Shown here piece after piece: positions 1 through 62,416 of a stretch of DNA of 62,416 bases; position 1 is the first letter of the stretch, and each line of letters begins with the position of its first letter. Below the pieces are notes generated by a model. That model was not told the origin of the DNA and ran no database searches. It saw only the letters and a list, made by a program, of their open reading frames with translations. The translations under genes were made by a program, and so were the position numbers. The stretch is from positions 1-62,416 of the forward strand of contig NZ_JASJNC010000011.1 in NCBI RefSeq assembly GCF_030065545.1, read 5' to 3'. The stretch comes from Marinicella marina (lineage in GTDB: Bacteria; Pseudomonadota; Gammaproteobacteria; Xanthomonadales; Marinicellaceae).

Positions 1-633
1 CAGGTCAGCAGACAAAGGGTTGCTCGGTTGATGAAAGCTGCGAATATTCAGTCGAAAATAGTTAAGAAGTTCGTTATCACTACCAATTCAAGAAACACCA
101 AAGCACCTTCCCCTGATCGCCTAAAAAGGAACTTCAAGGCTGCTGAGAAAAATAAAGCATGGGTATCTGACACAACGTTCATCAGAACACGTCAAGGATG
201 GCTTTATCTTGCCGTTATGATTGATTTATATTCAAGACAAGTGATTGGCTGGTCGATGTCTGATCGCAATAACACCAAGCTGGTTCTCGATACATTAGAC
301 ATGGCCATATGGCGCAGAACAGGTATCAAAGGAGCTGTTGTGCACTCTGATCAAGGCAGCACCTATGCATCAGGAGATTATCAAAAAATGCTGAATGAAC
401 ACAAGTTGCTTCCTAGCATGAGCAGGAAGGGTGAATGTCATGATAATGCCGTGGCTGAGAGCTTCTTTGGTTCACTGAAAAATGAACTAGTAGAACATGA
501 AGATTATCGAACGAAAGCAGAAGCTAAACAAAGTTTGTTTCAATACATCGAAGTGTTCTACAATCGTCAACGCAGACATTCATATCTGGGCTATGTCAGT
601 CCAGCTGAATTTGAGAGGGCATCTGCCCATTAG
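1..633 (+). CDS. IS3-family transposase OrfB, 5' end outside window
   Basis: This is the catalytic half of an IS3-type transposase, an RNase H-fold DDE integrase that moves the element by cut-and-paste through a circular intermediate. The frame is open from base 1, so the protein starts upstream of the window; the first visible residues (QVSRQRVARLMK) are the usual helix in front of the integrase core. The catalytic triad is complete: the first Asp lies in WVSDTTFI, the second in VVHSDQGS, and the Glu in CHDNAVAESFFGSLKNE. The C-terminal FYNRQRRHSYLGYVSP is typical and ends normally, so nothing in the visible part is broken. OrfA would lie to the left. It sits just upstream of the defence operon and may mark the edge of the mobile region. 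Confidence 0.93.
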   Translation, partial: QVSRQRVARLMKAANIQSKIVKKFVITTNSRNTKAPSPDRLKRNFKAAEKNKAWVSDTTFIRTRQGWLYLAVMIDLYSRQVIGWSMSDRNNTKLVLDTLDMAIWRRTGIKGAVVHSDQGSTYASGDYQKMLNEHKLLPSMSRKGECHDNAVAESFFGSLKNELVEHEDYRTKAEAKQSLFQYIEVFYNRQRRHSYLGYVSPAEFERASAH

Positions 634-665
634 TTTTGGTGTCCGTTAAACCGTGGCAACCTCAT
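1..665 (+). mobile_element. IS3-family insertion sequence, right part only
   Basis: The transposase gene ends at 633. It is followed by TGTCCGTTAAACC and GTGGCAACC at about 640-668, which has the look of an IS3-type right terminal repeat. The exact end and any target duplication cannot be fixed because the left end is outside the window. Confidence 0.6.
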
Positions 666-910
666 TGTCCTTGTTTAAGAGCTTAGGTTCTTCGATACCT
701 CACAAGGATATTTATTTAGGCTAAATGCTGCAGTCCAAGAATAAAACACACCCCTCAATCCCCTCGCAAGAGGGGAGGCCTGACAGGATGAGATGAAAAA
801 TGTTGCTTAAAAGGCTACAAAACTGACTTGGATGGTTTGAAAAATCACAAGCTCTCGTTAGTTAGAGCTAAGTAACGACAGTTTGTGACGAAGTTGTGTA
901 TAATTAAGAC
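634..910. other. Intergenic region between IS and abiE operon
   Basis: No gene is seen. It contains the presumed IS right end, a hairpin CCCCTC/GAGGGG at 760-775 of the kind found in dispersed palindromes, and the palindrome and -10 element of the abiE operon described separately. Confidence 0.5.
856..910 (+). promoter_or_regulatory. abiE operon promoter with operator-like palindrome
   Basis: A 22-bp near-perfect palindrome spans 856-877: CGTTA-x-TTAG, two central bases, then CTAA-x-TAACG. Downstream is a perfect TATAAT at 899-904, only 6 bp before the ATG at 911, so the transcript would be almost leaderless. No good -35 is visible, suggesting a weak promoter. AbiEi-type antitoxins repress their own promoters by binding inverted repeats, so this palindrome is the natural candidate site. 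The operator role is inference. Confidence 0.55.
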
Positions 911-1525
911 ATGAATGATGTAATGAACTCAACAGAACAACAGGTTCTTGCCTTGACCGATAAGTTGGGGTCGGTGCGTGCTGCGGATTTGCTTGAGCAC
1001 GATATTGGCAGGGAATATTTGTCACGTATGTATCACAAAGGACTTTTGCAGCGGATTGCAAGAGGGCGTTATGCGCTGCCAGATGCTGAAATTTCTTCCC
1101 ATCATGCCTTGGCGCTGTTCGCCAATCAGGTTCCAGGTGGTGTAATTACTTTATTATCGGCTTTGGCTTTTCATCAGATTGGTACACAAAATCCTCATGA
1201 AGTATGGGCTGCTGTTAAAGCCAGAGGTTATGATCCGGATTTGGATTATCCCAAAGTGCGATACCATTATTATTCTGGTGCTGCCTATGAAAAAGGCATA
1301 GAAACGCATCGTATTGATGGTGTTGAGGTGAAAATTTATTCACCGGCGAAAACGGTTGTGGATTGTTTTCGTATGCGAAATAAAGTGGGCTTGGATGTGG
1401 CTTTGGAGGCATTAAAAGAAGGTTGGAGAGATCGGCGATTTACGGTGGATGAATTGATGTTGTTGGCGAAAGAATGCCGCATTGCAACGGTGATTCAGCC
1501 ACATTTTGAGATGCTGGTGGCCTGA
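911..1525 (+). CDS. abiEi: AbiEi-type antitoxin / autorepressor
   Basis: A 204-residue protein of the AbiEi family, the antitoxin of the type IV AbiE toxin-antitoxin and phage-abortive system. The N-terminal ~70 residues form a winged helix (SVRAADLLEHDIGREYLSRMYHKGLLQRIARGRYAL), the usual DNA-binding part. The remainder is the C-terminal antitoxin domain, with the characteristic SPAKTVVDCFRMRNKVGLDVALEALKE stretch. Family members repress their own operon and counter the toxin without a stable complex. The ATG at 911 has no ribosome-binding site and lies next to a TATAAT, consistent with a leaderless start; 923 is an alternative ATG. The stop overlaps the toxin start by one base (TGATG), so the pair is translationally coupled. 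Confidence 0.9.
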   Translation: MNDVMNSTEQQVLALTDKLGSVRAADLLEHDIGREYLSRMYHKGLLQRIARGRYALPDAEISSHHALALFANQVPGGVITLLSALAFHQIGTQNPHEVWAAVKARGYDPDLDYPKVRYHYYSGAAYEKGIETHRIDGVEVKIYSPAKTVVDCFRMRNKVGLDVALEALKEGWRDRRFTVDELMLLAKECRIATVIQPHFEMLVA

Positions 1526-2451
1526 TGGTTAAGGATGTAGCACAAAGTGTTCGGGCCAGGTTATTAAACAAAGCCAAAGAAAGCGGCGAAGATTACAACA
1601 CTGTGCTGATTCAATATGCCTTGCAACGATTTCTTTATCGCTTGAGTGTCAGTGAGTTTGCGGATCAGTTTTTATTGAAAGGGTCGTGGTTGTTTGTGAT
1701 TTGGCATGACAGTTTGCATCGGCCAACAAGAGATGTTGACTTATTGGGATTTGGTAGCAATGATGTGGGTGAACTATTAAATGTTTTTGTACAGGTTGCG
1801 AAAGTTTATGTAGAAAAACCGGATGGATTGACTTTTGATTCAAGTCAATTCAAATCTATGGAAATAAAGAAGGAAGGCGATTATCAAGGAGTCAGAATCA
1901 GTGGTAAGGCCAAATTAGGAAATGCCATCATTCCTCTGCAAATAGATATTGGTTTTGGCGATGCGGTAACACCAACGGCTGAGTATGCAGAGTTACCTGG
2001 GTTATTGGACTTCCCAAATCCAAATTTAAAGGTTTATCCAGTTTATACGGTGATTTCAGAAAAGTTTCATGCGATGGTATTTTTGGGTTTAAGTAACAGC
2101 AGAATGAAAGACTTTTATGATTTATTGACCATTGCTCAAACCATGTCACTGTCAATGGGTGAATTGCAACAGGCCATTATGGCGACATTTGACCGAAGGG
2201 GGTTGGTTATATCCGATGCTGATTTGATGATTTTTACTGAATTGTTCAAGAACGATGCAGATAAAAACAAACAATGGAATGCTTTTAAAAGAAAAAATGG
2301 TTTGCCTCTGAAAGATGATTTCGCTGTAACCATTGACAAAATTCAAGGGTTTTTAGAGCCGGTTTATCAGCACATTGCGTTAGATAAAAACCCTGTGGAA
2401 AAGCATTGGGACAACAAGGCGTGGTTCTGGAAAGACACAGAAAGAGCATAA
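1525..2451 (+). CDS. abiEii: AbiEii toxin, nucleotidyltransferase
   Basis: A 308-residue AbiEii/AbiGii family toxin. The polymerase-beta-type nucleotidyltransferase signature is clear: G53-S54 (LLKGSWLF) followed by the metal-binding D70-V-D72 (RPTRDVDLLGFG). The later SEKFHAMVFLG and SRMKDFYDLLTI segments are the conserved helical motifs of the family. Characterised members add nucleotides to tRNA or bind GTP and cause reversible growth arrest upon phage infection. It overlaps the antitoxin gene by one base and ends one base before the HsdR start, so it belongs to the same transcript. No sign of inactivation is seen. Confidence 0.92.
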   Translation: MVKDVAQSVRARLLNKAKESGEDYNTVLIQYALQRFLYRLSVSEFADQFLLKGSWLFVIWHDSLHRPTRDVDLLGFGSNDVGELLNVFVQVAKVYVEKPDGLTFDSSQFKSMEIKKEGDYQGVRISGKAKLGNAIIPLQIDIGFGDAVTPTAEYAELPGLLDFPNPNLKVYPVYTVISEKFHAMVFLGLSNSRMKDFYDLLTIAQTMSLSMGELQQAIMATFDRRGLVISDADLMIFTELFKNDADKNKQWNAFKRKNGLPLKDDFAVTIDKIQGFLEPVYQHIALDKNPVEKHWDNKAWFWKDTERA

Positions 2452-2452
2452 T

Positions 2453-5400
2453 ATGACCTACACCGAAGACCAACTCACCGAACAACCGGCCATCAAGCTT
2501 TTTGAAAGTTTAGGCTGGCGTACGGTGAATTGTTATTCGGAAAGTTTTGGTGAAGAGGGTTTGCTCGGTCGTGAGAACCGTTCTGAAGTGGTTTTGGTGC
2601 GCGAGCTTCGCCAAGCTTTAATTAAAATTAATCCTGATTGCACAGCCAATGAAATCGATTTGGCGATTGAAGAAATCACTCGGGATTATTCGGTGATGAG
2701 TGACATCGCGGCCAATCAGGCTTGTTATCAATTGCTCAAACAAGGGGTGAAGGTTGAGGCGGATACTGAGGACGAGGAGTTTGTCACGGTTAAGGTGATG
2801 GATTGGCAGAATCCTGAGAACAATCGCTTCTTGTTGTGTTCGCAGTTGTGGGTGTCTGGTGAGATTGAAACCCGTCGGCCGGATCTGATCGGTTTTGTCA
2901 ATGGTTTGCCCTTGTTGTTTATCGAGTTGAAATCACCCAGCACGCCTTTGATCAAGGCATATAAAGACAATCTGGCGGATTACAAAAGAGTGATTCCACA
3001 ATTGTTCTGGTTCAATCAATTGATCATCCTGTCCAATGGTGTTCAGAACAAGGTCGGCAGCATGACCAGCTTGTGGGAGCATTTCTCTGAGTGGAAAAAG
3101 GTGGACAGCGAAGATGAACCACGAGTGGTCAGTCTGGAAACCGTGATTCGTGGCACCTGTCAACGGCACCGGCTGTTGGATATTGTTGAGAATTTTGTTG
3201 TTTTTGAGAGCAAAAAAGCCACAGTAAAAATTGTTGCTCGTTATCATCAGTATTTGGGCGTGAATCAATCCTTGCAGGGGCTGAAACGAATTGAAGAAAT
3301 TCAAGGCAAGCTGGGCGTGTATTGGCACACGCAAGGCAGTGGCAAGAGCTTTTCGATGGTGTTCTATTGTCAAAAGGCGTTTCGTAAATTGCCAGGCAAC
3401 TGGACCTTTGTGATTGTCACCGACCGCACCGATCTGGATGATCAGATTTATCGGACTTTTAATGCTTGTGGTCTGCTGAAAACGCAATGTCAGGCGGAAT
3501 CTGCTGCTGACTTAAAACAATTGCTCACCGAAGACCACCGCTTTGTCTTCACCCTGATTCATAAGTTCAAGACCGAACAGGGCGAAAGCTATCCTCAACT
3601 TTCTGACCGTAATGATGTGATTGTCATCACCGATGAAGCGCATCGCAGCCAGTATTCCACTTTGGCCTTAAACATGCGCACCGCATTGCCCGAAGCGGGA
3701 TTTTTGGCTTTCACCGGTACGCCATTACTAGGCAAAGATGAGAATGATGCCAAAACCCGTGAGGTGTTTGGAGATTATGTGTCGGTTTATAACTTTGCTG
3801 ATGCGGTGGATGATGGCGCCACTTTGCCTTTGTATTATGAAAACCGCGTGCCAGAGGTCAATCTCAACCGAGATGATATTGGTGCTGAAATTGATGAAAT
3901 CATCAACGATTCGGATTTAACCGAAGAGTCCGAAGCCAGGCTGGAAAAAGAATTTTCCCGCGCCTATCACATCATTACTCGAGATGATCGTTTGGAAACC
4001 ATAGCCAAAGATCTGGTCGAGCATTTTATGGGTCGGGAGCCCTTTTCTGATGGCATCAGAGGCAAGGCAATGGTGGTTGCCATTGATAAAGCCACGGCCA
4101 TAAAGATGTATGACAAGGTGCAGGTGGCTTGGCAGGAAAAAATTCAAACGATTGAACAGGACATTCAACTAGCCAAAGCATGGGAAAAACAGATCCTGAT
4201 GGATGAACTGGCTTACATGCAATCCACAGACATGGCGGTGGTGGTTTCAGGTGGTCAGGGCGATTATGAAAAGATGGAGCGTAAGGGCCTGGATTATCAA
4301 ACACATCGCGAACGGATGATCAAACAAAATCTGGATGATAAATTCAAAGATGTGAATGATGAACTGCGCATTGTTTTTGTGTGCGCCATGTGGCTGACGG
4401 GTTTCGATGCGCCTTGTGTATCGACTTTGTATTTGGACAAACCATTGAAGAAACACACACTGATGCAGACCATAGCCAGGGTCAATCGTGTCTATCCAGG
4501 TAAGGCTTCTGGGCAGATTGTGGACTACATCAATATCTTCGGAGCACTTCAGGAGGCGCTTGGGGTTTATGGTGGTGCGGTTCAGGAAGATGCTACTGAT
4601 TATCAGGTCGGCACACCGGCTGAACACAAAACGGTGTTGTTAGAAGAGCTAGAACAAGCACTGATTGAAATCAAAGTCTTTCTGAATGGCCTGAACATTG
4701 ATTTGGTCAATATTCATTCAGCCCATACCGATGACTTTTCTAAACAGAACCAAATCAAGCAAGCTGTTGATGTGTTGATGGTGCCGGAAAATTTGGAAAA
4801 ATTCACTGCTCATGTGCGCCGCATCAACCGAATTTTTAAAGCCTTATTGCCAGATAAGGAAGCCGAACGATTCTTAAAAGACCGGGCTTTATTGAATCAT
4901 CTGCTGAAAGTGATCTGGAATGGCATGGGCAAGGACATCGATGATGACGATGTGCTGCATGTGGTGCGCACTCAGGTTGACGAATTGCTGGATGATGCCA
5001 TCACCACCATTGAAATCAAATCCAATTTACCGGAACCTGTGAATCTCGCCGGGATTGATTTTGATGCTTTGGCAGAGATGCTGGAACGCACCAATACACC
5101 ATCCAGAGCCGATGCCGAACGACTCAAACGCATTGTTGAATTGCGCATTGAACCGATGATCAATAAAAACCCGACCCGAATCGACTTTCAACAACGTTTC
5201 AATGAAATCGTTGAACAGTACAACAACGGTGCCCATTCTGCCGAAGAATTTTTTGAACAGTTGAAACTATTTATTGATGAATTGAACGAAGAGGACAAGC
5301 GGGGATTGAGAGAGGGATTAGAAGAACCGGAACTCACTGTTTTTGATTTACTCTGCCAGGACATAACACTTTCCAGCAAAGAGCGTGATGAGGTCAAAAG

Positions 5401-5617
5401 GCTGGCCAAGGATTTACTAACCACACTCAAAGAAGCTTTGGTCATTGGCTGGCGAAAGAAACAACGAGCTAAGGCAAGGGTACAAAGAATCATTGATGAT
5501 ATTTTGCAGGATTTACCTGAATCCTATGATGATGATTCATGGAAGTCCGCTTGTGATCGGGTTTTTGTACATGTTTTTGATAAGTACCGGGGTGACGGAA
5601 GGAGTGTTTTCTCATGA
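2453..5617 (+). CDS. hsdR: Type I restriction enzyme, HsdR-like subunit
   Basis: A 1054-residue protein of normal HsdR length, the translocating and cutting subunit of type I restriction enzymes. The N-terminal PD-(D/E)XK nuclease is intact: D144 (RRPDLIGF) and E158-L-K160 (FIELKSP). The SF2 translocase follows with Walker A GSGKS at 295-299, motif Ia-like VTDRTDLDDQI, Walker B DEAH at 394-397, motif III FTGTPL and motif VI QTIARVNR. The C-terminal helical region would bind the methyltransferase core. HsdM and HsdS genes are not present in this window, so it either relies on genes left of the insertion sequence or elsewhere, or works alone. The start is 1 bp behind the toxin stop; the stop overlaps the HNH gene (ATGA). 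Confidence 0.95.
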   Translation: MTYTEDQLTEQPAIKLFESLGWRTVNCYSESFGEEGLLGRENRSEVVLVRELRQALIKINPDCTANEIDLAIEEITRDYSVMSDIAANQACYQLLKQGVKVEADTEDEEFVTVKVMDWQNPENNRFLLCSQLWVSGEIETRRPDLIGFVNGLPLLFIELKSPSTPLIKAYKDNLADYKRVIPQLFWFNQLIILSNGVQNKVGSMTSLWEHFSEWKKVDSEDEPRVVSLETVIRGTCQRHRLLDIVENFVVFESKKATVKIVARYHQYLGVNQSLQGLKRIEEIQGKLGVYWHTQGSGKSFSMVFYCQKAFRKLPGNWTFVIVTDRTDLDDQIYRTFNACGLLKTQCQAESAADLKQLLTEDHRFVFTLIHKFKTEQGESYPQLSDRNDVIVITDEAHRSQYSTLALNMRTALPEAGFLAFTGTPLLGKDENDAKTREVFGDYVSVYNFADAVDDGATLPLYYENRVPEVNLNRDDIGAEIDEIINDSDLTEESEARLEKEFSRAYHIITRDDRLETIAKDLVEHFMGREPFSDGIRGKAMVVAIDKATAIKMYDKVQVAWQEKIQTIEQDIQLAKAWEKQILMDELAYMQSTDMAVVVSGGQGDYEKMERKGLDYQTHRERMIKQNLDDKFKDVNDELRIVFVCAMWLTGFDAPCVSTLYLDKPLKKHTLMQTIARVNRVYPGKASGQIVDYINIFGALQEALGVYGGAVQEDATDYQVGTPAEHKTVLLEELEQALIEIKVFLNGLNIDLVNIHSAHTDDFSKQNQIKQAVDVLMVPENLEKFTAHVRRINRIFKALLPDKEAERFLKDRALLNHLLKVIWNGMGKDIDDDDVLHVVRTQVDELLDDAITTIEIKSNLPEPVNLAGIDFDALAEMLERTNTPSRADAERLKRIVELRIEPMINKNPTRIDFQQRFNEIVEQYNNGAHSAEEFFEQLKLFIDELNEEDKRGLREGLEEPELTVFDLLCQDITLSSKERDEVKRLAKDLLTTLKEALVIGWRKKQRAKARVQRIIDDILQDLPESYDDDSWKSACDRVFVHVFDKYRGDGRSVFS

Positions 5618-6696
5618 TAAAAGTGAACTCAAATGAATTTTTAGAATTTATATATAATAATAAAATATCGTGTTGGAAAACACTCTCTGAAAATGTACCG
5701 TTTTTTTATGATATTGATCAAAGCAAAATAACTTTTTACATCAGTACTGGGAATGAAAGAACTTTTCCCCTTACAAGATTGGATGATGTTTGTGAAATAT
5801 TCAACACCACTAATTCTTTCAAAACAACGCCTTATAATGAATTTAGAACCAAATCATATCTTGTATCACTGCTCAAAGCGGTTGTTGATTTTCAGATTAA
5901 CAAAAGTTCTCCAACATATTTCTCCATATTAAATAAGCACCATAAAAGCCTTTCTCGAAGCAAAATTTATGAACAACTGGGTGTAAAACTGAGAAATGAG
6001 CAATGGGCTTGGGGTGGGGTGTCTCATGATAATTCATTTGTGGTTTTTACGATTTGGGTTGATGCGATTACGTCCAATAACAAGTTAGAGTTATACAACC
6101 CAAATTGGGTAACCAAAGGACATGGATTAAAAGAGCAAAAAAGACTGTTAGAAATTGTTAGAAAAAATAACTTACCAGTATTTGGACTCTTGAGTGAAGC
6201 AACGGACACTTCTAAAAATAAGAGAAATATCAGAACTGTAGAGCAGAACGATTTATTAAGTATTGAGCTTGAATTTGATGGTGAAACTATTAGGGCAATC
6301 CTACAAGATCGGTTTCCAATGACACTACTCACAAAGAAAACTGATTTTAAAAACCTTGCAGTTGATGACTTAGACCAAGATGATTTTGGCAATGAATCCC
6401 CAAACAGAACAAAGTCTGTTGTAGCATATTATCAAAGAGACCCTAAGGTCAGACGGAAAGTGATTAAGATGGCAGAAGGTAAATGTGAATACTGCAGTCA
6501 AGATGGTTTCTTGAAACTTGATGGTAGTAGGTATCTAGAAGCACATCACATCATTGCATTAAGTAATGATGGTAAAGACAAAGTATCCAACGTCATTGCT
6601 TTATGCCCAGGACATCACAAAGAGGCACATTTCGGTAAGAATTCTGAAGCTCTAGAAAGTGAGTTTATAGATATTGTAAACTCAAGAAATTATTAA
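5614..6696 (+). CDS. HNH endonuclease with unrecognised N-terminal domain
   Basis: A 360-residue protein with a C-terminal HNH nuclease. C291-x2-C294 and C331-PG-H334-H335 form the likely structural zinc site, and H311-H312 (EAHHI) with N-V-IALC and H339 make the beta-beta-alpha metal active site. The first ~270 residues match nothing I can name; they include RNEQWAWGGVSHDNSFVVFTIW, which may be a modified-base or sequence reader, as in other McrA-like or restriction HNH proteins. That role is inference. The gene overlaps hsdR by 4 bp (ATGA) and is visibly more AT-rich than hsdR, hinting at a separate origin. The next gene starts 1 bp after its stop. Confidence 0.85.
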   Translation: MIKVNSNEFLEFIYNNKISCWKTLSENVPFFYDIDQSKITFYISTGNERTFPLTRLDDVCEIFNTTNSFKTTPYNEFRTKSYLVSLLKAVVDFQINKSSPTYFSILNKHHKSLSRSKIYEQLGVKLRNEQWAWGGVSHDNSFVVFTIWVDAITSNNKLELYNPNWVTKGHGLKEQKRLLEIVRKNNLPVFGLLSEATDTSKNKRNIRTVEQNDLLSIELEFDGETIRAILQDRFPMTLLTKKTDFKNLAVDDLDQDDFGNESPNRTKSVVAYYQRDPKVRRKVIKMAEGKCEYCSQDGFLKLDGSRYLEAHHIIALSNDGKDKVSNVIALCPGHHKEAHFGKNSEALESEFIDIVNSRNY

Positions 6697-6697
6697 A

Positions 6698-7546
6698 ATG
6701 AAACCCCAAACCATCCAAATATTCCTCCCCGAAGGCTCTCCCACCTCAGTCAAAGAAGCTGAATTAACCAATCGCCTGATAAAAACCATTTGGTTTCCAC
6801 GCACTGCTATGGACAAAGCTTTTAAACGCGAGATAGCGCAATACACTGGCGTATATTTTCTTTTTGGTGATGACGACCGAGGCAAGCCTCAGGTTTATAT
6901 TGGGGAAGGCGAGAATTGTTGGACCCGACTACAACAACACAACCGCAATAAGGACTTTTGGACGCATTGTGTGATTGCGGTGGCCAAGACCAATGAATTC
7001 ACCAAGACCGATGTGAAGTTCCTTGAGCACTATTGTTTGGCCCAAGCAGAGTTGGCAGGTCGATACAGCACAGACAACAGTACCGGATCTTTGGAGCCAT
7101 CAATTTCAGAAGCCAAGAAATACGACATGTTAGATAACTTTGAAACCATCAAAGTTCTCCTAGCAACTTTAGGCTATCCAATCTTCGAAGATAAACGCGG
7201 TGACAAAGCCCAACAAAGAAAAGTATTCTACTGCAAAGGCAAACAAGCCGAAGCCAAATGCATAGTCACAGATGAAGGCTATTTGGTGCTGGCAGGCTCG
7301 ACTGCGAACATTGAGGAAACAAAGACCATAGGCACAGGCCCAAAAGCCCTTAGAGAGGAACTGATAGAGAAGCAGGTTTTGGTTAAGCAAGGTGAAACCT
7401 ATGAATTTGCCTCAGACCAACTATTCAAATCTCCCTCATCAGCATCTTCGGTGGTGCTAGGCAGAAGCTCCAATGGCTGGGCTGACTGGAAAGATAAAAA
7501 TGCTAAAACTTTGGATGAATTACTGAGACAATCTGATGAAAAATAA
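6698..7546 (+). CDS. GIY-YIG nuclease family protein with DUF4357
   Basis: A 282-residue protein. The GIY-YIG fold begins at about residue 50: G51-V-Y53 (the GIY-like strand), V66-Y67-I68-G69 (YIG-like), the following ENCWTRLQQH helix with R78 as the expected catalytic Arg, and E110 or nearby (KFLEHY) as the metal ligand. The C-terminal ~60 residues (SPSSASSVVLGRSSNGWADWKDKNAKTLDEL) are a DUF4357-type domain, common in restriction-associated GIY-YIG proteins. The substrate is unknown. It follows the HNH gene by 1 bp and overlaps the next gene by 11 bp, so it is part of the abiE-hsdR operon. An auxiliary defence nuclease is the best guess. Confidence 0.85.
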   Translation: MKPQTIQIFLPEGSPTSVKEAELTNRLIKTIWFPRTAMDKAFKREIAQYTGVYFLFGDDDRGKPQVYIGEGENCWTRLQQHNRNKDFWTHCVIAVAKTNEFTKTDVKFLEHYCLAQAELAGRYSTDNSTGSLEPSISEAKKYDMLDNFETIKVLLATLGYPIFEDKRGDKAQQRKVFYCKGKQAEAKCIVTDEGYLVLAGSTANIEETKTIGTGPKALREELIEKQVLVKQGETYEFASDQLFKSPSSASSVVLGRSSNGWADWKDKNAKTLDELLRQSDEK

Positions 7547-7961
7547 ATACATATTGAACTGCTTTACTGCATTGGCCTTAATTACATTTATGGGAGTATC
7601 TACAGCACAAGAAGACAATGGAGAAGAACAAGCTGTATTAACTAATGACCCAACCAAGCAGCCTTTGGTTCGAGTGATAGCTAACCCAGAAAAATTTCAT
7701 AGTGAAGTGATAACTGTCACTGGGTATTATATTAAAGGAACACATGTTAATCATTTGTACTTAGATATGGAGTCATGTACGAGTTATGACACTGTTAACT
7801 CAATTCTTATAGATGGAAAATTGAATGAGAATGATTTTATTCCTTGTGGTAGAGAAACTATAAAAGGCAAATTGAATTATTCGTCAGACAATCGAAACTG
7901 GCGCAATGATTCTGATTTGATATTAGAAAATGCAGTTTTCCTTAATTATATTGAGTACTGA
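7536..7961 (+). CDS. Small exported protein, possible OB-like fold
   Basis: A 141-residue protein with an N-terminal signal peptide (MKNKYILNCFTALALITFMGVSTA, cleavage near residue 25) and a mature part of short beta-strands: VRVIANPEKFHSEVITVTGYY, LYLDMESC, SILIDGK, IKGKLNYSSDN. The start-of-domain pattern (residues of pathway V-x-V-x-G-Y) recalls small OB-fold periplasmic proteins, but no family is assigned. Two cysteines (ESC and IPC) could form a disulfide. It overlaps the GIY-YIG gene by 11 bp, yet its signal peptide sends it out of the cytoplasm, unlike its defence neighbours. It may be a passenger that lost its own promoter or an envelope arm of the island. Confidence 0.7.
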   Translation: MKNKYILNCFTALALITFMGVSTAQEDNGEEQAVLTNDPTKQPLVRVIANPEKFHSEVITVTGYYIKGTHVNHLYLDMESCTSYDTVNSILIDGKLNENDFIPCGRETIKGKLNYSSDNRNWRNDSDLILENAVFLNYIEY

Positions 7962-7980
7962 TTTAACTGTGAATAATCCA

Positions 7981-8094
7981 ATGCTCCAAACCCGCCCCAA
8001 ACTCAAAGAACGCTCAAGCACCGCCGAACGCCTCATCCAAAAAGTGACCAACTACGTGGATATATTTATTAATGGGATGGGTGGGGTCAATTAA
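7981..8094 (+). pseudogene. Short ORF, possible gene remnant
   Basis: A 37-codon frame from ATG 7981 (extendable to a GTG at 7969) reads MLQTRPKLKERSSTAER and then a helix ending in INGMGGVN. It is noticeably more GC-rich than the AT-rich DNA on both sides and has no ribosome-binding site. It looks like the leftover of a larger gene at the seam between the two defence operons, but no parent is recognised. Confidence 0.25.
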
Positions 8095-8250
8095 AAGGGT
8101 GTTACATAGAAGGGTTTGTCAGAATGCTGTTTTTGAAAAACAGTTAAACAGTTTTCGGTTTTTTGTATTCCAGCATTTTTAGTATCTATTATCAGAAAAT
8201 GATAATCAAAGGAATAGTATATAATTCAATTAACTTTATTAGGTAAAATT
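8095..8250 (+). promoter_or_regulatory. Promoter/operator region of the methyltransferase operon
   Basis: A TATAAT lies at 8220-8225. A perfect inverted repeat, ATTATCA (8188-8194), 5-nt spacer, TGATAAT (8200-8206), covers the place where the -35 would be, so a bound regulator would block transcription. Upstream, the palindrome CTGTTTTT/AAAAACAG at 8127-8143 followed by T-rich DNA could end transcription from the left operon. Restriction-modification operons are often controlled this way. The regulator is not identified; the methyltransferase itself is one possibility. Confidence 0.45.
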
Positions 8251-9414
8251 TTGAATAATTTAACAAGACAAAAAAAAGTCAGTGAAAAAGTAAAAGTTGA
8301 CGAAATTATGAGTGAATCAATTACGAACACAAAGAAATTTAAGTTCATTGATTTGTTTGCTGGAATTGGTGGTTTTCACATAGCTATGCATCAAAATGGT
8401 GGTGAATGTGTATTCGCTTCAGAGATGGATAAGTTCGCTAGAATCACTTATGAGAAAAACTTTAAAGATATTTCACCTGAAGTTTTTAAAAACGGAAATT
8501 TCAATGTTGATATAACTGATACTGAGCTTGATTATTCTGATATTCCAGACTTTGATGTGCTTTGTGCTGGTTTTCCTTGCCAACCATTTTCACAAGCTGG
8601 GTTAAAAAAAGGTTTCAATGACACGAGGGGAACGTTGTTTTTCAATATTCAGGAAATTATAAAAACAAAAGTTGATGCAAATAAAGCTGACTCAGCAGTT
8701 AAAGTTCCCAAAGTAATTTTATTAGAAAATGTAAAGGGCTTTAGAAATCATGATAAGGGAAACACATATGCTACTATTGTAAGGGTCCTTAATAAACTGG
8801 GCTATGAAGTCAGGTCGAGTATTTTAAACAGTAAACACTTTGGCGTTCCACAAAATAGAGAGCGTTTGTTTATCGTTGCTTGGAACAGAACAGTAATAAA
8901 TGCTGAAGAATTTAAGTTTCCTCTGGGCTTAACCGAGAATGAAGGAGTAATTTTTAATAAAAATGCTCTTCACCAAGCAAAAACTACAGAACTCAACCAT
9001 ATTTTGTTAAGTAATAATGAGCTGGCTCAATTAGAAAAAGAGGCTAATAAGACATATACCATTTCTGAAAAACTTTGGTCAGGTCATAAAAGAAGGAAAC
9101 TGGAACATAAGAAAAAAGGAAATGGTTTCGGTTATTCTTTGTTTAATGGCGAGTCAAAATATACCAGTACGATTTCAGCTAGGTACTACAAAGATGGCAG
9201 TGAGATTTTGATTGACCAATCTAAACTTTCAAACAGGCCCTCTAGGCCAAGGAAAATTCATCCAATTGAAGCTGCTAGGTTACAAGGTTTTCCTATTGAT
9301 GATTGGTATGAAATTCCCGTATCTGACAATCAAGCATACAAACAATTTGGTAACAGTGTATCTGTGCCTGTTGTAAATGCGATTGCCATAGAAATAAAGA
9401 GGCAGTTATTATGA
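8251..9414 (+). CDS. DNA (cytosine-5) methyltransferase
   Basis: A 387-residue C5-cytosine methyltransferase that transfers methyl from SAM to cytosine. Motif I is FIDLFAGIGGFHIAM, motif IV has the catalytic C110 in GFPCQPFSQAG, motif VI ENVKGF, motif VIII QNRERLFIVAW, motif IX IHPIEAARLQGFP and motif X KQFGNSVSVPVV. The target-recognition part lies between VIII and IX (about residues 220-330). The TTG at 8251 is preceded by AGG with suitable spacing; an ATG at 8308 is an alternative that also keeps all motifs. The stop overlaps the McrB-type gene (ATGA). As the first gene of an McrBC-type operon it is the likely protective methylase. One methylase suggests a symmetric site, unlike LlaJI, which needs two. 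Confidence 0.93.
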   Translation: MNNLTRQKKVSEKVKVDEIMSESITNTKKFKFIDLFAGIGGFHIAMHQNGGECVFASEMDKFARITYEKNFKDISPEVFKNGNFNVDITDTELDYSDIPDFDVLCAGFPCQPFSQAGLKKGFNDTRGTLFFNIQEIIKTKVDANKADSAVKVPKVILLENVKGFRNHDKGNTYATIVRVLNKLGYEVRSSILNSKHFGVPQNRERLFIVAWNRTVINAEEFKFPLGLTENEGVIFNKNALHQAKTTELNHILLSNNELAQLEKEANKTYTISEKLWSGHKRRKLEHKKKGNGFGYSLFNGESKYTSTISARYYKDGSEILIDQSKLSNRPSRPRKIHPIEAARLQGFPIDDWYEIPVSDNQAYKQFGNSVSVPVVNAIAIEIKRQLL

Positions 9415-11555
9415 CATTTAAAAAATTAGCTGATATTGAAATCACCGAAAATATTGTAAGTGAAACAAATTTAAAAGACTTCAAGTTACCTAATAATCTA
9501 AAGAAAAGACTTTCCGATGCATTGACTGATAAAAATATAGTAATTGGAAAATATACATCCTATTCTTATCACCAGAGTAGTTCAAATTTCGCTTTAATTC
9601 CCAACCAATATTTTTTATATGCTTCAATTGTCTACCCTCTTGCTTTAGAGTTGATTAAGTATTTTAATAAATTTGATGAAGTTAGAACATTTTCAACTCA
9701 GTTATTAGGTTCTTCGCAAAAGATTAGCTCAGAAATTTCTAGTGATGCTAGTTTGAAAGACTTTTTTGATTCTCAAAATGATATTGAATTGTTCTCTAAA
9801 TTTATGAGTTCAGAAGATAGCTCACATAGGCTAAACGCTAAAAACATTATAGATAGCAACGGAAACCCTAGAACTAGCAAAGATTGTTTTCGTTCAGTAA
9901 TTTTAAAAAAAATTAATTTACCTGATGCGACATCTGGTATTTTAGGAGATTTGGTTTATTACCTATCAAAATCACCCGATGTTTACAGAGATCTCTATAA
10001 TTACTATCAATCAACCAGTGTAGTTAATACAAGTTTAATTGAAGAAAAAAAACTTAGAGACTTTGCAAAAAAGGTATTCGAATATTTTTATTTTGATAAT
10101 TGGAAGTCACTAATAGACAATTCAAAAACAAAAAAATCATCAATTAATTCTGTTTCATATGTGTTGCATAGCATTGATTCTCTGATTGGGGTAATTGGTT
10201 CATTTTCATCTTCACAAAACAAAGCTTCTCTATCTACCTCAAATACCCAAAGATTTTTTGATAGCCCAATTAGTCAAGATGATAATAATTATTACTATTT
10301 TTCAACACAGTGGAACGGAAAGGGTAACTACAACCTGACATATTCTGGTTTAAAAACTTTCATAGAAAATGAATTTCCTGAGTTTGAAATTGATGAGATT
10401 GATAATGTTTACTATTTAAAGAAAAAGCCTCAAAAATTTAAATCTATTTTATTCTCAAGTCATTGTACAGATTCTGGATTGATATATTCAAAATCCATAT
10501 TAGATAGATTTGTTTCATCTTTATTAACGAAACCCTTTGTCTTGTTAACTGGTCTATCGGGTTCAGGTAAAACTAAATTAGCACAAGCGTTCGCTCAATG
10601 GATTAGTCATGATGACTCTCAATATTGTATTGTACCAGTTGGTGCGGACTGGACCAATAGAGAGCCATTATTAGGCTATGTGAATGCATTAGACCGAGAT
10701 GTATATGTTGTGCCTGAAAATGGTGCTTTAAAGCTTATGATAGAAGCATATAACAATCAAGATAAGCCTTATTTTCTGATTTTGGATGAGATGAACCTAA
10801 GTCATGTGGAAAGGTATTTTGCTGATTTTTTGAGTGTAATGGAGTCAAATGATCTCTTTAAACTTCATGACAAGTCTTCTGATCTTAAACCAGGTGTTCC
10901 AGCTGAAATAGGATGGTCTAAAAATTTATTCATCATTGGTACTGTGAATGTTGATGAAACGACTTATATGTTCAGCCCTAAAGTATTAGATCGAGCCAAT
11001 GTAATTGAATTTAAGGTGGATGAAACTGAGATTGAGGAATTTTTAAACTCTCCTAATGAAGTTGACATGAGTATGCTGAAAAATCAAGGTGCTTCAATGG
11101 GAATAGGTTTTGTGGATTTAGCTGAAAACAAAGAGTTTGATAATACTTCGTCTGAAAAACTAAAGTCAGCATTGGTTGAGCTCTTTAAAGAGTTGAAAAA
11201 AGTAGGGGCTGAGTTTGGTTATCGAACAGGTATGGAAATTAATCGACTCTTCCTGCAGTTATCAGAAATAAACGCAAAGTTAAGTGATGAAGAAAAAATT
11301 GATATTGCAATGATGCAAAAACTTCTTCCTAAATTGCATGGATCACGGCGTAAATTATGTTCAGTCCTAGAATCATTGGCTAAACTGTGTGTATCTTCTG
11401 AAATTAGTGACAATGTTAAAGAAGACTTCCTTAACAATGAGGGGCCGAACTTTAGTGGCAGCTCAAAGGTTATTTACCCATTATCACTGGAAAAAATAAC
11501 ACGAATGTACAAAGGTGCTGTGGATAATGGTTTTACCAGTTATGCTGAAGCTTAG
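9411..11555 (+). CDS. McrB-type AAA+ NTPase, LlaJI.R1/BsuMI-like
   Basis: A 714-residue protein with a C-terminal AAA+ motor of the McrB clade. Walker A is GLSGSGKT at 381-388, Walker B D459-E460-M-N462 (FLILDEMNLSHVERYF, the McrB clade signature), and the sensor/N-box is GTVNVDETTYMFSPKVLDRA at 510-529. Residues 1-370 are AT-rich, without a recognised domain, and should hold the DNA reader. In McrBC the GTP-driven hexamer translocates DNA and recruits the nuclease subunit; in LlaJI and BsuMI such a protein pairs with methyltransferases in a sequence-specific system. It is in the same order here: methylase, motor, nuclease. The overlap with the methylase is 4 bp and the next gene starts 3 bp downstream. 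Confidence 0.9.
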   Translation: MTFKKLADIEITENIVSETNLKDFKLPNNLKKRLSDALTDKNIVIGKYTSYSYHQSSSNFALIPNQYFLYASIVYPLALELIKYFNKFDEVRTFSTQLLGSSQKISSEISSDASLKDFFDSQNDIELFSKFMSSEDSSHRLNAKNIIDSNGNPRTSKDCFRSVILKKINLPDATSGILGDLVYYLSKSPDVYRDLYNYYQSTSVVNTSLIEEKKLRDFAKKVFEYFYFDNWKSLIDNSKTKKSSINSVSYVLHSIDSLIGVIGSFSSSQNKASLSTSNTQRFFDSPISQDDNNYYYFSTQWNGKGNYNLTYSGLKTFIENEFPEFEIDEIDNVYYLKKKPQKFKSILFSSHCTDSGLIYSKSILDRFVSSLLTKPFVLLTGLSGSGKTKLAQAFAQWISHDDSQYCIVPVGADWTNREPLLGYVNALDRDVYVVPENGALKLMIEAYNNQDKPYFLILDEMNLSHVERYFADFLSVMESNDLFKLHDKSSDLKPGVPAEIGWSKNLFIIGTVNVDETTYMFSPKVLDRANVIEFKVDETEIEEFLNSPNEVDMSMLKNQGASMGIGFVDLAENKEFDNTSSEKLKSALVELFKELKKVGAEFGYRTGMEINRLFLQLSEINAKLSDEEKIDIAMMQKLLPKLHGSRRKLCSVLESLAKLCVSSEISDNVKEDFLNNEGPNFSGSSKVIYPLSLEKITRMYKGAVDNGFTSYAEA

Positions 11556-11558
11556 GCG

Positions 11559-13826
11559 ATGGAAAGTAAGAGCAGTCTAGAAATTGATTTATCCCATATT
11601 GAAAAAGAATTGGTTTTGTTTATTGATTCTGAGTATGACGACATTGAAGAAGATACAAATGAAACCTTCGAGTATGAGTCAAGGTATCAAATTAAAGAGG
11701 GATGCTTTTACGATTATAAATTCTCAAAGAAGAGCTATCGATTAAACTGTCCTGAACAGTCAACAATCGTTCGAGAGAGAAAAAGAGATAAACATATTGG
11801 GCGAATAGAGCCTAATATATTCGTAGGGGCTTTGTCATTAGAAATATTAGAAAATGATGAAAGAAAAGGCTCATTGGATTTAGAAGTTCAGTCAACAAAA
11901 ACAAGCTACCGTGAGGATTATCGGTATATGCTAAATTCAATAGCTGATAAATGTACTGATTTAATTCTTCAATCCAACTCACCTGTTAGCCACACTTTTG
12001 AATCAGATTTTAACGAAGATAGTCAGACTCTGTATCAGCGGTTTGCATTTGTTAATTCAATGATTAATTCGGATGAATTCGAAGAGTCTATACAACGTAT
12101 TATTTCTTCTCCTGCCACTCAATGGTCGGACAAAGTTGAATTGAATGATGTTAGGAATATAAAACAATTTAGAAACAGTGATCTCAGAAAGCTAATCAAT
12201 TCAAACTCGAAACAAAAGCTTCCACCAAACCACGCGTTGACAAAATATGGGTTAAGTTCAATTGCAACTAAAATTGAGACCAAAAGAAAATCTGAAAGTG
12301 TGGACACTCCAGAAAATAGATTTATCAAACATGCCTTAGAAACGTTTTTGCAGTTTTCATTTGATATTTCTAATCACCCTAATGCTGGAACAAGGTTGAA
12401 AAGAGAAGCTAAAATAGTCATCGAAAATTTAGAAAGCCATCTTCAACATGATCTGTTCAAAGAGGTCTCACAACCCACAACATTAAAGCTTAATAGTCCA
12501 ACATTACAGAGAAAAGGGGGTTATCGAGAAATTTTAAATTTATGGATTAAGTATGATTTAGCAGCAAAGTTAATTTGGTCAGGGGGCGAAGATGTTTATC
12601 AAGGTGGTAAGAAGGATATAGCTACTTTATATGAGTATTGGTTGTTTTTTAAATTTTTAGATGTTCTAACTGGTATCTTTAAAGTAGAACAAAAAGCAAT
12701 CCAGAAATTAATCGTTCCATCAACTGATGGTTTCAGTCTAATGCTCAAACAAGGTAGATTTACACCTTTAAGTGGAACATACACAACAGGCAATAGGAAT
12801 TTAAATATTCGCTTTAATTACAACAGAACTTTTGTGAAAAATGACGACATTGCAAAAGCAGGAAGTTGGTCTACAACTCTAAGGCCTGATTACACCCTAT
12901 CAATTTGGCCAACAAAACTAACTGAAAAAAGAGCCGAAGAAAAAAATGAAATTGTACATATCCACTTCGATGCTAAATATAAAGTCTCTAATATAAAGGC
13001 TATTATGGGCGACGACGATTTAGGTAGTATTGATAATGAAAAAAATGAAATTGTAAATGGTGTATATAAAAATGTAGATTTATTAAAAATGCACGCATAT
13101 AAAGATGCCATCAGAAGAACCAGTGGTGCCTATGTTGTCTACCCTGGTGATAAAAATAAGATATTCAAAGGATTTCATGAAATACTACCCGGTTTGGGCG
13201 CATTTCCAATAAAGCCAACTGAGAACATAGACGAAACAGCTTATTTAGAAGAGTTTATAAAAGATGTATTGAATCATTTTTTAAATCGCTCTACGCAAAG
13301 AGAAAATATAGCTGTTAAGTCATATCAGATTCATAAAGATAAGAGTTCAAAAGAAATAAGAGAGCCTTTACCGGAATATTTGGGTGGTAAAAAACTTATT
13401 CCAAGTGAAACTAATGTTCTAGTAGGGTTTTATAAAGATGAGGCGCATTATGATTGGATTAAAAAAGGGCTATATAACTTTAGAATGGGAAGTGGTAATG
13501 GCTCGCTAATATTAGATAAAGAAACAGTTGGTGCTAAGTATTTGTTACTTCATACCTTTGGAGACGATTCATCATCTGACCTATGGGAGATTACCAGTAA
13601 AGGGCCTAAAGTTTTTTCGAAAGAAGATTTAATTAATAAAGGCTACCCAAATAACGCTAAAACTAAAGGCTTGTATTTGGTGATCAATATTCGAAAAGCA
13701 GATATGAATCTTTTTGGTAATGTTTCATGGAATATAAAAAAATTAAAAAACTACTTAACCGGTCGTCAGTCTGCAAAACCATTCACGACAAATCTTTCAG
13801 AACTATATGAAAATGTGAATAAATAA
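11559..13826 (+). CDS. McrC-type DUF2357/PD-(D/E)XK nuclease subunit
   Basis: A 755-residue partner of the McrB-type motor. The first ~280 residues are the DUF2357 region (DLEVQSTKTSYREDYRYMLNSIADKC is characteristic). Then comes a McrC-like PD-(D/E)XK nuclease: RPD with D444, and D471-A-K473 in IHFDAKYKV, the catalytic pair plus lysine. A further C-terminal 200 residues (EYLGGKKLIPSETNVLVGFYKDEAHYDWI) are probably a structural or DNA-contact domain. It begins 3 bp after the motor gene, so the two are co-translated. It should cut unmethylated DNA once the motor has been triggered, by analogy with LlaJI.R2. The active site looks complete. Confidence 0.87.
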   Translation: MESKSSLEIDLSHIEKELVLFIDSEYDDIEEDTNETFEYESRYQIKEGCFYDYKFSKKSYRLNCPEQSTIVRERKRDKHIGRIEPNIFVGALSLEILENDERKGSLDLEVQSTKTSYREDYRYMLNSIADKCTDLILQSNSPVSHTFESDFNEDSQTLYQRFAFVNSMINSDEFEESIQRIISSPATQWSDKVELNDVRNIKQFRNSDLRKLINSNSKQKLPPNHALTKYGLSSIATKIETKRKSESVDTPENRFIKHALETFLQFSFDISNHPNAGTRLKREAKIVIENLESHLQHDLFKEVSQPTTLKLNSPTLQRKGGYREILNLWIKYDLAAKLIWSGGEDVYQGGKKDIATLYEYWLFFKFLDVLTGIFKVEQKAIQKLIVPSTDGFSLMLKQGRFTPLSGTYTTGNRNLNIRFNYNRTFVKNDDIAKAGSWSTTLRPDYTLSIWPTKLTEKRAEEKNEIVHIHFDAKYKVSNIKAIMGDDDLGSIDNEKNEIVNGVYKNVDLLKMHAYKDAIRRTSGAYVVYPGDKNKIFKGFHEILPGLGAFPIKPTENIDETAYLEEFIKDVLNHFLNRSTQRENIAVKSYQIHKDKSSKEIREPLPEYLGGKKLIPSETNVLVGFYKDEAHYDWIKKGLYNFRMGSGNGSLILDKETVGAKYLLLHTFGDDSSSDLWEITSKGPKVFSKEDLINKGYPNNAKTKGLYLVINIRKADMNLFGNVSWNIKKLKNYLTGRQSAKPFTTNLSELYENVNK

Positions 13827-13891
13827 GCTTTATGCTCTTAAGGATAGTGATCTAGGTATCCCAAATTTTAATTATTCTGTTATTATTAGAT

Positions 13892-14581
13892 TTGTTGCTA
13901 ATGCCTCTAATTATGAAATCAAAATTAATCAAACCTGACTGGTTTATTGTTGAAAAATACGACCAATCAAAGTCATTTTCAAAAAAACAATGGCTCGAAC
14001 AACTATCATTGAGGTTTTTATTTTATGTATTATCTCAAAAAGAAGTAGCAAATAAACCAATCAAAGAGCTATTTGAAAAAATTCAGAATCAAATATACCC
14101 TCAGACCGATAAAGGTGTCGTTTCATTAAAGAAGCTTGTTACTAATTTTACTATTGATGAGCTTTCTAAAGAAATTCATGAAATAAAATTAGATAAATTG
14201 GATAAGGAAATAAAGGAATTATTTATAGCGGCAGATAACGATGAAATTCTTGATGAATCCGGAGAATTGACTGTTGAATTTGAAAGGTTAATTGACGAAT
14301 TTTCTCCTCTAGAAAAAACACAATCACTCAATGAAAATCAACAGAAAAGGTGGGCTATGCATAGGGTGCTGGCTTATTTTGATTTAATAATTTGGTGCAA
14401 AATAAATAACTACAGCATTAAAAACCATGGCGATATAACTTTTACTGAATTAACACAGTGGGTTTTCGATGACAGAAACCCTTATGGAGTATCAAGGTCT
14501 CAATTAAAAAATGTGAAAAAATATGAGTCTGAAATGATGAATGTTAGCTTCCTTATTGAATTTTATAAATATTCAAAATAA
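13892..14581 (+). CDS. Uncharacterised protein downstream of McrBC-type genes
   Basis: A 229-residue (TTG start) or 222-residue (ATG at 13913) charged, mostly helical cytoplasmic protein. The N-terminal pattern PDWFIVEKYD-x-SKSFSKKQWLEQLSLRFLF recalls the small DUF6387-type proteins seen near defence genes, but I offer that only as a resemblance. Middle residues ~85-150 are rich in Glu/Lys and probably coiled. The C-terminal part has aromatic residues (WVFDDRNPYGVSRSQLKNVKKYE). It starts 65 bp after the nuclease gene with no visible terminator and shares its AT-rich composition, so it may be an accessory subunit. No ribosome-binding site stands out at either start. BsuMI also has more than two restriction genes. 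Confidence 0.65.
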   Translation: MLLMPLIMKSKLIKPDWFIVEKYDQSKSFSKKQWLEQLSLRFLFYVLSQKEVANKPIKELFEKIQNQIYPQTDKGVVSLKKLVTNFTIDELSKEIHEIKLDKLDKEIKELFIAADNDEILDESGELTVEFERLIDEFSPLEKTQSLNENQQKRWAMHRVLAYFDLIIWCKINNYSIKNHGDITFTELTQWVFDDRNPYGVSRSQLKNVKKYESEMMNVSFLIEFYKYSK

Positions 14582-14684
14582 AGTTTTGATAACTGAGCAG
14601 AAACTTTGGTAAAAAATATAATTTTTAGTCAGTGTGTGTTTGGTCTTAAAAAAAATCCAATTAAATGACGTTAATTAATTCGCT

Positions 14685-17165
14685 TTACTCAAATCCATTT
14701 ACATAAATTAAATCATTGGCAGGATCATAAATTTCAAATATATAAGCAGATCCTGAGTTGGTTCCATTTTGATCATGCCGATTTGCACCAATCAGAAATT
14801 TACCATTTGATAAACTTACAGAACGACCAAAATAGTCGTTACGATTTCCGTCGTTTGCAATGAGTTTATTACTTCTTCTCCATGTGACTCCATCAAACTC
14901 GTAAATATAAGCAGCTCCCGAACCGCCCTCAACAGCACTTTCAAGATAAGCTCCTATTAATGCACGATTTCCAGATAGACTCACTGAATTACCAAACCTT
15001 TTGGATTCTAAGTTAAAAGGTTCTGTTAACTTTTGACTTTGCTGCCAGATAAAACCATTGTAATCAAACGCATAAACAGCTCCTCCATTATATTGCTCAA
15101 ATGGTGTTCCTATCAAAATTCTATTGTTCGATATACTTACTGATGCTCCAAATTGATCACCGCTGCCATCATCTAAAGCAGTTAACTTCTGGCTTTGAGT
15201 CCAATTAACACCATTAAATTCGTATATGTATGCGGTTCCGGTACTTTTATTAACTTTACCATTACCCATATTGGCTCCAATTATCGCCCTATTACCTGAT
15301 AAATCTACAGCATAACCAAAATTATCACTTGGGTCGTTACTAATAAGACTTTCAGAATTAATCCAACTACTTCCATCATATTCATATATAAAAACTGTGG
15401 CCAGTCCATATGAACCAATAAGAAGGTTATCATTAGATTGGCTTATAGATGAACCAAACTTGTTGTTTGAAACGGGTTGATCAGGTTCTATTTTCTGGCT
15501 TTGAAACAATTTAGAGCCGTTGAAATCGAACACATACACAGAACCCATACTCCCATCAACAATATTTCCTGAGCTGATTAACGCTCGATTGTTTTTTAGA
15601 CTTACTGTGGAGCCAAAGTTGCCATCTATCAGAGCATCCTGTGGAAACAGCTTTTGCCTGAGAATCCAGCCACTGCCATTGTTTTGAAATAAATATGCAG
15701 CACCTACATTGCTACCGAGTGTGGAATCACCATAGGCTCCAATCAATGCTAGATTACCTGATAAACTCACTGAATAGCCAAAGTTACTATTAGCTGCCCC
15801 AGTTTCACCTAACGATATATGTTGTGATTGATTCCAGTTATTACCGTCAAATAAATATGAGGTGGCTGAACCAGATTGAGATCCAGAGATAGCTAGTTGT
15901 CCAACCAACATATGATTTGCAGATAAACTAATATCTATGCCATAGTATCTATCAAATACGTTATTGTCATCTGAAAAAAAATGACTCTGAACCCATGTTA
16001 ATCCGTTAAAGTTGAATATATACGATTTTCCAGGAATAGGCATGTCACGCTGCTCAAATAAACCATTAGGTGCACCAATGGCCAACCTGTCATCATAAAG
16101 ACTTAAAGAACGCCCAAAATTATCATATGCATCAGCATTTTCAGCTATTATTTTTTGATTTTGAACCCAGATAATTCCATCAAAGAAAAACTCATAAACC
16201 GCACCCGACTCAACGATGGTTTCATTAAAATTACTTGTAGGCGAACCAACGTAGGCTTTATCATCTTTAAGAACGACTGACCTGCCAAAGTTATCATCAT
16301 TAACCCTATCATTTGGCAAAATCTGTTGATTTTGAACCCACTCTGAACCATTAAAATCATATATATAGGCATCGCCACTTCGAGGAGCACCAATTAAAGC
16401 TTTATCTCCATCTAAACTTACCGAATACCCAAAAAAATCAATCCCATTTCCAGCTGAAAAATTATGGCTTTCTCTCCAACGTGAGCCATCAAAATCATAT
16501 ATAAAAGCGTCACCTGAGAAGTTAAAATCATCAAAATCAATAAATGCACCAATCAAAACACGGTCACCTGATAAACTTACTGACCACCCAAAATATCCAA
16601 ATGTACCCAAGTTTTCAGGTTTTAATTTTTGAGCCTCATTCCATTTAACCCCATCAAATTCATAAACGTATGCTGCTCCTAAGTTATCATTTATAATACC
16701 TTGGTCACCATATGCCCCTATTACTGCACGGTTTCCATCCAAACTCACGGCTTGGCCAAATCCATCATCAGCAGATATATTTGCAGGTTTTAATCGTGCA
16801 GACTCTATCCAGTTTATTCCATCAAAATCATATACAAAAACCAATCCAGTTCCATCCATAGTCGGGGCGCCAATAAGTGCCCTATTTCCATCAACTGAAA
16901 CACTTCTTGCAAAACGCTCTCCACCACCTGCAATCCCATTAGGAGTTGGAAGAATTTTAGATGTCTGAACAGTTGATTTATAATCATCAAACAATTGTTT
17001 ATCATTGAAATGCGGCTTGTTTCTATGTGAGTTAATTAGCTCTTTTATTGATGTATCATCAATTCTTGTATGTAACAAATCTTCAATATTTCTTGAATAT
17101 GATTTATTTGAAAGAAGTAATATCAGTGAAAGAAAAGAAATTATATGTAATTTATTTTGAAACAA
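14685..17165 (-). CDS. Secreted FG-GAP repeat protein with GFE tail
   Basis: An 826-residue exported protein. A signal peptide (residues 1-24, ending NKSYS) precedes about 13-14 tandem units of ~48 residues. Each carries a core like V-S-L-S-G-N-R-A-L-I-G-A and then G-A-A-Y-I-Y-E-F-D-G-x-x-W, the FG-GAP/integrin-alpha style propeller blade. The protein must fold as two or more beta-propellers, probably with bound Ca2+ at the D-x-G-x-D loops (DDGSGDQFG, DNLGAAY). The last nine residues are DLIYVNGFE, a tail shared with other exported proteins of this window. Partner and ligand are unknown. It is convergent with the defence island and more AT-rich than the genes to its right. Confidence 0.85.
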   Translation of the reverse strand: MFQNKLHIISFLSLILLLSNKSYSRNIEDLLHTRIDDTSIKELINSHRNKPHFNDKQLFDDYKSTVQTSKILPTPNGIAGGGERFARSVSVDGNRALIGAPTMDGTGLVFVYDFDGINWIESARLKPANISADDGFGQAVSLDGNRAVIGAYGDQGIINDNLGAAYVYEFDGVKWNEAQKLKPENLGTFGYFGWSVSLSGDRVLIGAFIDFDDFNFSGDAFIYDFDGSRWRESHNFSAGNGIDFFGYSVSLDGDKALIGAPRSGDAYIYDFNGSEWVQNQQILPNDRVNDDNFGRSVVLKDDKAYVGSPTSNFNETIVESGAVYEFFFDGIIWVQNQKIIAENADAYDNFGRSLSLYDDRLAIGAPNGLFEQRDMPIPGKSYIFNFNGLTWVQSHFFSDDNNVFDRYYGIDISLSANHMLVGQLAISGSQSGSATSYLFDGNNWNQSQHISLGETGAANSNFGYSVSLSGNLALIGAYGDSTLGSNVGAAYLFQNNGSGWILRQKLFPQDALIDGNFGSTVSLKNNRALISSGNIVDGSMGSVYVFDFNGSKLFQSQKIEPDQPVSNNKFGSSISQSNDNLLIGSYGLATVFIYEYDGSSWINSESLISNDPSDNFGYAVDLSGNRAIIGANMGNGKVNKSTGTAYIYEFNGVNWTQSQKLTALDDGSGDQFGASVSISNNRILIGTPFEQYNGGAVYAFDYNGFIWQQSQKLTEPFNLESKRFGNSVSLSGNRALIGAYLESAVEGGSGAAYIYEFDGVTWRRSNKLIANDGNRNDYFGRSVSLSNGKFLIGANRHDQNGTNSGSAYIFEIYDPANDLIYVNGFE

Positions 17166-17249
17166 TTTATGACCTGTGGATTATTGAGCATATGCAAAAC
17201 TCTATCATAAAATGAAATAATCAATAACAAATAGTAAAACAATAATTTG

Positions 17250-17276
17250 AATCAACGCGTTCAGAGACATTGAATC
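17250..17276. repeat. REP-like unit, degenerate
   Basis: It reads AATCAACG, then TTCAGAGACATTGAATC. It is a decayed copy of the unit built on ATCAATGGGG and TCAGAGACGTTGATT found at several places in the window. Confidence 0.4.
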
Positions 17277-17378
17277 GATGTATTGATAGTAAAATGAATC
17301 GACTAGGCCCCAAAAATAATCATGCTAAAGTCTACCTAGATTGATTTCAAGCTCCTGCACTCAACCCTTCGGGCTGCA

Positions 17379-17411
17379 TTGCATGGTTTAATTGCTTTCC
17401 ATGCAATTAAA
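17379..17411. repeat. Overlapping alternative inverted repeats
   Basis: TTGCATGG (17379-17386) pairs perfectly with CCATGCAA (17399-17406). The adjoining TTTAATTG (17387-17394) pairs perfectly with CAATTAAA (17404-17411). The two 8-bp stems interleave and share bases, so only one can form at a time. Confidence 0.6.
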
Positions 17412-17638
17412 TCCGGATCGGGGGTCGGGATGACTTTTGTTTCAAGGGTGGGGAAAAAGAATTTCAAAGCCAAGACCACACTTCATCAATTAATAACCTC
17501 AATCTACAAGCCATTCCTATGAGTCAATCAAATAGCATCATCACTTTAAAATTTGCTCGTGATTGTATAATTGCTATAATCAGATAGTTGAATTGGACTG
17601 ATAATTGGTCCTGCCCATAAACCACAACCCAAATAACC

Positions 17639-19030
17639 ATGAAAAAACTGCTATTGATTCTGACTTTGATGTGCCCTTATTCACTGCTGGCTGGTGATGT
17701 CATTGCTCGATTTGGGTTTGAAATAACTGATGATTTACCGATATTGGATGATCCTACTGGGTTTCCCTCCGATCGCCATACGCCTCGACCCATTGGTTCT
17801 ACTGCTTCTGCCCAGGGGTATTATGAATACTTACCGCCGGGCTATGATGAGGGTGATCAGGATTACCCACTGATCGTTTTCATTCATGGTTTGGGTGAGA
17901 ATGGTGATGGTGATGCTCAATTGGACGATTTGTTGGACAATGGTATTCCTAAACTGATTGATGACAATCAATGGGATGAGACGCGTCCATTTGTGGTGTT
18001 ATCTCCTCAAAACTCGCAAGGCAGTTGTACCCGTTCTGCTGCTATTTTTGACTTCATCAATTATGCCAAAGAACAATATCGCATCAATCCAAACAGGGTC
18101 TATTTAACGGGATTGAGTTGTGGCGCTATTGGTAGTTGGAACTATTTAGGCAATCATACCAATACCCAAATCGCAGCTGTGGTGCCCATTGCTGGAAATG
18201 GTAACAGTGCCTTCACCAATGGTGGTTGTGAGATGAATCGGGTGCCTATTTGGGCTTTTCATGGTGATAATGACAGCGTCGTCAATGTGGGTGGTACGAC
18301 CAACCCAATTAATAACCTTTTGGCTTGTTCTGATCCTGCACCCATCGACACCAGCATGGTGATTTATCCTGGGGTGGGGCATGATTCATGGACCAGAACC
18401 TATAACCTCTCAGCTGGTCATGACATCTACAGCTGGTTCTTGACCAAGAAAAACATGCAAGTGGTGGTTCCTGAGCCGCTGATGGTCGGTAATGACATCA
18501 AGGTGGACTTTGGCATAGCCTCTGGCGCCAGCCCCGATCCATGGAACAATGTATCCAACTTATCCGGTGCTGTCATTAATGCCTTAGATAACCAACTGAG
18601 CAGCACCACTGTGAGTTTTACAATAACTGACTCCTTTGATGGGACCAATCAAAATGGCATCGGCGCTAACAGCTTGGGCCTGCCTGAAATGGTCACTGCC
18701 GATAACTTTTGGGCGGGTTCATTTGATGGTCATGATGCCGCTTTGCTGGAATCTGCTGCGGTCACCATTTCTGGTTTGGATCAAATGGCTACATACGATT
18801 TAGAACTGTATGCGAGCAGAACCGGTGATGATGGTGGACGCTTCAGACTGACTCGTTATACCATTGGAGCCACTTCTTTGGATATGGAAGTTTCAGATAA
18901 CACCGCCGGTAGTGTCATTTTTGATGACATCAGTGGCAGTGACAGCATCATTCTGGAAATAACTGTCAGCCCAGATGGAACAGGGCGCTTTGCTTACTTG
19001 GGTGGGTTAAAGTTATCAAGGATTGAATGA
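17639..19030 (+). CDS. Secreted esterase, PHB depolymerase-like fold
   Basis: A 463-residue exported alpha/beta hydrolase. Residues 1-18 are a signal peptide; the mature protein starts with DVIARFGFE, a nine-residue motif resembling the GFE tails of other proteins here. The hydrolase core (about 55-275) has an oxyanion strand LIVFIHGLGENG, nucleophile S160 in GLSCG, acid D212 (HGDND) and base H248 (PGVGHDSW): a complete triad of the esterase/depolymerase type. Residues ~290-463 form a beta-rich accessory domain (KVDFGIASGASPDPWNN and SGLDQMATYDLELYASR) as seen on many secreted hydrolases. The substrate is unknown; a polyester or acyl-carbohydrate is likely. It stands alone with its own promoter region. 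Confidence 0.85.
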   Translation: MKKLLLILTLMCPYSLLAGDVIARFGFEITDDLPILDDPTGFPSDRHTPRPIGSTASAQGYYEYLPPGYDEGDQDYPLIVFIHGLGENGDGDAQLDDLLDNGIPKLIDDNQWDETRPFVVLSPQNSQGSCTRSAAIFDFINYAKEQYRINPNRVYLTGLSCGAIGSWNYLGNHTNTQIAAVVPIAGNGNSAFTNGGCEMNRVPIWAFHGDNDSVVNVGGTTNPINNLLACSDPAPIDTSMVIYPGVGHDSWTRTYNLSAGHDIYSWFLTKKNMQVVVPEPLMVGNDIKVDFGIASGASPDPWNNVSNLSGAVINALDNQLSSTTVSFTITDSFDGTNQNGIGANSLGLPEMVTADNFWAGSFDGHDAALLESAAVTISGLDQMATYDLELYASRTGDDGGRFRLTRYTIGATSLDMEVSDNTAGSVIFDDISGSDSIILEITVSPDGTGRFAYLGGLKLSRIE

Positions 19031-19188
19031 TTCTATACAATGGGGTGTGATTCAATGGTGGCGAAATAACGATTGGGAAAAATCAAGACAATTCCCTTGC
19101 GTCCTACGGTAGCCTAATCCATCCCAAGCACTTGGATAATACCTCAGTTTAAATTAGAATTAAATCTCACCTCAATGGACAAAACCTA

Positions 19189-20289
19189 ATGGATTACTTC
19201 ATTAAATCAATTTTAACTTTGGCTTCATGCCTGACAGCCTTTACCAGCTTTGCAGGTACGACTTTTACAGTGGAATCAAATACAGATGGCTCTCACCGAA
19301 TCGTTTTGAGCAGTGATGAAGTCAGTGATGTGAAAGCTGCGCAGGCTTTGATATCAGAACGTGCCAATGAGGTTTGTGGTGATCAATTTGTGGTTTTAGG
19401 TCGTTATGAATTTTCAAAGAAAGAATCATTGAATGCTCCTGATAATCAAGAAGCCGTTACTTTTGAATTAGATCAAGAACTGACATGTGAAGATGAACCT
19501 ATTGAACAATCAAGAACTGAGAAAAATTCAGATGTTGTTTTTGTGGCTGATGACCAGCTCAAGCAACAAGCCATGAGTGCCTTCGATACTTACAAAGGAT
19601 TATTGAATAAAAAGAAATACAAAACAGCTTATGAGATGTTAACTGCTGTGAACCAGAACATCTCACCTTATAAGCGCTGGAAGAAAGATAAACAGGCGTT
19701 TCGTAAAAGTGTTGGAGGGGCTGGTGAGTTTGTTGATTTGAAACTGACTTGGTATAAAGACCCACCAAATGCGGCAGGTCCTGGTATTTATGTGGCATTT
19801 GATTATGGTTGTGTTTATCCAAACCTTGAACTCTGTTCAGGGGTATTGATTTTTCATCAAGACGAGTCAGGCGAGTTCAAAGTCATCAGGGAAGAGACCA
19901 ATATGATGGATAAGGAAGCGGCAGCATCCATGTCTGAAGTAAATTTCTCAGTGAGACCACATCAGACAGCAGGCATCAGTTCAGAGCAGTGGGCAAATTA
20001 CTATCAGCTGGCCACCATCAAATACAGTGGTGCTGTTTACAGTTATGAAGACAAGTGTACGACCCAAGTGGCCGCAAAAGACATCAATGCCAATATTTAC
20101 TTTACTCAGCCTTGTCATTCAGCACATCCTGCATGGGTGACCATTTATGTTATTGAGGAGAATCAACACTTAAGACTTGGGCAAATTGGCTATTTTGCTG
20201 GAAGTGAATCTGCCTTTGCAGAAATGTACAAGGCCTATGGTGTGCTCAGAGAGCAAATGATTGAGGATATGAGGCAACCTAGAGATTAA
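19189..20289 (+). CDS. Exported DUF4019-like protein
   Basis: A 366-residue protein with a signal peptide (ends TSFAG, about residue 23). After an N-terminal beta-rich part with two Cys comes a segment (about 125-225: AFDTYKGLLNKKKYKTAYEMLTAVNQNISPYKRWKKDKQAFRKSVGGAG) that fits the DUF4019 pattern, a small NTF2-like periplasmic domain of unknown function. The C-terminal part repeats the style (QWANYYQLATIKYSGAVYSYEDKCTTQVAAKD) with paired cysteines. It is probably periplasmic. No strong ribosome-binding site precedes the ATG. It is followed by small envelope genes in the same direction, but gaps of 130 bp argue against one tight operon. Confidence 0.65.
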   Translation: MDYFIKSILTLASCLTAFTSFAGTTFTVESNTDGSHRIVLSSDEVSDVKAAQALISERANEVCGDQFVVLGRYEFSKKESLNAPDNQEAVTFELDQELTCEDEPIEQSRTEKNSDVVFVADDQLKQQAMSAFDTYKGLLNKKKYKTAYEMLTAVNQNISPYKRWKKDKQAFRKSVGGAGEFVDLKLTWYKDPPNAAGPGIYVAFDYGCVYPNLELCSGVLIFHQDESGEFKVIREETNMMDKEAAASMSEVNFSVRPHQTAGISSEQWANYYQLATIKYSGAVYSYEDKCTTQVAAKDINANIYFTQPCHSAHPAWVTIYVIEENQHLRLGQIGYFAGSESAFAEMYKAYGVLREQMIEDMRQPRD

Positions 20290-20421
20290 TTTGAGCTCAA
20301 CAGGGTAGATGCAAATTGATTTTTCTTTTAGTATTAAAAGATTAGTTTTTAAGAATTCCTATGAATTAATAAGGATAAAGAAACCCAGATTTATAGAAGC
20401 TACTGAAGAAGGAGAATATAC

Positions 20422-20763
20422 ATGGAAGAATTAGGCGTGATTTTTTATTTAATATTGGTTTTTTTACTGTTCTTTGGGGTGCCTATTAAGCACCTAATTG
20501 CGCTGTTTGGCAGTGAAGAAAAATTAGCTCAGCTCTATGAAAACCCAGAGGACTATAGGGACTTGGCTTTGATTCAGGTCGCTAATATGGTGTTTCTGTT
20601 CTTGGTGTATTTAGGGGCCTGGTTGATGTTACGGAATGCAGGCCCGGGTAGTTTCAATGGCATTATGCTTTTACCATTTATAGTCATCTATTTTACTGTG
20701 ATGGTAATCCACCAGAAAAAAATCAACAGACTGGCAAGAAACAATGAGGCGCGTTGGGAATGA
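20422..20763 (+). CDS. Small membrane protein
   Basis: A 113-residue protein with three likely membrane helices: residues 5-22 (VIFYLILVFLLFFGVPI), 52-71 (VANMVFLFLVYLGAWLML) and 80-97 (IMLLPFIVIYFTVMVI). A charged C-terminus (KKINRLARNNEARWE) probably sits in the cytoplasm. A strong AAGGAG lies 8-9 bases before the ATG. No family is recognised. It lies between the DUF4019-like and lipoprotein genes. Confidence 0.7.
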   Translation: MEELGVIFYLILVFLLFFGVPIKHLIALFGSEEKLAQLYENPEDYRDLALIQVANMVFLFLVYLGAWLMLRNAGPGSFNGIMLLPFIVIYFTVMVIHQKKINRLARNNEARWE

Positions 20764-20863
20764 AAACAATGAGGCCAGTGATGCTGATTATCCGAAAGTC
20801 AAGGCGTCAGTTCCTTGGAAGTAAGGTAAATCCAAATTTAAAAATATCAATGAGAGTGAAAAT

Positions 20864-21592
20864 ATGAAGTTCAAATTAAAAATTATTTTGTTATTAATGA
20901 TTGTCCTGCTTAAAGGATGTGCAACTCAAGGTGTAAAAACTTTGGCAGCCATAGACGAAACCAAAAGGGTTTTAGTGGTTTCAACAATGGGTGATGATTA
21001 TGAATTGATGCACATTGGGTTCACTGTTTTTTCGAATAAATTTAATACCATCGATGTCAGTGATTGGCAGATCGATGATGTTGTTGAAGAGAAAGTGAGT
21101 GAGTTCATTACTGATGAGAGGTTCGAACTGGTTTCACATGATATATCCTCATTAAAAAACAACATGGAAAAATTAGAAAATAGTTTTTGGTCAGGTAATA
21201 TTGTTTTTAAAGGATTTGATGAAAAGATTTTTCCATATGCTTTAAAAGAAAATTTTGACATGGTTTTATTTATACATTCTGTGGTGACGGAGGACCCTGT
21301 TTATTTCACTGGCTTGAATGTGGGTGGTTTTGGGTTGTATAAAAGAAGCGCATTCGGCAGGCCAAGTGCGAAATATTATGCGATCAGTTCAGTTTCTTTA
21401 TACGATGCCACAACAAGAAAAAAAATAGCCGGAACAATGAAAACAATGTCAAACTTCACAACCAAATACCACAATAATAGAGGTGTTGAGACTATTGGTT
21501 ATTCGGATATCACGGAAGACAAAAATGTCATGTTTGAATTGATTTTGAATGGTGTAAAGCATCAATTGAAAGTTTTAGGAGTGATGAAATAA
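20864..21592 (+). CDS. Predicted lipoprotein
   Basis: A 242-residue protein with a lipoprotein signal peptide; the lipobox Cys is C19 in VLLKGCATQ. The mature part has alternating strands and helices: KRVLVVSTMGDDYELMHIGFTVF, DWQIDDVVEEKVSEFI, FDMVLFIHSVVTEDP and AISSVSLYDATTRKKIAG. The layout resembles lipoproteins that assemble at the outer membrane with a TolB-N-like or flavodoxin-like fold, but the family is not certain. It would be anchored by its lipid. Its neighbours are other envelope proteins of unknown role. Confidence 0.7.
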   Translation: MKFKLKIILLLMIVLLKGCATQGVKTLAAIDETKRVLVVSTMGDDYELMHIGFTVFSNKFNTIDVSDWQIDDVVEEKVSEFITDERFELVSHDISSLKNNMEKLENSFWSGNIVFKGFDEKIFPYALKENFDMVLFIHSVVTEDPVYFTGLNVGGFGLYKRSAFGRPSAKYYAISSVSLYDATTRKKIAGTMKTMSNFTTKYHNNRGVETIGYSDITEDKNVMFELILNGVKHQLKVLGVMK

Positions 21593-21608
21593 ATCAATCA
21601 AATGTACA

Positions 21609-21631
21609 AATCAACGTCTCTGAATCCGTTG
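21609..21631. repeat. REP-like unit
   Basis: AATCAACGTCTCTGA followed by ATCCGTTG. It is the reverse-orientation form of the dispersed unit, placed between two genes. Confidence 0.45.
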
Positions 21632-21691
21632 TTTTTATAATACTTGGGCTGAAACACTGGTTGGTAACAAAAGGAATAGGATAAGGAAACT

Positions 21692-22921
21692 GTGAATAAA
21701 TACATCAAAGTCATTTTGTTGTTGGTGGTTGTCATCAGCATCGCTGTCAATATCATTAAACAACAAAACAACGAGCTAAAAGATCAATCGGTAGAGATAC
21801 AACCGGAACCAGTCGGGCAGCCCAATGTAATCAGTCAGGCTGAGGAACAGCCGGCACCAGTGGTGTTTGATCAGCAAAAGTGGCAAGCAGAACAAGATAA
21901 AATGATGGCAGAGCAAGCTAAGTTGTGGCTGTCTTTTTTGAGTCGCCGCGAGGTTCAGCCGATGAAAGATGATCCCAGTTATATTGAGGCCTATCGGGAC
22001 TATGTGTATTACGAAGGGTGTATGATGATGATAGGCAATGCGTTATACGATGAAGACCCCTTCCAATATGTCCTTGGTGGAAGAACTTTCGAAGAAATAC
22101 CAGCAGCACAACAACAAACCCTGGTAAATCGTTTAGATCGATGCGTTCAGCTTTCTGATTTCAGCACGGGTGTCTACTATGCTGAAGTGGCCAGAAAACA
22201 ATTACAAGCGCGGTATCAGGCCATCAAGCCCAAAACAGCCAAAGAACGCAGCCTTGAGGCCACCTTGAATCTGCTCAGAGATTTTAGGGAAAACCACAAT
22301 CGATTAAGAAATGCCCGAGCAGGAGAAGACATCGATGTGAACCTGCGGTTTGAACTATGGGATATCAGAAAAACACTGGAACAACAAATGCCACAACCCC
22401 TCAGCCTATTTGGTGGCTATTCTGAAGCCGATCAGCTGTTGGTGGATGAACTGAACCAACAAATTGCTGAAATAGATCAGCGCTTGGAGGACAACAAGTT
22501 CATCGATACCGAGTGGATAACTGAACTCGAAGCGGTGAAAGAGCAACTGACCGCACAAATCATACATGAACTGGTCAACACCACCTCATCCGATGCTTAT
22601 TTGGCGATTTATGGCATGTTGACCGAGCAGTACACCCAAATCGAAGCGCCGGAAATTGCCGCGCAACTCACTGGCGGCATAATTATCATTCCTGACAAGT
22701 ACGCCAGCTTTCTGGAACCAGTGGTGGTGCATTTCAGGGCCTGTGAGTTGTCACATCCCTGTGATCTAAACTCAAGGCTGGCTGAGAACCTTTGTTTGAA
22801 CTTCGCCAGAGAAAATGCACCCTTGGCGTGTGAAACAGGTGTGATTGATTATTATTTAAATCATCACCTCTCAGCCAATCAGTTGCTTGATGTTGAACAC
22901 ATAATCACGGGAGGGTACTAA
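21692..22921 (+). CDS. Membrane-anchored protein with C-terminal four-Cys domain
   Basis: A 409-residue protein from a GTG at 21692, preceded by AAGGAAA. One N-terminal helix (VILLLVVVISIAVNIIK) anchors it; the rest should be periplasmic. Residues 30-70 are a Gln/Pro/Glu-rich linker, then long helices (about 60-330). The C-terminal ~60 residues hold a cysteine pattern A-C-E-x5-C-x7-L-A-E-N-L-C-L-x9-A-C that is repeated in the next gene, so the two are distant paralogues. The next gene starts 1 bp after its stop and takes its Shine-Dalgarno (GGAGG) from inside this gene, so they are coupled. Function is unknown. Confidence 0.7.
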   Translation: MNKYIKVILLLVVVISIAVNIIKQQNNELKDQSVEIQPEPVGQPNVISQAEEQPAPVVFDQQKWQAEQDKMMAEQAKLWLSFLSRREVQPMKDDPSYIEAYRDYVYYEGCMMMIGNALYDEDPFQYVLGGRTFEEIPAAQQQTLVNRLDRCVQLSDFSTGVYYAEVARKQLQARYQAIKPKTAKERSLEATLNLLRDFRENHNRLRNARAGEDIDVNLRFELWDIRKTLEQQMPQPLSLFGGYSEADQLLVDELNQQIAEIDQRLEDNKFIDTEWITELEAVKEQLTAQIIHELVNTTSSDAYLAIYGMLTEQYTQIEAPEIAAQLTGGIIIIPDKYASFLEPVVVHFRACELSHPCDLNSRLAENLCLNFARENAPLACETGVIDYYLNHHLSANQLLDVEHIITGGY

Positions 22922-22922
22922 A

Positions 22923-23804
22923 ATGAAATACGGTATATTGTTAACAGTGATTCTGGCTATTGCGCTCATCTGGTATTTCACTCAAGATCAATTGCCAGAA
23001 CAGACCAATGATCAAACGCAAGCGACCACTCCTGAAAAAGTAGACCCAAGCCTATGGAAAAATGATTCTGCACCGATTGAACCACTGAAAGAGCCGGTTG
23101 AAACACCCACCACCAATCAGACCCAAATGCCTGAAGCTGGGTCTGAATACTGGCCTGAAGGTCAGACTTTTCATCAAGATCCAGTGATTGATGCATTCAT
23201 GGGCATGATTGAGTATTCATTGTGCAATGAATATATGTCGCCAGATAAAAACAATGGAATCAATGTCAGTGACTTGAGTGAACAACAAAAAGATCACCTC
23301 ATGTCACATTTCAAGCAATGTGAAGCACAACAAGAGCAGATTAAAAATTACTCGAAACAAAAACTTTTGGCCAAAATGAGTGAACCTGAATTCCGTAAAA
23401 GATTTGAAGCATTTTTTAGTGGTGCTGAAACATACACGCCAGAACAAGTGGTTAACATTTACTCAGAAATCAACAAGAAAACCGGCATGGAACTGCTGAT
23501 CACCGCCAACATGTACAAGCGCTTTTTTCAGCAAGAAATCACTCCGAAAGTAAAAGCTCAACTGCAGGCCCATGATCAAGCCATGGTCGAATACGTCATC
23601 AAACAGTCAAGCTTCTTGGTGGCTTGTGAACGTGGTGCTGATTGTAGCGCTGACAGTGCGCTGATGAACAACATGTGTCTGGAATATGAGCAAGGCTGTG
23701 GTCTGGACTTCAATACCTTCGTCAACACCCACTACATACCAGGCATCCGCAACGAAATCCAGATAACTAAAAATCTGCTCAAAAACTTGTTTAATTTCAA
23801 TTAG
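22923..23804 (+). CDS. Membrane-anchored paralogue with four-Cys domain
   Basis: A 293-residue protein with a single N-terminal helix (YGILLTVILAIALIWYF), a Pro/Gln/Thr-rich linker up to about residue 75, then a mainly helical periplasmic domain. The C-terminal A-C-E-x4-C-x7-M-N-N-M-C-L-x5-G-C matches the cysteine pattern of the gene before it, and the segment after it (FNTFVNTHY) aligns with IDYYLNHHL. It is preceded by GGAGG and lies 1 bp after its partner's stop. The pair probably acts together in the envelope, perhaps as a heteromer. No family is recognised. Confidence 0.7.
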   Translation: MKYGILLTVILAIALIWYFTQDQLPEQTNDQTQATTPEKVDPSLWKNDSAPIEPLKEPVETPTTNQTQMPEAGSEYWPEGQTFHQDPVIDAFMGMIEYSLCNEYMSPDKNNGINVSDLSEQQKDHLMSHFKQCEAQQEQIKNYSKQKLLAKMSEPEFRKRFEAFFSGAETYTPEQVVNIYSEINKKTGMELLITANMYKRFFQQEITPKVKAQLQAHDQAMVEYVIKQSSFLVACERGADCSADSALMNNMCLEYEQGCGLDFNTFVNTHYIPGIRNEIQITKNLLKNLFNFN

Positions 23805-23815
23805 AAACAGTACTT

Positions 23816-23844
23816 ATTGGGGTCAGTAAATTAATCAATGGGTC
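23816..23844. repeat. REP-like unit, degenerate
   Basis: ATTGGGGTCAG, then AATCAATGGGTC. Two partial copies of the dispersed unit lie just after the four-Cys pair and before the convergent kinase gene. Confidence 0.4.
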
Positions 23845-23850
23845 AATCAC

Positions 23851-25131
23851 TTACTTGATCGGCAAATCCCGTAAACTGACAGTGGTTCCCTTATTGTGGG
23901 TACTCATTTCGAAAGTAATGTTCTGGTGTTCGCAAAGCCGGTCCACCAATGATAATCCAATGCCAAAGCCCTGGCTGTCGGGGCCTTTCATCAAAGGTTT
24001 TTTAACATGCGGCTGGAGCGCGTCTTCAATGCCTTTTCCGGTGTCTGTTACACTCAGTACATTGTTCTTGAATTGGATGGTGACGGTGCCTTGGTGGGTG
24101 TATTGAAAGGCGTTACCGATCAGGTTTGATAATAAAATCACCAATTCAGCTTCATGCATCAATAACTGAGTGTCTGCAGCGACATCAATGATCACTTCAA
24201 CAGCTTTGTCTGCAATGTGTTTTGATTGTTGTAAGACCACTTTTTCAACCACCGGCAACAGTTTAATGGCGGGCACATGTTGTGGTGTTTTCTCCCTGGC
24301 CAAAGACAACAAAGTCACCACGGTTTGTTCCATCTGAACGCAGGCAAAGTCTATTTGTAGGAGGGTTTTGAGCTGTTGTTTGTCCAGTGTTTTTGTTTGT
24401 TGTAGCAAGAGTTCAACTGAGCTTTTGATCACTGCTATGGGGGTTCTGAGCTCATGACTGACATCACGGGTAAAGTGCTGTTCTCTGCTGACGAAGTAGG
24501 TCACCCGGTTGATCAGTTGTTTGATGGCCTCTGCCAATTGTCTGACTTCATGTTCAGCTTGGTTGGATGGGAAATCATCAGGCAGTTTGTTGGGTTCTAA
24601 TAATGCCACAGAATCGGCCAGTTGAGTCATTGGCCTGGCGGTTCTTTTGGCCAGTTTGAAAGCAAAATAGACCGCCAATATCGTCACTAAGGTCGCGATG
24701 ACTGACAGTGACAAGACAATGAATCTGGTGTGCGAACGCACCATCAACATGTCACTGACTTCAGAAATCAAAAAAGGTCCCTGGTTTTGGTTAAACCGAT
24801 GGATGTGAAAGTATCGCTCACCGGTGCCTTGCAGTTCAACCCGATCAGGTTCCGTTGCCAGAACTTGGCTGATTTCGGCCGGTAAATCATCACTGGATGC
24901 ATAAAATCTCATGTAAGCAAATCGTGGTTCCGGCCAACTACCATGGGTGGCCTCCGCTGCCGACATATGTTCTGCTTCAGCCTGAAGGTGTAAATCAAAA
25001 TATTCATCTTCAATCGTATAGGCGATCAGAAAATTAACCGCACTGAACAGCACTGCACTGACCACCGCGAAGCCAATGAAATTTCGGATGATGATGCTTT
25101 GTAGGCTGGTTGTTGGCTTGTTTTTAGTCAT
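23851..25131 (-). CDS. Sensor histidine kinase
   Basis: A 426-residue membrane sensor kinase of the OmpR-partner class. Helix 1 is at about 13-35 and helix 2 at about 150-172, enclosing a ~110-residue periplasmic sensor without a recognised domain. A HAMP linker follows (KLAKRTARPMTQLADSVA), then the phosphorylation site H226 in RDVSHELRTPIAVIK. The ATPase part shows N-box NLIGNAFQYTHQG, G1 box DTGKGIED and G2-type GFGIGLSLV. All key residues are present. It lies 3 bp after its response regulator, so both are made from one transcript. The input is unknown; its periplasmic loop and target candidates are envelope-related. Confidence 0.92.
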   Translation of the reverse strand: MTKNKPTTSLQSIIIRNFIGFAVVSAVLFSAVNFLIAYTIEDEYFDLHLQAEAEHMSAAEATHGSWPEPRFAYMRFYASSDDLPAEISQVLATEPDRVELQGTGERYFHIHRFNQNQGPFLISEVSDMLMVRSHTRFIVLSLSVIATLVTILAVYFAFKLAKRTARPMTQLADSVALLEPNKLPDDFPSNQAEHEVRQLAEAIKQLINRVTYFVSREQHFTRDVSHELRTPIAVIKSSVELLLQQTKTLDKQQLKTLLQIDFACVQMEQTVVTLLSLAREKTPQHVPAIKLLPVVEKVVLQQSKHIADKAVEVIIDVAADTQLLMHEAELVILLSNLIGNAFQYTHQGTVTIQFKNNVLSVTDTGKGIEDALQPHVKKPLMKGPDSQGFGIGLSLVDRLCEHQNITFEMSTHNKGTTVSLRDLPIK

Positions 25132-25134
25132 GGT

Positions 25135-25827
25135 TCAGCTTTCTGCCTGAAGTGAAAAACCAATGCCATGGTGCGTTTTGATCATGGCAAAATCAAAGGG
25201 CTTATCCACCACCGTCCTTAATTGATAAATGTGGCTGCGGATGGCATCTGATTCTGTGGGTTCATCACCCCACAACTTTTGACTGATCTCAGAGCGGGTC
25301 ACTTCCCGAGGATAGGCTTCAGCCAACAAAGCCAACAGCTTAAAGCTCATGGCATGCAGTTCCAGCAAGTTGCCACCCCGATGCGCTGTTTGTTGTTGCA
25401 AATCCACTGACAAATCGCCAATGGTGATTATGCTGCTTTTGTTGAAACCGTTGCGCTTGGCAAGGGCCAGACAACGCATGTGCAACTCCTTGAGTTCAAA
25501 CGGTTTGGTCAGGTAATCATCGGCGCCATTTTCAAATCCTTTAATTTTGTCATCCAGTGTGTCTCGGGCGGTTAACATGATGATGGGGATGTGGCGTTTA
25601 GATTTCTGGCGAATCACTGAACACACCATCAGACCGTCCAGTCCTGGCAACATGACATCAAGGATAATGACATCATAATAGTTCTCTAAAGCCAGGCTCA
25701 GGCCCTGTGTGCCCGTGTAGGCAAAATCCGTGATGTATCCCAGCTGTTCAAAATAGCGACTGATGTTATGGGCTATTTCTCTTTGGTCTTCAATGACCAG
25801 TACAGATAGATTGTGTTCAGCTTGCAT
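25135..25827 (-). CDS. OmpR-family response regulator
   Basis: A 230-residue two-domain regulator. The receiver domain (1-120) has the acidic pocket E13-D14, phospho-acceptor D57 (ILDVMLPGLDG), T/S at ITMLTARD-like MLTARD and K107 in YLTKPFEL. A winged helix of the OmpR/PhoB type follows (LHAMSFKLLALLAEAYPREVTRSEISQKLWG, DAIRSHIYQLRTVVDKPFD, IKTHHGIGFSL). The kinase follows 3 bp downstream. It is transcribed away from the PfpI gene, and the intervening DNA has tandem GTGAAAT sites, the kind of direct repeat this class binds. Confidence 0.93.
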   Translation of the reverse strand: MQAEHNLSVLVIEDQREIAHNISRYFEQLGYITDFAYTGTQGLSLALENYYDVIILDVMLPGLDGLMVCSVIRQKSKRHIPIIMLTARDTLDDKIKGFENGADDYLTKPFELKELHMRCLALAKRNGFNKSSIITIGDLSVDLQQQTAHRGGNLLELHAMSFKLLALLAEAYPREVTRSEISQKLWGDEPTESDAIRSHIYQLRTVVDKPFDFAMIKTHHGIGFSLQAES

Positions 25828-25975
25828 CAGATTTCAGGTGTTTGTATGCCAAGCCATATCAATGGGCTGGGTTCTTTTGTATTCAATGGGATTGATTATA
25901 ACCTGTGGGTTCAACACCCTACATTATAGCAACAATCTCGCCGCTTTAAACTGCCATTAAGTTCACACCCAAAAT

Positions 25976-26015
25976 TGTGAAATGAATGTGAAATCCACTT
26001 AACAGTCATTTCACA
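25976..26015 (+). promoter_or_regulatory. Candidate response-regulator box (GTGAAAT repeats)
   Basis: GTGAAAT occurs at 25977-25983 and again at 25988-25994, exactly 11 bp apart. Its reverse complement ATTTCAC is at 26008-26014; the outer arms TGTGAAATGA and TCATTTCACA form a perfect 10-bp inverted repeat. OmpR-type regulators bind direct half-sites spaced about one helical turn. It lies between the divergent regulator and PfpI genes. Binding is inferred. Confidence 0.55.
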
Positions 26016-26057
26016 GATGGCGACATAAAGTCATTGTTTTTACTTTGGAGAACACCA

Positions 26058-27221
26058 ATGAAATGCACTTTTAGAAAAAACAAAAGCCATACCATATGGC
26101 TTGCCTCCTTGTGGGTGGTGATGTTCAGCACCAGTGACCAGGCCATGGCTGAATCGGCCGAATCACAGACTGAAACACAACTCCAGCAAACGATCCTGAT
26201 GGTGGTCAGTGGTTATGGTGAAGACCAAGGCAAAACGAAACCCGGTTTTGAATTCGATGAACTGGCCAAAGCCTATTTGACCTTTCGCGACAATGGGGTC
26301 GCAATCGACATTGCCAGTCCGCAGGGTGGGGCGGTAGAAGCTGATGAATACGATGCCAATAAAAGTTATAACCAAACATTTTTGGCAGACCAACAGGCTG
26401 TCAGTAAACTCACCGACACCCTGGCCCTCAATGCAATCAACAGCAGTGATTATGCAGCGGTGTTTGTGGTCGGTGGTAAAGGTGCGATGTTTGATTTGCC
26501 ATATGATAAAACACTGCAACACATCATCGCAGATGTCTATCAGGCAGGCGGTAGTGTGGGTGCTGTGTGTCATGGTCCTGCGGCGCTGGTTGATGTGAAG
26601 TTAGACAACGGCAGCTACCTGGTGACAGGTAAAAAAGTTAACAGTTTTACCAATATCGAAGAACAGGTATTCGGTAAAAAATGGGTGCAGCACTTTGACT
26701 TTCTGATTGAAGATAAATTCAAAGAACGACAAGCACACTTTGAAAGCAGTCCGATGATGCTCAGTCATGTGGCCATTGACCAGCGCCTGGTGACCGGACA
26801 AAACCCAGCATCAACAGTCGACACTGCACAAACCCTCCTGAAGGCCATGGGAATCACCCCCAATTCGGGTAATCAGTACAGCGATGACTTGACCTTGAAA
26901 CTGGTGGCTGAGATCCTCAAAGGAGATGAACAGGCGATACATGAATACCAAAACAACACCGCCAGCTATCAACCCATGCTGATGGGTATGTATGGCTACA
27001 TGTATTTTGCCGCAGCTGAAGCCGAGGACGATTACCGCAAGGCAATGACCTTGATGCAACTGGCTCAAGATGACATGAATCACCCCAAGCTGAACCTGCA
27101 AATTGCCAAAGCCCATATGAAATTGGACCAGACCAGTCAGGCCAAGAAATTGCTCACTGAACTCAGCACCAGTCATCCTGATCTCACTGAAGCCCAAGAT
27201 TTGCTGGCGCAGCTGCAGTGA
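26058..27221 (+). CDS. Secreted DJ-1/PfpI family protein with TPR-like tail
   Basis: A 388-residue protein starting at the ATG with GGAG 7 bases upstream; an upstream in-frame TTG (26034) is less likely. A signal peptide (ends SDQAMA) exports it, which is unusual for this mostly cytoplasmic family. The flavodoxin-like domain (about 30-235) carries the nucleophile elbow C171-H172 in GAVCHGPAALV and the VGGKGAMFDLP strand. Relatives are glyoxalase/chaperone Hsp31 and PfpI proteases. The last ~130 residues are helical repeats (LQIAKAHMKLDQTSQAKKLLTELSTSHPDLTEAQDLL), TPR-like. The promoter region bears the candidate response-regulator box. The amidohydrolase gene follows after 99 bp with a hairpin. 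Confidence 0.85.
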   Translation: MKCTFRKNKSHTIWLASLWVVMFSTSDQAMAESAESQTETQLQQTILMVVSGYGEDQGKTKPGFEFDELAKAYLTFRDNGVAIDIASPQGGAVEADEYDANKSYNQTFLADQQAVSKLTDTLALNAINSSDYAAVFVVGGKGAMFDLPYDKTLQHIIADVYQAGGSVGAVCHGPAALVDVKLDNGSYLVTGKKVNSFTNIEEQVFGKKWVQHFDFLIEDKFKERQAHFESSPMMLSHVAIDQRLVTGQNPASTVDTAQTLLKAMGITPNSGNQYSDDLTLKLVAEILKGDEQAIHEYQNNTASYQPMLMGMYGYMYFAAAEAEDDYRKAMTLMQLAQDDMNHPKLNLQIAKAHMKLDQTSQAKKLLTELSTSHPDLTEAQDLLAQLQ

Positions 27222-27256
27222 TAGCGTGCTGCGACTGAAGCCCAATGAATACTTGA

Positions 27257-27288
27257 ATGTTGCAGGCTTTAACCACTGCCTGCAACAT
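27257..27288 (+). promoter_or_regulatory. Intergenic hairpin between pfpI and amidohydrolase genes
   Basis: ATGTTGCAGGC (27257-27267) pairs perfectly with GCCTGCAACAT (27278-27288) around a 10-nt loop. There is no T-run behind it, so it is not a classic terminator. It may stabilise mRNA ends or set the ratio of the two proteins. Confidence 0.55.
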
Positions 27289-27320
27289 GCCGCATTAAAA
27301 ACACAACCGACACATAAATC

Positions 27321-28883
27321 ATGGTGAAAACATTGAAAAAAATGAGCTGGTTATTATTGGCAATGATCATGCTCCTCATAGCAGCTGTATTTTTACTTTA
27401 CCTGCTGCCACTCAAAGGCCCAGATGTGCGACCAGTGAAAGGAGATTGGTTCATCACCAACATTCATGTGGTTGATGTGGTCAACGAACGCATCACGAGG
27501 CAGCAACATGTGGTCATTACCGATGGACGTATTGAAGCCATTTCAGCATCGATACAACCCACGGATTACGGCCATCACCAGTTGATTGATGGCAGCGGAA
27601 ACTACTTGATGCCAGGATTGTGGGACATGCACACGCACAGTTTGAAAATTTCCCCATACATTCATCATCCCATGTTCATTCGCTTTGGGGTGACTTCAGT
27701 GCGGGACATGTCCGGTTGTCTGGATCAAAACGATGCTTACTGGGGGTGTCCGAAGGACAGAAAGACATGGTCACAGCAAGCAGATGCCGGGCAGGCTGTG
27801 TCTCCGATTTACCACCAACAAAGCAGTTACCAAACCAATGGTGGCAACGAAGTACCTGATGGGTTTGTTGATTATTTCCGTGTTAACAGCCAACATGATG
27901 CTGAACAATTGGTGGACTTCTACGCCACCCAAGGCACGGATTTCATCAAAACCTATTCTGAACTCAGCCGGGATCAATTCAACTGGCTGGCTGAAGCCGC
28001 AGGTGAGCAGGGCATGACGCTGGCCGGTCACAAGCCCTTAAAAGTTCCATTGACAGAAGCGCTCAACAATCAGATGTCCAGCATCGAACATGGCCGCTTG
28101 TTTGCCTTTGATTGTTATCAGGACATCGCAGGATTCAGAGGCCTGGATGACCCCATTTCAGCCTACAACGCCGATAAAATCAGAGACATCATTAATCAGC
28201 AAAATCCAAAGCGATGTGCACAGTTGATGCGCGAAATGGCCAACAGCCAGTCCGCCTGGGTACCCACTTTAACCACCTTGAAAATGAGTGCCCAATCCAA
28301 AGCTGTTAACTTTGAGGATGAGGCCCTTCTTGACTACATCCCCACAGTGGTGAAAACCTTGATCTGGCAACCGGATGTAAACAGAGCCGCCAGGGGGCAT
28401 GATCGTGAAGGCCGATTTGTGCATCAGGATTATTATGAATTGGTCGAAACCCAGATCAAACAAGCCCATCAGCGGGGTGTGAAGATTTTGGTCGGCACCG
28501 ACAACATAGACACCCTGGTATACAGTGGCCTCAGCGTCCATCATGAACTCCAACATCTGGTCGAAGCCGGCATGCCCACAACCCAAGCCCTCAAAGCCGC
28601 CACCTTGTGGCCGGCAGAGTTCAGTGGCGTCGCTGCCATCACCGGCAGTGTAAAGGAAGGCAAGCGCGCAGATCTTATCATCCTCCGTGCCAACCCCCTG
28701 GACGACATCAAAAACACCCAAACCATCAAAGCTGTCTTACTCAATGGTCACTACTACGACCACCAAGCCCTGATGTCACTGGAGCAATACACCAGCGAAA
28801 TGGCCAGTTCGATTCATCTCAACACCAAATACCTCATGCACATGCTTATGAGCCCCCTGATGCGGGTACAGTTGGCAGACTAG
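27321..28883 (+). CDS. Membrane-anchored amidohydrolase
   Basis: A 520-residue metal-dependent hydrolase of the imidazolonepropionase-like group. One N-terminal helix (SWLLLAMIMLLIAAVFLLYLLP) tethers it to the outside face of the inner membrane. The beta-barrel start DGSGNYLMPGLWDMH is followed by the metal ligands H104-x-H106, a Lys in DFIKTYSEL (candidate bridging lysine), LAGHKP, SSIEHGR and the catalytic Asp in VGTDNID. The C-terminal small domain ALKAATLWPAEFSGV...GKRADLIIL is normal. It is likely to cleave an amide or cyclic-amide bond in the periplasm; the substrate is unknown. It is in the same direction as the PfpI-type gene, 99 bp away, and may share its promoter. Confidence 0.88.
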   Translation: MVKTLKKMSWLLLAMIMLLIAAVFLLYLLPLKGPDVRPVKGDWFITNIHVVDVVNERITRQQHVVITDGRIEAISASIQPTDYGHHQLIDGSGNYLMPGLWDMHTHSLKISPYIHHPMFIRFGVTSVRDMSGCLDQNDAYWGCPKDRKTWSQQADAGQAVSPIYHQQSSYQTNGGNEVPDGFVDYFRVNSQHDAEQLVDFYATQGTDFIKTYSELSRDQFNWLAEAAGEQGMTLAGHKPLKVPLTEALNNQMSSIEHGRLFAFDCYQDIAGFRGLDDPISAYNADKIRDIINQQNPKRCAQLMREMANSQSAWVPTLTTLKMSAQSKAVNFEDEALLDYIPTVVKTLIWQPDVNRAARGHDREGRFVHQDYYELVETQIKQAHQRGVKILVGTDNIDTLVYSGLSVHHELQHLVEAGMPTTQALKAATLWPAEFSGVAAITGSVKEGKRADLIILRANPLDDIKNTQTIKAVLLNGHYYDHQALMSLEQYTSEMASSIHLNTKYLMHMLMSPLMRVQLAD

Positions 28884-28921
28884 CTGTTTGATGAATGCTG
28901 TTGGGACATGATTGCTTTCAA

Positions 28922-28947
28922 CCGCCTAAACACGCTCGGTGAGGCGG
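28922..28947. terminator. Weak hairpin between convergent genes
   Basis: CCGCCT (28922-28927) pairs with AGGCGG (28942-28947). There is no clear T-run on either side. It sits between convergent amidohydrolase and beta-helix genes and may help end both transcripts. Confidence 0.35.
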
Positions 28948-28967
28948 CTATGAGTAACAAGGCTTTA

Positions 28968-30689
28968 TCAATCAAAACCCGAGCGAAAAATAATTTCAGG
29001 GTAATATTCATAAGCGCCAGCATCGTAAGTGCCAAAGGCATTGTTGACGCTGCTCATGTCATGGCCACGGGGGTTACCATTGAGGCCTGGGTGTTGGTCG
29101 GTGAAAAGGTCGTTGTCACAAAAGTCGATGGCATCAGAGGCCAAGGAAGGGCGGTAGTCACCCATGGCTGGATTGATGAAAAGTGGATCATTGGTCAACA
29201 CGGCACCGACGTTGCCGCTGAGGCTGGCTGACTCATGCACAGTGGCACAATCGATTTGGGCGGTGGCTGGGCCATTAAAATTAAATATGGTGCCGAAGTC
29301 CCAAATGATGCTGTTGAACACATTAATTAACTGGCTGCTGTTGCTGTTGTTGGTGGTGAAAAAATTGTCCACGTTGTTGTTAACCACTGTATTGAAACCG
29401 AAGTCCAGTTGTGAGGCCTGGTTGTTATCGCCATCCAGGTAGAACAAATGAGGGGCCGCGGATTGTGCACCCAGACCATCATTATTGCTGATTAAATTGC
29501 CTTCAAGTCGCAAGTAAGCGCCGTTGTCCAGCACAACCCCAGCCGTATTGATAGACAGGTTGTTTGCAACCAGTGTTTGCGAAATATCGACTGAGCCACC
29601 TGCAGAAATGTGTCCAGTAGCTCCAGTGGCTGTAAAAGACAGGGTTTCGTTTCTTGAGAGTTCAGAACACAAGTCTTGATTTGAATATTGGCAACCCTGT
29701 CCAGACCGGCCCATGGTTAAAGTGGCTTGATCAGTCACCACGAATCCGCCACCGTCCCCGTCAGCAGAATTGAATTGCAAATGGGTGTTGCTCAACATGG
29801 CTGTGGTGTTTGCGCCAGCCAGATACAAGCCACCACCGGCCAACTCATTGAACGTCGTCGCAAAGTTTCCGATAATTCGAGCCGGATTATCGGTGTTGCC
29901 TTGTGCGACCAATTGAGCTCCAGTTTGCAAGTACACCCCACCGCCACGCTGGGCTTGGTTGTTGCTGATGCCTTCATCGTCACGGCCAGCAACTTCAGCG
30001 CCGCTGTCACTGTGAACGGCACAACCCATACCAGCGAAGATTCCGCCGCCATTGAAGTTGGCCTGGTTGTGGTGAATGGTGCTTTGGGCATCGATGCTTA
30101 CATAAGCATCATTGGAACAATAAATGCCGCCACCATAGCCGGTGACGCTGTTGTCACGCACTTCAGTATTTTCCAAGGCCAATCGCGCTTCATCGCCAAA
30201 CACATGGATACCCCCACCTTCATTGCCCTGGTTGTCACGAACCACGGAGTTACGCAAAATCAAATTGGAATTACCGGTCACCTTAATTCCGCCTGCTGAG
30301 GCAAAGCTGGTGTTGTTGCCAGCATAAATGTCAAAGTTTTCAATAATGACGGTACTGACAATGGTCAAATCAGCATCCACTTCGATCACCGTGTTGTTAT
30401 TGCCATTGAGCCCACTCCATCGGGTCTTCTGTGAGCCCATGACATTATTTTCTGCATCTTGGCAACTGTCATAACCGCCTTTGATTACTTTGATTTTTTC
30501 AATGGTGAAATTGTTGCTGTGGACTTGCTCATTAGTGACCCGCATTTCAATGTCGCTGTCTTGATAGGCAGGGAAAATGTTGTCGTAGTCACAATCAGGC
30601 GTGTTACCGACTGTAACAAAGGCCATGGCCATGGAATGACCGACCAATAAACCAAAACCTACTAACTTTTTAACTGTGATTGCTTGCAT
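28968..30689 (-). CDS. Secreted right-handed beta-helix protein with GFD tail
   Basis: A 573-residue exported protein (signal peptide ends around HSMAMA, residue 23). Residues 90-480 carry repeating rungs such as GGIHVFGDEARLALENTEVRDNSVTG, GGGIYCSNDAYV and GGGFVVTDQATL, the parallel beta-helix pattern of choice-of-anchor Q and polymorphic outer-membrane-type proteins. Near the C-terminus GNPRGHDMSSVNNAFGTYDAGAYEY is the usual closing of such proteins. The last nine residues are EIIFRSGFD, the shared tail. No catalytic site is visible, so an adhesin or structural role is more likely than an enzyme. It is divergent from a membrane-bound regulator. Confidence 0.85.
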   Translation of the reverse strand: MQAITVKKLVGFGLLVGHSMAMAFVTVGNTPDCDYDNIFPAYQDSDIEMRVTNEQVHSNNFTIEKIKVIKGGYDSCQDAENNVMGSQKTRWSGLNGNNNTVIEVDADLTIVSTVIIENFDIYAGNNTSFASAGGIKVTGNSNLILRNSVVRDNQGNEGGGIHVFGDEARLALENTEVRDNSVTGYGGGIYCSNDAYVSIDAQSTIHHNQANFNGGGIFAGMGCAVHSDSGAEVAGRDDEGISNNQAQRGGGVYLQTGAQLVAQGNTDNPARIIGNFATTFNELAGGGLYLAGANTTAMLSNTHLQFNSADGDGGGFVVTDQATLTMGRSGQGCQYSNQDLCSELSRNETLSFTATGATGHISAGGSVDISQTLVANNLSINTAGVVLDNGAYLRLEGNLISNNDGLGAQSAAPHLFYLDGDNNQASQLDFGFNTVVNNNVDNFFTTNNSNSSQLINVFNSIIWDFGTIFNFNGPATAQIDCATVHESASLSGNVGAVLTNDPLFINPAMGDYRPSLASDAIDFCDNDLFTDQHPGLNGNPRGHDMSSVNNAFGTYDAGAYEYYPEIIFRSGFD

Positions 30690-30876
30690 GTGTATCCTCG
30701 TTTTTTTAAATGACTAAACATGCCATTCTTTGTATAATTTGAAATCTGAAAGAGCCTGAAAAGAGTCTGAATCAAGGTGGAATTCAATGATTTTGTGATG
30801 TGATTGGCAGAAAAAGTGTATGGCTTGTGGATTTATAAGACTACTGATTACCCACAACCGCCCCGATTCAGTTACG

Positions 30877-30882
30877 TATAAT
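30877..30882 (+). promoter_or_regulatory. Candidate -10 element of the TPR regulator gene
   Basis: TATAAT at 30877-30882 lies 58 bp before the ATG at 30941. No matching -35 is seen at the right distance, so this is only a possible promoter. A second TATAAT at 30733-30738 on the same strand is further away. Confidence 0.3.
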
Positions 30883-30940
30883 GGACCAGTGACCCAAAGC
30901 ACGATTGATAACAACAACCCATGAACAGCAAAAATAACGC

Positions 30941-32725
30941 ATGATCTATTCGATCAATCGCATTCAGCTCACTGAACAAGACGCAACCGTGATGACAGGT
31001 GGCGCTGCCTTACCCCTTTCACCGCGCGGTCACGCCTGTTTGTTGTTGTTTTTGAAAGCCAATAATCAAGTACTGAGTAAAGACCAACTGATGCAAGTGT
31101 TGTGGCCGAAATTGGTGGTCAGCGATGACTCATTGTTTAAAGTCATCCAGGAAGTGCGCAAAGCTTTGAAAGGGCTTGGGCTGGACAGTGAAGAGTTGCG
31201 CAATGTCTATGGCAAAGGCTACCAGCTCAAATCCAAGGTCACCGCGCATGAAGGGCAACCCCGCAGGCCAATGGTTTGTCTTTTGCCAGTGTTGTTGTGC
31301 CTGTTGGTGTGGCTGTGGATGATGAACCGCGAAGTTGAATTGTTACTGACCGATACCGAATACCAACAATTGATTCAATCCATTGAATCTGACTTCACCC
31401 AGCACCAAGACGGCTTTGCCCATTTGGGTATTCGTGCCGATGCGCATCCAGATGACCAGCTGCGCTTGGCACACATAGAAGGCCTTTCGGCTTATAAACA
31501 AGGTGATTACGCAGGCAGCATCAGCCACTTACGCGGTGGGCTAGAGCAGAGCAAAAGCCTTGGCCTGGATGGTGTCAAAGCGGAGATGAATTTACTGTTG
31601 GCTAAAATGTTCATCTATCGTGAAGATCGCCTTGCCCTGAAAGCCTTTCTGGATGCCGCTGAAACCCATTACGGGGTCACAGGGGATACCGTCGGATTGA
31701 CCTTGACCCAAATCGAACGCGCCAGATACCACCAAGTGATGGGCGAATACCCCCAATCTATTGATTTGTTGCAAACCATACTGCAAACCGCCGAAGCCAA
31801 TCAAGACACCGAAACCCAAATGCGCTCTCACAGCAACTTGGCTTATTCCTACCAACAATCCGGCCAAACAGCGAACTACATCAAAGCCCACGAAGCCACA
31901 TTAGATTTGGCCTTGGGCTTGCCAAACGCTCGATATGCAGCCTTTTCATACGGTGCCTTGTCACAAGTTTACTTACAACAAGGTCAGTACCAAAAAGCCA
32001 TGAAATTTGCCGAATTGGCGTTGAAATATTGCCTCGAACAAAAAGACACCAACGTCTTCCAACAAGGCTTCAGTTATTTCTACCTGATGCTACCTGAAGC
32101 CGGTCACCTGGAACTGGCCGACAACTATTTACAACAAGCCATCGACATCCAAGCCCAGTTCAACCCCCAAGGCCGGCTGCTGATGGCTGAGTTAAGCCTG
32201 ATCAAAACAAAAACCTGGCGCCAAGATCACAGTGGCGCCCTCAAGGTGCTCAAAGAACTGTTGGCTCATGACCTGGATTCCAGCACCAAAAACGAAGCCT
32301 TGGCTTGGTTTGCTTTGAATCGTCACCACCGGGGCGATAACATTGGCGCCTATTCTACTGCCAAAGCCGTGTTGTCTGATGATGCAACTAATGAGCAGGC
32401 GCATTTCCTTGCGCTCACCGCCCTGACCCTGTCAGCGCAGCAACTGGAACGAACCGAAGAAACCTTGGCCAGCTTCAAAACCATGACCTCCAAACCCAAA
32501 CCACCTGGCTTGTTTGAACAAGGCCTGTGGCTGAACTTGGTGAACGCTGTGCACGGTTGGCAACATCATACCGACCAAGATATCAATCCAGATAATACCG
32601 AGGTCAAATGGTCTCAACAACAAGCTGAATACCAATCCCGCTTGCAACAAATCCAAATCCAAACACAACCTGATGAAGCATTGATTGAGGTGTTAGATGA
32701 CTATTTGAAGCGAATCCTGGACTAA
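30941..32725 (+). CDS. Membrane winged-helix regulator with TPR sensor (CadC/ToxR-like)
   Basis: A 594-residue one-component regulator. Residues 1-100 are an OmpR-type DNA-binding winged helix (LSKDQLMQVLWPKLVVSDDSLFKVIQEVRKALK and NVYGKGYQL). A single membrane helix is at about 109-128 (MVCLLPVLLCLLVWLWMM). The remaining ~460 residues are helical TPR repeats (for example AAFSYGALSQVYLQQGQYQKAMKFAELALKY), presumably in the periplasm. Such proteins read a signal outside and act on DNA at the membrane. It is transcribed away from the beta-helix protein gene, which is a plausible target. No phosphorylation site is present. Confidence 0.85.
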   Translation: MIYSINRIQLTEQDATVMTGGAALPLSPRGHACLLLFLKANNQVLSKDQLMQVLWPKLVVSDDSLFKVIQEVRKALKGLGLDSEELRNVYGKGYQLKSKVTAHEGQPRRPMVCLLPVLLCLLVWLWMMNREVELLLTDTEYQQLIQSIESDFTQHQDGFAHLGIRADAHPDDQLRLAHIEGLSAYKQGDYAGSISHLRGGLEQSKSLGLDGVKAEMNLLLAKMFIYREDRLALKAFLDAAETHYGVTGDTVGLTLTQIERARYHQVMGEYPQSIDLLQTILQTAEANQDTETQMRSHSNLAYSYQQSGQTANYIKAHEATLDLALGLPNARYAAFSYGALSQVYLQQGQYQKAMKFAELALKYCLEQKDTNVFQQGFSYFYLMLPEAGHLELADNYLQQAIDIQAQFNPQGRLLMAELSLIKTKTWRQDHSGALKVLKELLAHDLDSSTKNEALAWFALNRHHRGDNIGAYSTAKAVLSDDATNEQAHFLALTALTLSAQQLERTEETLASFKTMTSKPKPPGLFEQGLWLNLVNAVHGWQHHTDQDINPDNTEVKWSQQQAEYQSRLQQIQIQTQPDEALIEVLDDYLKRILD

Positions 32726-32793
32726 AATCTTCCCGCTAATTTGGCAGCCTTGATTGCACATATCCTTGGTGTCCAGTGTCTGCGTGAATCAAG

Positions 32794-32817
32794 ATCAATG
32801 GGGCAGAGGCGTTGATT
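32794..32817. repeat. REP-like unit
   Basis: ATCAATGGGG, then CAGAGGCGTTGATT: close to the consensus, with the ends ATCAA/TTGAT inverted. Confidence 0.5.
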
Positions 32818-32911
32818 AAGAAACCTAATGGTCCAAATCTTTTGAGTTTGGATGCCATGAATGAAGCCTAATGATATTTATGTCTACTTGGAAACCCGGG
32901 TCTCAATTTAT

Positions 32912-33004
32912 ATCAATGGGGTCATATATGAACACTTCGCTTGATTCAATTGATTTTGGAAAAAGCACTCATTGGATAATTAAACCGGCGTCTCTGAGTC
33001 CATT
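32912..33004. repeat. Pair of REP-like units in opposite orientation
   Basis: ATCAATGGGGTCAT at 32912-32925 and ACCGGCGTCTCTGAGTCCATT at 32984-33004. The second is inverted relative to the first, as in bacterial interspersed mosaic elements. Confidence 0.45.
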
Positions 33005-33189
33005 ATTCACAATGTTTTGGTAATCATTATTTAATTAAAATGCCTCCAAGTTATCAGTGATTTTTTTATTTGTATATTAAAAAATAATATATATGTAAAT
33101 AATTATGAACTTTTTCGTTGTTATATACACAAATAAAATGTACGTTAAGATACGTACTAAGTTAATTATATGATAACTAAGGAGTACTT

Positions 33190-33435
33190 ATGAAAAAACT
33201 ATCACTAATTCTAATTTTAATATTCTTTGTATCTAATTCAAATTCTCAAGTTATGGGGCCGCCTATAGGATGTGGTGGAGGCAATATTGGATTTTGGTAC
33301 ACTGAACAAGCACCTTCTATAGCCGGTGGAAGTTGTCAGTTCATGTATACCTGTGAATTTGTCGGATTTAATCTTGATGGTTCAAACCAATATGGTTGGG
33401 TTTACCAAGGTATAGGGTGTCATAGTGGGCCTTAA
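33190..33435 (+). CDS. Small Cys-containing secreted peptide
   Basis: An 81-residue product with a strong AAGGAG 6 bases before the ATG. Residues 1-19 are a clear signal peptide (ending SNSNS). The ~60-residue mature peptide is Gly-rich with four Cys (G-C-G-G-G, S-C-Q-F, Y-T-C-E, G-C-H-S), enough for two disulfides. It has the size and style of a secreted effector, bacteriocin-like peptide or DUF6289-type protein, but no family is claimed. It is AT-rich and stands alone between repeats, with no export or immunity gene beside it. Confidence 0.65.
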   Translation: MKKLSLILILIFFVSNSNSQVMGPPIGCGGGNIGFWYTEQAPSIAGGSCQFMYTCEFVGFNLDGSNQYGWVYQGIGCHSGP

Positions 33436-33486
33436 ATTTAATTTAAGCATTTTAGAGAGTAGCCTTTTATATTAGCTAACTCTTTT

Positions 33487-33542
33487 AATCAATGGGGTAC
33501 AATCAATGAAATCAATAAACATTAATTATGACCCCATTGATT
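33487..33542. repeat. REP-like inverted pair
   Basis: AATCAATGGGGT (33487-33498) and ACCCCATTGATT (33531-33542) are perfect 12-bp inverted copies. The whole can fold into a long hairpin downstream of the small peptide gene and may act as its terminator. Confidence 0.55.
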
Positions 33543-33665
33543 GATGAACTTGCAATTTTTTCACACCAATCAAGTTATTATCGCTTTCGTAATTGTTTAA
33601 AAACTTCTATTGATTGATCCATTTATGGGTCAATCGACCACCACTCAATCGTTTTGACCTGAGGC

Positions 33666-34031
33666 ATGAAAAAAACTGAACCTGACAGCATTGATACCTT
33701 GTATTTTGATGGCAATTGTCCGATTTGTAGCAAAGAAATGGCTCATTTAGAGACACTCAAAGATGACAGTTTGCAGCTAGCGGACATTCATCAACTGCCG
33801 GTGTCTGATAGCAGGAAGCAAGAGCTGATGGCTGTTTTGCACCTGAAGACCTCAAAGGGTGAAGAGGTGATTGGATATCAGGCCAATTTAAGGGCTTGGC
33901 AACACACTAAATATGCGTTCTGGGCTCGATTGTTGTCCTACCCTCCATTTTCCTGGGCAGGTGGCTTGGCTTATGCGGTTTGGTTGCGTTATTATCATTG
34001 GCGCGGAACGCGCTGCGCGCTCAAAAATTAA
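33666..34031 (+). CDS. DCC1-like (DUF393) thiol-disulfide oxidoreductase family protein
   Basis: A 121-residue protein of the DCC/DUF393 family. The family signature is at the start: Y-F-D-G-N-C-P-I-C (D15 region, Cys pair CPIC, a thioredoxin-like active site). RAWQHTKYAFWARLLSYPPFSWAGGLAYAVWLRYYHWRG is the typical C-terminal part that may touch the membrane. Function is poorly known; a redox role is inferred from the fold. GAGG lies directly before the ATG with too little spacing, so initiation is likely weak. It is a single-gene unit. Confidence 0.85.
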   Translation: MKKTEPDSIDTLYFDGNCPICSKEMAHLETLKDDSLQLADIHQLPVSDSRKQELMAVLHLKTSKGEEVIGYQANLRAWQHTKYAFWARLLSYPPFSWAGGLAYAVWLRYYHWRGTRCALKN

Positions 34032-34144
34032 TTAATTGATAGCTCCGACTGATACATAGGTCTCATAGCTCATCAATGCTGACAAACTCATCAATTGGTT
34101 CTGAGTCTCAGAAGTCCGGGATGAAGATGTTGAAAAATATGGGT

Positions 34145-35530
34145 TCATTGCCAACAATATTCAAAAGGTATGGTGGGATTTAAATCTAAATCAAAAGGAT
34201 TGCCGAAATAGGTGTTACCGGAGGCCTGTCCGAGCACGTTGCGAAATCGAAACGCCCAACAGGAGTTGATGGTGCTGTCCACGGCGTTATCAATCAAGGT
34301 TAAGTTGGTAAAATCTCTGAAGGCCAAGTAGCCATCCATCAGCACGTTTCTGCGAATGTCCAAGTCAGCACTTTGGTACATGTAAAACCCACAGCCATCG
34401 CACACATTATCGTGAATGAAAGTGGTCGCTGGGTTGGTTTTGGGCGATGAATTAGAGTAACCAATGATGCCAACTTTTAAGTTAACAGTTAATTCTCTGA
34501 CTTTGATGTAGTTATATCTGATGGTTTGGTCGGCATTTTTCCAATACACCACAGAACCATCTGTGCCACGCCCAATGCCGCGTTGTTCCATGGTGTTGTA
34601 CTCAATCAGTACATTACGCCCGTCGGTATTAACAATATGACCGCCACCATAGTTGATATTGGTATCAATGGTTCCGTTGGCGTAGAACAAATTATTGCGA
34701 ATTTGAATGTCACGACTTTCATAACTTAAACTTTCAATATCAATACCAAATTGTGGTGGTGTGCCGTTGATGTCGTGAATTTCATTGTTCTCTATCAACA
34801 GCCGAATGGCGCCCACTACTGAAATACCTTGGCGGCGGTTGTAATCGAATTCGTTGTTGCGGATGGTGGTATCTAAAGTTGAGGTGTTTGAATTGGCTAC
34901 CAATAAGACGCCATCGCCAGTGGCATGTGATAAATACATGTCTTCAATCAATACATATTGGCTGGCTTTGACACAAATCAAATGTCCTTCATCGTGAGCG
35001 GTTGCACCGTCTTGTCTGGGTGTGTAAATGTGGGTCTCACGATCGCCGCGAAGAGCGCCGCCACGAATGATGACATTAGAACGGGAGGTAACATCTATCA
35101 CACAATAATTCCATTTATCGTTGGTGTTCATCTGTATCACAGCAGCGGCATCGAGTTCAAAAACCATGTCATCACGCAGCACAATACCGGCTTGATAGAT
35201 GTCGTTACCGTATTTTCCTACCAGGTAGTTACCTGCCGGTAATCTAATCGTGCTGTATCCGGCTGCTAATGCCCAATCAATTGCTGCTTGAATATTGTCA
35301 GTGTTAACAGGTGCTGGACCCTGTCCGTCATTACGAATGCCCCACCGCTGTAATTCTATCGTGTATGTGTTGCCGCTAATTACCGGTAGGTAAGGGCGAG
35401 GCCCGCCTGGTTGTTGTTGAAAATCATTCACAAAAATATAGTCTAGACCTGCAATACCAGTCGCAGACCAACTTAATGAGCCCGTAATCAATACCCAAAT
35501 ATAAATCCAAGACAAAGTCTTATTATTCAT
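34145..35530 (-). CDS. Secreted right-handed beta-helix, pectate-lyase-3-like
   Basis: A 461-residue exported protein. The signal peptide ends near residue 27 (ATGIA), and directly after it comes DYIFVNDFQ, close to the GFE motif found on the C-termini of others. Residues ~58-105 (WGIRNDGQGPAPVNTDNIQAAIDWALAAGYSTIRLPAGNYLVG) are the N-terminal turn of the pectate-lyase-3/GH28-like superfamily, followed by beta-helix rungs (NVIIRGGALRGDRETHI, LIENNEIHD, IQIRNNLFYANG). A polysaccharide lyase or depolymerase role is possible, but no catalytic set can be named. It is convergent with the DCC gene. Confidence 0.82.
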   Translation of the reverse strand: MNNKTLSWIYIWVLITGSLSWSATGIAGLDYIFVNDFQQQPGGPRPYLPVISGNTYTIELQRWGIRNDGQGPAPVNTDNIQAAIDWALAAGYSTIRLPAGNYLVGKYGNDIYQAGIVLRDDMVFELDAAAVIQMNTNDKWNYCVIDVTSRSNVIIRGGALRGDRETHIYTPRQDGATAHDEGHLICVKASQYVLIEDMYLSHATGDGVLLVANSNTSTLDTTIRNNEFDYNRRQGISVVGAIRLLIENNEIHDINGTPPQFGIDIESLSYESRDIQIRNNLFYANGTIDTNINYGGGHIVNTDGRNVLIEYNTMEQRGIGRGTDGSVVYWKNADQTIRYNYIKVRELTVNLKVGIIGYSNSSPKTNPATTFIHDNVCDGCGFYMYQSADLDIRRNVLMDGYLAFRDFTNLTLIDNAVDSTINSCWAFRFRNVLGQASGNTYFGNPFDLDLNPTIPFEYCWQ

Positions 35531-35667
35531 TTTTTTTCACCCGAAAAAGCATATGTGTTACTTGTGATATCCTATTCACTTAACTCACCTGTATTTGTGA
35601 AACAGTCAGCAAATGTTAGATTGAAGGCGGCAGTAGCAATTTGATTGTGCATGCCAATAATTCATTT

Positions 35668-35880
35668 TTATCGATCATCAGACGATGAATCGTTTAATCT
35701 GTTGGCAGTAAAGCCAAAAATCATGAACATAATACCAATACCAATGAAAGCTGCATTGGGCTCACCAAACAAACCGGGTAAGAAAAATAATAATCCACCT
35801 ATTATCCAAAGAGTTTTCGATACTGCTTTCTCATGCTTTTTGATTTCGCTGGTTTGTTTATCAGTATGTTTATGTTTCAC
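35668..35880 (-). CDS. Small two-helix membrane protein
   Basis: A 70-residue protein from a GTG at 35880, with AGAG upstream. The charged N-terminus (KHKHTDKQTSEIKKHEK) is followed by two membrane helices (TLWIIGGLLFFLPGLF and AAFIGIGIMFMIFGFTA). The frame on the opposite strand (85 codons) is likely the shadow. It resembles small hypothetical membrane proteins common in this group of bacteria; function is unknown. Confidence 0.55.
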   Translation of the reverse strand: MKHKHTDKQTSEIKKHEKAVSKTLWIIGGLLFFLPGLFGEPNAAFIGIGIMFMIFGFTANRLNDSSSDDR

Positions 35881-36246
35881 GGTGACTTTTCTCTGTGATT
35901 AATTTCGATGGGTATACCAGTATAAAAAAAACAACAGTAAATGAATGAGCCAGTGGTCACTAATCAGTGAAGGCAGCGACGTTGGTCCAGAGATTGGAGA
36001 TGTAAACATAGGTTAAGTGCAATCAATTGGCATCGCAGTCTATTGGTTATTAGGTTACAAAAGTCATTCAATGGACGAAAGCAATGGTTCAAATCTATAA
36101 CCATGCACAACCAGTTATTTTGATACTGGGTTCACAAATTCAAAATAACAGATTTGGGTGATTAAAAAACACTTGGCTAGGTGGTCATACTGTGGTGGAA
36201 TGTTTGGGGTAATTTATCCAAACATTAAAATTCATTCAATCACACT
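35881..36246. other. 366-bp intergenic region
   Basis: No gene, hairpin or strong promoter was seen. It separates the divergent small membrane protein and hydrolase-LuxR genes, so both promoters should be here. Confidence 0.4.
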
Positions 36247-37317
36247 ATGATAAACCAACAAAAAATCCAATTTGCGCAGGCCAAAGATGGCACCAACATC
36301 GCTTATTCTGCCAATGGAGAAGGACCCGTGATGGTCAAAGCGGCTAATTGGCTCAGTCACATGGAGTATGACTGGGAATGTCCGGTTTGGCAGCATTGGT
36401 TGAATGATTTATCGAAGAATAACACCTTGGTTCGTTATGACGAACGCGGTTGTGGGTTATCTGATAGGGATGTTAAGGATTTATCGTTTGAATCCTGGGT
36501 GGATGATCTTGAGACCGTGGTAGACACCATGGGTTTGAAGCGGTTTCCGCTGCTTGGGGTCTCTCAAGGTGGCGCAGTAGCGATTGCTTATGCGGTGCGA
36601 CATCCTGAGCGTGTCAGTCATTTGATTTTATATGGCGCGTACGCACAAGGCCGATTGGTCAGAGACAGCTCAGCTGCATCTCTGGAAGAAGCTGCTACCA
36701 TGAGCAACTTGATTAAACTTGGCTGGGGTCGTGAACACGATGCCTTCAGACAGGTGTTTTCATCGCAGTTTATGCCTGGCGGGGATTTAGAGCAATTACA
36801 ATCATTCAATGAACTGCAGCGCATATCCTGTTCACCAGAGGCTGCAGTGAGATTTTTGGATGAGTTTAACCAGATTGATGTGTTGGATTTGGCGTCACAA
36901 GTGAAATGCCCGACCCTAGTGATGCATGCCCGAGGTGATTTACGTGTGCCATTTGATGCGGGCAGACAGATAGCGTCATTGATTCCGCGGGCACAATTTG
37001 TACCATTAGAATCAGACAACCACATCCTTTTAGATGAATTGGCCTGGTCATCCTTCATGTCACAGCTTAATGGCTTTTTCAGTGAGTACCCAGATCAGAA
37101 CAGCCAGCTTGTTCAAATTTCAGACCTCACACCAAGAGAGCTGCAAGTTTTGGATAAAATTGCTGCTGGATTGGATAATTCTGAAATTGCGACTCAATTA
37201 GGCCTACAAGATAAAACGGTCAGGAACCACATCACGCACATCTTTGATAAGCTGGCGGTGAGTTCCCGCGCCCAGGCCATTGTGATGGCGAGGGAAGCAG
37301 GATTGGGTAAACATTAA
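36247..37317 (+). CDS. Alpha/beta hydrolase fused to LuxR-type DNA-binding domain
   Basis: A 356-residue fusion. The first ~275 residues are an alpha/beta hydrolase: oxyanion region, nucleophile S106 in LLGVSQGGAVAIAYA, acid in MHARGDLRVPFDAG and base H in ESDNHILLDE. The C-terminal ~65 residues are a LuxR/GerE helix-turn-helix (LTPRELQVLDKIAAGLDNSEIATQLGLQDKTVRNHITHIFDKLAV). The hydrolase may work as a ligand-binding sensor that controls a promoter; such fusions are known but little studied. The catalytic residues look intact. The convergent porin gene lies 40 bp downstream. Confidence 0.87.
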   Translation: MINQQKIQFAQAKDGTNIAYSANGEGPVMVKAANWLSHMEYDWECPVWQHWLNDLSKNNTLVRYDERGCGLSDRDVKDLSFESWVDDLETVVDTMGLKRFPLLGVSQGGAVAIAYAVRHPERVSHLILYGAYAQGRLVRDSSAASLEEAATMSNLIKLGWGREHDAFRQVFSSQFMPGGDLEQLQSFNELQRISCSPEAAVRFLDEFNQIDVLDLASQVKCPTLVMHARGDLRVPFDAGRQIASLIPRAQFVPLESDNHILLDELAWSSFMSQLNGFFSEYPDQNSQLVQISDLTPRELQVLDKIAAGLDNSEIATQLGLQDKTVRNHITHIFDKLAVSSRAQAIVMAREAGLGKH

Positions 37318-37356
37318 ACTCGATGGTACCTGTTTATTTTCTCAAGTGTTTTGGGC

Positions 37357-38583
37357 TCAGAATTCATAGTTGAATAAAAACCACACATGCTGGGTATCTG
37401 CGCCGAAACCTGAGGCGTGGTATTGGGCATACTTGAGTCGGGTTGAAATTTTATCTGTTAATCTGTACGAAATGGACGCATCGACTTCATAGCCAAAGCC
37501 TTGGTTGGTGCTTTGTGCTTCAAAATCGTGGTACCTCAAGTACCAACTGAAATCTTCGAAACCTCCTATCACTCCCATGTAAGTATCCTGCAAGCCAGCA
37601 TCAGGCGTGGATAAGAACTGGTCGGACCAACCATTGAAGGCATGTAAAGTGGCCAATGGGGTTCGGAATGCTGAACCAGCGCTGTTGGCGCTACCGCTTA
37701 ATACTTCACGACCAACAATGAAATCGACCACTGGCATCTCCAAAGCAGCTTCTATTCGCCAATAATTGGCGCTGTAGCTGACTGGGTTATTGGCACCATC
37801 TGATTGTCTGGCAAAGTCCAAACCAATACTTAATAAGCTGTTCTCAAGCTGTAAGAATGAGTCAAATGAAACCCCAAAGGTTTGGGTGGAAAAAGCGCTG
37901 ACATCTTCATTGTCTATGTCGTAATAAAACAAGGTCAAATCATGCTGGCCACCCCATGACTGTGACCAGTTGATAAGCAAGGTGTTGTTATCATGTTTTC
38001 CGGCGGGCACATCATTGCCAAAAATGCGGTTGACCTGATCGACATAAGATATAAACAGTTTGCTACCAGCCAGATCAAAGTCGAAACTAGCGGCATCGTA
38101 TGTCTGTTCGTTTTGTCGCCATGCCACACCACCGATAAAACGCTGGTTGTCTAAAGTTATCCGCTGGCGTCCCAGCTTAAAGTTGTTATCTGAGATGTTG
38201 TAATTAACCCAAGCTTGGTTGAATTCTGTGCCATTGGGGTCGGCCACAACCGGAAATTGTGTTCGGTCAGGACTGGTACCAGCTCCTGAATTGAAATCAT
38301 CGCTGAAAACTTCAGTGACATCATCCACTTCAACGAAAAAAGTCACGCCCTTATAGGCCACAGTGCTGTAGTTCAGGCGGGTTCTGAGCGTCGATGCCTT
38401 GGCATCTTGTGCAAACAAGTCAGATTCGACCCTTTCATAGCGATAGCGCATGGTCAGTTGGGTATGACCACCGGTAAGCGCGTCCATCAAGTTATCCGCT
38501 GCGATTGATTCATCGGTAACAAAGGTAAACGAGTACAAGATAAAAATAGAGATGTAAGTGCTGTTAATGATTGGATTTTTCAT
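37357..38583 (-). CDS. Alginate-export-type outer-membrane porin
   Basis: A 408-residue beta-barrel protein. The signal peptide ends near residue 29 (TDESIAA). The rest alternates amphipathic strands such as TQLTMRYRYERVESD, LRTRLNYSTVAYKGVTFFVEVDDVTEVF, WVNYNISDNNFKLGRQRI and SRLKYAQYHA, ending in the aromatic C-terminus WFLFNYEF required for outer-membrane insertion. FKLGRQRITLDNQRFIGGVAWRQNEQTYDA is the alginate-export (AlgE-like) family signature. It is co-transcribed with the cupredoxin lipoprotein 3 bp upstream. The cargo is unknown; alginate is not implied. Confidence 0.85.
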   Translation of the reverse strand: MKNPIINSTYISIFILYSFTFVTDESIAADNLMDALTGGHTQLTMRYRYERVESDLFAQDAKASTLRTRLNYSTVAYKGVTFFVEVDDVTEVFSDDFNSGAGTSPDRTQFPVVADPNGTEFNQAWVNYNISDNNFKLGRQRITLDNQRFIGGVAWRQNEQTYDAASFDFDLAGSKLFISYVDQVNRIFGNDVPAGKHDNNTLLINWSQSWGGQHDLTLFYYDIDNEDVSAFSTQTFGVSFDSFLQLENSLLSIGLDFARQSDGANNPVSYSANYWRIEAALEMPVVDFIVGREVLSGSANSAGSAFRTPLATLHAFNGWSDQFLSTPDAGLQDTYMGVIGGFEDFSWYLRYHDFEAQSTNQGFGYEVDASISYRLTDKISTRLKYAQYHASGFGADTQHVWFLFNYEF

Positions 38584-38586
38584 GGT

Positions 38587-39519
38587 TCAATACCTCGTTC
38601 GGCGGTAAGACTTACCAAACTTGTTGCGGTGTTTGGGTACTTCTGGTCTGGTAATAATTATCGATTGTTTGATGTTTTTATGATCGTTTTCAGGCGTTAA
38701 ATCCAGAGTTTTGATGTTCGCTCTTGGGTGCCAGATTTTTAATTTTCCAGCTGCTTGTGGGATGTTTGTCAGCTCAAAACTGCCGTTTTGGTCTACCTGC
38801 GTGAAGAAGGGTGTTTCTAAAACCAATATGTCAGCTTGCATGGAATGGTGCACATTACAGTGTACATAGATCACGCCAGGTTTTTCAAACACAACATCTT
38901 TGGCTAAACCGGCTGAATACAAACCCAAATCAAATTCACTCGTGGGTGAGACTGAAAATACATTGTGTAGTATCCGATCCATATTCGGAAAGCTGACGGT
39001 GCTGCCGGCTGTTATGGCCAATACACTGGGATCAAACTGTTTGTTCAGTGTGGAGATCACCGCATCTGTTGTGGGTAATTTTGTGTTCAATGGATCAGCA
39101 GGTTCAAAATAAACAATGGTATTCGTCAATTCAGCATTAGGCTCTTTCAGTTTCGATTGGTCTAAAGCGATTTGTCCTTTAATAGTAAGTGTTGCATTGG
39201 CTGGTGCCGGCTTCGGTGCGACATGTTCAGGTTTAACAGGCTCAGGTTTAACAGGCTCAGGTTTAACAGGTTCAGGTTTAACAGGTTCAGGTTTAACAGG
39301 CTCTGGTTTAATAGGCTCAGGTTTAATAGGCTCAGGTTTAATAGGCTCAGGTTTAATAGGCTCAGGTTTAACAGGCTCAGTTTCAACAGCCTCAGGGACT
39401 GCATTGATGACCGGTTCACTTGGCGCTTCGGCCGGTTTTTGGTTCGATTTGTAGTAACACCCCTGCATAAGGATAAGTGTCATTAAAAGTATGTATTTGT
39501 TAAATGATTTGATTGGCAT
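38587..39519 (-). CDS. Cupredoxin-like lipoprotein with Lys-Pro-Glu-Pro linker
   Basis: A 310-residue protein. The signal peptide ends in a lipobox-like MQGC, Cys21. Residues 51-100 are ten units of KPEP[IV] (last one KPEHV), a stiff linker like the TonB spacer. The cupredoxin domain follows (about 107-225): VLAITAGSTVSFPNMDRILHNVFSV has one His ligand, and VIYVHCNVHHSMQADI supplies Cys, His and Met, a full type-1 copper site. A transthyretin-like C-terminal part (SFELTNIPQAAGKLKIWHP) follows. Relatives are called methylamine-utilisation or plastocyanin-like proteins. It precedes the porin gene by 3 bp, so an outer-membrane partner role is plausible. Confidence 0.83.
   Translation of the reverse strand: MPIKSFNKYILLMTLILMQGCYYKSNQKPAEAPSEPVINAVPEAVETEPVKPEPIKPEPIKPEPIKPEPIKPEPVKPEPVKPEPVKPEPVKPEPVKPEHVAPKPAPANATLTIKGQIALDQSKLKEPNAELTNTIVYFEPADPLNTKLPTTDAVISTLNKQFDPSVLAITAGSTVSFPNMDRILHNVFSVSPTSEFDLGLYSAGLAKDVVFEKPGVIYVHCNVHHSMQADILVLETPFFTQVDQNGSFELTNIPQAAGKLKIWHPRANIKTLDLTPENDHKNIKQSIIITRPEVPKHRNKFGKSYRRTRY
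39220..39369 (-). repeat. Ten-copy 15-bp tandem repeat inside cupredoxin gene
   Basis: A 15-bp unit, on the minus strand AAACCTGAGCCTRTT, is repeated ten times with very few changes. Each unit adds KPEPI or KPEPV. The length is a multiple of three, so copy changes vary the linker length without breaking the frame. Confidence 0.85.
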
Positions 39520-39951
39520 GTGTCTATTTACCCGCTGCTCGGGTCATCAGTGAATTCAAGCTTCATTAAAGCATGATTAATTGCCATCGTCTTGAGGCCA
39601 CAGCCCCATCAAAAGCCACCATTTTTCAGCACTTTGGATGAAATTCATCATACTTTGGGGCCAGTGTCCCAAGCCCCTGAATGATTTAATATTTTCTTAA
39701 CTAAAAAACCGTTCAGTCATAGGGCTAGGGCCTCAAGACAGCATCGATTTCAAATGATTAAATACACCCACACTTGAGAGGTGAGGTACTAATGATGCTG
39801 ATGGAGTCGGTTAAAGCACATTGATACCCGCCTTTAAGAAAAGAATTATCCGTTCACCTCGCTGGTCCAAGGATGGATCAGTGATTTTGACACCGTGATA
39901 ATTTTGAACTTAATAACGATGTAAAAACAACAACACCAAAAGGTCATATTC
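39520..39951. other. 432-bp divergent intergenic region
   Basis: No gene is seen. It separates the cupredoxin-porin operon and the choice-of-anchor protein gene. There is no strong promoter by eye; AAAGG sits upstream of the ATG at 39952. Confidence 0.4.
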
Positions 39952-41220
39952 ATGAAACAAAAGAAATTAACCAAAACAATCAGTGGCATCCTCAGTTTAG
40001 GCACTTTTTGTCTTGCTCATGCTGGGGGAGAGACAATAACAGTCACATCAGTCAGTGATGAGCCCGAGGCAGGCTTGATAACACTGCGTGAAGCGATTGC
40101 GATCAGTAACGATGTCTCAGGTGCTGCAATCGAGTTTGACAGTGAAGTGTTTTCAGTGCCACAAACCATCACTCTCAGTAATGGCAACATGCTGATCAGC
40201 GAGAGTGTAACTATTAATGGGCCAGGCAAGGATTTACTGACCATTGATGGCGCGCAAAACAGCAAAATTTTTCGCATAGACAACGATGACGAGTCTCTTA
40301 TCAATGCGGAGATTAATGACATCACTTTAACCAATGGCCAGACCAATGCTGATGAAGATCGAGCCGGTGGTTGTATATTTTCTTTTGAAAACTTGACCTT
40401 AAACAACTCAACAATAAGCAACTGTCGAAGCGATGGTAGGGCCGGTGCCATTTTGGCACGTTTTGGCAGCTTGAACATCAATAACAGCACGGTATCGGAT
40501 AACTTCGCAGGCAATGATGGTGGTGGTGTTTACTCAAGGCAGTCAGTAACAGTCATCAGCAACTCCACCATCAGTAACAACACCGCTGTCGTTTCTGGAG
40601 GTGGCATCTATGCCATGCGAGGCAGTATTATCGAGATCGTAAACAGCACCATTTCTCAAAATGATATCAGGAGGCCAGAGAATAATCGTGGTGGCGGTGT
40701 CTTTTTAAAAGAGGGCAACACGCGTTTGAACTTGGCAAATACCACGGTTTTCAGTAACACGGGGGAAGGGATATTCATCCGGGATTCAAGCACAATTAAT
40801 ATCACCAACAGCATCATCGCGAGTAACTCTACTGGTGATTGTGATTTCAGCCAGATCAATGGTAACTCAGCCAACCAAAATAACCTCGATACCGATGGCA
40901 GCTGTGATGTCTTTGCCAGCAATCACATCACGGTTGTTGACCCACTTTTGGATGTTTTGAGAGATAACGGCGGCTTGACCATGACGCATTTACCTTTAGA
41001 TGACAGTCCTGTGATTGATGCGGGTGATGACTTTCTGTGTACTGAATTTGATCAGCGTGGACAAGCACGCCCACAAGATGGGGATGGTGATGGCTTTAAC
41101 ATTTGTGATATTGGGTCGGTCGAGTTATTGCAGTCTGAAGGTAACTTGATTTTTAAAGATGGGTTTGATGAGCTGGCTTGTGACTTGGAACCCACTAAAG
41201 GTAACCGGGGTTGTCGATGA
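39952..41220 (+). CDS. Secreted beta-helix, choice-of-anchor Q-type, with GFD motif
   Basis: A 422-residue exported protein. The signal peptide ends around LAHAGG (residue 25). TITVTSVSDEPEAGLITLREAIAISND is the classic start of choice-of-anchor Q proteins. Beta-helix rungs follow (NLTLNNSTISNCRSDGRAGAIL, GGGVYSRQSVTVISNSTIS, GGGIYAMRGSIIEIVNSTIS), then SPVIDAGDDFLCTEFDQRGQARPQDGDGDG, the standard closing. Near the C-terminus NLIFKDGFD (398-406) repeats the GFE motif, here followed by 16 more residues with two Cys. Its stop overlaps the next small gene (ATGA), so the two are coupled. Confidence 0.85.
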   Translation: MKQKKLTKTISGILSLGTFCLAHAGGETITVTSVSDEPEAGLITLREAIAISNDVSGAAIEFDSEVFSVPQTITLSNGNMLISESVTINGPGKDLLTIDGAQNSKIFRIDNDDESLINAEINDITLTNGQTNADEDRAGGCIFSFENLTLNNSTISNCRSDGRAGAILARFGSLNINNSTVSDNFAGNDGGGVYSRQSVTVISNSTISNNTAVVSGGGIYAMRGSIIEIVNSTISQNDIRRPENNRGGGVFLKEGNTRLNLANTTVFSNTGEGIFIRDSSTINITNSIIASNSTGDCDFSQINGNSANQNNLDTDGSCDVFASNHITVVDPLLDVLRDNGGLTMTHLPLDDSPVIDAGDDFLCTEFDQRGQARPQDGDGDGFNICDIGSVELLQSEGNLIFKDGFDELACDLEPTKGNRGCR

Positions 41221-41495
41221 ACCATTCAATTTATATGGGTTTGATGCTGTTACTGTTCTCAAGTTCCTTCGCGCCGGTAGTGGGTGTAACTGACCGAATT
41301 TCAATGACTGATGAAGTCTGTCATCAACAAGAGACAGTATACAACGAACAGCACAATACAGCAGTGGCAAGTATAAATTCAGCTGCCGTTTATGTGGTGC
41401 AGGATGACCTGATGAAGATCAGCGCTACTGCGCTTGGCGGCAATGAATATGGTATTAAAAGTCACCGACCATTGGCCCGCAGAGCCGCTTTATAA
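41217..41495 (+). CDS. Small exported protein coupled to beta-helix gene
   Basis: A 92-residue protein starting at ATG 41217 inside the stop of the previous gene (ATGA overlap). A TTG two codons earlier is less likely. Residues 1-22 look like a signal peptide (YMGLMLLLFSSSFAPVVG). The mature ~70 residues have one Cys (EVCHQQ) and no known domain. Its coupling suggests a partner or stabiliser of the beta-helix protein. Function is unknown. Confidence 0.5.
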   Translation: MNHSIYMGLMLLLFSSSFAPVVGVTDRISMTDEVCHQQETVYNEQHNTAVASINSAAVYVVQDDLMKISATALGGNEYGIKSHRPLARRAAL

Positions 41496-41590
41496 CTGAT
41501 TATATGGTTTGTGGCTGATATTGACTTTTTGATAGTAAAACTGTGGTGAGCATGTAAAAATTGTGACCAATCAGTGCTTTTTCCATACTT

Positions 41591-42844
41591 ATGCCCCAAA
41601 GTTCAACTAACAACACAACAGAACAAAACCCAAAGCTCCTTCAGGGCATCAAAGTCCTCGACCTCAGCCGCATTTTAGCAGGCCCTTGGGCGAGTCAGAA
41701 TTTGGCCGATTTTGGGGCGACGGTTTGGAAAGTTGAAAAGCCGAGGGTGGGTGATGATACGCGGCATTGGGGACCGCCTTATGTAAATGCTGAGTATGAT
41801 GAAAACCCGCTTTCGGCTTATTTCATCGCAACCAACCGCGGCAAGCATTCGGTTTGTATTGATTTCACTCAAGCACAAGGGCAGCACATTATTCGAGAGT
41901 TGGCCAGCAAGGCCGATGTTTTGATAGAAAATTACAAGGTGGGCGGCCTTAAGCAGTATGGCTTGGATTATGAAAGTTTGGCTCAAATCAATCCTGGCTT
42001 GATATATTGTTCAATCACGGGTTTTGGTCAAACCGGACCGAAAGCAGAGGAGGCTGGTTATGATGCCATGATTCAGGCCAGCGGTGGTTTGATGAGTGTT
42101 ACTGGCGAACCTGAAACTGCGGGTGGTAAGCCACAGAAAGTAGGCGTGGCGGTAGCAGATCTCATGACCGGAATGTATGCCACCACGGGTATTTTGGCGG
42201 CTTTAAACAACCGCCATGTAACGGGGCAGGGCCAGCACATTGATCTGTCATTGTTGGATACCCAAATCACCATGCTGGCTAACCAAGGCATGAACTACCT
42301 GGTCGGTGGCAAAGTGCCACAACGTCACGGCAATGGCCACCCTAATATTGTGCCTTACCAAAGCTTCAGCTGTGATGACGGCGAAATTTTACTGGCTGTA
42401 GGCAATGATGAGCAGTTTTTAAAAGTTTGTTCGGTACTTGGGCTGGCAGCTGTTGCGGCAGATACTCGATTTAAATCCAATCAAGATCGGGTTATGAACA
42501 GGAAGCATTTGATTCCAATCCTAGCCAAAGCCCTTTTGTCCAACAGCACCCAACACTGGTTACAACAGTTAAAGCAAGTGGGCGTTCCTTGTGGCCCAGT
42601 GAATGACATTGAGCAGGCACTGAACGAACCACAGGTTAAGCACCGCAAAATGGTGTTTGAGATGACTGGTGATAACCAGCAAAAGATACCGCAAATAGCC
42701 AACCCGCTGAAATTTTCCCAATCAGATTTATCTTATGAAATGCCACCACCACTTCTGGGTGGTTCAACCGAGGCTGTGCTGACAAAAGAGCTCGGCTTGA
42801 CTGAAGCTGAAATAGCTGAGTTGCAGGATGCTGGCGTGATTTGA
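41591..42844 (+). CDS. CaiB/BaiF family CoA-transferase
   Basis: A 417-residue family III CoA-transferase that moves CoA between organic acids. The N-terminal GIKVLDLSRILAGPWASQNLADFGATVWKVEKPRVGDDTRHWGPPY is diagnostic. The catalytic Asp is expected in the EAGYDAMIQASGGLMSVTG segment. The late GGSTEAVLTKELGLTEAEIAELQDAGVI is the usual C-terminus. Length is normal. It is cytoplasmic and monocistronic, so the acyl substrate cannot be inferred from neighbours. Succinyl-CoA or an acyl-CoA such as formyl/carnitine-type donors are known in the family. No oddities. Confidence 0.93.
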   Translation: MPQSSTNNTTEQNPKLLQGIKVLDLSRILAGPWASQNLADFGATVWKVEKPRVGDDTRHWGPPYVNAEYDENPLSAYFIATNRGKHSVCIDFTQAQGQHIIRELASKADVLIENYKVGGLKQYGLDYESLAQINPGLIYCSITGFGQTGPKAEEAGYDAMIQASGGLMSVTGEPETAGGKPQKVGVAVADLMTGMYATTGILAALNNRHVTGQGQHIDLSLLDTQITMLANQGMNYLVGGKVPQRHGNGHPNIVPYQSFSCDDGEILLAVGNDEQFLKVCSVLGLAAVAADTRFKSNQDRVMNRKHLIPILAKALLSNSTQHWLQQLKQVGVPCGPVNDIEQALNEPQVKHRKMVFEMTGDNQQKIPQIANPLKFSQSDLSYEMPPPLLGGSTEAVLTKELGLTEAEIAELQDAGVI

Positions 42845-42870
42845 TGAAAATCAAAAGCCTTCTGCTTAAT

Positions 42871-43800
42871 TTACTGCAAGACCGGAGTCACCTCATACCC
42901 AGCTTTTTTGAGCAAGTTAATCACGCCGTTTGGGCCACCGAGATGGGCTGCACCGACTGCAAATAAAGTGGGTTGTTTTTGGATGATTGGTGGGATTCTT
43001 TCAATCCATTTGATGTTTCTCTCATCCAGAATGGTATTAATTAAGTCCGCGCTGTTTTTAACCCTGTTCAGCTCTCTGATGGTCATGTTATATATGGTTT
43101 TTATGTCTTCCGAATAATAGGCTTGCAGTAATTCACCGAATACTTCAGGAATCATTAAGTAGGCTTTCATTTCATCATCAGTCCATGGTTTATCAGAGAT
43201 AGGTGGCTCCATGGCCTTCATTACTGTGATTTGTTCATCGAGTGATTCTAATGATTTTATGGGTATGTTTTTTTCACCAGCTAATGTGGTTAAGGCATCT
43301 TCAACACCAATAATGGGACAATCCAATGATGTCACTAATAAAAGAGCCGAGATAGCAAATATTTCCATGTTTTTAAACATGTTTATGTCATAGTCTGTAT
43401 ATTTACCAATGACTTCCTCGAGTTGTTTATATTGTGCAGGGGATAATCGTTCCTCTAGTGGTACATCATTTATCATGAGTGACATCATTTCTGAAGGGTC
43501 TTCGAGGTGAATTTCAAAATACAATTGTTCAGTCTGCTCAAGCGCAGCTACAAACCGTGGATTTTCGACGTAGTCTTTTTCACACATGATGTGGACGGTT
43601 CCAGCAATGTAGGAGGGTTGTTCGATATTTGGACCAGTGATTTTCCACAAAAGTGAACTTTCAAAAAGTGGTTCCTTATTGGTTGCGCTTGCCATGAAGG
43701 TAACTATGATTAAAAGCACGAATGTGATGATTTTATGTTTTATTTCCATATGAGTGATGTCCTTTGGGATAAGTTGTATTTGATGTCGCTGCTTAAACAC
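42871..43800 (-). CDS. TraB/GumN family protein
   Basis: A 309-residue exported protein of the TraB/GumN/PrgY family. From the in-frame ATG at 43750 (residues MEIKHKIITFVLLIIVTFMASATN) it has a proper signal peptide, so the real start may be there; the 17 extra residues at the front are doubtful. Family motifs are SSLLWKITGPNIEQPSYIAGTVHIMC near the start, YFEIHLEDP, and the final LFAVGAAHLGGPNGVINLLKKAGYEVTPV with G-x-x-H. Members are Tiki-type metalloproteases or regulators. Both His of the expected metal site are present (GTVH and GAAH). It is convergent with the CoA-transferase. Confidence 0.85.
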   Translation of the reverse strand: MFKQRHQIQLIPKDITHMEIKHKIITFVLLIIVTFMASATNKEPLFESSLLWKITGPNIEQPSYIAGTVHIMCEKDYVENPRFVAALEQTEQLYFEIHLEDPSEMMSLMINDVPLEERLSPAQYKQLEEVIGKYTDYDINMFKNMEIFAISALLLVTSLDCPIIGVEDALTTLAGEKNIPIKSLESLDEQITVMKAMEPPISDKPWTDDEMKAYLMIPEVFGELLQAYYSEDIKTIYNMTIRELNRVKNSADLINTILDERNIKWIERIPPIIQKQPTLFAVGAAHLGGPNGVINLLKKAGYEVTPVLQ

Positions 43801-43937
43801 AGCCGTCTAACTTTTATTGTACTACAACAAGCTGAATTTTGGACTGTGTTATTAGCATGCACCATTTAGGAAGTTTAATTCTCTGGTTGTTTTGAAATTT
43901 CATGATGTAGAATGGAACACAATTCAAACTTATATTC

Positions 43938-46763
43938 ATGATGAAAAAAATTGTTTTTTTATTCAGCTTAATGCTAGCCAACAACAGTTTCAGCCAAGAC
44001 TCTTATTATGATTATCAGCCTATCAAGTCATCTGATACGCAACCCTATTTTAAAGTGCTGACAAAAGGCACGGATATCGATAGGATTCCACTGTTATTAA
44101 CCACAGTTGATGCTGAAATCAACGGTTTTATGGCTGAGGTGAAGGTGACACAATATTATAAAAACGATGGTTCTGTTCCATTGGAGGCACAATATGTTTT
44201 TCCAGGTTCGACTGATGCGGCTGTTCACCAGGTTGAAATGGTTGTAGGTGATAGGAGAATAATAGCCGATATTCAAAAAAAGAAAGAAGCCAAGGAAACT
44301 TACCTCAAAGCAAAAGAGGCGGGTAAAACCACCAGTTTATTGGAACAATCTGACCCAGGCCTATTTACCATGAACTTGGCCAATATACTGCCTGGAGATG
44401 ACATACAAGTTAGTTTGAGTTACACCGAAAAAATCATACCATCACAAGGAAAATACACATTCACATACCCAGCCATTGGAAGACCATCTGTACTGGCCAG
44501 AGGCAACACAGCACCGCAGTCTTACGCACCGGGAAAGAACAGTGGATTTGATTTGTCTGTTGTTATTAATTCACCCCATCAAATAGCTGGTATCATCAGT
44601 AAAAATCATCTTGTTGAAATTGAGTACCAAAGCGATAAGTCTGCCAACATTCTTCTTGATGAGTCAGAGCAACTAGAATTTAACCAAGACTTTATTTTCG
44701 AGTATGATCTGCGAGAACAGGCAGTAGACAGCGGATTGTTGTTGCATCAAGATGAGGAGAGTGGCTATTTTTTACTCACAGTTCAACCACCTGCTGCGTT
44801 TAAGACTACAGAAATCATTCCCAGAGAGTACGTATTTGTGGTTGATTCATCAGGTTCAATGACTGGTACACCCATTGAGAACGCTAAATATATTACCCAG
44901 TCTTTGATGTCAGATTTAGCCCCTGAAGAATTTTTCAATGTGGTACTGTTTGCGGGCGGTTCTAAGGTTTTCAGCCAAACGCCACAACAAGTCAATCAAG
45001 CCGATATCAAAAAAGCGATGAAAATGGTATCTGTGAGTTCTGCTGGTGGCGGTACAGATTTATTCAGCGCGTTAAAATCTATCAATGATATTCCTCGGGT
45101 TGAGGGTGTCTCAAGGACCCTAGTCATCATGACAGACGGTGCTATTTCTGTGCCTGATCACACCATTGATTTGTTGCTTGAAACCCCAGATCAAAATGTT
45201 TTTGTGATAGGTGTTAGTGGTGGATACAGTAACGATGTTGCTACCATTAAAGCCCTTGCTTTGGCTGGTCAAGGCCAACCATTTTTTATCAGTGATGATG
45301 AAGAAGACATCGCCAAAATCCAAGAACAGTTTTTAGACTATGTTCGTTATCCCTTACTGAGTAACATTAATATTGAGGCCATTGGATTTGAGGGTTTAGA
45401 TATCCAGCCAACCCACGTAGTGGATTTGTTCGCACAACGTCCTGTTTTTATTACGGGTAAATTTGATGGCACACAAAGAGGTAGTCTGAGAATCACAGGT
45501 GATGGAAACGGCCTTAAGTATGATGAGTTTTTTGATTTAGACGGTATAGCAGATCAGGACAACCAATCCATTAGGTATTTGTGGGCTCGGGAAAAAATTA
45601 ATCGTTTGTCATTGAACCAAAATACCAATGAAAACGAAATCACATCACTGGGTTTAGAATATCACTTGATGACTCCATTCACTTCATTTGTCGCAGTTGA
45701 TCAAATTGTGCGGAACGAGGGTGGCGTTGAAAAAGTAACTCAACAACCCAGTGTCAGTGGCTATGGTTTTGCTGAAAATGATTTTAGAATAGAATTAAAC
45801 CGGAAGTTTTTTGAGTTGCCAATGATTCCCAAGCCCATTACACCTTCTTTGGTTCAGCTTGATCAAAGACAAAACATTACATTCATAATGGGCCAAGACA
45901 AGTCAAGCGACAATCTGTTCTATCAGTTGGCCACAGACTTATTTAATAATCATCCAGACCATAAAACGACACAAGTGGTTCATTTAGATGACTTGGCTCA
46001 GATAAAGTCTTATCTTGAAACACACCAAGGTGATATGCCATGGGGTGTGGTCAACGTTGTGGCTCACAGTTCTCCTTGGAGTGGCATTCAACAAGACCAT
46101 TCTGAATCAGTGGGTAGTACGCTTAATTATTTCAACGTCAATAACTTACTTAATGAAACAAAACAGTCACCATTATCAGACCAAATAATTGATGGACACA
46201 GCGAAATACGTTTAATAGGTTGTGCAATAGGTGGACAGAAAAATTTGTTAAATGCGCTGTCTCAATATTTTGGTGGCAATGACCAACAACGGCCACAGGT
46301 AAAAGCGCCAAATGACTATGTTTTCTTGAGAAATGAATTCTCTCAACTGGCTTTGTATGGATTAGAAAATCCATGGTTTTTGAGTCACGAAAAAGCGGTA
46401 TCAAATGACCTCGAATTCATTAAGCAAATCCGTGCTCATGCACCGGAATCAAAATACATAAGCAGCCAGCATTGGACTTTGTCACCGGTGGAAATTAGTT
46501 TACCTGTTGATTGGATGACCGAGTTGTCAGAGGAGGCCTTAAAAATAGTGCTGTCACAACAACTTGAACTGATTCGGTATTTGGATGATTTATCGGCATC
46601 AATTGATGATTTTAAATGGCGAATAGATGTCAGTAATCAATCAAATCCTGTGCTGATTGGAAGCTCTGTTTTGGTGAAATTTAAGCTACCCGAAGGTGAT
46701 ATCAGCCATTTGTTAGAAAACTTAGATTTTGATAACCCTGACATGATGTCCAGTAGCCATTAA
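43938..46763 (+). CDS. Secreted VIT-VWA protein with caspase-like C-terminal region
   Basis: A 941-residue exported protein; the signal peptide ends LANNSFS (residue 20). A VIT domain spans about 38-165 (INGFMAEVKVTQYYKNDGSVPLEAQYVFP, ETYLKAKEAGKTTSLLEQSDPGLFTMNLANILPGD). The VWA domain starts near 295 with an intact MIDAS, D303-S-S-G-S307. So far this is the common VIT-VWA architecture. The part from ~650 is unusual: strand VVNVVAHSS with H710, helix, then EIRLIGCAIGG with C762 and a following helix (NLLNALSQYFGG), the layout of caspase/CHAT or DUF4347-type peptidase-like folds. No sortase or LPXTG tail is visible. The catalytic dyad is inference. Two ATGs lie at 43938 and 43941. Confidence 0.85.
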   Translation: MMKKIVFLFSLMLANNSFSQDSYYDYQPIKSSDTQPYFKVLTKGTDIDRIPLLLTTVDAEINGFMAEVKVTQYYKNDGSVPLEAQYVFPGSTDAAVHQVEMVVGDRRIIADIQKKKEAKETYLKAKEAGKTTSLLEQSDPGLFTMNLANILPGDDIQVSLSYTEKIIPSQGKYTFTYPAIGRPSVLARGNTAPQSYAPGKNSGFDLSVVINSPHQIAGIISKNHLVEIEYQSDKSANILLDESEQLEFNQDFIFEYDLREQAVDSGLLLHQDEESGYFLLTVQPPAAFKTTEIIPREYVFVVDSSGSMTGTPIENAKYITQSLMSDLAPEEFFNVVLFAGGSKVFSQTPQQVNQADIKKAMKMVSVSSAGGGTDLFSALKSINDIPRVEGVSRTLVIMTDGAISVPDHTIDLLLETPDQNVFVIGVSGGYSNDVATIKALALAGQGQPFFISDDEEDIAKIQEQFLDYVRYPLLSNINIEAIGFEGLDIQPTHVVDLFAQRPVFITGKFDGTQRGSLRITGDGNGLKYDEFFDLDGIADQDNQSIRYLWAREKINRLSLNQNTNENEITSLGLEYHLMTPFTSFVAVDQIVRNEGGVEKVTQQPSVSGYGFAENDFRIELNRKFFELPMIPKPITPSLVQLDQRQNITFIMGQDKSSDNLFYQLATDLFNNHPDHKTTQVVHLDDLAQIKSYLETHQGDMPWGVVNVVAHSSPWSGIQQDHSESVGSTLNYFNVNNLLNETKQSPLSDQIIDGHSEIRLIGCAIGGQKNLLNALSQYFGGNDQQRPQVKAPNDYVFLRNEFSQLALYGLENPWFLSHEKAVSNDLEFIKQIRAHAPESKYISSQHWTLSPVEISLPVDWMTELSEEALKIVLSQQLELIRYLDDLSASIDDFKWRIDVSNQSNPVLIGSSVLVKFKLPEGDISHLLENLDFDNPDMMSSSH

Positions 46764-46842
46764 ACAGTGATAATCCAGGGGCAGTTGAGTGGGGGTTTTT
46801 TTGCGAAATATAATCAGAACTATTGATTATTGGTTAAGAACA

Positions 46843-46884
46843 AATCAATGGGGTTAAATCAATGGAGTCAGAGACGTTGATTCA
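46843..46884. repeat. REP-like unit, best copy
   Basis: AATCAATGGGGTT, then AATCAATGG, then AGTCAGAGACGTTGATTC. It has a full match to the unit with a duplicated left half. Confidence 0.55.
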
Positions 46885-46929
46885 CTTACTGACCTGAGAA
46901 ACCGAACGATTCGATAACTCGGATACATC

Positions 46930-46968
46930 GCTCATTTTCCTCTCTCAAGGGGGGAGAGTGAAATGAGC
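46930..46968. terminator. Long hairpin between convergent genes
   Basis: GCTCATTT (46930-46937) pairs with AAATGAGC (46961-46968); inside that CTCTC pairs with GAGAG, giving about 15 bp with one mismatch and one wobble and a G-rich loop. It sits between the ends of the VIT-VWA and patatin genes and may stop transcription from both sides. No T-run is seen. Confidence 0.5.
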
Positions 46969-46988
46969 TGCCTTGGATAAATGGTGAA

Positions 46989-48458
46989 TTAACGCCGATT
47001 TTTATATAAATGTTTGACGCTGTGATCGCCGTGGTGGTCGAGGATTTCGTCGAGTTTCTGGCCAACCCTTGAACAATTCCTTATCTGTTCTAATTTTGGC
47101 CAGGTGGCTCTTTCACCTTCTATCACCAATTCTTTGATTTCATCTGAATTCAGTTGGCCCAATAGTTTTTGCGGGTTAACAAAACTGAAACTGGGAATGA
47201 TGTTGATGTCGCCTTTGTACTCTTGCGCCACAGCCGAGTGAAAAATACTCATGGCTTGGCCCACTTTAGGTAATTTACGCAGGTAGCGTCGGCTGAAGTT
47301 TTCTCCGCCTTTTAATACCTCATGAGTAGACAGTCGCACCACGTTTTTAACGCCTTCAGGAACGGGTATAAATTCTTCACCTTTCATGATGGCCAGTGAT
47401 AAAGGGTTGGCTTGGCTGACTATATAATGATTAACTCCATACAGTCTAGCCAGCCTCTTGGCTGGTAAATCATCGGTCACTGCACCATCCACCCATAAGC
47501 GATCCGGTAAATAGGGCTGGGCCTCGCCGTAGACATTTTTCGCCATCAACATGACCGGTTCAAAGATACCCGGTACGGCACAAGATGCCATCACTGCCGA
47601 GCGCACAAAAACATTCGGCGAGGTGATGGCATTCATCAACCTGGATTTCTGGTGTTCTTCATAGGGTGCGATGGTGATACTGATCATTCTGCCGGTGTTT
47701 TCATAGGCTTCTTGAAAAGTAACATCTGGAATGATGGATTCCAGCATCAGTCTTAATGATTCTGAATCGGTTTGTTTACGTATCAGTCTTTTGCGGTATT
47801 TATCAATTTCAGCCTGAAGGGGATCAATCACACTGTCATTTTTTAACACTGCGGTTAATTCTTCATCAGTTTTAGTGCCCAGTAAGGCCGCTGAAATAGA
47901 ACCAGCGCTGGATCCTGAAATGACATTCGGAATCAGGTCATGTTCAAACAATGTCTTTATCACACCGCGATGAAAATGCCCCAGTGAGCCGGCACCACTG
48001 AGCATCAAAGCGGAACGACCAAAACAATGGCTGGCGCGCTCAAAAAAATCAAGTTTATCCTGGCCAGTGATGTCTTTGGACTCAGGCACGGTGGAAATGT
48101 ATTCGAGTGCGTCAACGATTTCATCAACGTATTCAGTGATGAGTTTTTTGGTGCCAAATTTTGCTAATTCGTAAAGGCTTGACTTGCCCATACCGCCTTG
48201 GTTGCCATGGATGCCCTCGTTCAATGCGAATAACAGCCCAACATCATCTTTTTCCTGCCTGAGCTGTCTTAAGGTGTCTAATCGGGTACGAATGTTGACA
48301 TAATCGTAGCTGTTGGATTCTTCTTTGTGTTTCCAGGCTTCAAAACCAGAAAGGATGTCATGTTTAAGAGCAGAGTCCTTCCATTCTTCATAGCTGTTGG
48401 CACGGCGCATCTTATATTCAAGATACCTGAGGTTTAGGCTGTTTGAAATGGATGTCAT
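46989..48458 (-). CDS. Patatin-like phospholipase with DUF3336
   Basis: A 489-residue lipase. Residues 1-150 are the DUF3336 domain seen before patatin domains in triacylglycerol lipases (YEEWKDSALKHD). The patatin domain starts at RSALMLSGAGSLGHFHRGVIKTL (oxyanion loop GAGSLG). The catalytic dyad is S184 in SGSSAG and D324 in WVDGAVTDDLP. C-terminal residues ~390-489 have YLRKLPKVGQAMSIFHS, typical for the family. It hydrolyses acyl esters in lipids; no signal peptide is seen, so it is probably cytoplasmic or membrane-associated. It is monocistronic. Confidence 0.92.
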   Translation of the reverse strand: MTSISNSLNLRYLEYKMRRANSYEEWKDSALKHDILSGFEAWKHKEESNSYDYVNIRTRLDTLRQLRQEKDDVGLLFALNEGIHGNQGGMGKSSLYELAKFGTKKLITEYVDEIVDALEYISTVPESKDITGQDKLDFFERASHCFGRSALMLSGAGSLGHFHRGVIKTLFEHDLIPNVISGSSAGSISAALLGTKTDEELTAVLKNDSVIDPLQAEIDKYRKRLIRKQTDSESLRLMLESIIPDVTFQEAYENTGRMISITIAPYEEHQKSRLMNAITSPNVFVRSAVMASCAVPGIFEPVMLMAKNVYGEAQPYLPDRLWVDGAVTDDLPAKRLARLYGVNHYIVSQANPLSLAIMKGEEFIPVPEGVKNVVRLSTHEVLKGGENFSRRYLRKLPKVGQAMSIFHSAVAQEYKGDINIIPSFSFVNPQKLLGQLNSDEIKELVIEGERATWPKLEQIRNCSRVGQKLDEILDHHGDHSVKHLYKNRR

Positions 48459-48598
48459 GGGTTAAGCAACAATTAAATTTAGAACGGTGTTTTATTATAG
48501 TCAAAAAATCATACTTTTATAGTTGATAAAAATCAATCTAGCCTCAGAAGTCAGTTTGATTGGGTATTATGTTAGGCTTACCAATTGAATATTTGGGC

Positions 48599-49864
48599 TC
48601 ATTCAAATCCGTTCGCGAACAGAAAATCAATATCATATGCATATGCAGCACCAGATTCATCAGCAATGCTGTTCTCTGAATAACTGCCTATGAGCACATC
48701 GGTTTCGCTTACTGTATAGGCAAAACCAAAGCCAAAGCCTGAGTCAGCTTTTGGGTCACTGGGCAAAAAGGAGTTTTTATACTGCCACTGACCAGCAGTC
48801 TGTCCATAATGGTGAACAACAATAAATTCTGGACTCTCATCTGGATCAATCACAGCAGATACCAACAAGTTATTACCATAGCTATTCAAGCCAAGTATGC
48901 TTCCGTCAATGTACTCATTATTGGGTGGGCTGATGCTTGAGGTGGTTTGCCAAATGTCATTGACTTTGCTGTAAACATCTAAGAAAAAAGTTGAATCGGA
49001 GGGATTGTCTCGTATTGAGCGCCTCAAAATGACTTGTCCGCCGCTGGTAGCTATGCCGGAGTAGGTGTATTGGTTTGATTCTGACTCAGGTTTGATGCGC
49101 TGATCTAACTGCCATGTATCCTTCTCATCCAAGCTGTAAATATACACTGCACCTCTTTGTATGCCATCCTCGGTTTGTTCCAAGTACGATGAAATCACCA
49201 AAAGGTTATTGTTCAATGAAATCACATCACCAAAATCACCTCCAGCACTGGGCTCTACAGGCATCAGTTTTTGGCTGAAGGTCCACAGATTATTGGTCTT
49301 TGTATAAACGTAAACAACGCCTCGACTGATGCCGAAATCATTATTTTCACTGGGCGCAGCGATGATCAAAAACTGATCATTCATATCAACCACTTGACCA
49401 AACATAGGAAAAAGCTGATCACCCGTGTAGTCAATTATTTGAGTTTCAATCCAGTTGTCATTAATTTTTTCGAAAACATAAGCTTTGCCGTGATTTTCGT
49501 TGATGGTGGTTTGACCAAATGATGAACCGATTAAAATGGTGTTGCCAGATATAGCTGTGCTGCGCCCAAAAGTATCACTGCCAGCCGCATCACTGGCTGT
49601 TAAGAATGCTGTCTCTTGCCACACGTTTTCAGCATTTTTCTCGAAAACATAAGCAGCACCGGCGTCGGTTTCACCACTGTGGGTGTGGTACATGGCGCCG
49701 ATGACTGAAATTTCATGCTCAATGTCCATGCTCACACCGAAGTAACTGAAAAACCGAGCATCAGATGCTTTGAGTTTTTGGTCTTCAAACTGTTGGTAAT
49801 CTTGGGCTTGGGCAGTTAACAAAAGTTGGGCCAGCAAGTATGCTGAAATGATGGGTTTTCTCAT
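48599..49864 (-). CDS. Secreted FG-GAP repeat protein with GFE tail
   Basis: About 421 residues from ATG 49864, which has AAGGA at good distance and is followed by a signal peptide (RKPIISAYLLAQLLLTAQA). A longer frame to 49960 lacks a good start. Repeats such as FGRSTAISGNTILIGSSFGQTTINENHGKAYVFEK and FGDVISLNNNLLVISSYLEQTEDGIQRGAVYIYS form one seven-bladed-propeller-like domain of the FG-GAP type. The C-terminus is DFLFANGFE, the shared tail. It is a shorter relative of the FG-GAP protein at 14685-17165. Ligand unknown. Confidence 0.83.
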   Translation of the reverse strand: MRKPIISAYLLAQLLLTAQAQDYQQFEDQKLKASDARFFSYFGVSMDIEHEISVIGAMYHTHSGETDAGAAYVFEKNAENVWQETAFLTASDAAGSDTFGRSTAISGNTILIGSSFGQTTINENHGKAYVFEKINDNWIETQIIDYTGDQLFPMFGQVVDMNDQFLIIAAPSENNDFGISRGVVYVYTKTNNLWTFSQKLMPVEPSAGGDFGDVISLNNNLLVISSYLEQTEDGIQRGAVYIYSLDEKDTWQLDQRIKPESESNQYTYSGIATSGGQVILRRSIRDNPSDSTFFLDVYSKVNDIWQTTSSISPPNNEYIDGSILGLNSYGNNLLVSAVIDPDESPEFIVVHHYGQTAGQWQYKNSFLPSDPKADSGFGFGFAYTVSETDVLIGSYSENSIADESGAAYAYDIDFLFANGFE

Positions 49865-50161
49865 ATGTATTCCTTTTTCATAGGATTTACTTATTGGTAC
49901 CAATAATGGTAAATCCAATTTCAATAATATATTATTTGTTTTGTGCCATGAAGGTTGCACAAAAACAATCGTTGATCATATGTGAGAACATATGAATCAG
50001 TATAAGTTCATTCAGCATCAATCGAGCAAGCTTATTTCACCAATATGACGAAATTTACATTGCTCTTGCCATCCCTATATCACTTCACCCAGGTGAAATA
50101 TTAAAATATGCCCCAGCCAATGAAATACGGCCACATCCATGTGGCTCACTGATGGGAGGTG
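49865..50161. other. Intergenic region, about 300 bp
   Basis: No gene, repeat or terminator is evident. It contains the leader of the FG-GAP gene on the minus strand. Confidence 0.4.
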
Positions 50162-53100
50162 TTATTCTAATTTTCTGCCGGGCGTATAGGGCGCGGCAGC
50201 TGCTTCCATGGCAGCTTCAACGGCCTCAAGTTTCTTCAAATAACTTGATAAATCAATTCGGAATTGTTGCAATCCTGACTCAGCAATAGCGATGTTTTTT
50301 TGTTGGGTTTGCGTTGGTTTTTGCGTGGTGCCCCAATGGCCATAAGCCACATAACCAATCCTAGAGCGGATGGCAGGTGAGGTGCTCTCATCCAGGCCCT
50401 GTCGAACTGGATCACCATTTAACTGCTGGCGTAATTCAGCCAGTCCTTGTTCTAATTGTTGTAAATCAGCAAACAACTCCTTGCTGGCTTTGGGGGTCTC
50501 TAGCAGTGCGGCTTTCATGTGCTTGATGCGGTTGCCAGCTTCTCCCAGTTTTCTGCCCGCGCTTGAGGCTTGTCGCGACAACTCGCTGGTTTTCGCTTGG
50601 AATGCTGTCGCGGCCATGTAGTCAGCAGTTGCTATATTGTTGGCCACAGGTTTGACCATGAACGCTTGTGCTTCACCCTGCGACTCCAGTTTGCCATCGT
50701 GTGCGATAAAAAGCTGAACGTTGTAATTACCAGGTGCCGCCAATGGGCCCTCTGGATCGCCAACCCAAGGTGGCTTGAAAGCAGGTTGAGAAAAGTTGAT
50801 TGGGTTGGGTGCGGGAAGCTTCAAATCCCAGTTAATTCGGTGTAGGCCTTTTTTACTGGATCCTTTGAGCCAGCGCACGGCTTGGCCTTCGGCATCACTG
50901 ACCAAAAACAACACCTGTGGTTTATTTTCTTTGGCTTCCTCTGCCAGCTCTTGCCAGCCTGGGAATGGTACATCGGCATTGTCTTTTCTCAAGGCTTTTT
51001 CGGTATCCTGACGCTGGGATTTGGCTGTTTGTGGTATTTCATTGAGGTAGTAAGTGAAAACAGCGCCAAAAGGTGGATTTTCAGCTGCAAAACTGGTGGT
51101 GCCTTGTCCAGGCATGCCTTTGGCCTGCATCGGTACATTGGGTACATACCACCATGCGTCTCTGACCGGGAACAGGACATTGGCTTGGTCTTTGAGGGCC
51201 TGGCTTAAATGCCGCAATGGTGAATAGTCATCAAGCACATAAAAGCCACGGCCAAAGGTGGCCCCTACCAAATCACTGTCGCGTGTTTGTATTTCGATGT
51301 CACGGAAAGAGATGGTGGGTACACCAGCCGCTAATTTAATCCAGTTATCGCCTTTGTTGGGCGAAAAGTAAATACCGAATTCAGTGCCTATGAATAACAG
51401 GTTTTCATCAATGTGGTCTTGCTTAATGACCCAAACGATGGTGTCTTCAGGTAAATCACCGGCAATTGAGCGCCAGCTGCGTCCGCGGTTGTCACTCATG
51501 AAAAGGTAGGGTTTGAAATCACCGAATTTATGTGCATCGGCGACTGCAAAAACCTCATCTGTATCGTGTTTTGATGCTTCTACGTCATTGATGAAAGCGC
51601 GCTTTGGTATTTTTGGTAACTCACTGGCTTTCCAGCTTTTTCCACCGTCTTCACTGACGTGTATCAAACCATCATCAGAACCGGTATAAATTAAGCCTTG
51701 TTCTTGGGGGGATTCATCAATAGCGGTTAGGGTGGCATATTTCGACATGGCGCCGTTGTCATACAGCGAGTCCACACTCCAGACCCTTTTGTCCATGGTC
51801 TCTAACTGGTAACGGTTGGTGTTGGTGGTTAAGTCACCACTTATTGGTGTCCAGGAATTGCCTTGGTCATCGCTTTGCCAAACGCGTTGTGAGCCAAAAT
51901 AAATGCGTTGGTTGTTATGCGGGCTGACTTCAATCGGGCTGTCCCAATTCCAGCGCTCTGGTATTTCACCGGTTTCGGGCTGGGGCTGGATGAATATGAC
52001 CTCATTGGTGCGTCTGTCAACGCGGTGCAAGGTGCCTTGTTGAATTTGTAGGTAGGCGATGTTGGGGTCTTTTGGATCAAAAACGGCATCGGAACCATCA
52101 GCTCCCAAAGGTACATACCAATCTTGATTACGCACCCCTTCGGTATTCATGGTTCTTGAGGGACCGTGTAATGAACCCAAGTCTTGGGTACCGCCAACTA
52201 TGTTATAAAAGGGTTCTGCATTGTCCACATCGAGTTTATAGAACTGGGCGATGGGTAAATTAGGGAAATGCCGCCAAGTACTGCCCTCATCAAATGATTC
52301 ATACAAACCGCCATCGGTACCAGAAATCAAATGACGACCATCCTTTGGGTTGATCCATAAGGCATGGTTGTCGCTGTGTTTTTCACGACCTGTGCCTAGG
52401 TAATTAAAGGTTTTGCCACCGTCGCGTGAAACATGGTAGAAAACATCTAATTGATAAATCAGATCAGGGTCTTGGGGTGATACCTCAATCTCTTGGTAGT
52501 AATGAGGCCCGGTGCCACCAGATGTGTAGCTGTTACGTTTTTCCCAACTTTCACCTTTATTCAATGAACGGTATAAGCCTTTTTCTTGGTCGTTTGCCTC
52601 TATGGTGGCATAGACTAAATCTGGGTCAGCTGGTGTCACCGCAAGGCCGATTTTGCCCACATCGCCTTTCGGTAATCCAGTTGTTACTTGGCTCCAAGTA
52701 ACACCATTGTCGGTGGATTTGTAAATGCCAGAATCAGGCCCACCAGCCAAGAATGACCAAGTCATTCTGCGCCGTTGGTAAGCGGCAGCATACATGACAT
52801 CGGGATTTGAAGGATCAAACTCAATGTCAGTCACACCCGTATTTTTATTTATTTCAAGAACCAAGCTCCATGTTTCGCCACCGTCTTCGGTTTTGTATAA
52901 GCCACGCTCGCCACCGGCAGACCACAGTGGCCCTTCAGCAGCCACAAAAACCACATCGCTGTTTCTTGGATCAATTAAGATTCTGCCAATGTGTTCAGAC
53001 TTTTCCAGCCCCATTTGTCGCCAAGTCTGACCACCGTCTTTGGATTTATAAACACCATCGCCCCAAGCCACATGGCGGCCACTGACATTTTCGCCAGTGC

Positions 53101-53437
53101 CGACCCAAATCACATCTGAATTGTTTGGATCTATGCTCACTGTTCCAATCGAATAGGACTTTTGGCTGTCAAAAATAGGTGTCCATGTGGTGCCACGGTT
53201 GGTGGTTTTCCACAACCCACCAGAACCAACCGCTACATACCAAGTGCTTTGGTCAGTGGGACTGACCGCAATATCAGCAATGCGTCCGCCCATAAAAGCC
53301 GGACCGATACCACGTAATTCAAGACCGGACACTGCTTTTGAAATGGCTTCTTTGTGCGCTGTTTTGGCAAATAATGAAGGTATCGGCACCAAGCCAATGG
53401 TGATCAATAAAATGAGGGCAAAGCGAATTTTTAACAT
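50162..53437 (-). CDS. VPS10/BNR beta-propeller protein, paralogue A
   Basis: A 1091-residue exported protein; signal peptide residues 1-24 (ALILLITIGLVPIPSLFA). The main part (about 40-720) is made of BNR/Asp-box blades (KTTNRGTTWTPIF, KSKDGGQTWRQMG, KTEDGGETWSLV, KSTDNGVTWSQV), the sortilin/VPS10-type ten-bladed propeller seen in xyloglucanase-like and exo-alpha-sialidase-like proteins. A beta-sandwich follows (KGLHRINWDLKLPAP) and then a C-terminal helical region (about 970-1060). GAAFMGGRIADIAVSP-like GPAFMGGRIADI at the start is diagnostic. Probably periplasmic or surface; function unknown. It pairs with paralogue B around a PLD gene. Confidence 0.87.
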   Translation of the reverse strand: MLKIRFALILLITIGLVPIPSLFAKTAHKEAISKAVSGLELRGIGPAFMGGRIADIAVSPTDQSTWYVAVGSGGLWKTTNRGTTWTPIFDSQKSYSIGTVSIDPNNSDVIWVGTGENVSGRHVAWGDGVYKSKDGGQTWRQMGLEKSEHIGRILIDPRNSDVVFVAAEGPLWSAGGERGLYKTEDGGETWSLVLEINKNTGVTDIEFDPSNPDVMYAAAYQRRRMTWSFLAGGPDSGIYKSTDNGVTWSQVTTGLPKGDVGKIGLAVTPADPDLVYATIEANDQEKGLYRSLNKGESWEKRNSYTSGGTGPHYYQEIEVSPQDPDLIYQLDVFYHVSRDGGKTFNYLGTGREKHSDNHALWINPKDGRHLISGTDGGLYESFDEGSTWRHFPNLPIAQFYKLDVDNAEPFYNIVGGTQDLGSLHGPSRTMNTEGVRNQDWYVPLGADGSDAVFDPKDPNIAYLQIQQGTLHRVDRRTNEVIFIQPQPETGEIPERWNWDSPIEVSPHNNQRIYFGSQRVWQSDDQGNSWTPISGDLTTNTNRYQLETMDKRVWSVDSLYDNGAMSKYATLTAIDESPQEQGLIYTGSDDGLIHVSEDGGKSWKASELPKIPKRAFINDVEASKHDTDEVFAVADAHKFGDFKPYLFMSDNRGRSWRSIAGDLPEDTIVWVIKQDHIDENLLFIGTEFGIYFSPNKGDNWIKLAAGVPTISFRDIEIQTRDSDLVGATFGRGFYVLDDYSPLRHLSQALKDQANVLFPVRDAWWYVPNVPMQAKGMPGQGTTSFAAENPPFGAVFTYYLNEIPQTAKSQRQDTEKALRKDNADVPFPGWQELAEEAKENKPQVLFLVSDAEGQAVRWLKGSSKKGLHRINWDLKLPAPNPINFSQPAFKPPWVGDPEGPLAAPGNYNVQLFIAHDGKLESQGEAQAFMVKPVANNIATADYMAATAFQAKTSELSRQASSAGRKLGEAGNRIKHMKAALLETPKASKELFADLQQLEQGLAELRQQLNGDPVRQGLDESTSPAIRSRIGYVAYGHWGTTQKPTQTQQKNIAIAESGLQQFRIDLSSYLKKLEAVEAAMEAAAAPYTPGRKLE

Positions 53438-53623
53438 GATTTAGGCTCGTTAGTAGTTTGTTTTTTATTCTACAATAAAACCATGACTTTGGCAGAGGCA
53501 GATGTATCTCATCTATGAGTTAGGCAGGAAGAGCTAGAGATTTACCTTTAATTATTCAACATCATTAATCAGACGATAAAAACGGACTCATCAGCTGTTC
53601 ATAATTCGGCTACAATCAAAGCA

Positions 53624-55087
53624 ATGAAAAGAATCACATTCAAACATCTGGTCCGTTGGCTGTTGCTGTACTTGCTTTTGCTTTGGATCAGCCTGATGCT
53701 CTACCACAGCCACAAACCATTGCCCGCAGGCATCAGCTCGGCAGCACCTGCACAGCCAGTGGTGGATGCACGTTTTCTGGCGGATTACACATGGGTTGAT
53801 CAAAATGGCTTGCGACAGACTGATCAGCGCATTTTTGATCGGATTCTGAGTCTGATTAATCAAGCCGAGCGAATGGTGGTGTTGGATATGTTCTTATTCA
53901 ACGATTTCGCTGGTGACCCTGGTGGTTCTGAATCAGACCCCAACATGCGACCGCTGTCTGCCGAGCTCGCAACCGTATTGATGCAGCGCAAAGCGAAGTT
54001 GCCTGATCTGCGTGTGGTATTAATCACTGACCCCATCAATCACATCTACGGTGGAATTGAATCAGCGCGTTTACAGCAGCTGGCTGATGCCGGTGTTGAA
54101 GTGATAATGACTGATTTGAATCGGCTGCGAGATTCAAATTTTCTCTATTCTGGCTTGTGGCGCCTGTGTTGTTATTGGTTGGGTAATTCGAGCCGTGGTG
54201 GTTGGTTACCGAATCCAGTGGGCACTGATAAAGTCACACTGCGAACTTGGCTGAAACTGGCCAACTTCAAAGCCAACCACCGCAAGATGTTGGTGGTGGA
54301 CTCCAATGAAAAGCTGATTGGTTTGGTGACCTCAGGCAATCCACATGATGCCAGCAGCGCCCATGGTAACGTGGCGCTGGAGTTTACTGGCCCCAGCGTG
54401 GCTGACTTACTGGCCACTGAACAGGCCGTTTTGGATTTTTCAACCACAGGTATCGAGCCACTAGCAACTGCTGAGGATACCGCTGTCATGATGCCATCTG
54501 ACACCACCATTCAAGTGCTGACCGAAAGTAAAATTCGCGATTATGTCATCAATACATTGAACCAAAGCGGGCACGGTGATCGCATTGATTTGGCGATGTT
54601 TTACTTATCCCATCGTGGCATCATCAAAGCGTTAACCCAAGCGCATGAACGTGGTGCCAACTTGCGTGTTTTACTCGATCCCAGTGAAGATGCTTTTGGC
54701 AAAAAGAAAAATGGCATGCCCAATCGTCAAGTAGCTGCTGAACTGAACCAAGCAGGCATCCCAGTGCGCTGGTGTGATACCCACGGCGAACAATGCCACA
54801 GTAAAATGATGTTGAAACAATCAGCCAATGAACGGGCTGAATTGTTATTAGGCTCAGCCAATTTCACCCGCCGCAACTTAGATGACTTGAATCTTGAAAC
54901 CAATGTGCTGTTGCTTGGTGATAAAGGCATACCAGCGATGGCAGATGCGTCTGCTTTTTTTGAGCTGTACTGGAAAAATGGACCCGATCAGTTTTTCAGT
55001 AGGCCCTATGAATACTATGCCGATGAAGGCCGATTGCGCTATTGGCGATACCGCATCATGGAAGCCACAGGGTTATCGACGTTTTAA
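53624..55087 (+). CDS. Phospholipase D family protein, membrane-anchored
   Basis: A 487-residue protein with one N-terminal helix (WLLLYLLLLWISLMLYH) and two PLD domains. HKD motif one is complete: H219-x-K221-x4-D226 (ANHRKMLVVD). Motif two has H392-x-K394, but position 399, normally Asp, is Gln (HSKMMLKQ); the following GSANFTRRNLDDLNLETNV is normal. PLD/cardiolipin-synthase family members cleave or exchange phosphodiesters; the missing Asp may weaken but need not abolish activity. It lies between two paralogous VPS10-type genes. It might act on lipids or nucleic acids at the outside of the membrane. Confidence 0.87.
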   Translation: MKRITFKHLVRWLLLYLLLLWISLMLYHSHKPLPAGISSAAPAQPVVDARFLADYTWVDQNGLRQTDQRIFDRILSLINQAERMVVLDMFLFNDFAGDPGGSESDPNMRPLSAELATVLMQRKAKLPDLRVVLITDPINHIYGGIESARLQQLADAGVEVIMTDLNRLRDSNFLYSGLWRLCCYWLGNSSRGGWLPNPVGTDKVTLRTWLKLANFKANHRKMLVVDSNEKLIGLVTSGNPHDASSAHGNVALEFTGPSVADLLATEQAVLDFSTTGIEPLATAEDTAVMMPSDTTIQVLTESKIRDYVINTLNQSGHGDRIDLAMFYLSHRGIIKALTQAHERGANLRVLLDPSEDAFGKKKNGMPNRQVAAELNQAGIPVRWCDTHGEQCHSKMMLKQSANERAELLLGSANFTRRNLDDLNLETNVLLLGDKGIPAMADASAFFELYWKNGPDQFFSRPYEYYADEGRLRYWRYRIMEATGLSTF

Positions 55088-55229
55088 AATATCATATCCA
55101 CACAAATCATTGTTAGGAAACACTTTATTGGCTTCCTGCTGTCTGAATTTAAATTCGCTTGTCTTTTTTCGCTGACCCTTTAAAATAATTGGTTGATCAA
55201 TCATTTAACCAAATAAAGGGGATAAAAAA

Positions 55230-58200
55230 ATGAAGTACATCACTACGGTTGCCATGTTAATTGGCTTCATCACTGCGCCGTCGCAGGCAGCTAAAAAAGA
55301 TTCATCCGAGCGCATGACCGATGAATTATTTGCCGGCATGAAACTCAGAAGCATCGGACCGGCTTACATGTCAGGGCGCATCGCCGATATTGAAGTTGAT
55401 CCAAACAACCCATCCATCTGGTATGTGGCTGTTGGCTCAGGTGGCGTATGGAAAACTTACAACGGCGGCATCACATGGCAGCCCATCTTTGATGATGAAG
55501 CCGTGTTCTCAACCGGCGATGTCACCATTGACCCCAGCAATTCAAACATCATTTGGGTCGGAACTGGTGAAAATAACGGCGGACGTCACTTGAGTTTTGG
55601 TGATGGTGTGTACCGCTCCAGAGATGGTGGTATGACCTGGGAAAACATGGGTTTGAAAAAGACCGAACACATTTCTGACATCATCATTCATCCCGAAGAT
55701 TCAAACACAGTGTGGGTTTCAGCCCAAGGCCCGTTGTGGTCAAAAGGCGGTCAACGCGGCTTATTCAAAACCACCGATGGTGGTAAAAACTGGACGAATG
55801 TGCTGGAAATTGATGAATGGACCGGCGTGACCTCATTGGTCATTGATTCACGCAACCCAGATAAGCTCTATGCCGCCACTTGGCAAAGACAACGAACCTT
55901 ACCCACCTATGTAGGCACCGGACCTGGATCAGGTATTCATACTTCTGATGATGGTGGTGAGACTTGGCGTAAGTTGAGCGAAGGTTTGCCCAAAACTGAC
56001 TTGGGCAAGATTGGCTTGGCCATTTCACCGCAACAGCCAGATGTGGTTTATGCAGCCATCGAGCTGAACCAGCGCAAAGGTGGAGTTTATCGTTCGTCGA
56101 ACCAAGGCGCCAGTTGGGTGAAAATGTCAGATGAAGTGGGCAGTGGAACCGGACCGCATTATTACCAAGAAATTTTCGCCGACCCACACCGCTTTGATCG
56201 CGTTTACTTGATGAGTAATTACAGCAAATACAGCGACGATGGGGGTAAAACCTTCAAACTATTTAATAACAAGAACAAACACGTTGATGACCATGCCATG
56301 GCCTTCCACCCAACTGATCCTAACTTCATGTTGGTCGGCAGTGATGGCGGTATTTATGAATCCAGGGATGACATGAAAAAATGGCGCTACATGGCCAACC
56401 TGCCCATCACCCAGTATTATAAAATCGCAGTGGATGACTCAGAACCGTTCTATTACGTTTATGGTGGCACCCAAGATAACTCAACCCAAGGCGGCCCTTC
56501 ACGCACCAACCGCAGCCACGGTATCAAAAACAACGACTGGTTTTTAATTCTTGATTGGGACGGGCACCAACCAGCCACTGAGCCGGGTAATCCTGATATC
56601 GTTTACGGCCAAAGACAAGAGGGCAACTTGGCCCGCTACCACCGCAAAACCAATGAATACGTCTCAATCCAACCACAGGCCAGCCCCGGCGAACCCGGTG
56701 AACGTTACAATTGGGACGCACCTATCTTGGTATCTGCACATGACCCGAAACGGCTGTATCATGCTTCACAACGCATCTGGCGTTCAGATGACCGCGGTAA
56801 CACATGGCGCACCATATCGGGTGATTTGACCAAGAATGAAAACCGCATGCACATGCCAGTGATGGATCGCACTTGGTCAGTTGATTCGGGTTTTGATTTA
56901 TTGGCCATGTCAAACTTCAATACCATCGCTAACATCGCCGAATCGCCTTTGGATGAAAACATCATCTATGCCGGTACCGACGATGGGCTGATTCAAGTCA
57001 CTGCCGATGGCGGTGAAACGTGGCAGCGCTATGAATTGGATGACATCAGAGGCATACCAGCCACTGCTTACATCAACGACATCCGAGCTGACTTGTATGA
57101 CAAAGACACCGTTTATGCGGCTTTGGATAACCACAAGTACGGTGATTATAAGCCTTACCTGATAAAAAGTACCAATCGTGGTAAAACGTGGCAGTCAATC
57201 ACATCCAACTTACCGAACAACCATTTGGTGTGGCGCCTGGTTCAAGATCATGTGAACAAAGACTTGTTGTTCGCAGGTACCGAGTTCGGTTTGTTTTTCA
57301 CCGTCAATGGCGGTAAATCGTGGGTCGAACTGACCGGTGATGTGCCAACCATTTCATTCAGAGACGTGAAGATTCAACGTCGCGAGAATGATTTGGTGGG
57401 TGGTACTTTCGGTCGAGGTATATATATTCTGGATGATTACAGCCCCTTACGAAGCATCAATGAAGAAGCCTTAGCACAAGATGCCTTGTTGTTTCCATCG
57501 CGTGATGCTTTGTGGTACATACCGGACAGCATGCACATCGATTCGCAGGGTGATTTTGAATACCAAGCCAAGAACCCAGAGTTTGGGGCGACATTCACTT
57601 ATTACCTGCGCGATGGCGTGAAATCAATGCGTGAACAGCGCGAGGAGATGGAAAAGAAAAACATCAAAAAAGGCCAATACCCGCTGTATCCTGAGTGGGA
57701 AACAGTCGAAGAAGAGGCCAGAGAGGCCAAGCCTGAGGTTTATTTATTGATCAAAGACCAGCAGGATAACATTGTCCGAAAAGTCCCTGCCAGCACCAAA
57801 AAAGGCCTGCATCGAGTGACTTGGGATTTACGCAGACCCTCAGTCAATGCGCTGGGTACTTCGCCCAGTTTCTTTGGTGATGTAGGTGCTTTGGTCGCAC
57901 CAGGTGAGTACACCGCTGCCTTGTATACCACCATAGGCGGTAAAACCACAGAGCTGGCTGCAGCAGTGGCATTCAATGTCGTACCTCTGCACCAAGAAAA
58001 CGAAGTCGGCGCGGTTTCGCCTGAAAAGCGCAGCGAACAAATCCAAAAGGTTGAGTCTTTGCGTCGCCAAGTTTCTATGGCCAACAGCCAAGTAAAAGAA
58101 CTGAATGACCAACTGCTCTCAATCAGAACCGGTATGGACCGTTCGACCGCACTCTCAGCTGAATTGGAAGATAAATACCAACAACTCAGAGCGGCAGTGT

Positions 58201-58499
58201 TCGCCATTGATAATGAACTTAATGGCCTGTCTTTCCGCAGGGATTTAGATGCTATGGGTGCAGCACCAGCAACCTTATCAGATCGTTTGTTTATGATTGA
58301 GTTCGCCAGGGCCAACACCTGGGGCTTGACCAATACCCAAAAACAACAAATAACCTACGTCCAAGATGCACTGAACCGCTTGCAGCCAGCACTGACAAAA
58401 CTGCGCCAAGATGAGTTCCCAGCGTTCAAACAGGTTCTGATGGACGCTGGTGCACCTTGGATGCCAGCAGGTCCGGTACCAAGCAAGTCAATCGAGTAA
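55230..58499 (+). CDS. VPS10/BNR beta-propeller protein, paralogue B
   Basis: A 1089-residue exported protein with AAGGGG before the ATG and a signal peptide ending SQAA (residue 20). The layout is that of paralogue A: GPAYMSGRIADIEVDPNNPSIWYVAVGSGGVWKT at the start, BNR repeats (RSRDGGMTWENMG, KTTDGGKNWTNVL, TSDDGGETWRKLS), GTFGRGIYILDDYSPLR, KKGLHRVTWDLRRPS and a helical C-terminus. Many segments align residue by residue with A. The gene is closed by a strong terminator. It may be a sugar-binding or hydrolytic protein; catalytic residues are not recognised. Confidence 0.88.
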   Translation: MKYITTVAMLIGFITAPSQAAKKDSSERMTDELFAGMKLRSIGPAYMSGRIADIEVDPNNPSIWYVAVGSGGVWKTYNGGITWQPIFDDEAVFSTGDVTIDPSNSNIIWVGTGENNGGRHLSFGDGVYRSRDGGMTWENMGLKKTEHISDIIIHPEDSNTVWVSAQGPLWSKGGQRGLFKTTDGGKNWTNVLEIDEWTGVTSLVIDSRNPDKLYAATWQRQRTLPTYVGTGPGSGIHTSDDGGETWRKLSEGLPKTDLGKIGLAISPQQPDVVYAAIELNQRKGGVYRSSNQGASWVKMSDEVGSGTGPHYYQEIFADPHRFDRVYLMSNYSKYSDDGGKTFKLFNNKNKHVDDHAMAFHPTDPNFMLVGSDGGIYESRDDMKKWRYMANLPITQYYKIAVDDSEPFYYVYGGTQDNSTQGGPSRTNRSHGIKNNDWFLILDWDGHQPATEPGNPDIVYGQRQEGNLARYHRKTNEYVSIQPQASPGEPGERYNWDAPILVSAHDPKRLYHASQRIWRSDDRGNTWRTISGDLTKNENRMHMPVMDRTWSVDSGFDLLAMSNFNTIANIAESPLDENIIYAGTDDGLIQVTADGGETWQRYELDDIRGIPATAYINDIRADLYDKDTVYAALDNHKYGDYKPYLIKSTNRGKTWQSITSNLPNNHLVWRLVQDHVNKDLLFAGTEFGLFFTVNGGKSWVELTGDVPTISFRDVKIQRRENDLVGGTFGRGIYILDDYSPLRSINEEALAQDALLFPSRDALWYIPDSMHIDSQGDFEYQAKNPEFGATFTYYLRDGVKSMREQREEMEKKNIKKGQYPLYPEWETVEEEAREAKPEVYLLIKDQQDNIVRKVPASTKKGLHRVTWDLRRPSVNALGTSPSFFGDVGALVAPGEYTAALYTTIGGKTTELAAAVAFNVVPLHQENEVGAVSPEKRSEQIQKVESLRRQVSMANSQVKELNDQLLSIRTGMDRSTALSAELEDKYQQLRAAVFAIDNELNGLSFRRDLDAMGAAPATLSDRLFMIEFARANTWGLTNTQKQQITYVQDALNRLQPALTKLRQDEFPAFKQVLMDAGAPWMPAGPVPSKSIE

Positions 58500-58525
58500 A
58501 GCGCAGCTTAATCAAGCATTTATCA

Positions 58526-58558
58526 GGGCATGCGGTTCAAGCCACATGCCCTTTTTTT
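58526..58558 (+). terminator. Rho-independent terminator
   Basis: GGGCATG (58526-58532) pairs with CATGCCC (58545-58551), extended by GG/CC, followed by seven T (58552-58558). It ends transcription of the VPS10 paralogue B gene. Confidence 0.9.
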
Positions 58559-59030
58559 GTTCAGGTGTTTACACCTTTGGTAAAAATTAATGGAATCAAT
58601 AAAAATGGCCCTGCAATCCCGTTCCTCGAGAGGGCAGGGGCTGTGAGATCTTAAGCAGCATTATTCTGTGCAGGTATAAATACTGACCCTTCTGAATCGC
58701 AGGTGCTTGACTCGGTTGGTATTCACCAACATTGCGATGACTTGACCGCAGGCATCGCGTGCTGTTTTCATGACGTCACTTTATGCTGTTTCTTAAATAA
58801 AGCAAGGCTGATATCGAAAGTGTATTGGAGCATGTTTTTCCTCTATAACCTGCTAAATAAAAATGACATAAATGCCCATGAATTATGAAATCAAAAACTT
58901 GTGATAATATTTTGGTCTTTAATGCATCAATAACATTGTGAAAAAATGCTTAACAAATTCATCAGTTTTACCGTTATCCTATGCGCTTCAAGCAGCAAAT
59001 TATGGCGACTTTAATACATGAGATTAAACA
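58559..59030. other. Intergenic region with ORF fragments
   Basis: No convincing gene. A 22-codon frame at 58946-59014 (MLNKFISFTVILCASS...) looks like a signal peptide that has lost its protein. A 36-codon minus frame at 58661-58771 (MKTARDACGQV...) has no support beyond length. Confidence 0.4.
58946..59014 (+). pseudogene. Truncated exported-protein start
   Basis: ATG plus 22 codons gives a good signal-peptide pattern (MLNKFISFTVILCASSS), then a stop after KLWRL. It may be the stump of a lost exported-protein gene. Confidence 0.25.
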
Positions 59031-59300
59031 TTGAAAACACCTAAAGACATCAATGGGAAAGCAGTTTCAGTAGGAGATAAAGTCCGCATTGTTAGCCTCT
59101 CGGGCAATTGGTTCGATGAACTACCAGATGATGAGTCAGATGACGTATCATCAATGATTGGTGAAGTGTTTGAAATTGAAGAAATTGATGAGTATGGGCA
59201 GCCATGGGTAAGTAAATCATGGCCGAATATGGAAGAGGGCAAATGCCACTCACATTCAATTGCACTTGAAAGCCATGAAATGGAATACATCAATGAATAG
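59031..59300 (+). CDS. Small acidic cytoplasmic protein
   Basis: An 89-residue protein from a TTG at 59031 (GAGA 7 bases upstream; no in-frame ATG is available). Residues 1-25 (PKDINGKAVSVGDKVRIVSLSGNW) look like a KOW/SH3-type small barrel, followed by an acidic stretch (ELPDDESDDVSSMIGEVFEIEEIDEYGQPWV) and a His-rich end (GKCHSHSIALESHEMEYI). Similar short proteins of unknown function occur across gammaproteobacteria. The opposite-strand frame of equal length is its shadow. Confidence 0.6.
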   Translation: MKTPKDINGKAVSVGDKVRIVSLSGNWFDELPDDESDDVSSMIGEVFEIEEIDEYGQPWVSKSWPNMEEGKCHSHSIALESHEMEYINE

Positions 59301-59493
59301 GTTTCATAAAAAAAACCTTATAATACACACTTGCAAGTGATGCCTTGTCTGTTTTTATCTTTATCCCAACTTTCGTGAGTCGCTGAGCTAAAAATTTTAT
59401 TTCACAGAAACCTTGGTTTGAAAAAAGCCAGTTATGAATCCAACTATCCAACTCAGCTAAATTTTCAATTGCCTGTATGGTACAAGTTTTCAA
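59290..59493 (-). CDS. Hypothetical small ORF
   Basis: A 67-residue frame from a TTG at 59493 with GAGG nearby. The text (ENLAELDSWIHNWLFSNQGFCEIKFLAQRLTKVGIKIKTDKASLASVYYKVF) is helix-rich and plausible as a protein, but there is no other support. It is convergent with, and overlaps by 11 bp, the small acidic protein gene. Confidence 0.25.
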   Translation of the reverse strand: MKTCTIQAIENLAELDSWIHNWLFSNQGFCEIKFLAQRLTKVGIKIKTDKASLASVYYKVFFMKPIH

Positions 59494-59788
59494 CTGACGA
59501 CCCTCGTTTTGTATATTCCCATTGAGTTATTAACTCAGTGGCCAATCTGAGTCAACTCATGGAAAGCTACTGATCATGCTCTGAGGATATGACCATCATA
59601 TAGAAGGAAGAGATTTAAAACTAAAGTTTTGGATTTAAATTATGGGGTTGGATTGGTGAATGGCTAATTTACTCACAAGAAAGCAGATGAAATCGATGTT
59701 TTAAAAAATTTATAGCCCAAAAGTCATGGTTTTAAGTGAAAATTTTGTGAAAGCATTAAAGAGTTGTAGTATAATTGTACTTTTAAGG

Positions 59789-59890
59789 ATGATTAAAGAA
59801 TACATAAAACACGAGTGCACAAATGGATTTATCGTCAAAAATACTTTTTATAAAATACCTCCAAATTTTTACATGAAAGTGGACTGTTAA
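59789..59890 (+). CDS. Doubtful 33-codon ORF
   Basis: ATG 59789 with TATAAT 14 bases upstream and AAGG adjoining. It encodes MIKEYIKHECTNGFIV followed by a Phe/Lys-rich end. It may be noise in AT-rich DNA. Confidence 0.15.
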   Translation: MIKEYIKHECTNGFIVKNTFYKIPPNFYMKVDC

Positions 59891-60003
59891 ATCATGTTTA
59901 AGGCTGTGTCCGAATATTGTTTGGAATCATCTGGTTTCAAAATTTTTTAAATTTCTACCTTTTTCGTCATTAAAAAAATAACAATCTAACAAGGAATTAT
60001 CTA

Positions 60004-60027
60004 ATGAAACTAACTTTTATATATTAA
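60004..60027 (+). other. Seven-codon leader-like ORF
   Basis: AAGGA sits 8 bases before ATG; the frame reads MKLTFIY then stop. It is followed by a terminator-like hairpin and 150 bases later by the TIM-barrel hydrolase gene. It may be a leader peptide or the stump of a lost gene. Confidence 0.3.
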
Positions 60028-60062
60028 ACATTGATATTTAAAACTAAGTTTTAATTATCTTT

Positions 60063-60096
60063 GGGTGGATTGCTTGATTGTCCACCCTTTATGTTT
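60063..60096 (+). terminator. Terminator-like hairpin upstream of hydrolase gene
   Basis: GGGTGGA (60063-60069) pairs with TCCACCC (60081-60087), followed by TTTATGTTTT. Just before it is TTAAAAC/GTTTTAA (60038-60054). Confidence 0.6.
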
Positions 60097-60181
60097 TAAT
60101 TTGATTTTAAATTAAGACATATTCTTATAACAATTGAAACAAAACTAATATAAAAATCATAAATATAAATAGGAATTTATT

Positions 60182-61960
60182 TTGAAAAATCTATTAATTT
60201 TTTTATTGGCCTTAGGAGTTCAAACGGCCTATTCACAAAGTTTTACACTTAGCATTGATCCAACAACATGTTCACTAGAGCCCAATCAAAGCTCATGCTC
60301 TGTAAACGTAAACTGGACGTCAATAAATGCTACAAGTGTGTGTTTGTGGAGAAAAAGTCCTACTTTATCGCCAGCAAAATTCTCTTGTCAGTCCAATGGG
60401 ACCAATGTTGTATATCCATACGTGGATATGAATGGGAGAACATTGGAGTTAAGGCATGGTTCTTTGGACTATAATCAATCAATGCTATTCCAGTCCGTCA
60501 ATGTGAATGCAGTGCAGCCTTCAGGAAGCTTGAATGTGAATCCATCAACATGTCAATTGCAACAAGGTCAAAGCATGTGTTCAGTTTATGCATCTTGGAA
60601 CTCTTCAAATGCAAATGATGTATGTTTGTGGCGTCATGGATCTAACTTGACACCTGCGAAAGTTTCATGTTTAGCAAATAAGTCTAACCATGAATATCCT
60701 TACGTAAATTTATCCGGTAAAACGCTTGAACTAAGATACGGTTCTATGAATTATCAAAGCTCTATTTTATTAGATCAGGTGGAAGTAGTTGCTAATCCTT
60801 ATCAACCACCTAATATAGCTAACGGTGGTTCTACCATACCTTGGTATTATCATGATTATGACTCATCCACAGATCCTAACGCCCACACAATCATCGCTTC
60901 GCCTTATGGTACGATTAAAAGGTATCATGAATCAGGTGTTCGTAGTATGGTATTACAACATCTAAGTGATATGCATGAGGAAGGGCAAAGAAAGATTGGC
61001 ATAAACTTCTTTCACGGTCGAGGTGCTCAATGGTTTTCACACGGTACATATGTCAATTCGCGTGCTAAAGTTGATACCAATGGAAAAGTTTTTTACATTG
61101 AGCCACAATATCTAACAAATTTATCAACTTTATTAACAGACATCAAAAACCAAAATTTTACTCAAGTAATGCTCAATGTTCATTCAGGTGGATGTAATAG
61201 CGCAGGTACATGGGTCAATTGGTACAGGGCATGTCAAAAGGACTTGGAATATACATTTAATGGTGCTGAACCCATTAAAGGGCCTGAATCGCGCTATGAC
61301 CCCCAAGACCCTGAGCCACGCTGGCAACAAACACCTATTTGGAGAGAAAATTGGCAAGTTTTAAAGGCATTGACAATGACTATAGAGACCTCTGGGGTAA
61401 ATTATTTAATCGACATCCAAAATGAAGCTATGCCTATTGATGTTATGGAAAGTACATTATCTTGTAGTAATTTTGACATAACACAATGTCTTGATCAGTA
61501 CCCGGCAGAACACAGCGTATTACAAGAGCGGAATGAGGCAATCCTGAGAATTAAATGGAATAAGTTCGTCAATTCATTTGGTAAACAGAAAACCACAGGG
61601 TATTCAATCATTGCTCCAAATTTGTGGCACGCACAGCACCGAATGGCTTCGATGGATAATATTTATGGAAGTAACTTTCCGTTGTATAACAACTTTCACA
61701 TGTATGTAAGAAGTGCTCCAACTGCTACTGCAGTTTTGAATCATGCCAAGACCGTTTCAGGGGTACCTGTCATTATTGGTGAAACATATTACAACGACAT
61801 TGATACTGCCAATGCTTTAAGAACTGCAGTTGATAGCACAAACACTAGCTTAATGTTTATTTTACAATGGCCTAGAGCACCAATTGATGGTGTTGGCCTG
61901 GAAGGCTTCAAACATGACCTACCGTATTCATTTTTGAATTATATGTTAGAAAGTTTCTGA
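60182..61960 (+). CDS. Secreted TIM-barrel glycoside hydrolase with duplicated N-terminal domain
   Basis: A 592-residue protein from a TTG at 60182 with AGGA at 7 bases. A signal peptide (ends TAYSQ) is followed by two ~80-residue copies of an immunoglobulin-like domain, each with C-S-L-x5-SSCSVNVNW-like and VCLWR motifs (residues ~22-105 and ~110-195). The remaining 380 residues resemble a GH clan A barrel: NVHSG, DIQNEAM with E415 as candidate acid/base, and VIIGETYYND with E534 as candidate nucleophile, 119 residues apart as expected in GH5-like enzymes. The family is inferred, not proven. The gene is AT-rich, closed by a strong terminator, and followed by a related gene. Confidence 0.75.
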   Translation: MKNLLIFLLALGVQTAYSQSFTLSIDPTTCSLEPNQSSCSVNVNWTSINATSVCLWRKSPTLSPAKFSCQSNGTNVVYPYVDMNGRTLELRHGSLDYNQSMLFQSVNVNAVQPSGSLNVNPSTCQLQQGQSMCSVYASWNSSNANDVCLWRHGSNLTPAKVSCLANKSNHEYPYVNLSGKTLELRYGSMNYQSSILLDQVEVVANPYQPPNIANGGSTIPWYYHDYDSSTDPNAHTIIASPYGTIKRYHESGVRSMVLQHLSDMHEEGQRKIGINFFHGRGAQWFSHGTYVNSRAKVDTNGKVFYIEPQYLTNLSTLLTDIKNQNFTQVMLNVHSGGCNSAGTWVNWYRACQKDLEYTFNGAEPIKGPESRYDPQDPEPRWQQTPIWRENWQVLKALTMTIETSGVNYLIDIQNEAMPIDVMESTLSCSNFDITQCLDQYPAEHSVLQERNEAILRIKWNKFVNSFGKQKTTGYSIIAPNLWHAQHRMASMDNIYGSNFPLYNNFHMYVRSAPTATAVLNHAKTVSGVPVIIGETYYNDIDTANALRTAVDSTNTSLMFILQWPRAPIDGVGLEGFKHDLPYSFLNYMLESF

Positions 61961-62066
61961 CTAAGTCAATATAATTAAATGTGATGATAAAAGGGATTGG
62001 TATTCAAGCCTTTACCCATCCCTCTAAAGACGATCAGTAAAACTAACCAAACTAACCAAGGATATG

Positions 62067-62108
62067 CATCACTTAAAACCTACAAACTAAGTTTTAAGTG
62101 ATGTTTTT
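62067..62108 (+). terminator. Rho-independent terminator
   Basis: CATCACTTAAAAC (62067-62079) pairs perfectly with GTTTTAAGTGATG (62091-62103), followed by TTTTT. It ends the hydrolase transcript. The core TTAAAAC/GTTTTAA recurs at 60038-60054. Confidence 0.88.
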
Positions 62109-62182
62109 GATTAAAAAATAACTGACTTGACATATGTATTTACAGGAAAGTGATTAAGTCAGAGTTTAAGAAGGAAAATATA

Positions 62183-62416
62183 ATGAATAAAACTTTTTTG
62201 ATAATAGTGTTTCTATTTTTCAGTAACTATACTTACTCACAATCCGCAACACTAACTTTTAATGACCCAGGGTGTACATTGAATCCTGGAGCCAGTACTT
62301 GTACAACACCCATCACCTGGAGCGCATCTAATGCTCCTAATGCTGGGATATTTATTGATAACAACCCTAATTACTGGACCGGAACTCAAGGAACTAAAAA
62401 TTTCATCTGGACTTCT
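62183..62416 (+). CDS. Secreted protein related to preceding hydrolase, 3' end outside window
   Basis: Seventy-eight codons are visible from an ATG with AAGGA at 7 bases. A signal peptide (MNKTFLIIVFLFFSNYTYS) is followed by ATLTFNDPGCTLNPGASTCTTPITWSASNAPNAGIFI, the same kind of domain as the two N-terminal copies in the upstream hydrolase (paired Cys, then TW or NW and SNA). The rest of the gene is beyond the window, so the enzyme type is unknown; a paralogous hydrolase is likely. Confidence 0.75.
   Translation, partial: MNKTFLIIVFLFFSNYTYSQSATLTFNDPGCTLNPGASTCTTPITWSASNAPNAGIFIDNNPNYWTGTQGTKNFIWTS

Follow-up and report, generated by a model that had tools for sequence, protein, structure and literature searches.

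A nine-residue terminal tag on exported proteins of Marinicella marina and its relatives, possibly read by a type II secretion system

Six exported proteins of Marinicella marina encoded in the window (the whole 62,416-nucleotide stretch analysed, contig NZ_JASJNC010000011.1) carry copies of a nonapeptide, and these six sites belong to a genome-wide tag of the form D-[LVI]-I-F-x-[DN]-G-F-[ED]. The tag is patchy inside the order, and this patchiness tracks type A, the first of two kinds of type II secretion system (T2SS) found there. The nonapeptide may thus be a portable linear targeting tag read by the type-A T2SS, a reading to which we give a probability of a little under 60%.

All six nonapeptides reported in an earlier note on this DNA were encoded exactly where it had placed them, in open frames, as judged from the translations. 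Three end their chains with no residue after them. DLIYVNGFE (14688..14714, minus strand), which has Y in place of F relative to the strict form [ILVMF]F..GF[ED], closes an exported protein with 13 FG-GAP_2 stretches (14685..17165, minus strand; Pfam PF14312, E 3.6e-136). EIIFRSGFD (28971..28997, minus strand) closes an exported protein with only weak POMP/Chlam_PMP-like matches in NCBIfam and Pfam (28968..30689, minus strand), and DFLFANGFE (48602..48628, minus strand) an exported FG-GAP repeat protein (48599..49960, minus strand; PF14312, E 1.1e-38). The AlphaFold model of the last carrier had a mean pLDDT of 80.5, and the last seven residues of its tail were below 50, so in this one model the tag lies behind the folded part and its end is predicted to be disordered. 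NLIFKDGFD (41143..41169, plus strand; 16 residues after) lies a few residues behind the choice-of-anchor Q domain (residues 330-392; NCBIfam NF041518, 66 bits, cut-off 25) of an exported beta-helix protein (39952..41220, plus strand; Pfam PF13229). The sites at 28971, 41143 and 48602 have the strict form. The other two are tag-like, with a looser fit: DVIARFGFE (17696..17722, plus strand; A for F) stands directly behind the signal peptide, after 19 residues, of an exported PHA-depolymerase/phospholipase-like esterase (17639..19030, plus strand; Pfam PF02230, with NCBIfam NF050058 below cut-off), and DYIFVNDFQ (35417..35443, minus strand; D for G, Q for E) follows the signal peptide, after 29 residues, of an exported right-handed beta-helix protein (34145..35530, minus strand; PF13229, E 9.8e-16).

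In its own genome the motif is much more abundant than chance would allow: the DNA pattern NTNTTYNNNNNNGGNTTYGA was matched 115 times (54+61), against 15 (10+5) for the reversed pattern, and with a stop codon added 44 times (23+21) against 2. Sequence context was examined for 93 distinct sites of the 115: 50 were at most 25 residues from the end of a frame of at least 100 residues, 34 were in frames shorter than 100 residues, and 9 were elsewhere in longer frames. Since the stretches were picked around motif sites, the tag frequency in them is inflated, while positions within proteins are unaffected. Among the 50 C-terminal copies the motif is the exact chain end in 29, and the other 21 have only 1-21 residues after it, which leaves no following membrane helix, as had been claimed. 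Position -2, free in the pattern, was D in 43 of the 50, and the residue before G was D or N in 40. The tag is often the exact chain end, sometimes followed by a short tail, and less often located behind a signal peptide or between domains. For the N-terminal copies proposed by the earlier note, three strict sites directly behind signal peptides were found, in three bacterial families (L047, L108 and L307). The enrichment statistics alone were weak: the first 70 residues contained 5 sites, where 150 permuted motifs gave 1.6 on average and at most also 5. One permuted pattern, perhaps a near-copy of the motif, reached 40 C-terminal matches.

The carriers were compared with their neighbours using 59 complete carriers from named records (21 of 80 were left out, their frames running off the locus) and 220 background frames (19 of 239 were left out for a tag-like end; neighbours had at least 200 residues, carriers any length). 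A simple rule gave a signal peptide to 48/59 carriers and 71/220 neighbours. No one domain was common to the carriers: the commonest NCBIfam family, choice-of-anchor Q, was matched by 13 and the commonest Pfam family by 5, and the mean column identity was 7%. They appear to be different kinds of exported proteins, and the comparison with mid-chain scatter and cytoplasmic frequency came out for the tag, on crude frames and this simple rule. One tagged protein (L427) belongs to the ExeM/NucH nuclease family (573 bits, cut-off 300). Matches to choice-of-anchor families and to M36 families (rhombosortase- or myxosortase-dependent) occur as well, and in L388 the M36 matches end at residue 1009 of 1024, ahead of the tag. 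The starts MTTRRQFLQG and MKKMNRRAFLQS of DUF1501-like carriers (DUF1501 being the name we presume for them) look like Tat signals. Putative DUF1501/DUF1800 pairs recur near tagged genes because these pairs themselves carry the tag, and gene-neighbour comparison in low-copy genomes revealed no recurrent neighbour worth following. The chain-end position, the varied exported carriers and the lack of a helix suggest a sorting, anchoring or secretion signal, as first proposed.

The earlier note knew of no named signal of this form. With matches up to E 1 considered, the six proteins of the window showed no curated CTERM signal model, nor was one among the 25 families listed of the 49 matched by the 59 carriers; no NCBIfam family covering the tag itself was among the matches listed, and no paper describing the motif was among those listed from the open-licence literature searched.

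Organisms with tagged named records are mostly labelled Gammaproteobacteria or groups within; some records bear the labels Alcanivoracaceae, Thiolapillus and Xanthomonas metagenome bin, as recorded. In a class sample of 226 genomes from outside the order of the window, 123 tag matches (0-6 per genome) fell in 79 genomes, and the reversed pattern gave 109, so the tag shows no excess there. This counts against a link with T2SS, since such systems are widely known beyond the order. Inside it, 219 genomes with completeness of at least 90% were surveyed, and 58 were tagged, defined as having at least 5 exact C-terminal matches.

The earlier note had called for a co-occurring gene, and one was found in a T2SS subclass, the T2SS being the one candidate machine that the profiling covered. 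The type-A secretin GspD was present in 56/58 tagged and 27/161 other genomes (Fisher p 8e-29, a descriptive value because the genomes are related). Of the 27 untagged genomes with type A, 23 belong to family f9, in which exact tags are few (0-8 per genome) though type A is present in all 25 genomes; tags of a variant or extended form turned up in all three f9 genomes examined (G032, G331 and G371). Two of 63 genomes of family f2 were tagged, and they are the only two with full type A, while in family f12 the 7 tagged genomes of 61 were all among the 9 with type A. Counted by genus across the mixed families f2, f8 and f12, the table was 7/3/1/41 (p 7e-6). Nine f2 genomes placed outside type A (G271, G286, G292, G313, G317, G355, G401, G409 and G421) had partial matches over query residues 264-602 only (E ~1e-70) and no tag matches; counting them as type A gave 56/36/2/125 (p 7e-25). 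Type-A calls in G009 and G024 came from contig-end fragments and that in G014 from a fragment. G293, counted as without GspD-A and one of the two tagged genomes of this kind, has a GspG that scores like type-A GspG. Type B was rejected as a general tag reader, being present in the tag-free G031 and G036.

The type-A machine qualifies as a true T2SS by its diagnostic domains in GspC, GspD, GspE and GspF and by its GspG. The own type-A cluster contains T2SSC, PDZ, secretin, GspD N0, T2SSE and T2SSF domains, and among solved structures the GspC-A profile has sequence matches to OutC, PulC and other GspC chains. In 31 of the 40 genomes examined, a GspC whose end looks PDZ-like by eye precedes gspD-A, and Pfam confirmed T2SSC and PDZ in all three GspC tested. 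The AlphaFold model of the own GspC was left unused for its low confidence (mean pLDDT 66.9, pTM 0.30). In the GspD tree, a single branch (100/100), separate from type A, unites 11 of the 12 rows assigned to type B, and the twelfth (L266, G437) lies on a very long branch among A rows; G410 is also a long branch. With GspG types assigned by score and place, a high-scoring GspG (E ~1e-50 or better) was found besides a low-scoring type-B GspG in G000, G029, G293, G417, G314, G343 and G437. G410 has the high-scoring GspG only, and in both G410 and G437 its gene is at most 8 kb from gspD-A.

The link has exceptions. G326 has 21 tag matches against 0 for the control, of which 3 of 5 examined are clear tags, and its GspD and GspG are type-B-like only; it is a real exception. 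Conversely, no tag was found in two genomes with type A, G437 and G410; the tagless G437 also has a GspC with a PDZ-like end. A gene other than the type-A T2SS could fit the tag distribution as well or better.

If the type-A system is the reader, tagged proteins would first reach the periplasm through Sec or Tat, and the signal peptide required of a T2SS substrate was seen, by the simple rule only, in the 48 carriers noted above. The tag would then protrude, freely accessible, behind the folded chain, or in some proteins ahead of it or within a linker; type A would read it there and take the protein, already folded, through the outer membrane. Transport of the tagged proteins by type A is our inference; that the PDZ domain of GspC is the receptor is a guess. 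PDZ domains classically bind a hydrophobic C-terminal residue, whereas this tag ends in E or D. The strand addition proposed here would need no free carboxylate, and therefore internal and N-terminal copies would also fit.

Several known signals were considered. PEP-CTERM/exosortase and LPXTG/sortase are sorting tags at the ends of various exported proteins, of which a genome often has many, and like MYXO-CTERM they combine a membrane segment with a processing enzyme; to our knowledge none of the three has the I-F-x-x-G-F-E sequence. The C-terminal domain of T9SS is a folded domain of some 70-100 residues in Bacteroidota; it was rejected, as the tag has nine residues, a predicted disordered end in one model and carriers mostly in Gammaproteobacteria-labelled organisms. 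Type I secretion signals are C-terminal and go without a cleavable N-terminal signal peptide, in conflict with the signal-peptide counts of carriers and neighbours. Membrane-helix tags (GlyGly-CTERM, PEP-CTERM, LPXTG and MYXO-CTERM) were rejected since no helix follows the motif. MYXO-CTERM/myxosortase is described as a terminal sorting tag on different exported proteins (PMC11980579). GlyGly-CTERM, according to PMC3237569 and PMC6219818, is tripartite (a glycine/serine-rich motif, a hydrophobic region and positive residues), and an intramembrane protease cleaves it. This GlyGly-CTERM/rhombosortase system resembles the present case in that several exported enzymes of one genome share a C-terminal tag, in a T2SS link in profiling and in ExeM-type nucleases (same papers), but our tag is followed by neither a helix nor a basic tail, is often the chain end and is also found at N-termini. 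ExeM and Xds carry GlyGly-CTERM and are located on cells and in the medium (PMC6219818); none of the T2SS terms looked for occurs in the ExeM paper PMC6085458, a point against the T2SS reading.

Among T2SS determinants, PMC7949064 and PMC12369372 describe loop regions of PelI/Pel3 and an Ig-fold of VesB, for which dependence on the PDZ domain of EpsC is reported. These share with our reading the idea of information on a folded substrate readable by GspC/GspD; theirs are loops or folds of single substrates, whereas here one linear sequence is common to dozens of carriers. Acinetobacter T2SS lipoproteins have a GspN-linked sorting motif behind the lipobox, after the acylated cysteine, that needs GspN (PMC12802150). 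It is likewise a short linear motif, near the mature N-terminus, with a T2SS link, whereas our tag is mostly C-terminal and accompanies a type-A system with GspC-PDZ.

The main rival to an export signal is surface retention after secretion: type A would export by other cues, and the tag, as a membrane-free counterpart of GlyGly-CTERM, would dock the protein on the cell surface or a surface polymer. Choice-of-anchor is a name for domains preceding varied anchors, and the frequency of choice-of-anchor Q among carriers, with the domain ending just before the tag in the window, is in its favour, as are the untagged type-A genomes G437 and G410 and the high-scoring T2SS components that GlyGly-CTERM genomes also show in profiling (PMC3237569). 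A surface tag could outlast the loss of T2SS-A as long as its receptor is kept, yet tag and type A covary, and we hold this reading to be rather unlikely. Still less probable is an unrelated outer-membrane or periplasmic factor that reads the tag and is merely co-inherited with the type-A T2SS; the tags of G326, where no type A was found, and a profiling confined to T2SS would agree with it, but such a factor must follow type A each time it comes and goes (f2, f12 and weakly f8). A general physical role of the tail, e.g. guarding the C-terminus against tail-specific envelope proteases, would suit a short, terminal tag on exported proteins, but is very improbable, leaving the type-A link, the N-terminal and linker copies and the strict sequence unexplained. 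The notion that the carriers share an extracellular beta domain whose opening or closing strand is the motif, its recurrence being homology, drew on two sites where it starts or precedes an apparent jelly-roll segment (L060 residue 773; L033 near the N-terminus), and was rejected, being largely refuted by the absence of any domain common to carriers, with their low column identity, the 29 exact chain ends and the tag behind the folded part in one model.

A targeting tag read by the type-A T2SS could extend to a general T2SS signal, in which nine residues at either end or in a linker of any folded periplasmic protein would be enough to bring that protein to a T2SS subclass, with lineage dialects (such as IF.HGFE, LF..GFE, IF.DGFES and [IVL]F.DRFE) having evolved with their machine; this extension is tentative, at somewhat less than an even chance. 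How T2SS chooses its cargo is an old open question, and the nonapeptide may be the simple address label that type-A T2SS was thought to lack. If the general reading is true, T2SS would resemble other secretion systems in using an address code. If the link with the type-A T2SS holds, the tag would give a secretome predictor for Marinicella, Dokdonella, Pseudofulvimonas and their kin and a short handle for sending proteins out of Gram-negative cells.

The six nonapeptides of the window were recovered by translation at the positions reported in the earlier note. Three of them had the strict form [ILVMF]F..GF[ED], while Y replaced F at the first site and the two N-terminal sites were looser fits. 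In the whole genome of Marinicella marina (3,458,019 bases, 23 contigs, the window being the entire contig C3), a DNA pattern encoding [hydrophobic]-F-x-x-G-F-[ED] gave 115 matches against 15 for the reversed pattern, and 44 against 2 when a stop was added. Position -2 was D in 43 and the residue preceding G was D or N in 40 of the 50 C-terminal tags of this genome, though the pattern left both positions free, so the full tag could be written as D-[LVI]-I-F-x-[DN]-G-F-[ED].

In 41 stretches of this genome including the window (809 kb; 692 frames from a crude frame caller), 39 strict matches were found, 20 exactly at the chain end and 33 within 21 residues of it. The remaining six lay elsewhere, two of them (both in stretch L050) in proteins unlike the tagged exports by eye. 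Among the 115 DNA matches, 93 distinct ones were readable in context: 50 were at most 25 residues from the end of frames of at least 100 residues (29 exactly at the end), 34 fell in frames below 100 residues and 9 elsewhere, which agrees with the terminal placement claimed earlier. When a relaxed motif was applied to 1,037 frames of five genomes, it occurred 55 times C-terminally, 5 times N-terminally and 6 times elsewhere, against means of 0.97, 1.6 and 6.4 for 150 permuted motifs, whose maxima were 40 C-terminal and 5 N-terminal.

The strict tag directly followed the signal peptide in three loci, L047 (own genome), L108 (genome G029) and L307 (G371), that of L108 preceding what we take to be a DUF1800 protein. 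In pairs of presumed DUF1501/DUF1800 proteins, which were related by BLAST, the tag was carried by the C-terminus of the first protein in G000 and G020, and in G029 the second protein bore it N-terminally. In locus L072 it was located in a linker that separates the protease part of a putative subtilase from its later domains. Tandem tags ended proteins in L051 9017-10309 (-) of the own genome and L120 5200-6834 (-) of G030, and in L425 an IFKNSFE variant preceded the exact C-terminal tag, suggestive of a second copy gained after the first. One tagged C-terminal fragment was shared by the ends of two contigs (L036, contig C7 of G000; L037 12-371), probably a repeat that broke the assembly.

Carriers were collected with D-x-x-F-A-[DN]-G-F-E-stop from one genome per species, giving at least 114 stretches, from which 80 loci were taken; the matches listed came from Marinicella, Dokdonella, Pseudofulvimonas, Rudaea, Pseudolysobacter, many Lysobacterales bins and otherwise labelled bins. 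A true stop ended all 80, and TGG, also permitted by the pattern, none. The frame was complete in 59 carriers (58 with at least 100 residues), and 48 of these 59 passed a simple signal-peptide rule. Of 220 untagged frames from those loci, left after 19 tag-like ones were removed from 239 frames of at least 200 residues, 71 passed (Fisher p 1e-11). Mean column identity was 7%, and among the 25 best of 49 NCBIfam and of 57 Pfam families no domain was common to all 59, some of which were interrelated. The earlier description of the carriers as exported and of different folds is supported as far as this simple rule and these matches go. Within the same best matches, choice-of-anchor Q was found in 13 carriers, reprolysin-like metallopeptidases in at most 5, glucose/sorbosone dehydrogenase in 3, and each of FG-GAP, Kelch and subtilase in 2; an ExeM/NucH nuclease occurred once. 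For the FG-GAP protein of the window (48602-49864), the AlphaFold model had a mean pLDDT of 80.5, with the last seven residues (415-421) below 50 and behind the last strand.

Two other exported window proteins, each roughly 1,090 residues long and bearing Sortilin-Vps10/BNR repeats, lacked the tag; they lie at 50162-53437 (-) and 55230-58499 (+) and flank 53624-55087. The left end of the window (911-13826, +) holds a defence island with an AbiEi/AbiEii pair, a type I HsdR-like nuclease, a type IV-like restriction protein, a PDC-S14 candidate, a C5-cytosine methyltransferase, an AAA protein (PDC-M26A-like) and a DUF2357/PD-(D/E)XK protein.

In a set of 41 relatives, each of the 18 genomes belonging to the genus had 12-45 exact C-terminal tags; elsewhere in the family, genus g3 had 44-58, g4 9-11 and G018 of g2 none. 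A match was found in 83 of 219 order genomes (completeness at least 90%), with large contrasts between genera within one family, and no excess was seen in 226 class genomes outside the order (123 matches, 109 for the reversed pattern). Lineage dialects were also read: IF.HGFE in G020 (8 of 9 tags read), LF..GFE in G040 (5 of 5 read), and in family f9 IF.DGFES in G371, itself tagged, [VL]F.DRFE in G331 (two in 398 kb) and IF.DRFE in G032, the DRFE forms having a short tail after them.

The T2SS was the first and only candidate machine profiled. By profile matches and tree, GspD fell into two kinds, A and B. In G000, G020 and G033, type A had the order gspC-gspD-gspE-gspF with genes read as ftsE- and ftsX-like after it, and the own cluster matched T2SSC, PDZ, secretin, T2SSE and T2SSF (Pfam). 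GspC with a PDZ-like end lay directly 5' of gspD-A in 31 of 40 genomes read; a different frame lay there in G019, G021, G023 and G352, and no frame or a wrong one was picked up in G361, G283, G276, G035 and G410. The type-B operon comprised gspE, gspF, pseudopilins, gspD and, by position, a GspN-like gene, and T2SSC was not matched (Pfam) in the single protein tested. In the GspD tree, eleven operon-derived type-B rows formed one branch (100/100); the twelfth (L266, second locus of G437), whose label is unsure, lay on a very long branch among A rows. Downstream of the type-B operon (loci L156, L164, L159 and L162) comes an exported protein, with VLIYPYYT near its start in G000 and G020, VLIYPFYT in G031 and a similar signal region in G029. 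Genes taken for a PPIase, an ABC transporter and a sugar transferase come after it, and the arrangement was not seen at locus L158 of G032.

A search for a co-occurring gene, proposed in the earlier note, led to type A, present in 56 of 58 order genomes with at least 5 tags and 27 of 161 others; 134 had neither (Fisher p 8e-29, descriptive on account of relatedness among the genomes). Setting the threshold at 3 tags changed the counts (type A and tagged / type A with fewer tags / tagged without type A / neither) to 60/23/2/134; they were 56/36/2/125 when nine f2 genomes were counted as type A, which had been left out for partial GspD-A matches (E about 1e-70) and had no tag matches. The only 2 genomes with full type A among 63 of f2 were the only 2 tagged; type A was found in 9 of 61 in f12, including all 7 tagged; f8 (24 genomes) had 3 with type A and 3 tagged, 2 being both; and 24 of 25 in f1 had both, the last neither. 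In f9 all 25 had type A and 2 were tagged, so that f9 supplied 23 of the 27 genomes with type A and fewer than 5 tags, the others being G030 (2 exact tags, both real on reading), G314, G410 and G437. Among tag-free genomes, G018 had no GspD match, G025 none above the cut-off, and G031 and G036 type B without type A; G032, in which the exact pattern finds no tag, has type A, one tag with an extra residue (LFSDGFEG) and one IF.DRFE variant. Of the two tagged genomes without GspD-A, G293 (90% complete) has a GspG scoring as type A, and G326, with B-like components only, is a real exception.

The tag is linear, predicted to be exposed (one model), found at both ends, carried by proteins whose starts look like Sec or Tat signals, and linked with a T2SS of the GspC-PDZ type. 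In the simplest account, it would recruit folded cargo from the periplasm to type A. A role in holding proteins at the surface once they are secreted would fit nearly as well, by analogy with GlyGly-CTERM (PMC6219818, PMC3237569). For recruitment to type A, the PDZ domain of GspC would be the natural reader, at a guess: PMC12369372 states that VesB secretion in Vibrio cholerae needs this domain and that a chimera bearing the VesB Ig-fold is captured by it, and PMC7949064 describes interaction of PelI with GspC and GspD.

Terminal sorting tags in general are already known, and PMC12802150 reports short motifs linked to T2SS after the lipobox of Acinetobacter lipoproteins. A membrane-free nonapeptide common to dozens of varied carriers and tracking one T2SS subclass was not found among the open-licence papers listed, nor a family for it among the NCBIfam matches listed. 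Should the tag prove sufficient for export by T2SS, it would go beyond another terminal sorting tag.
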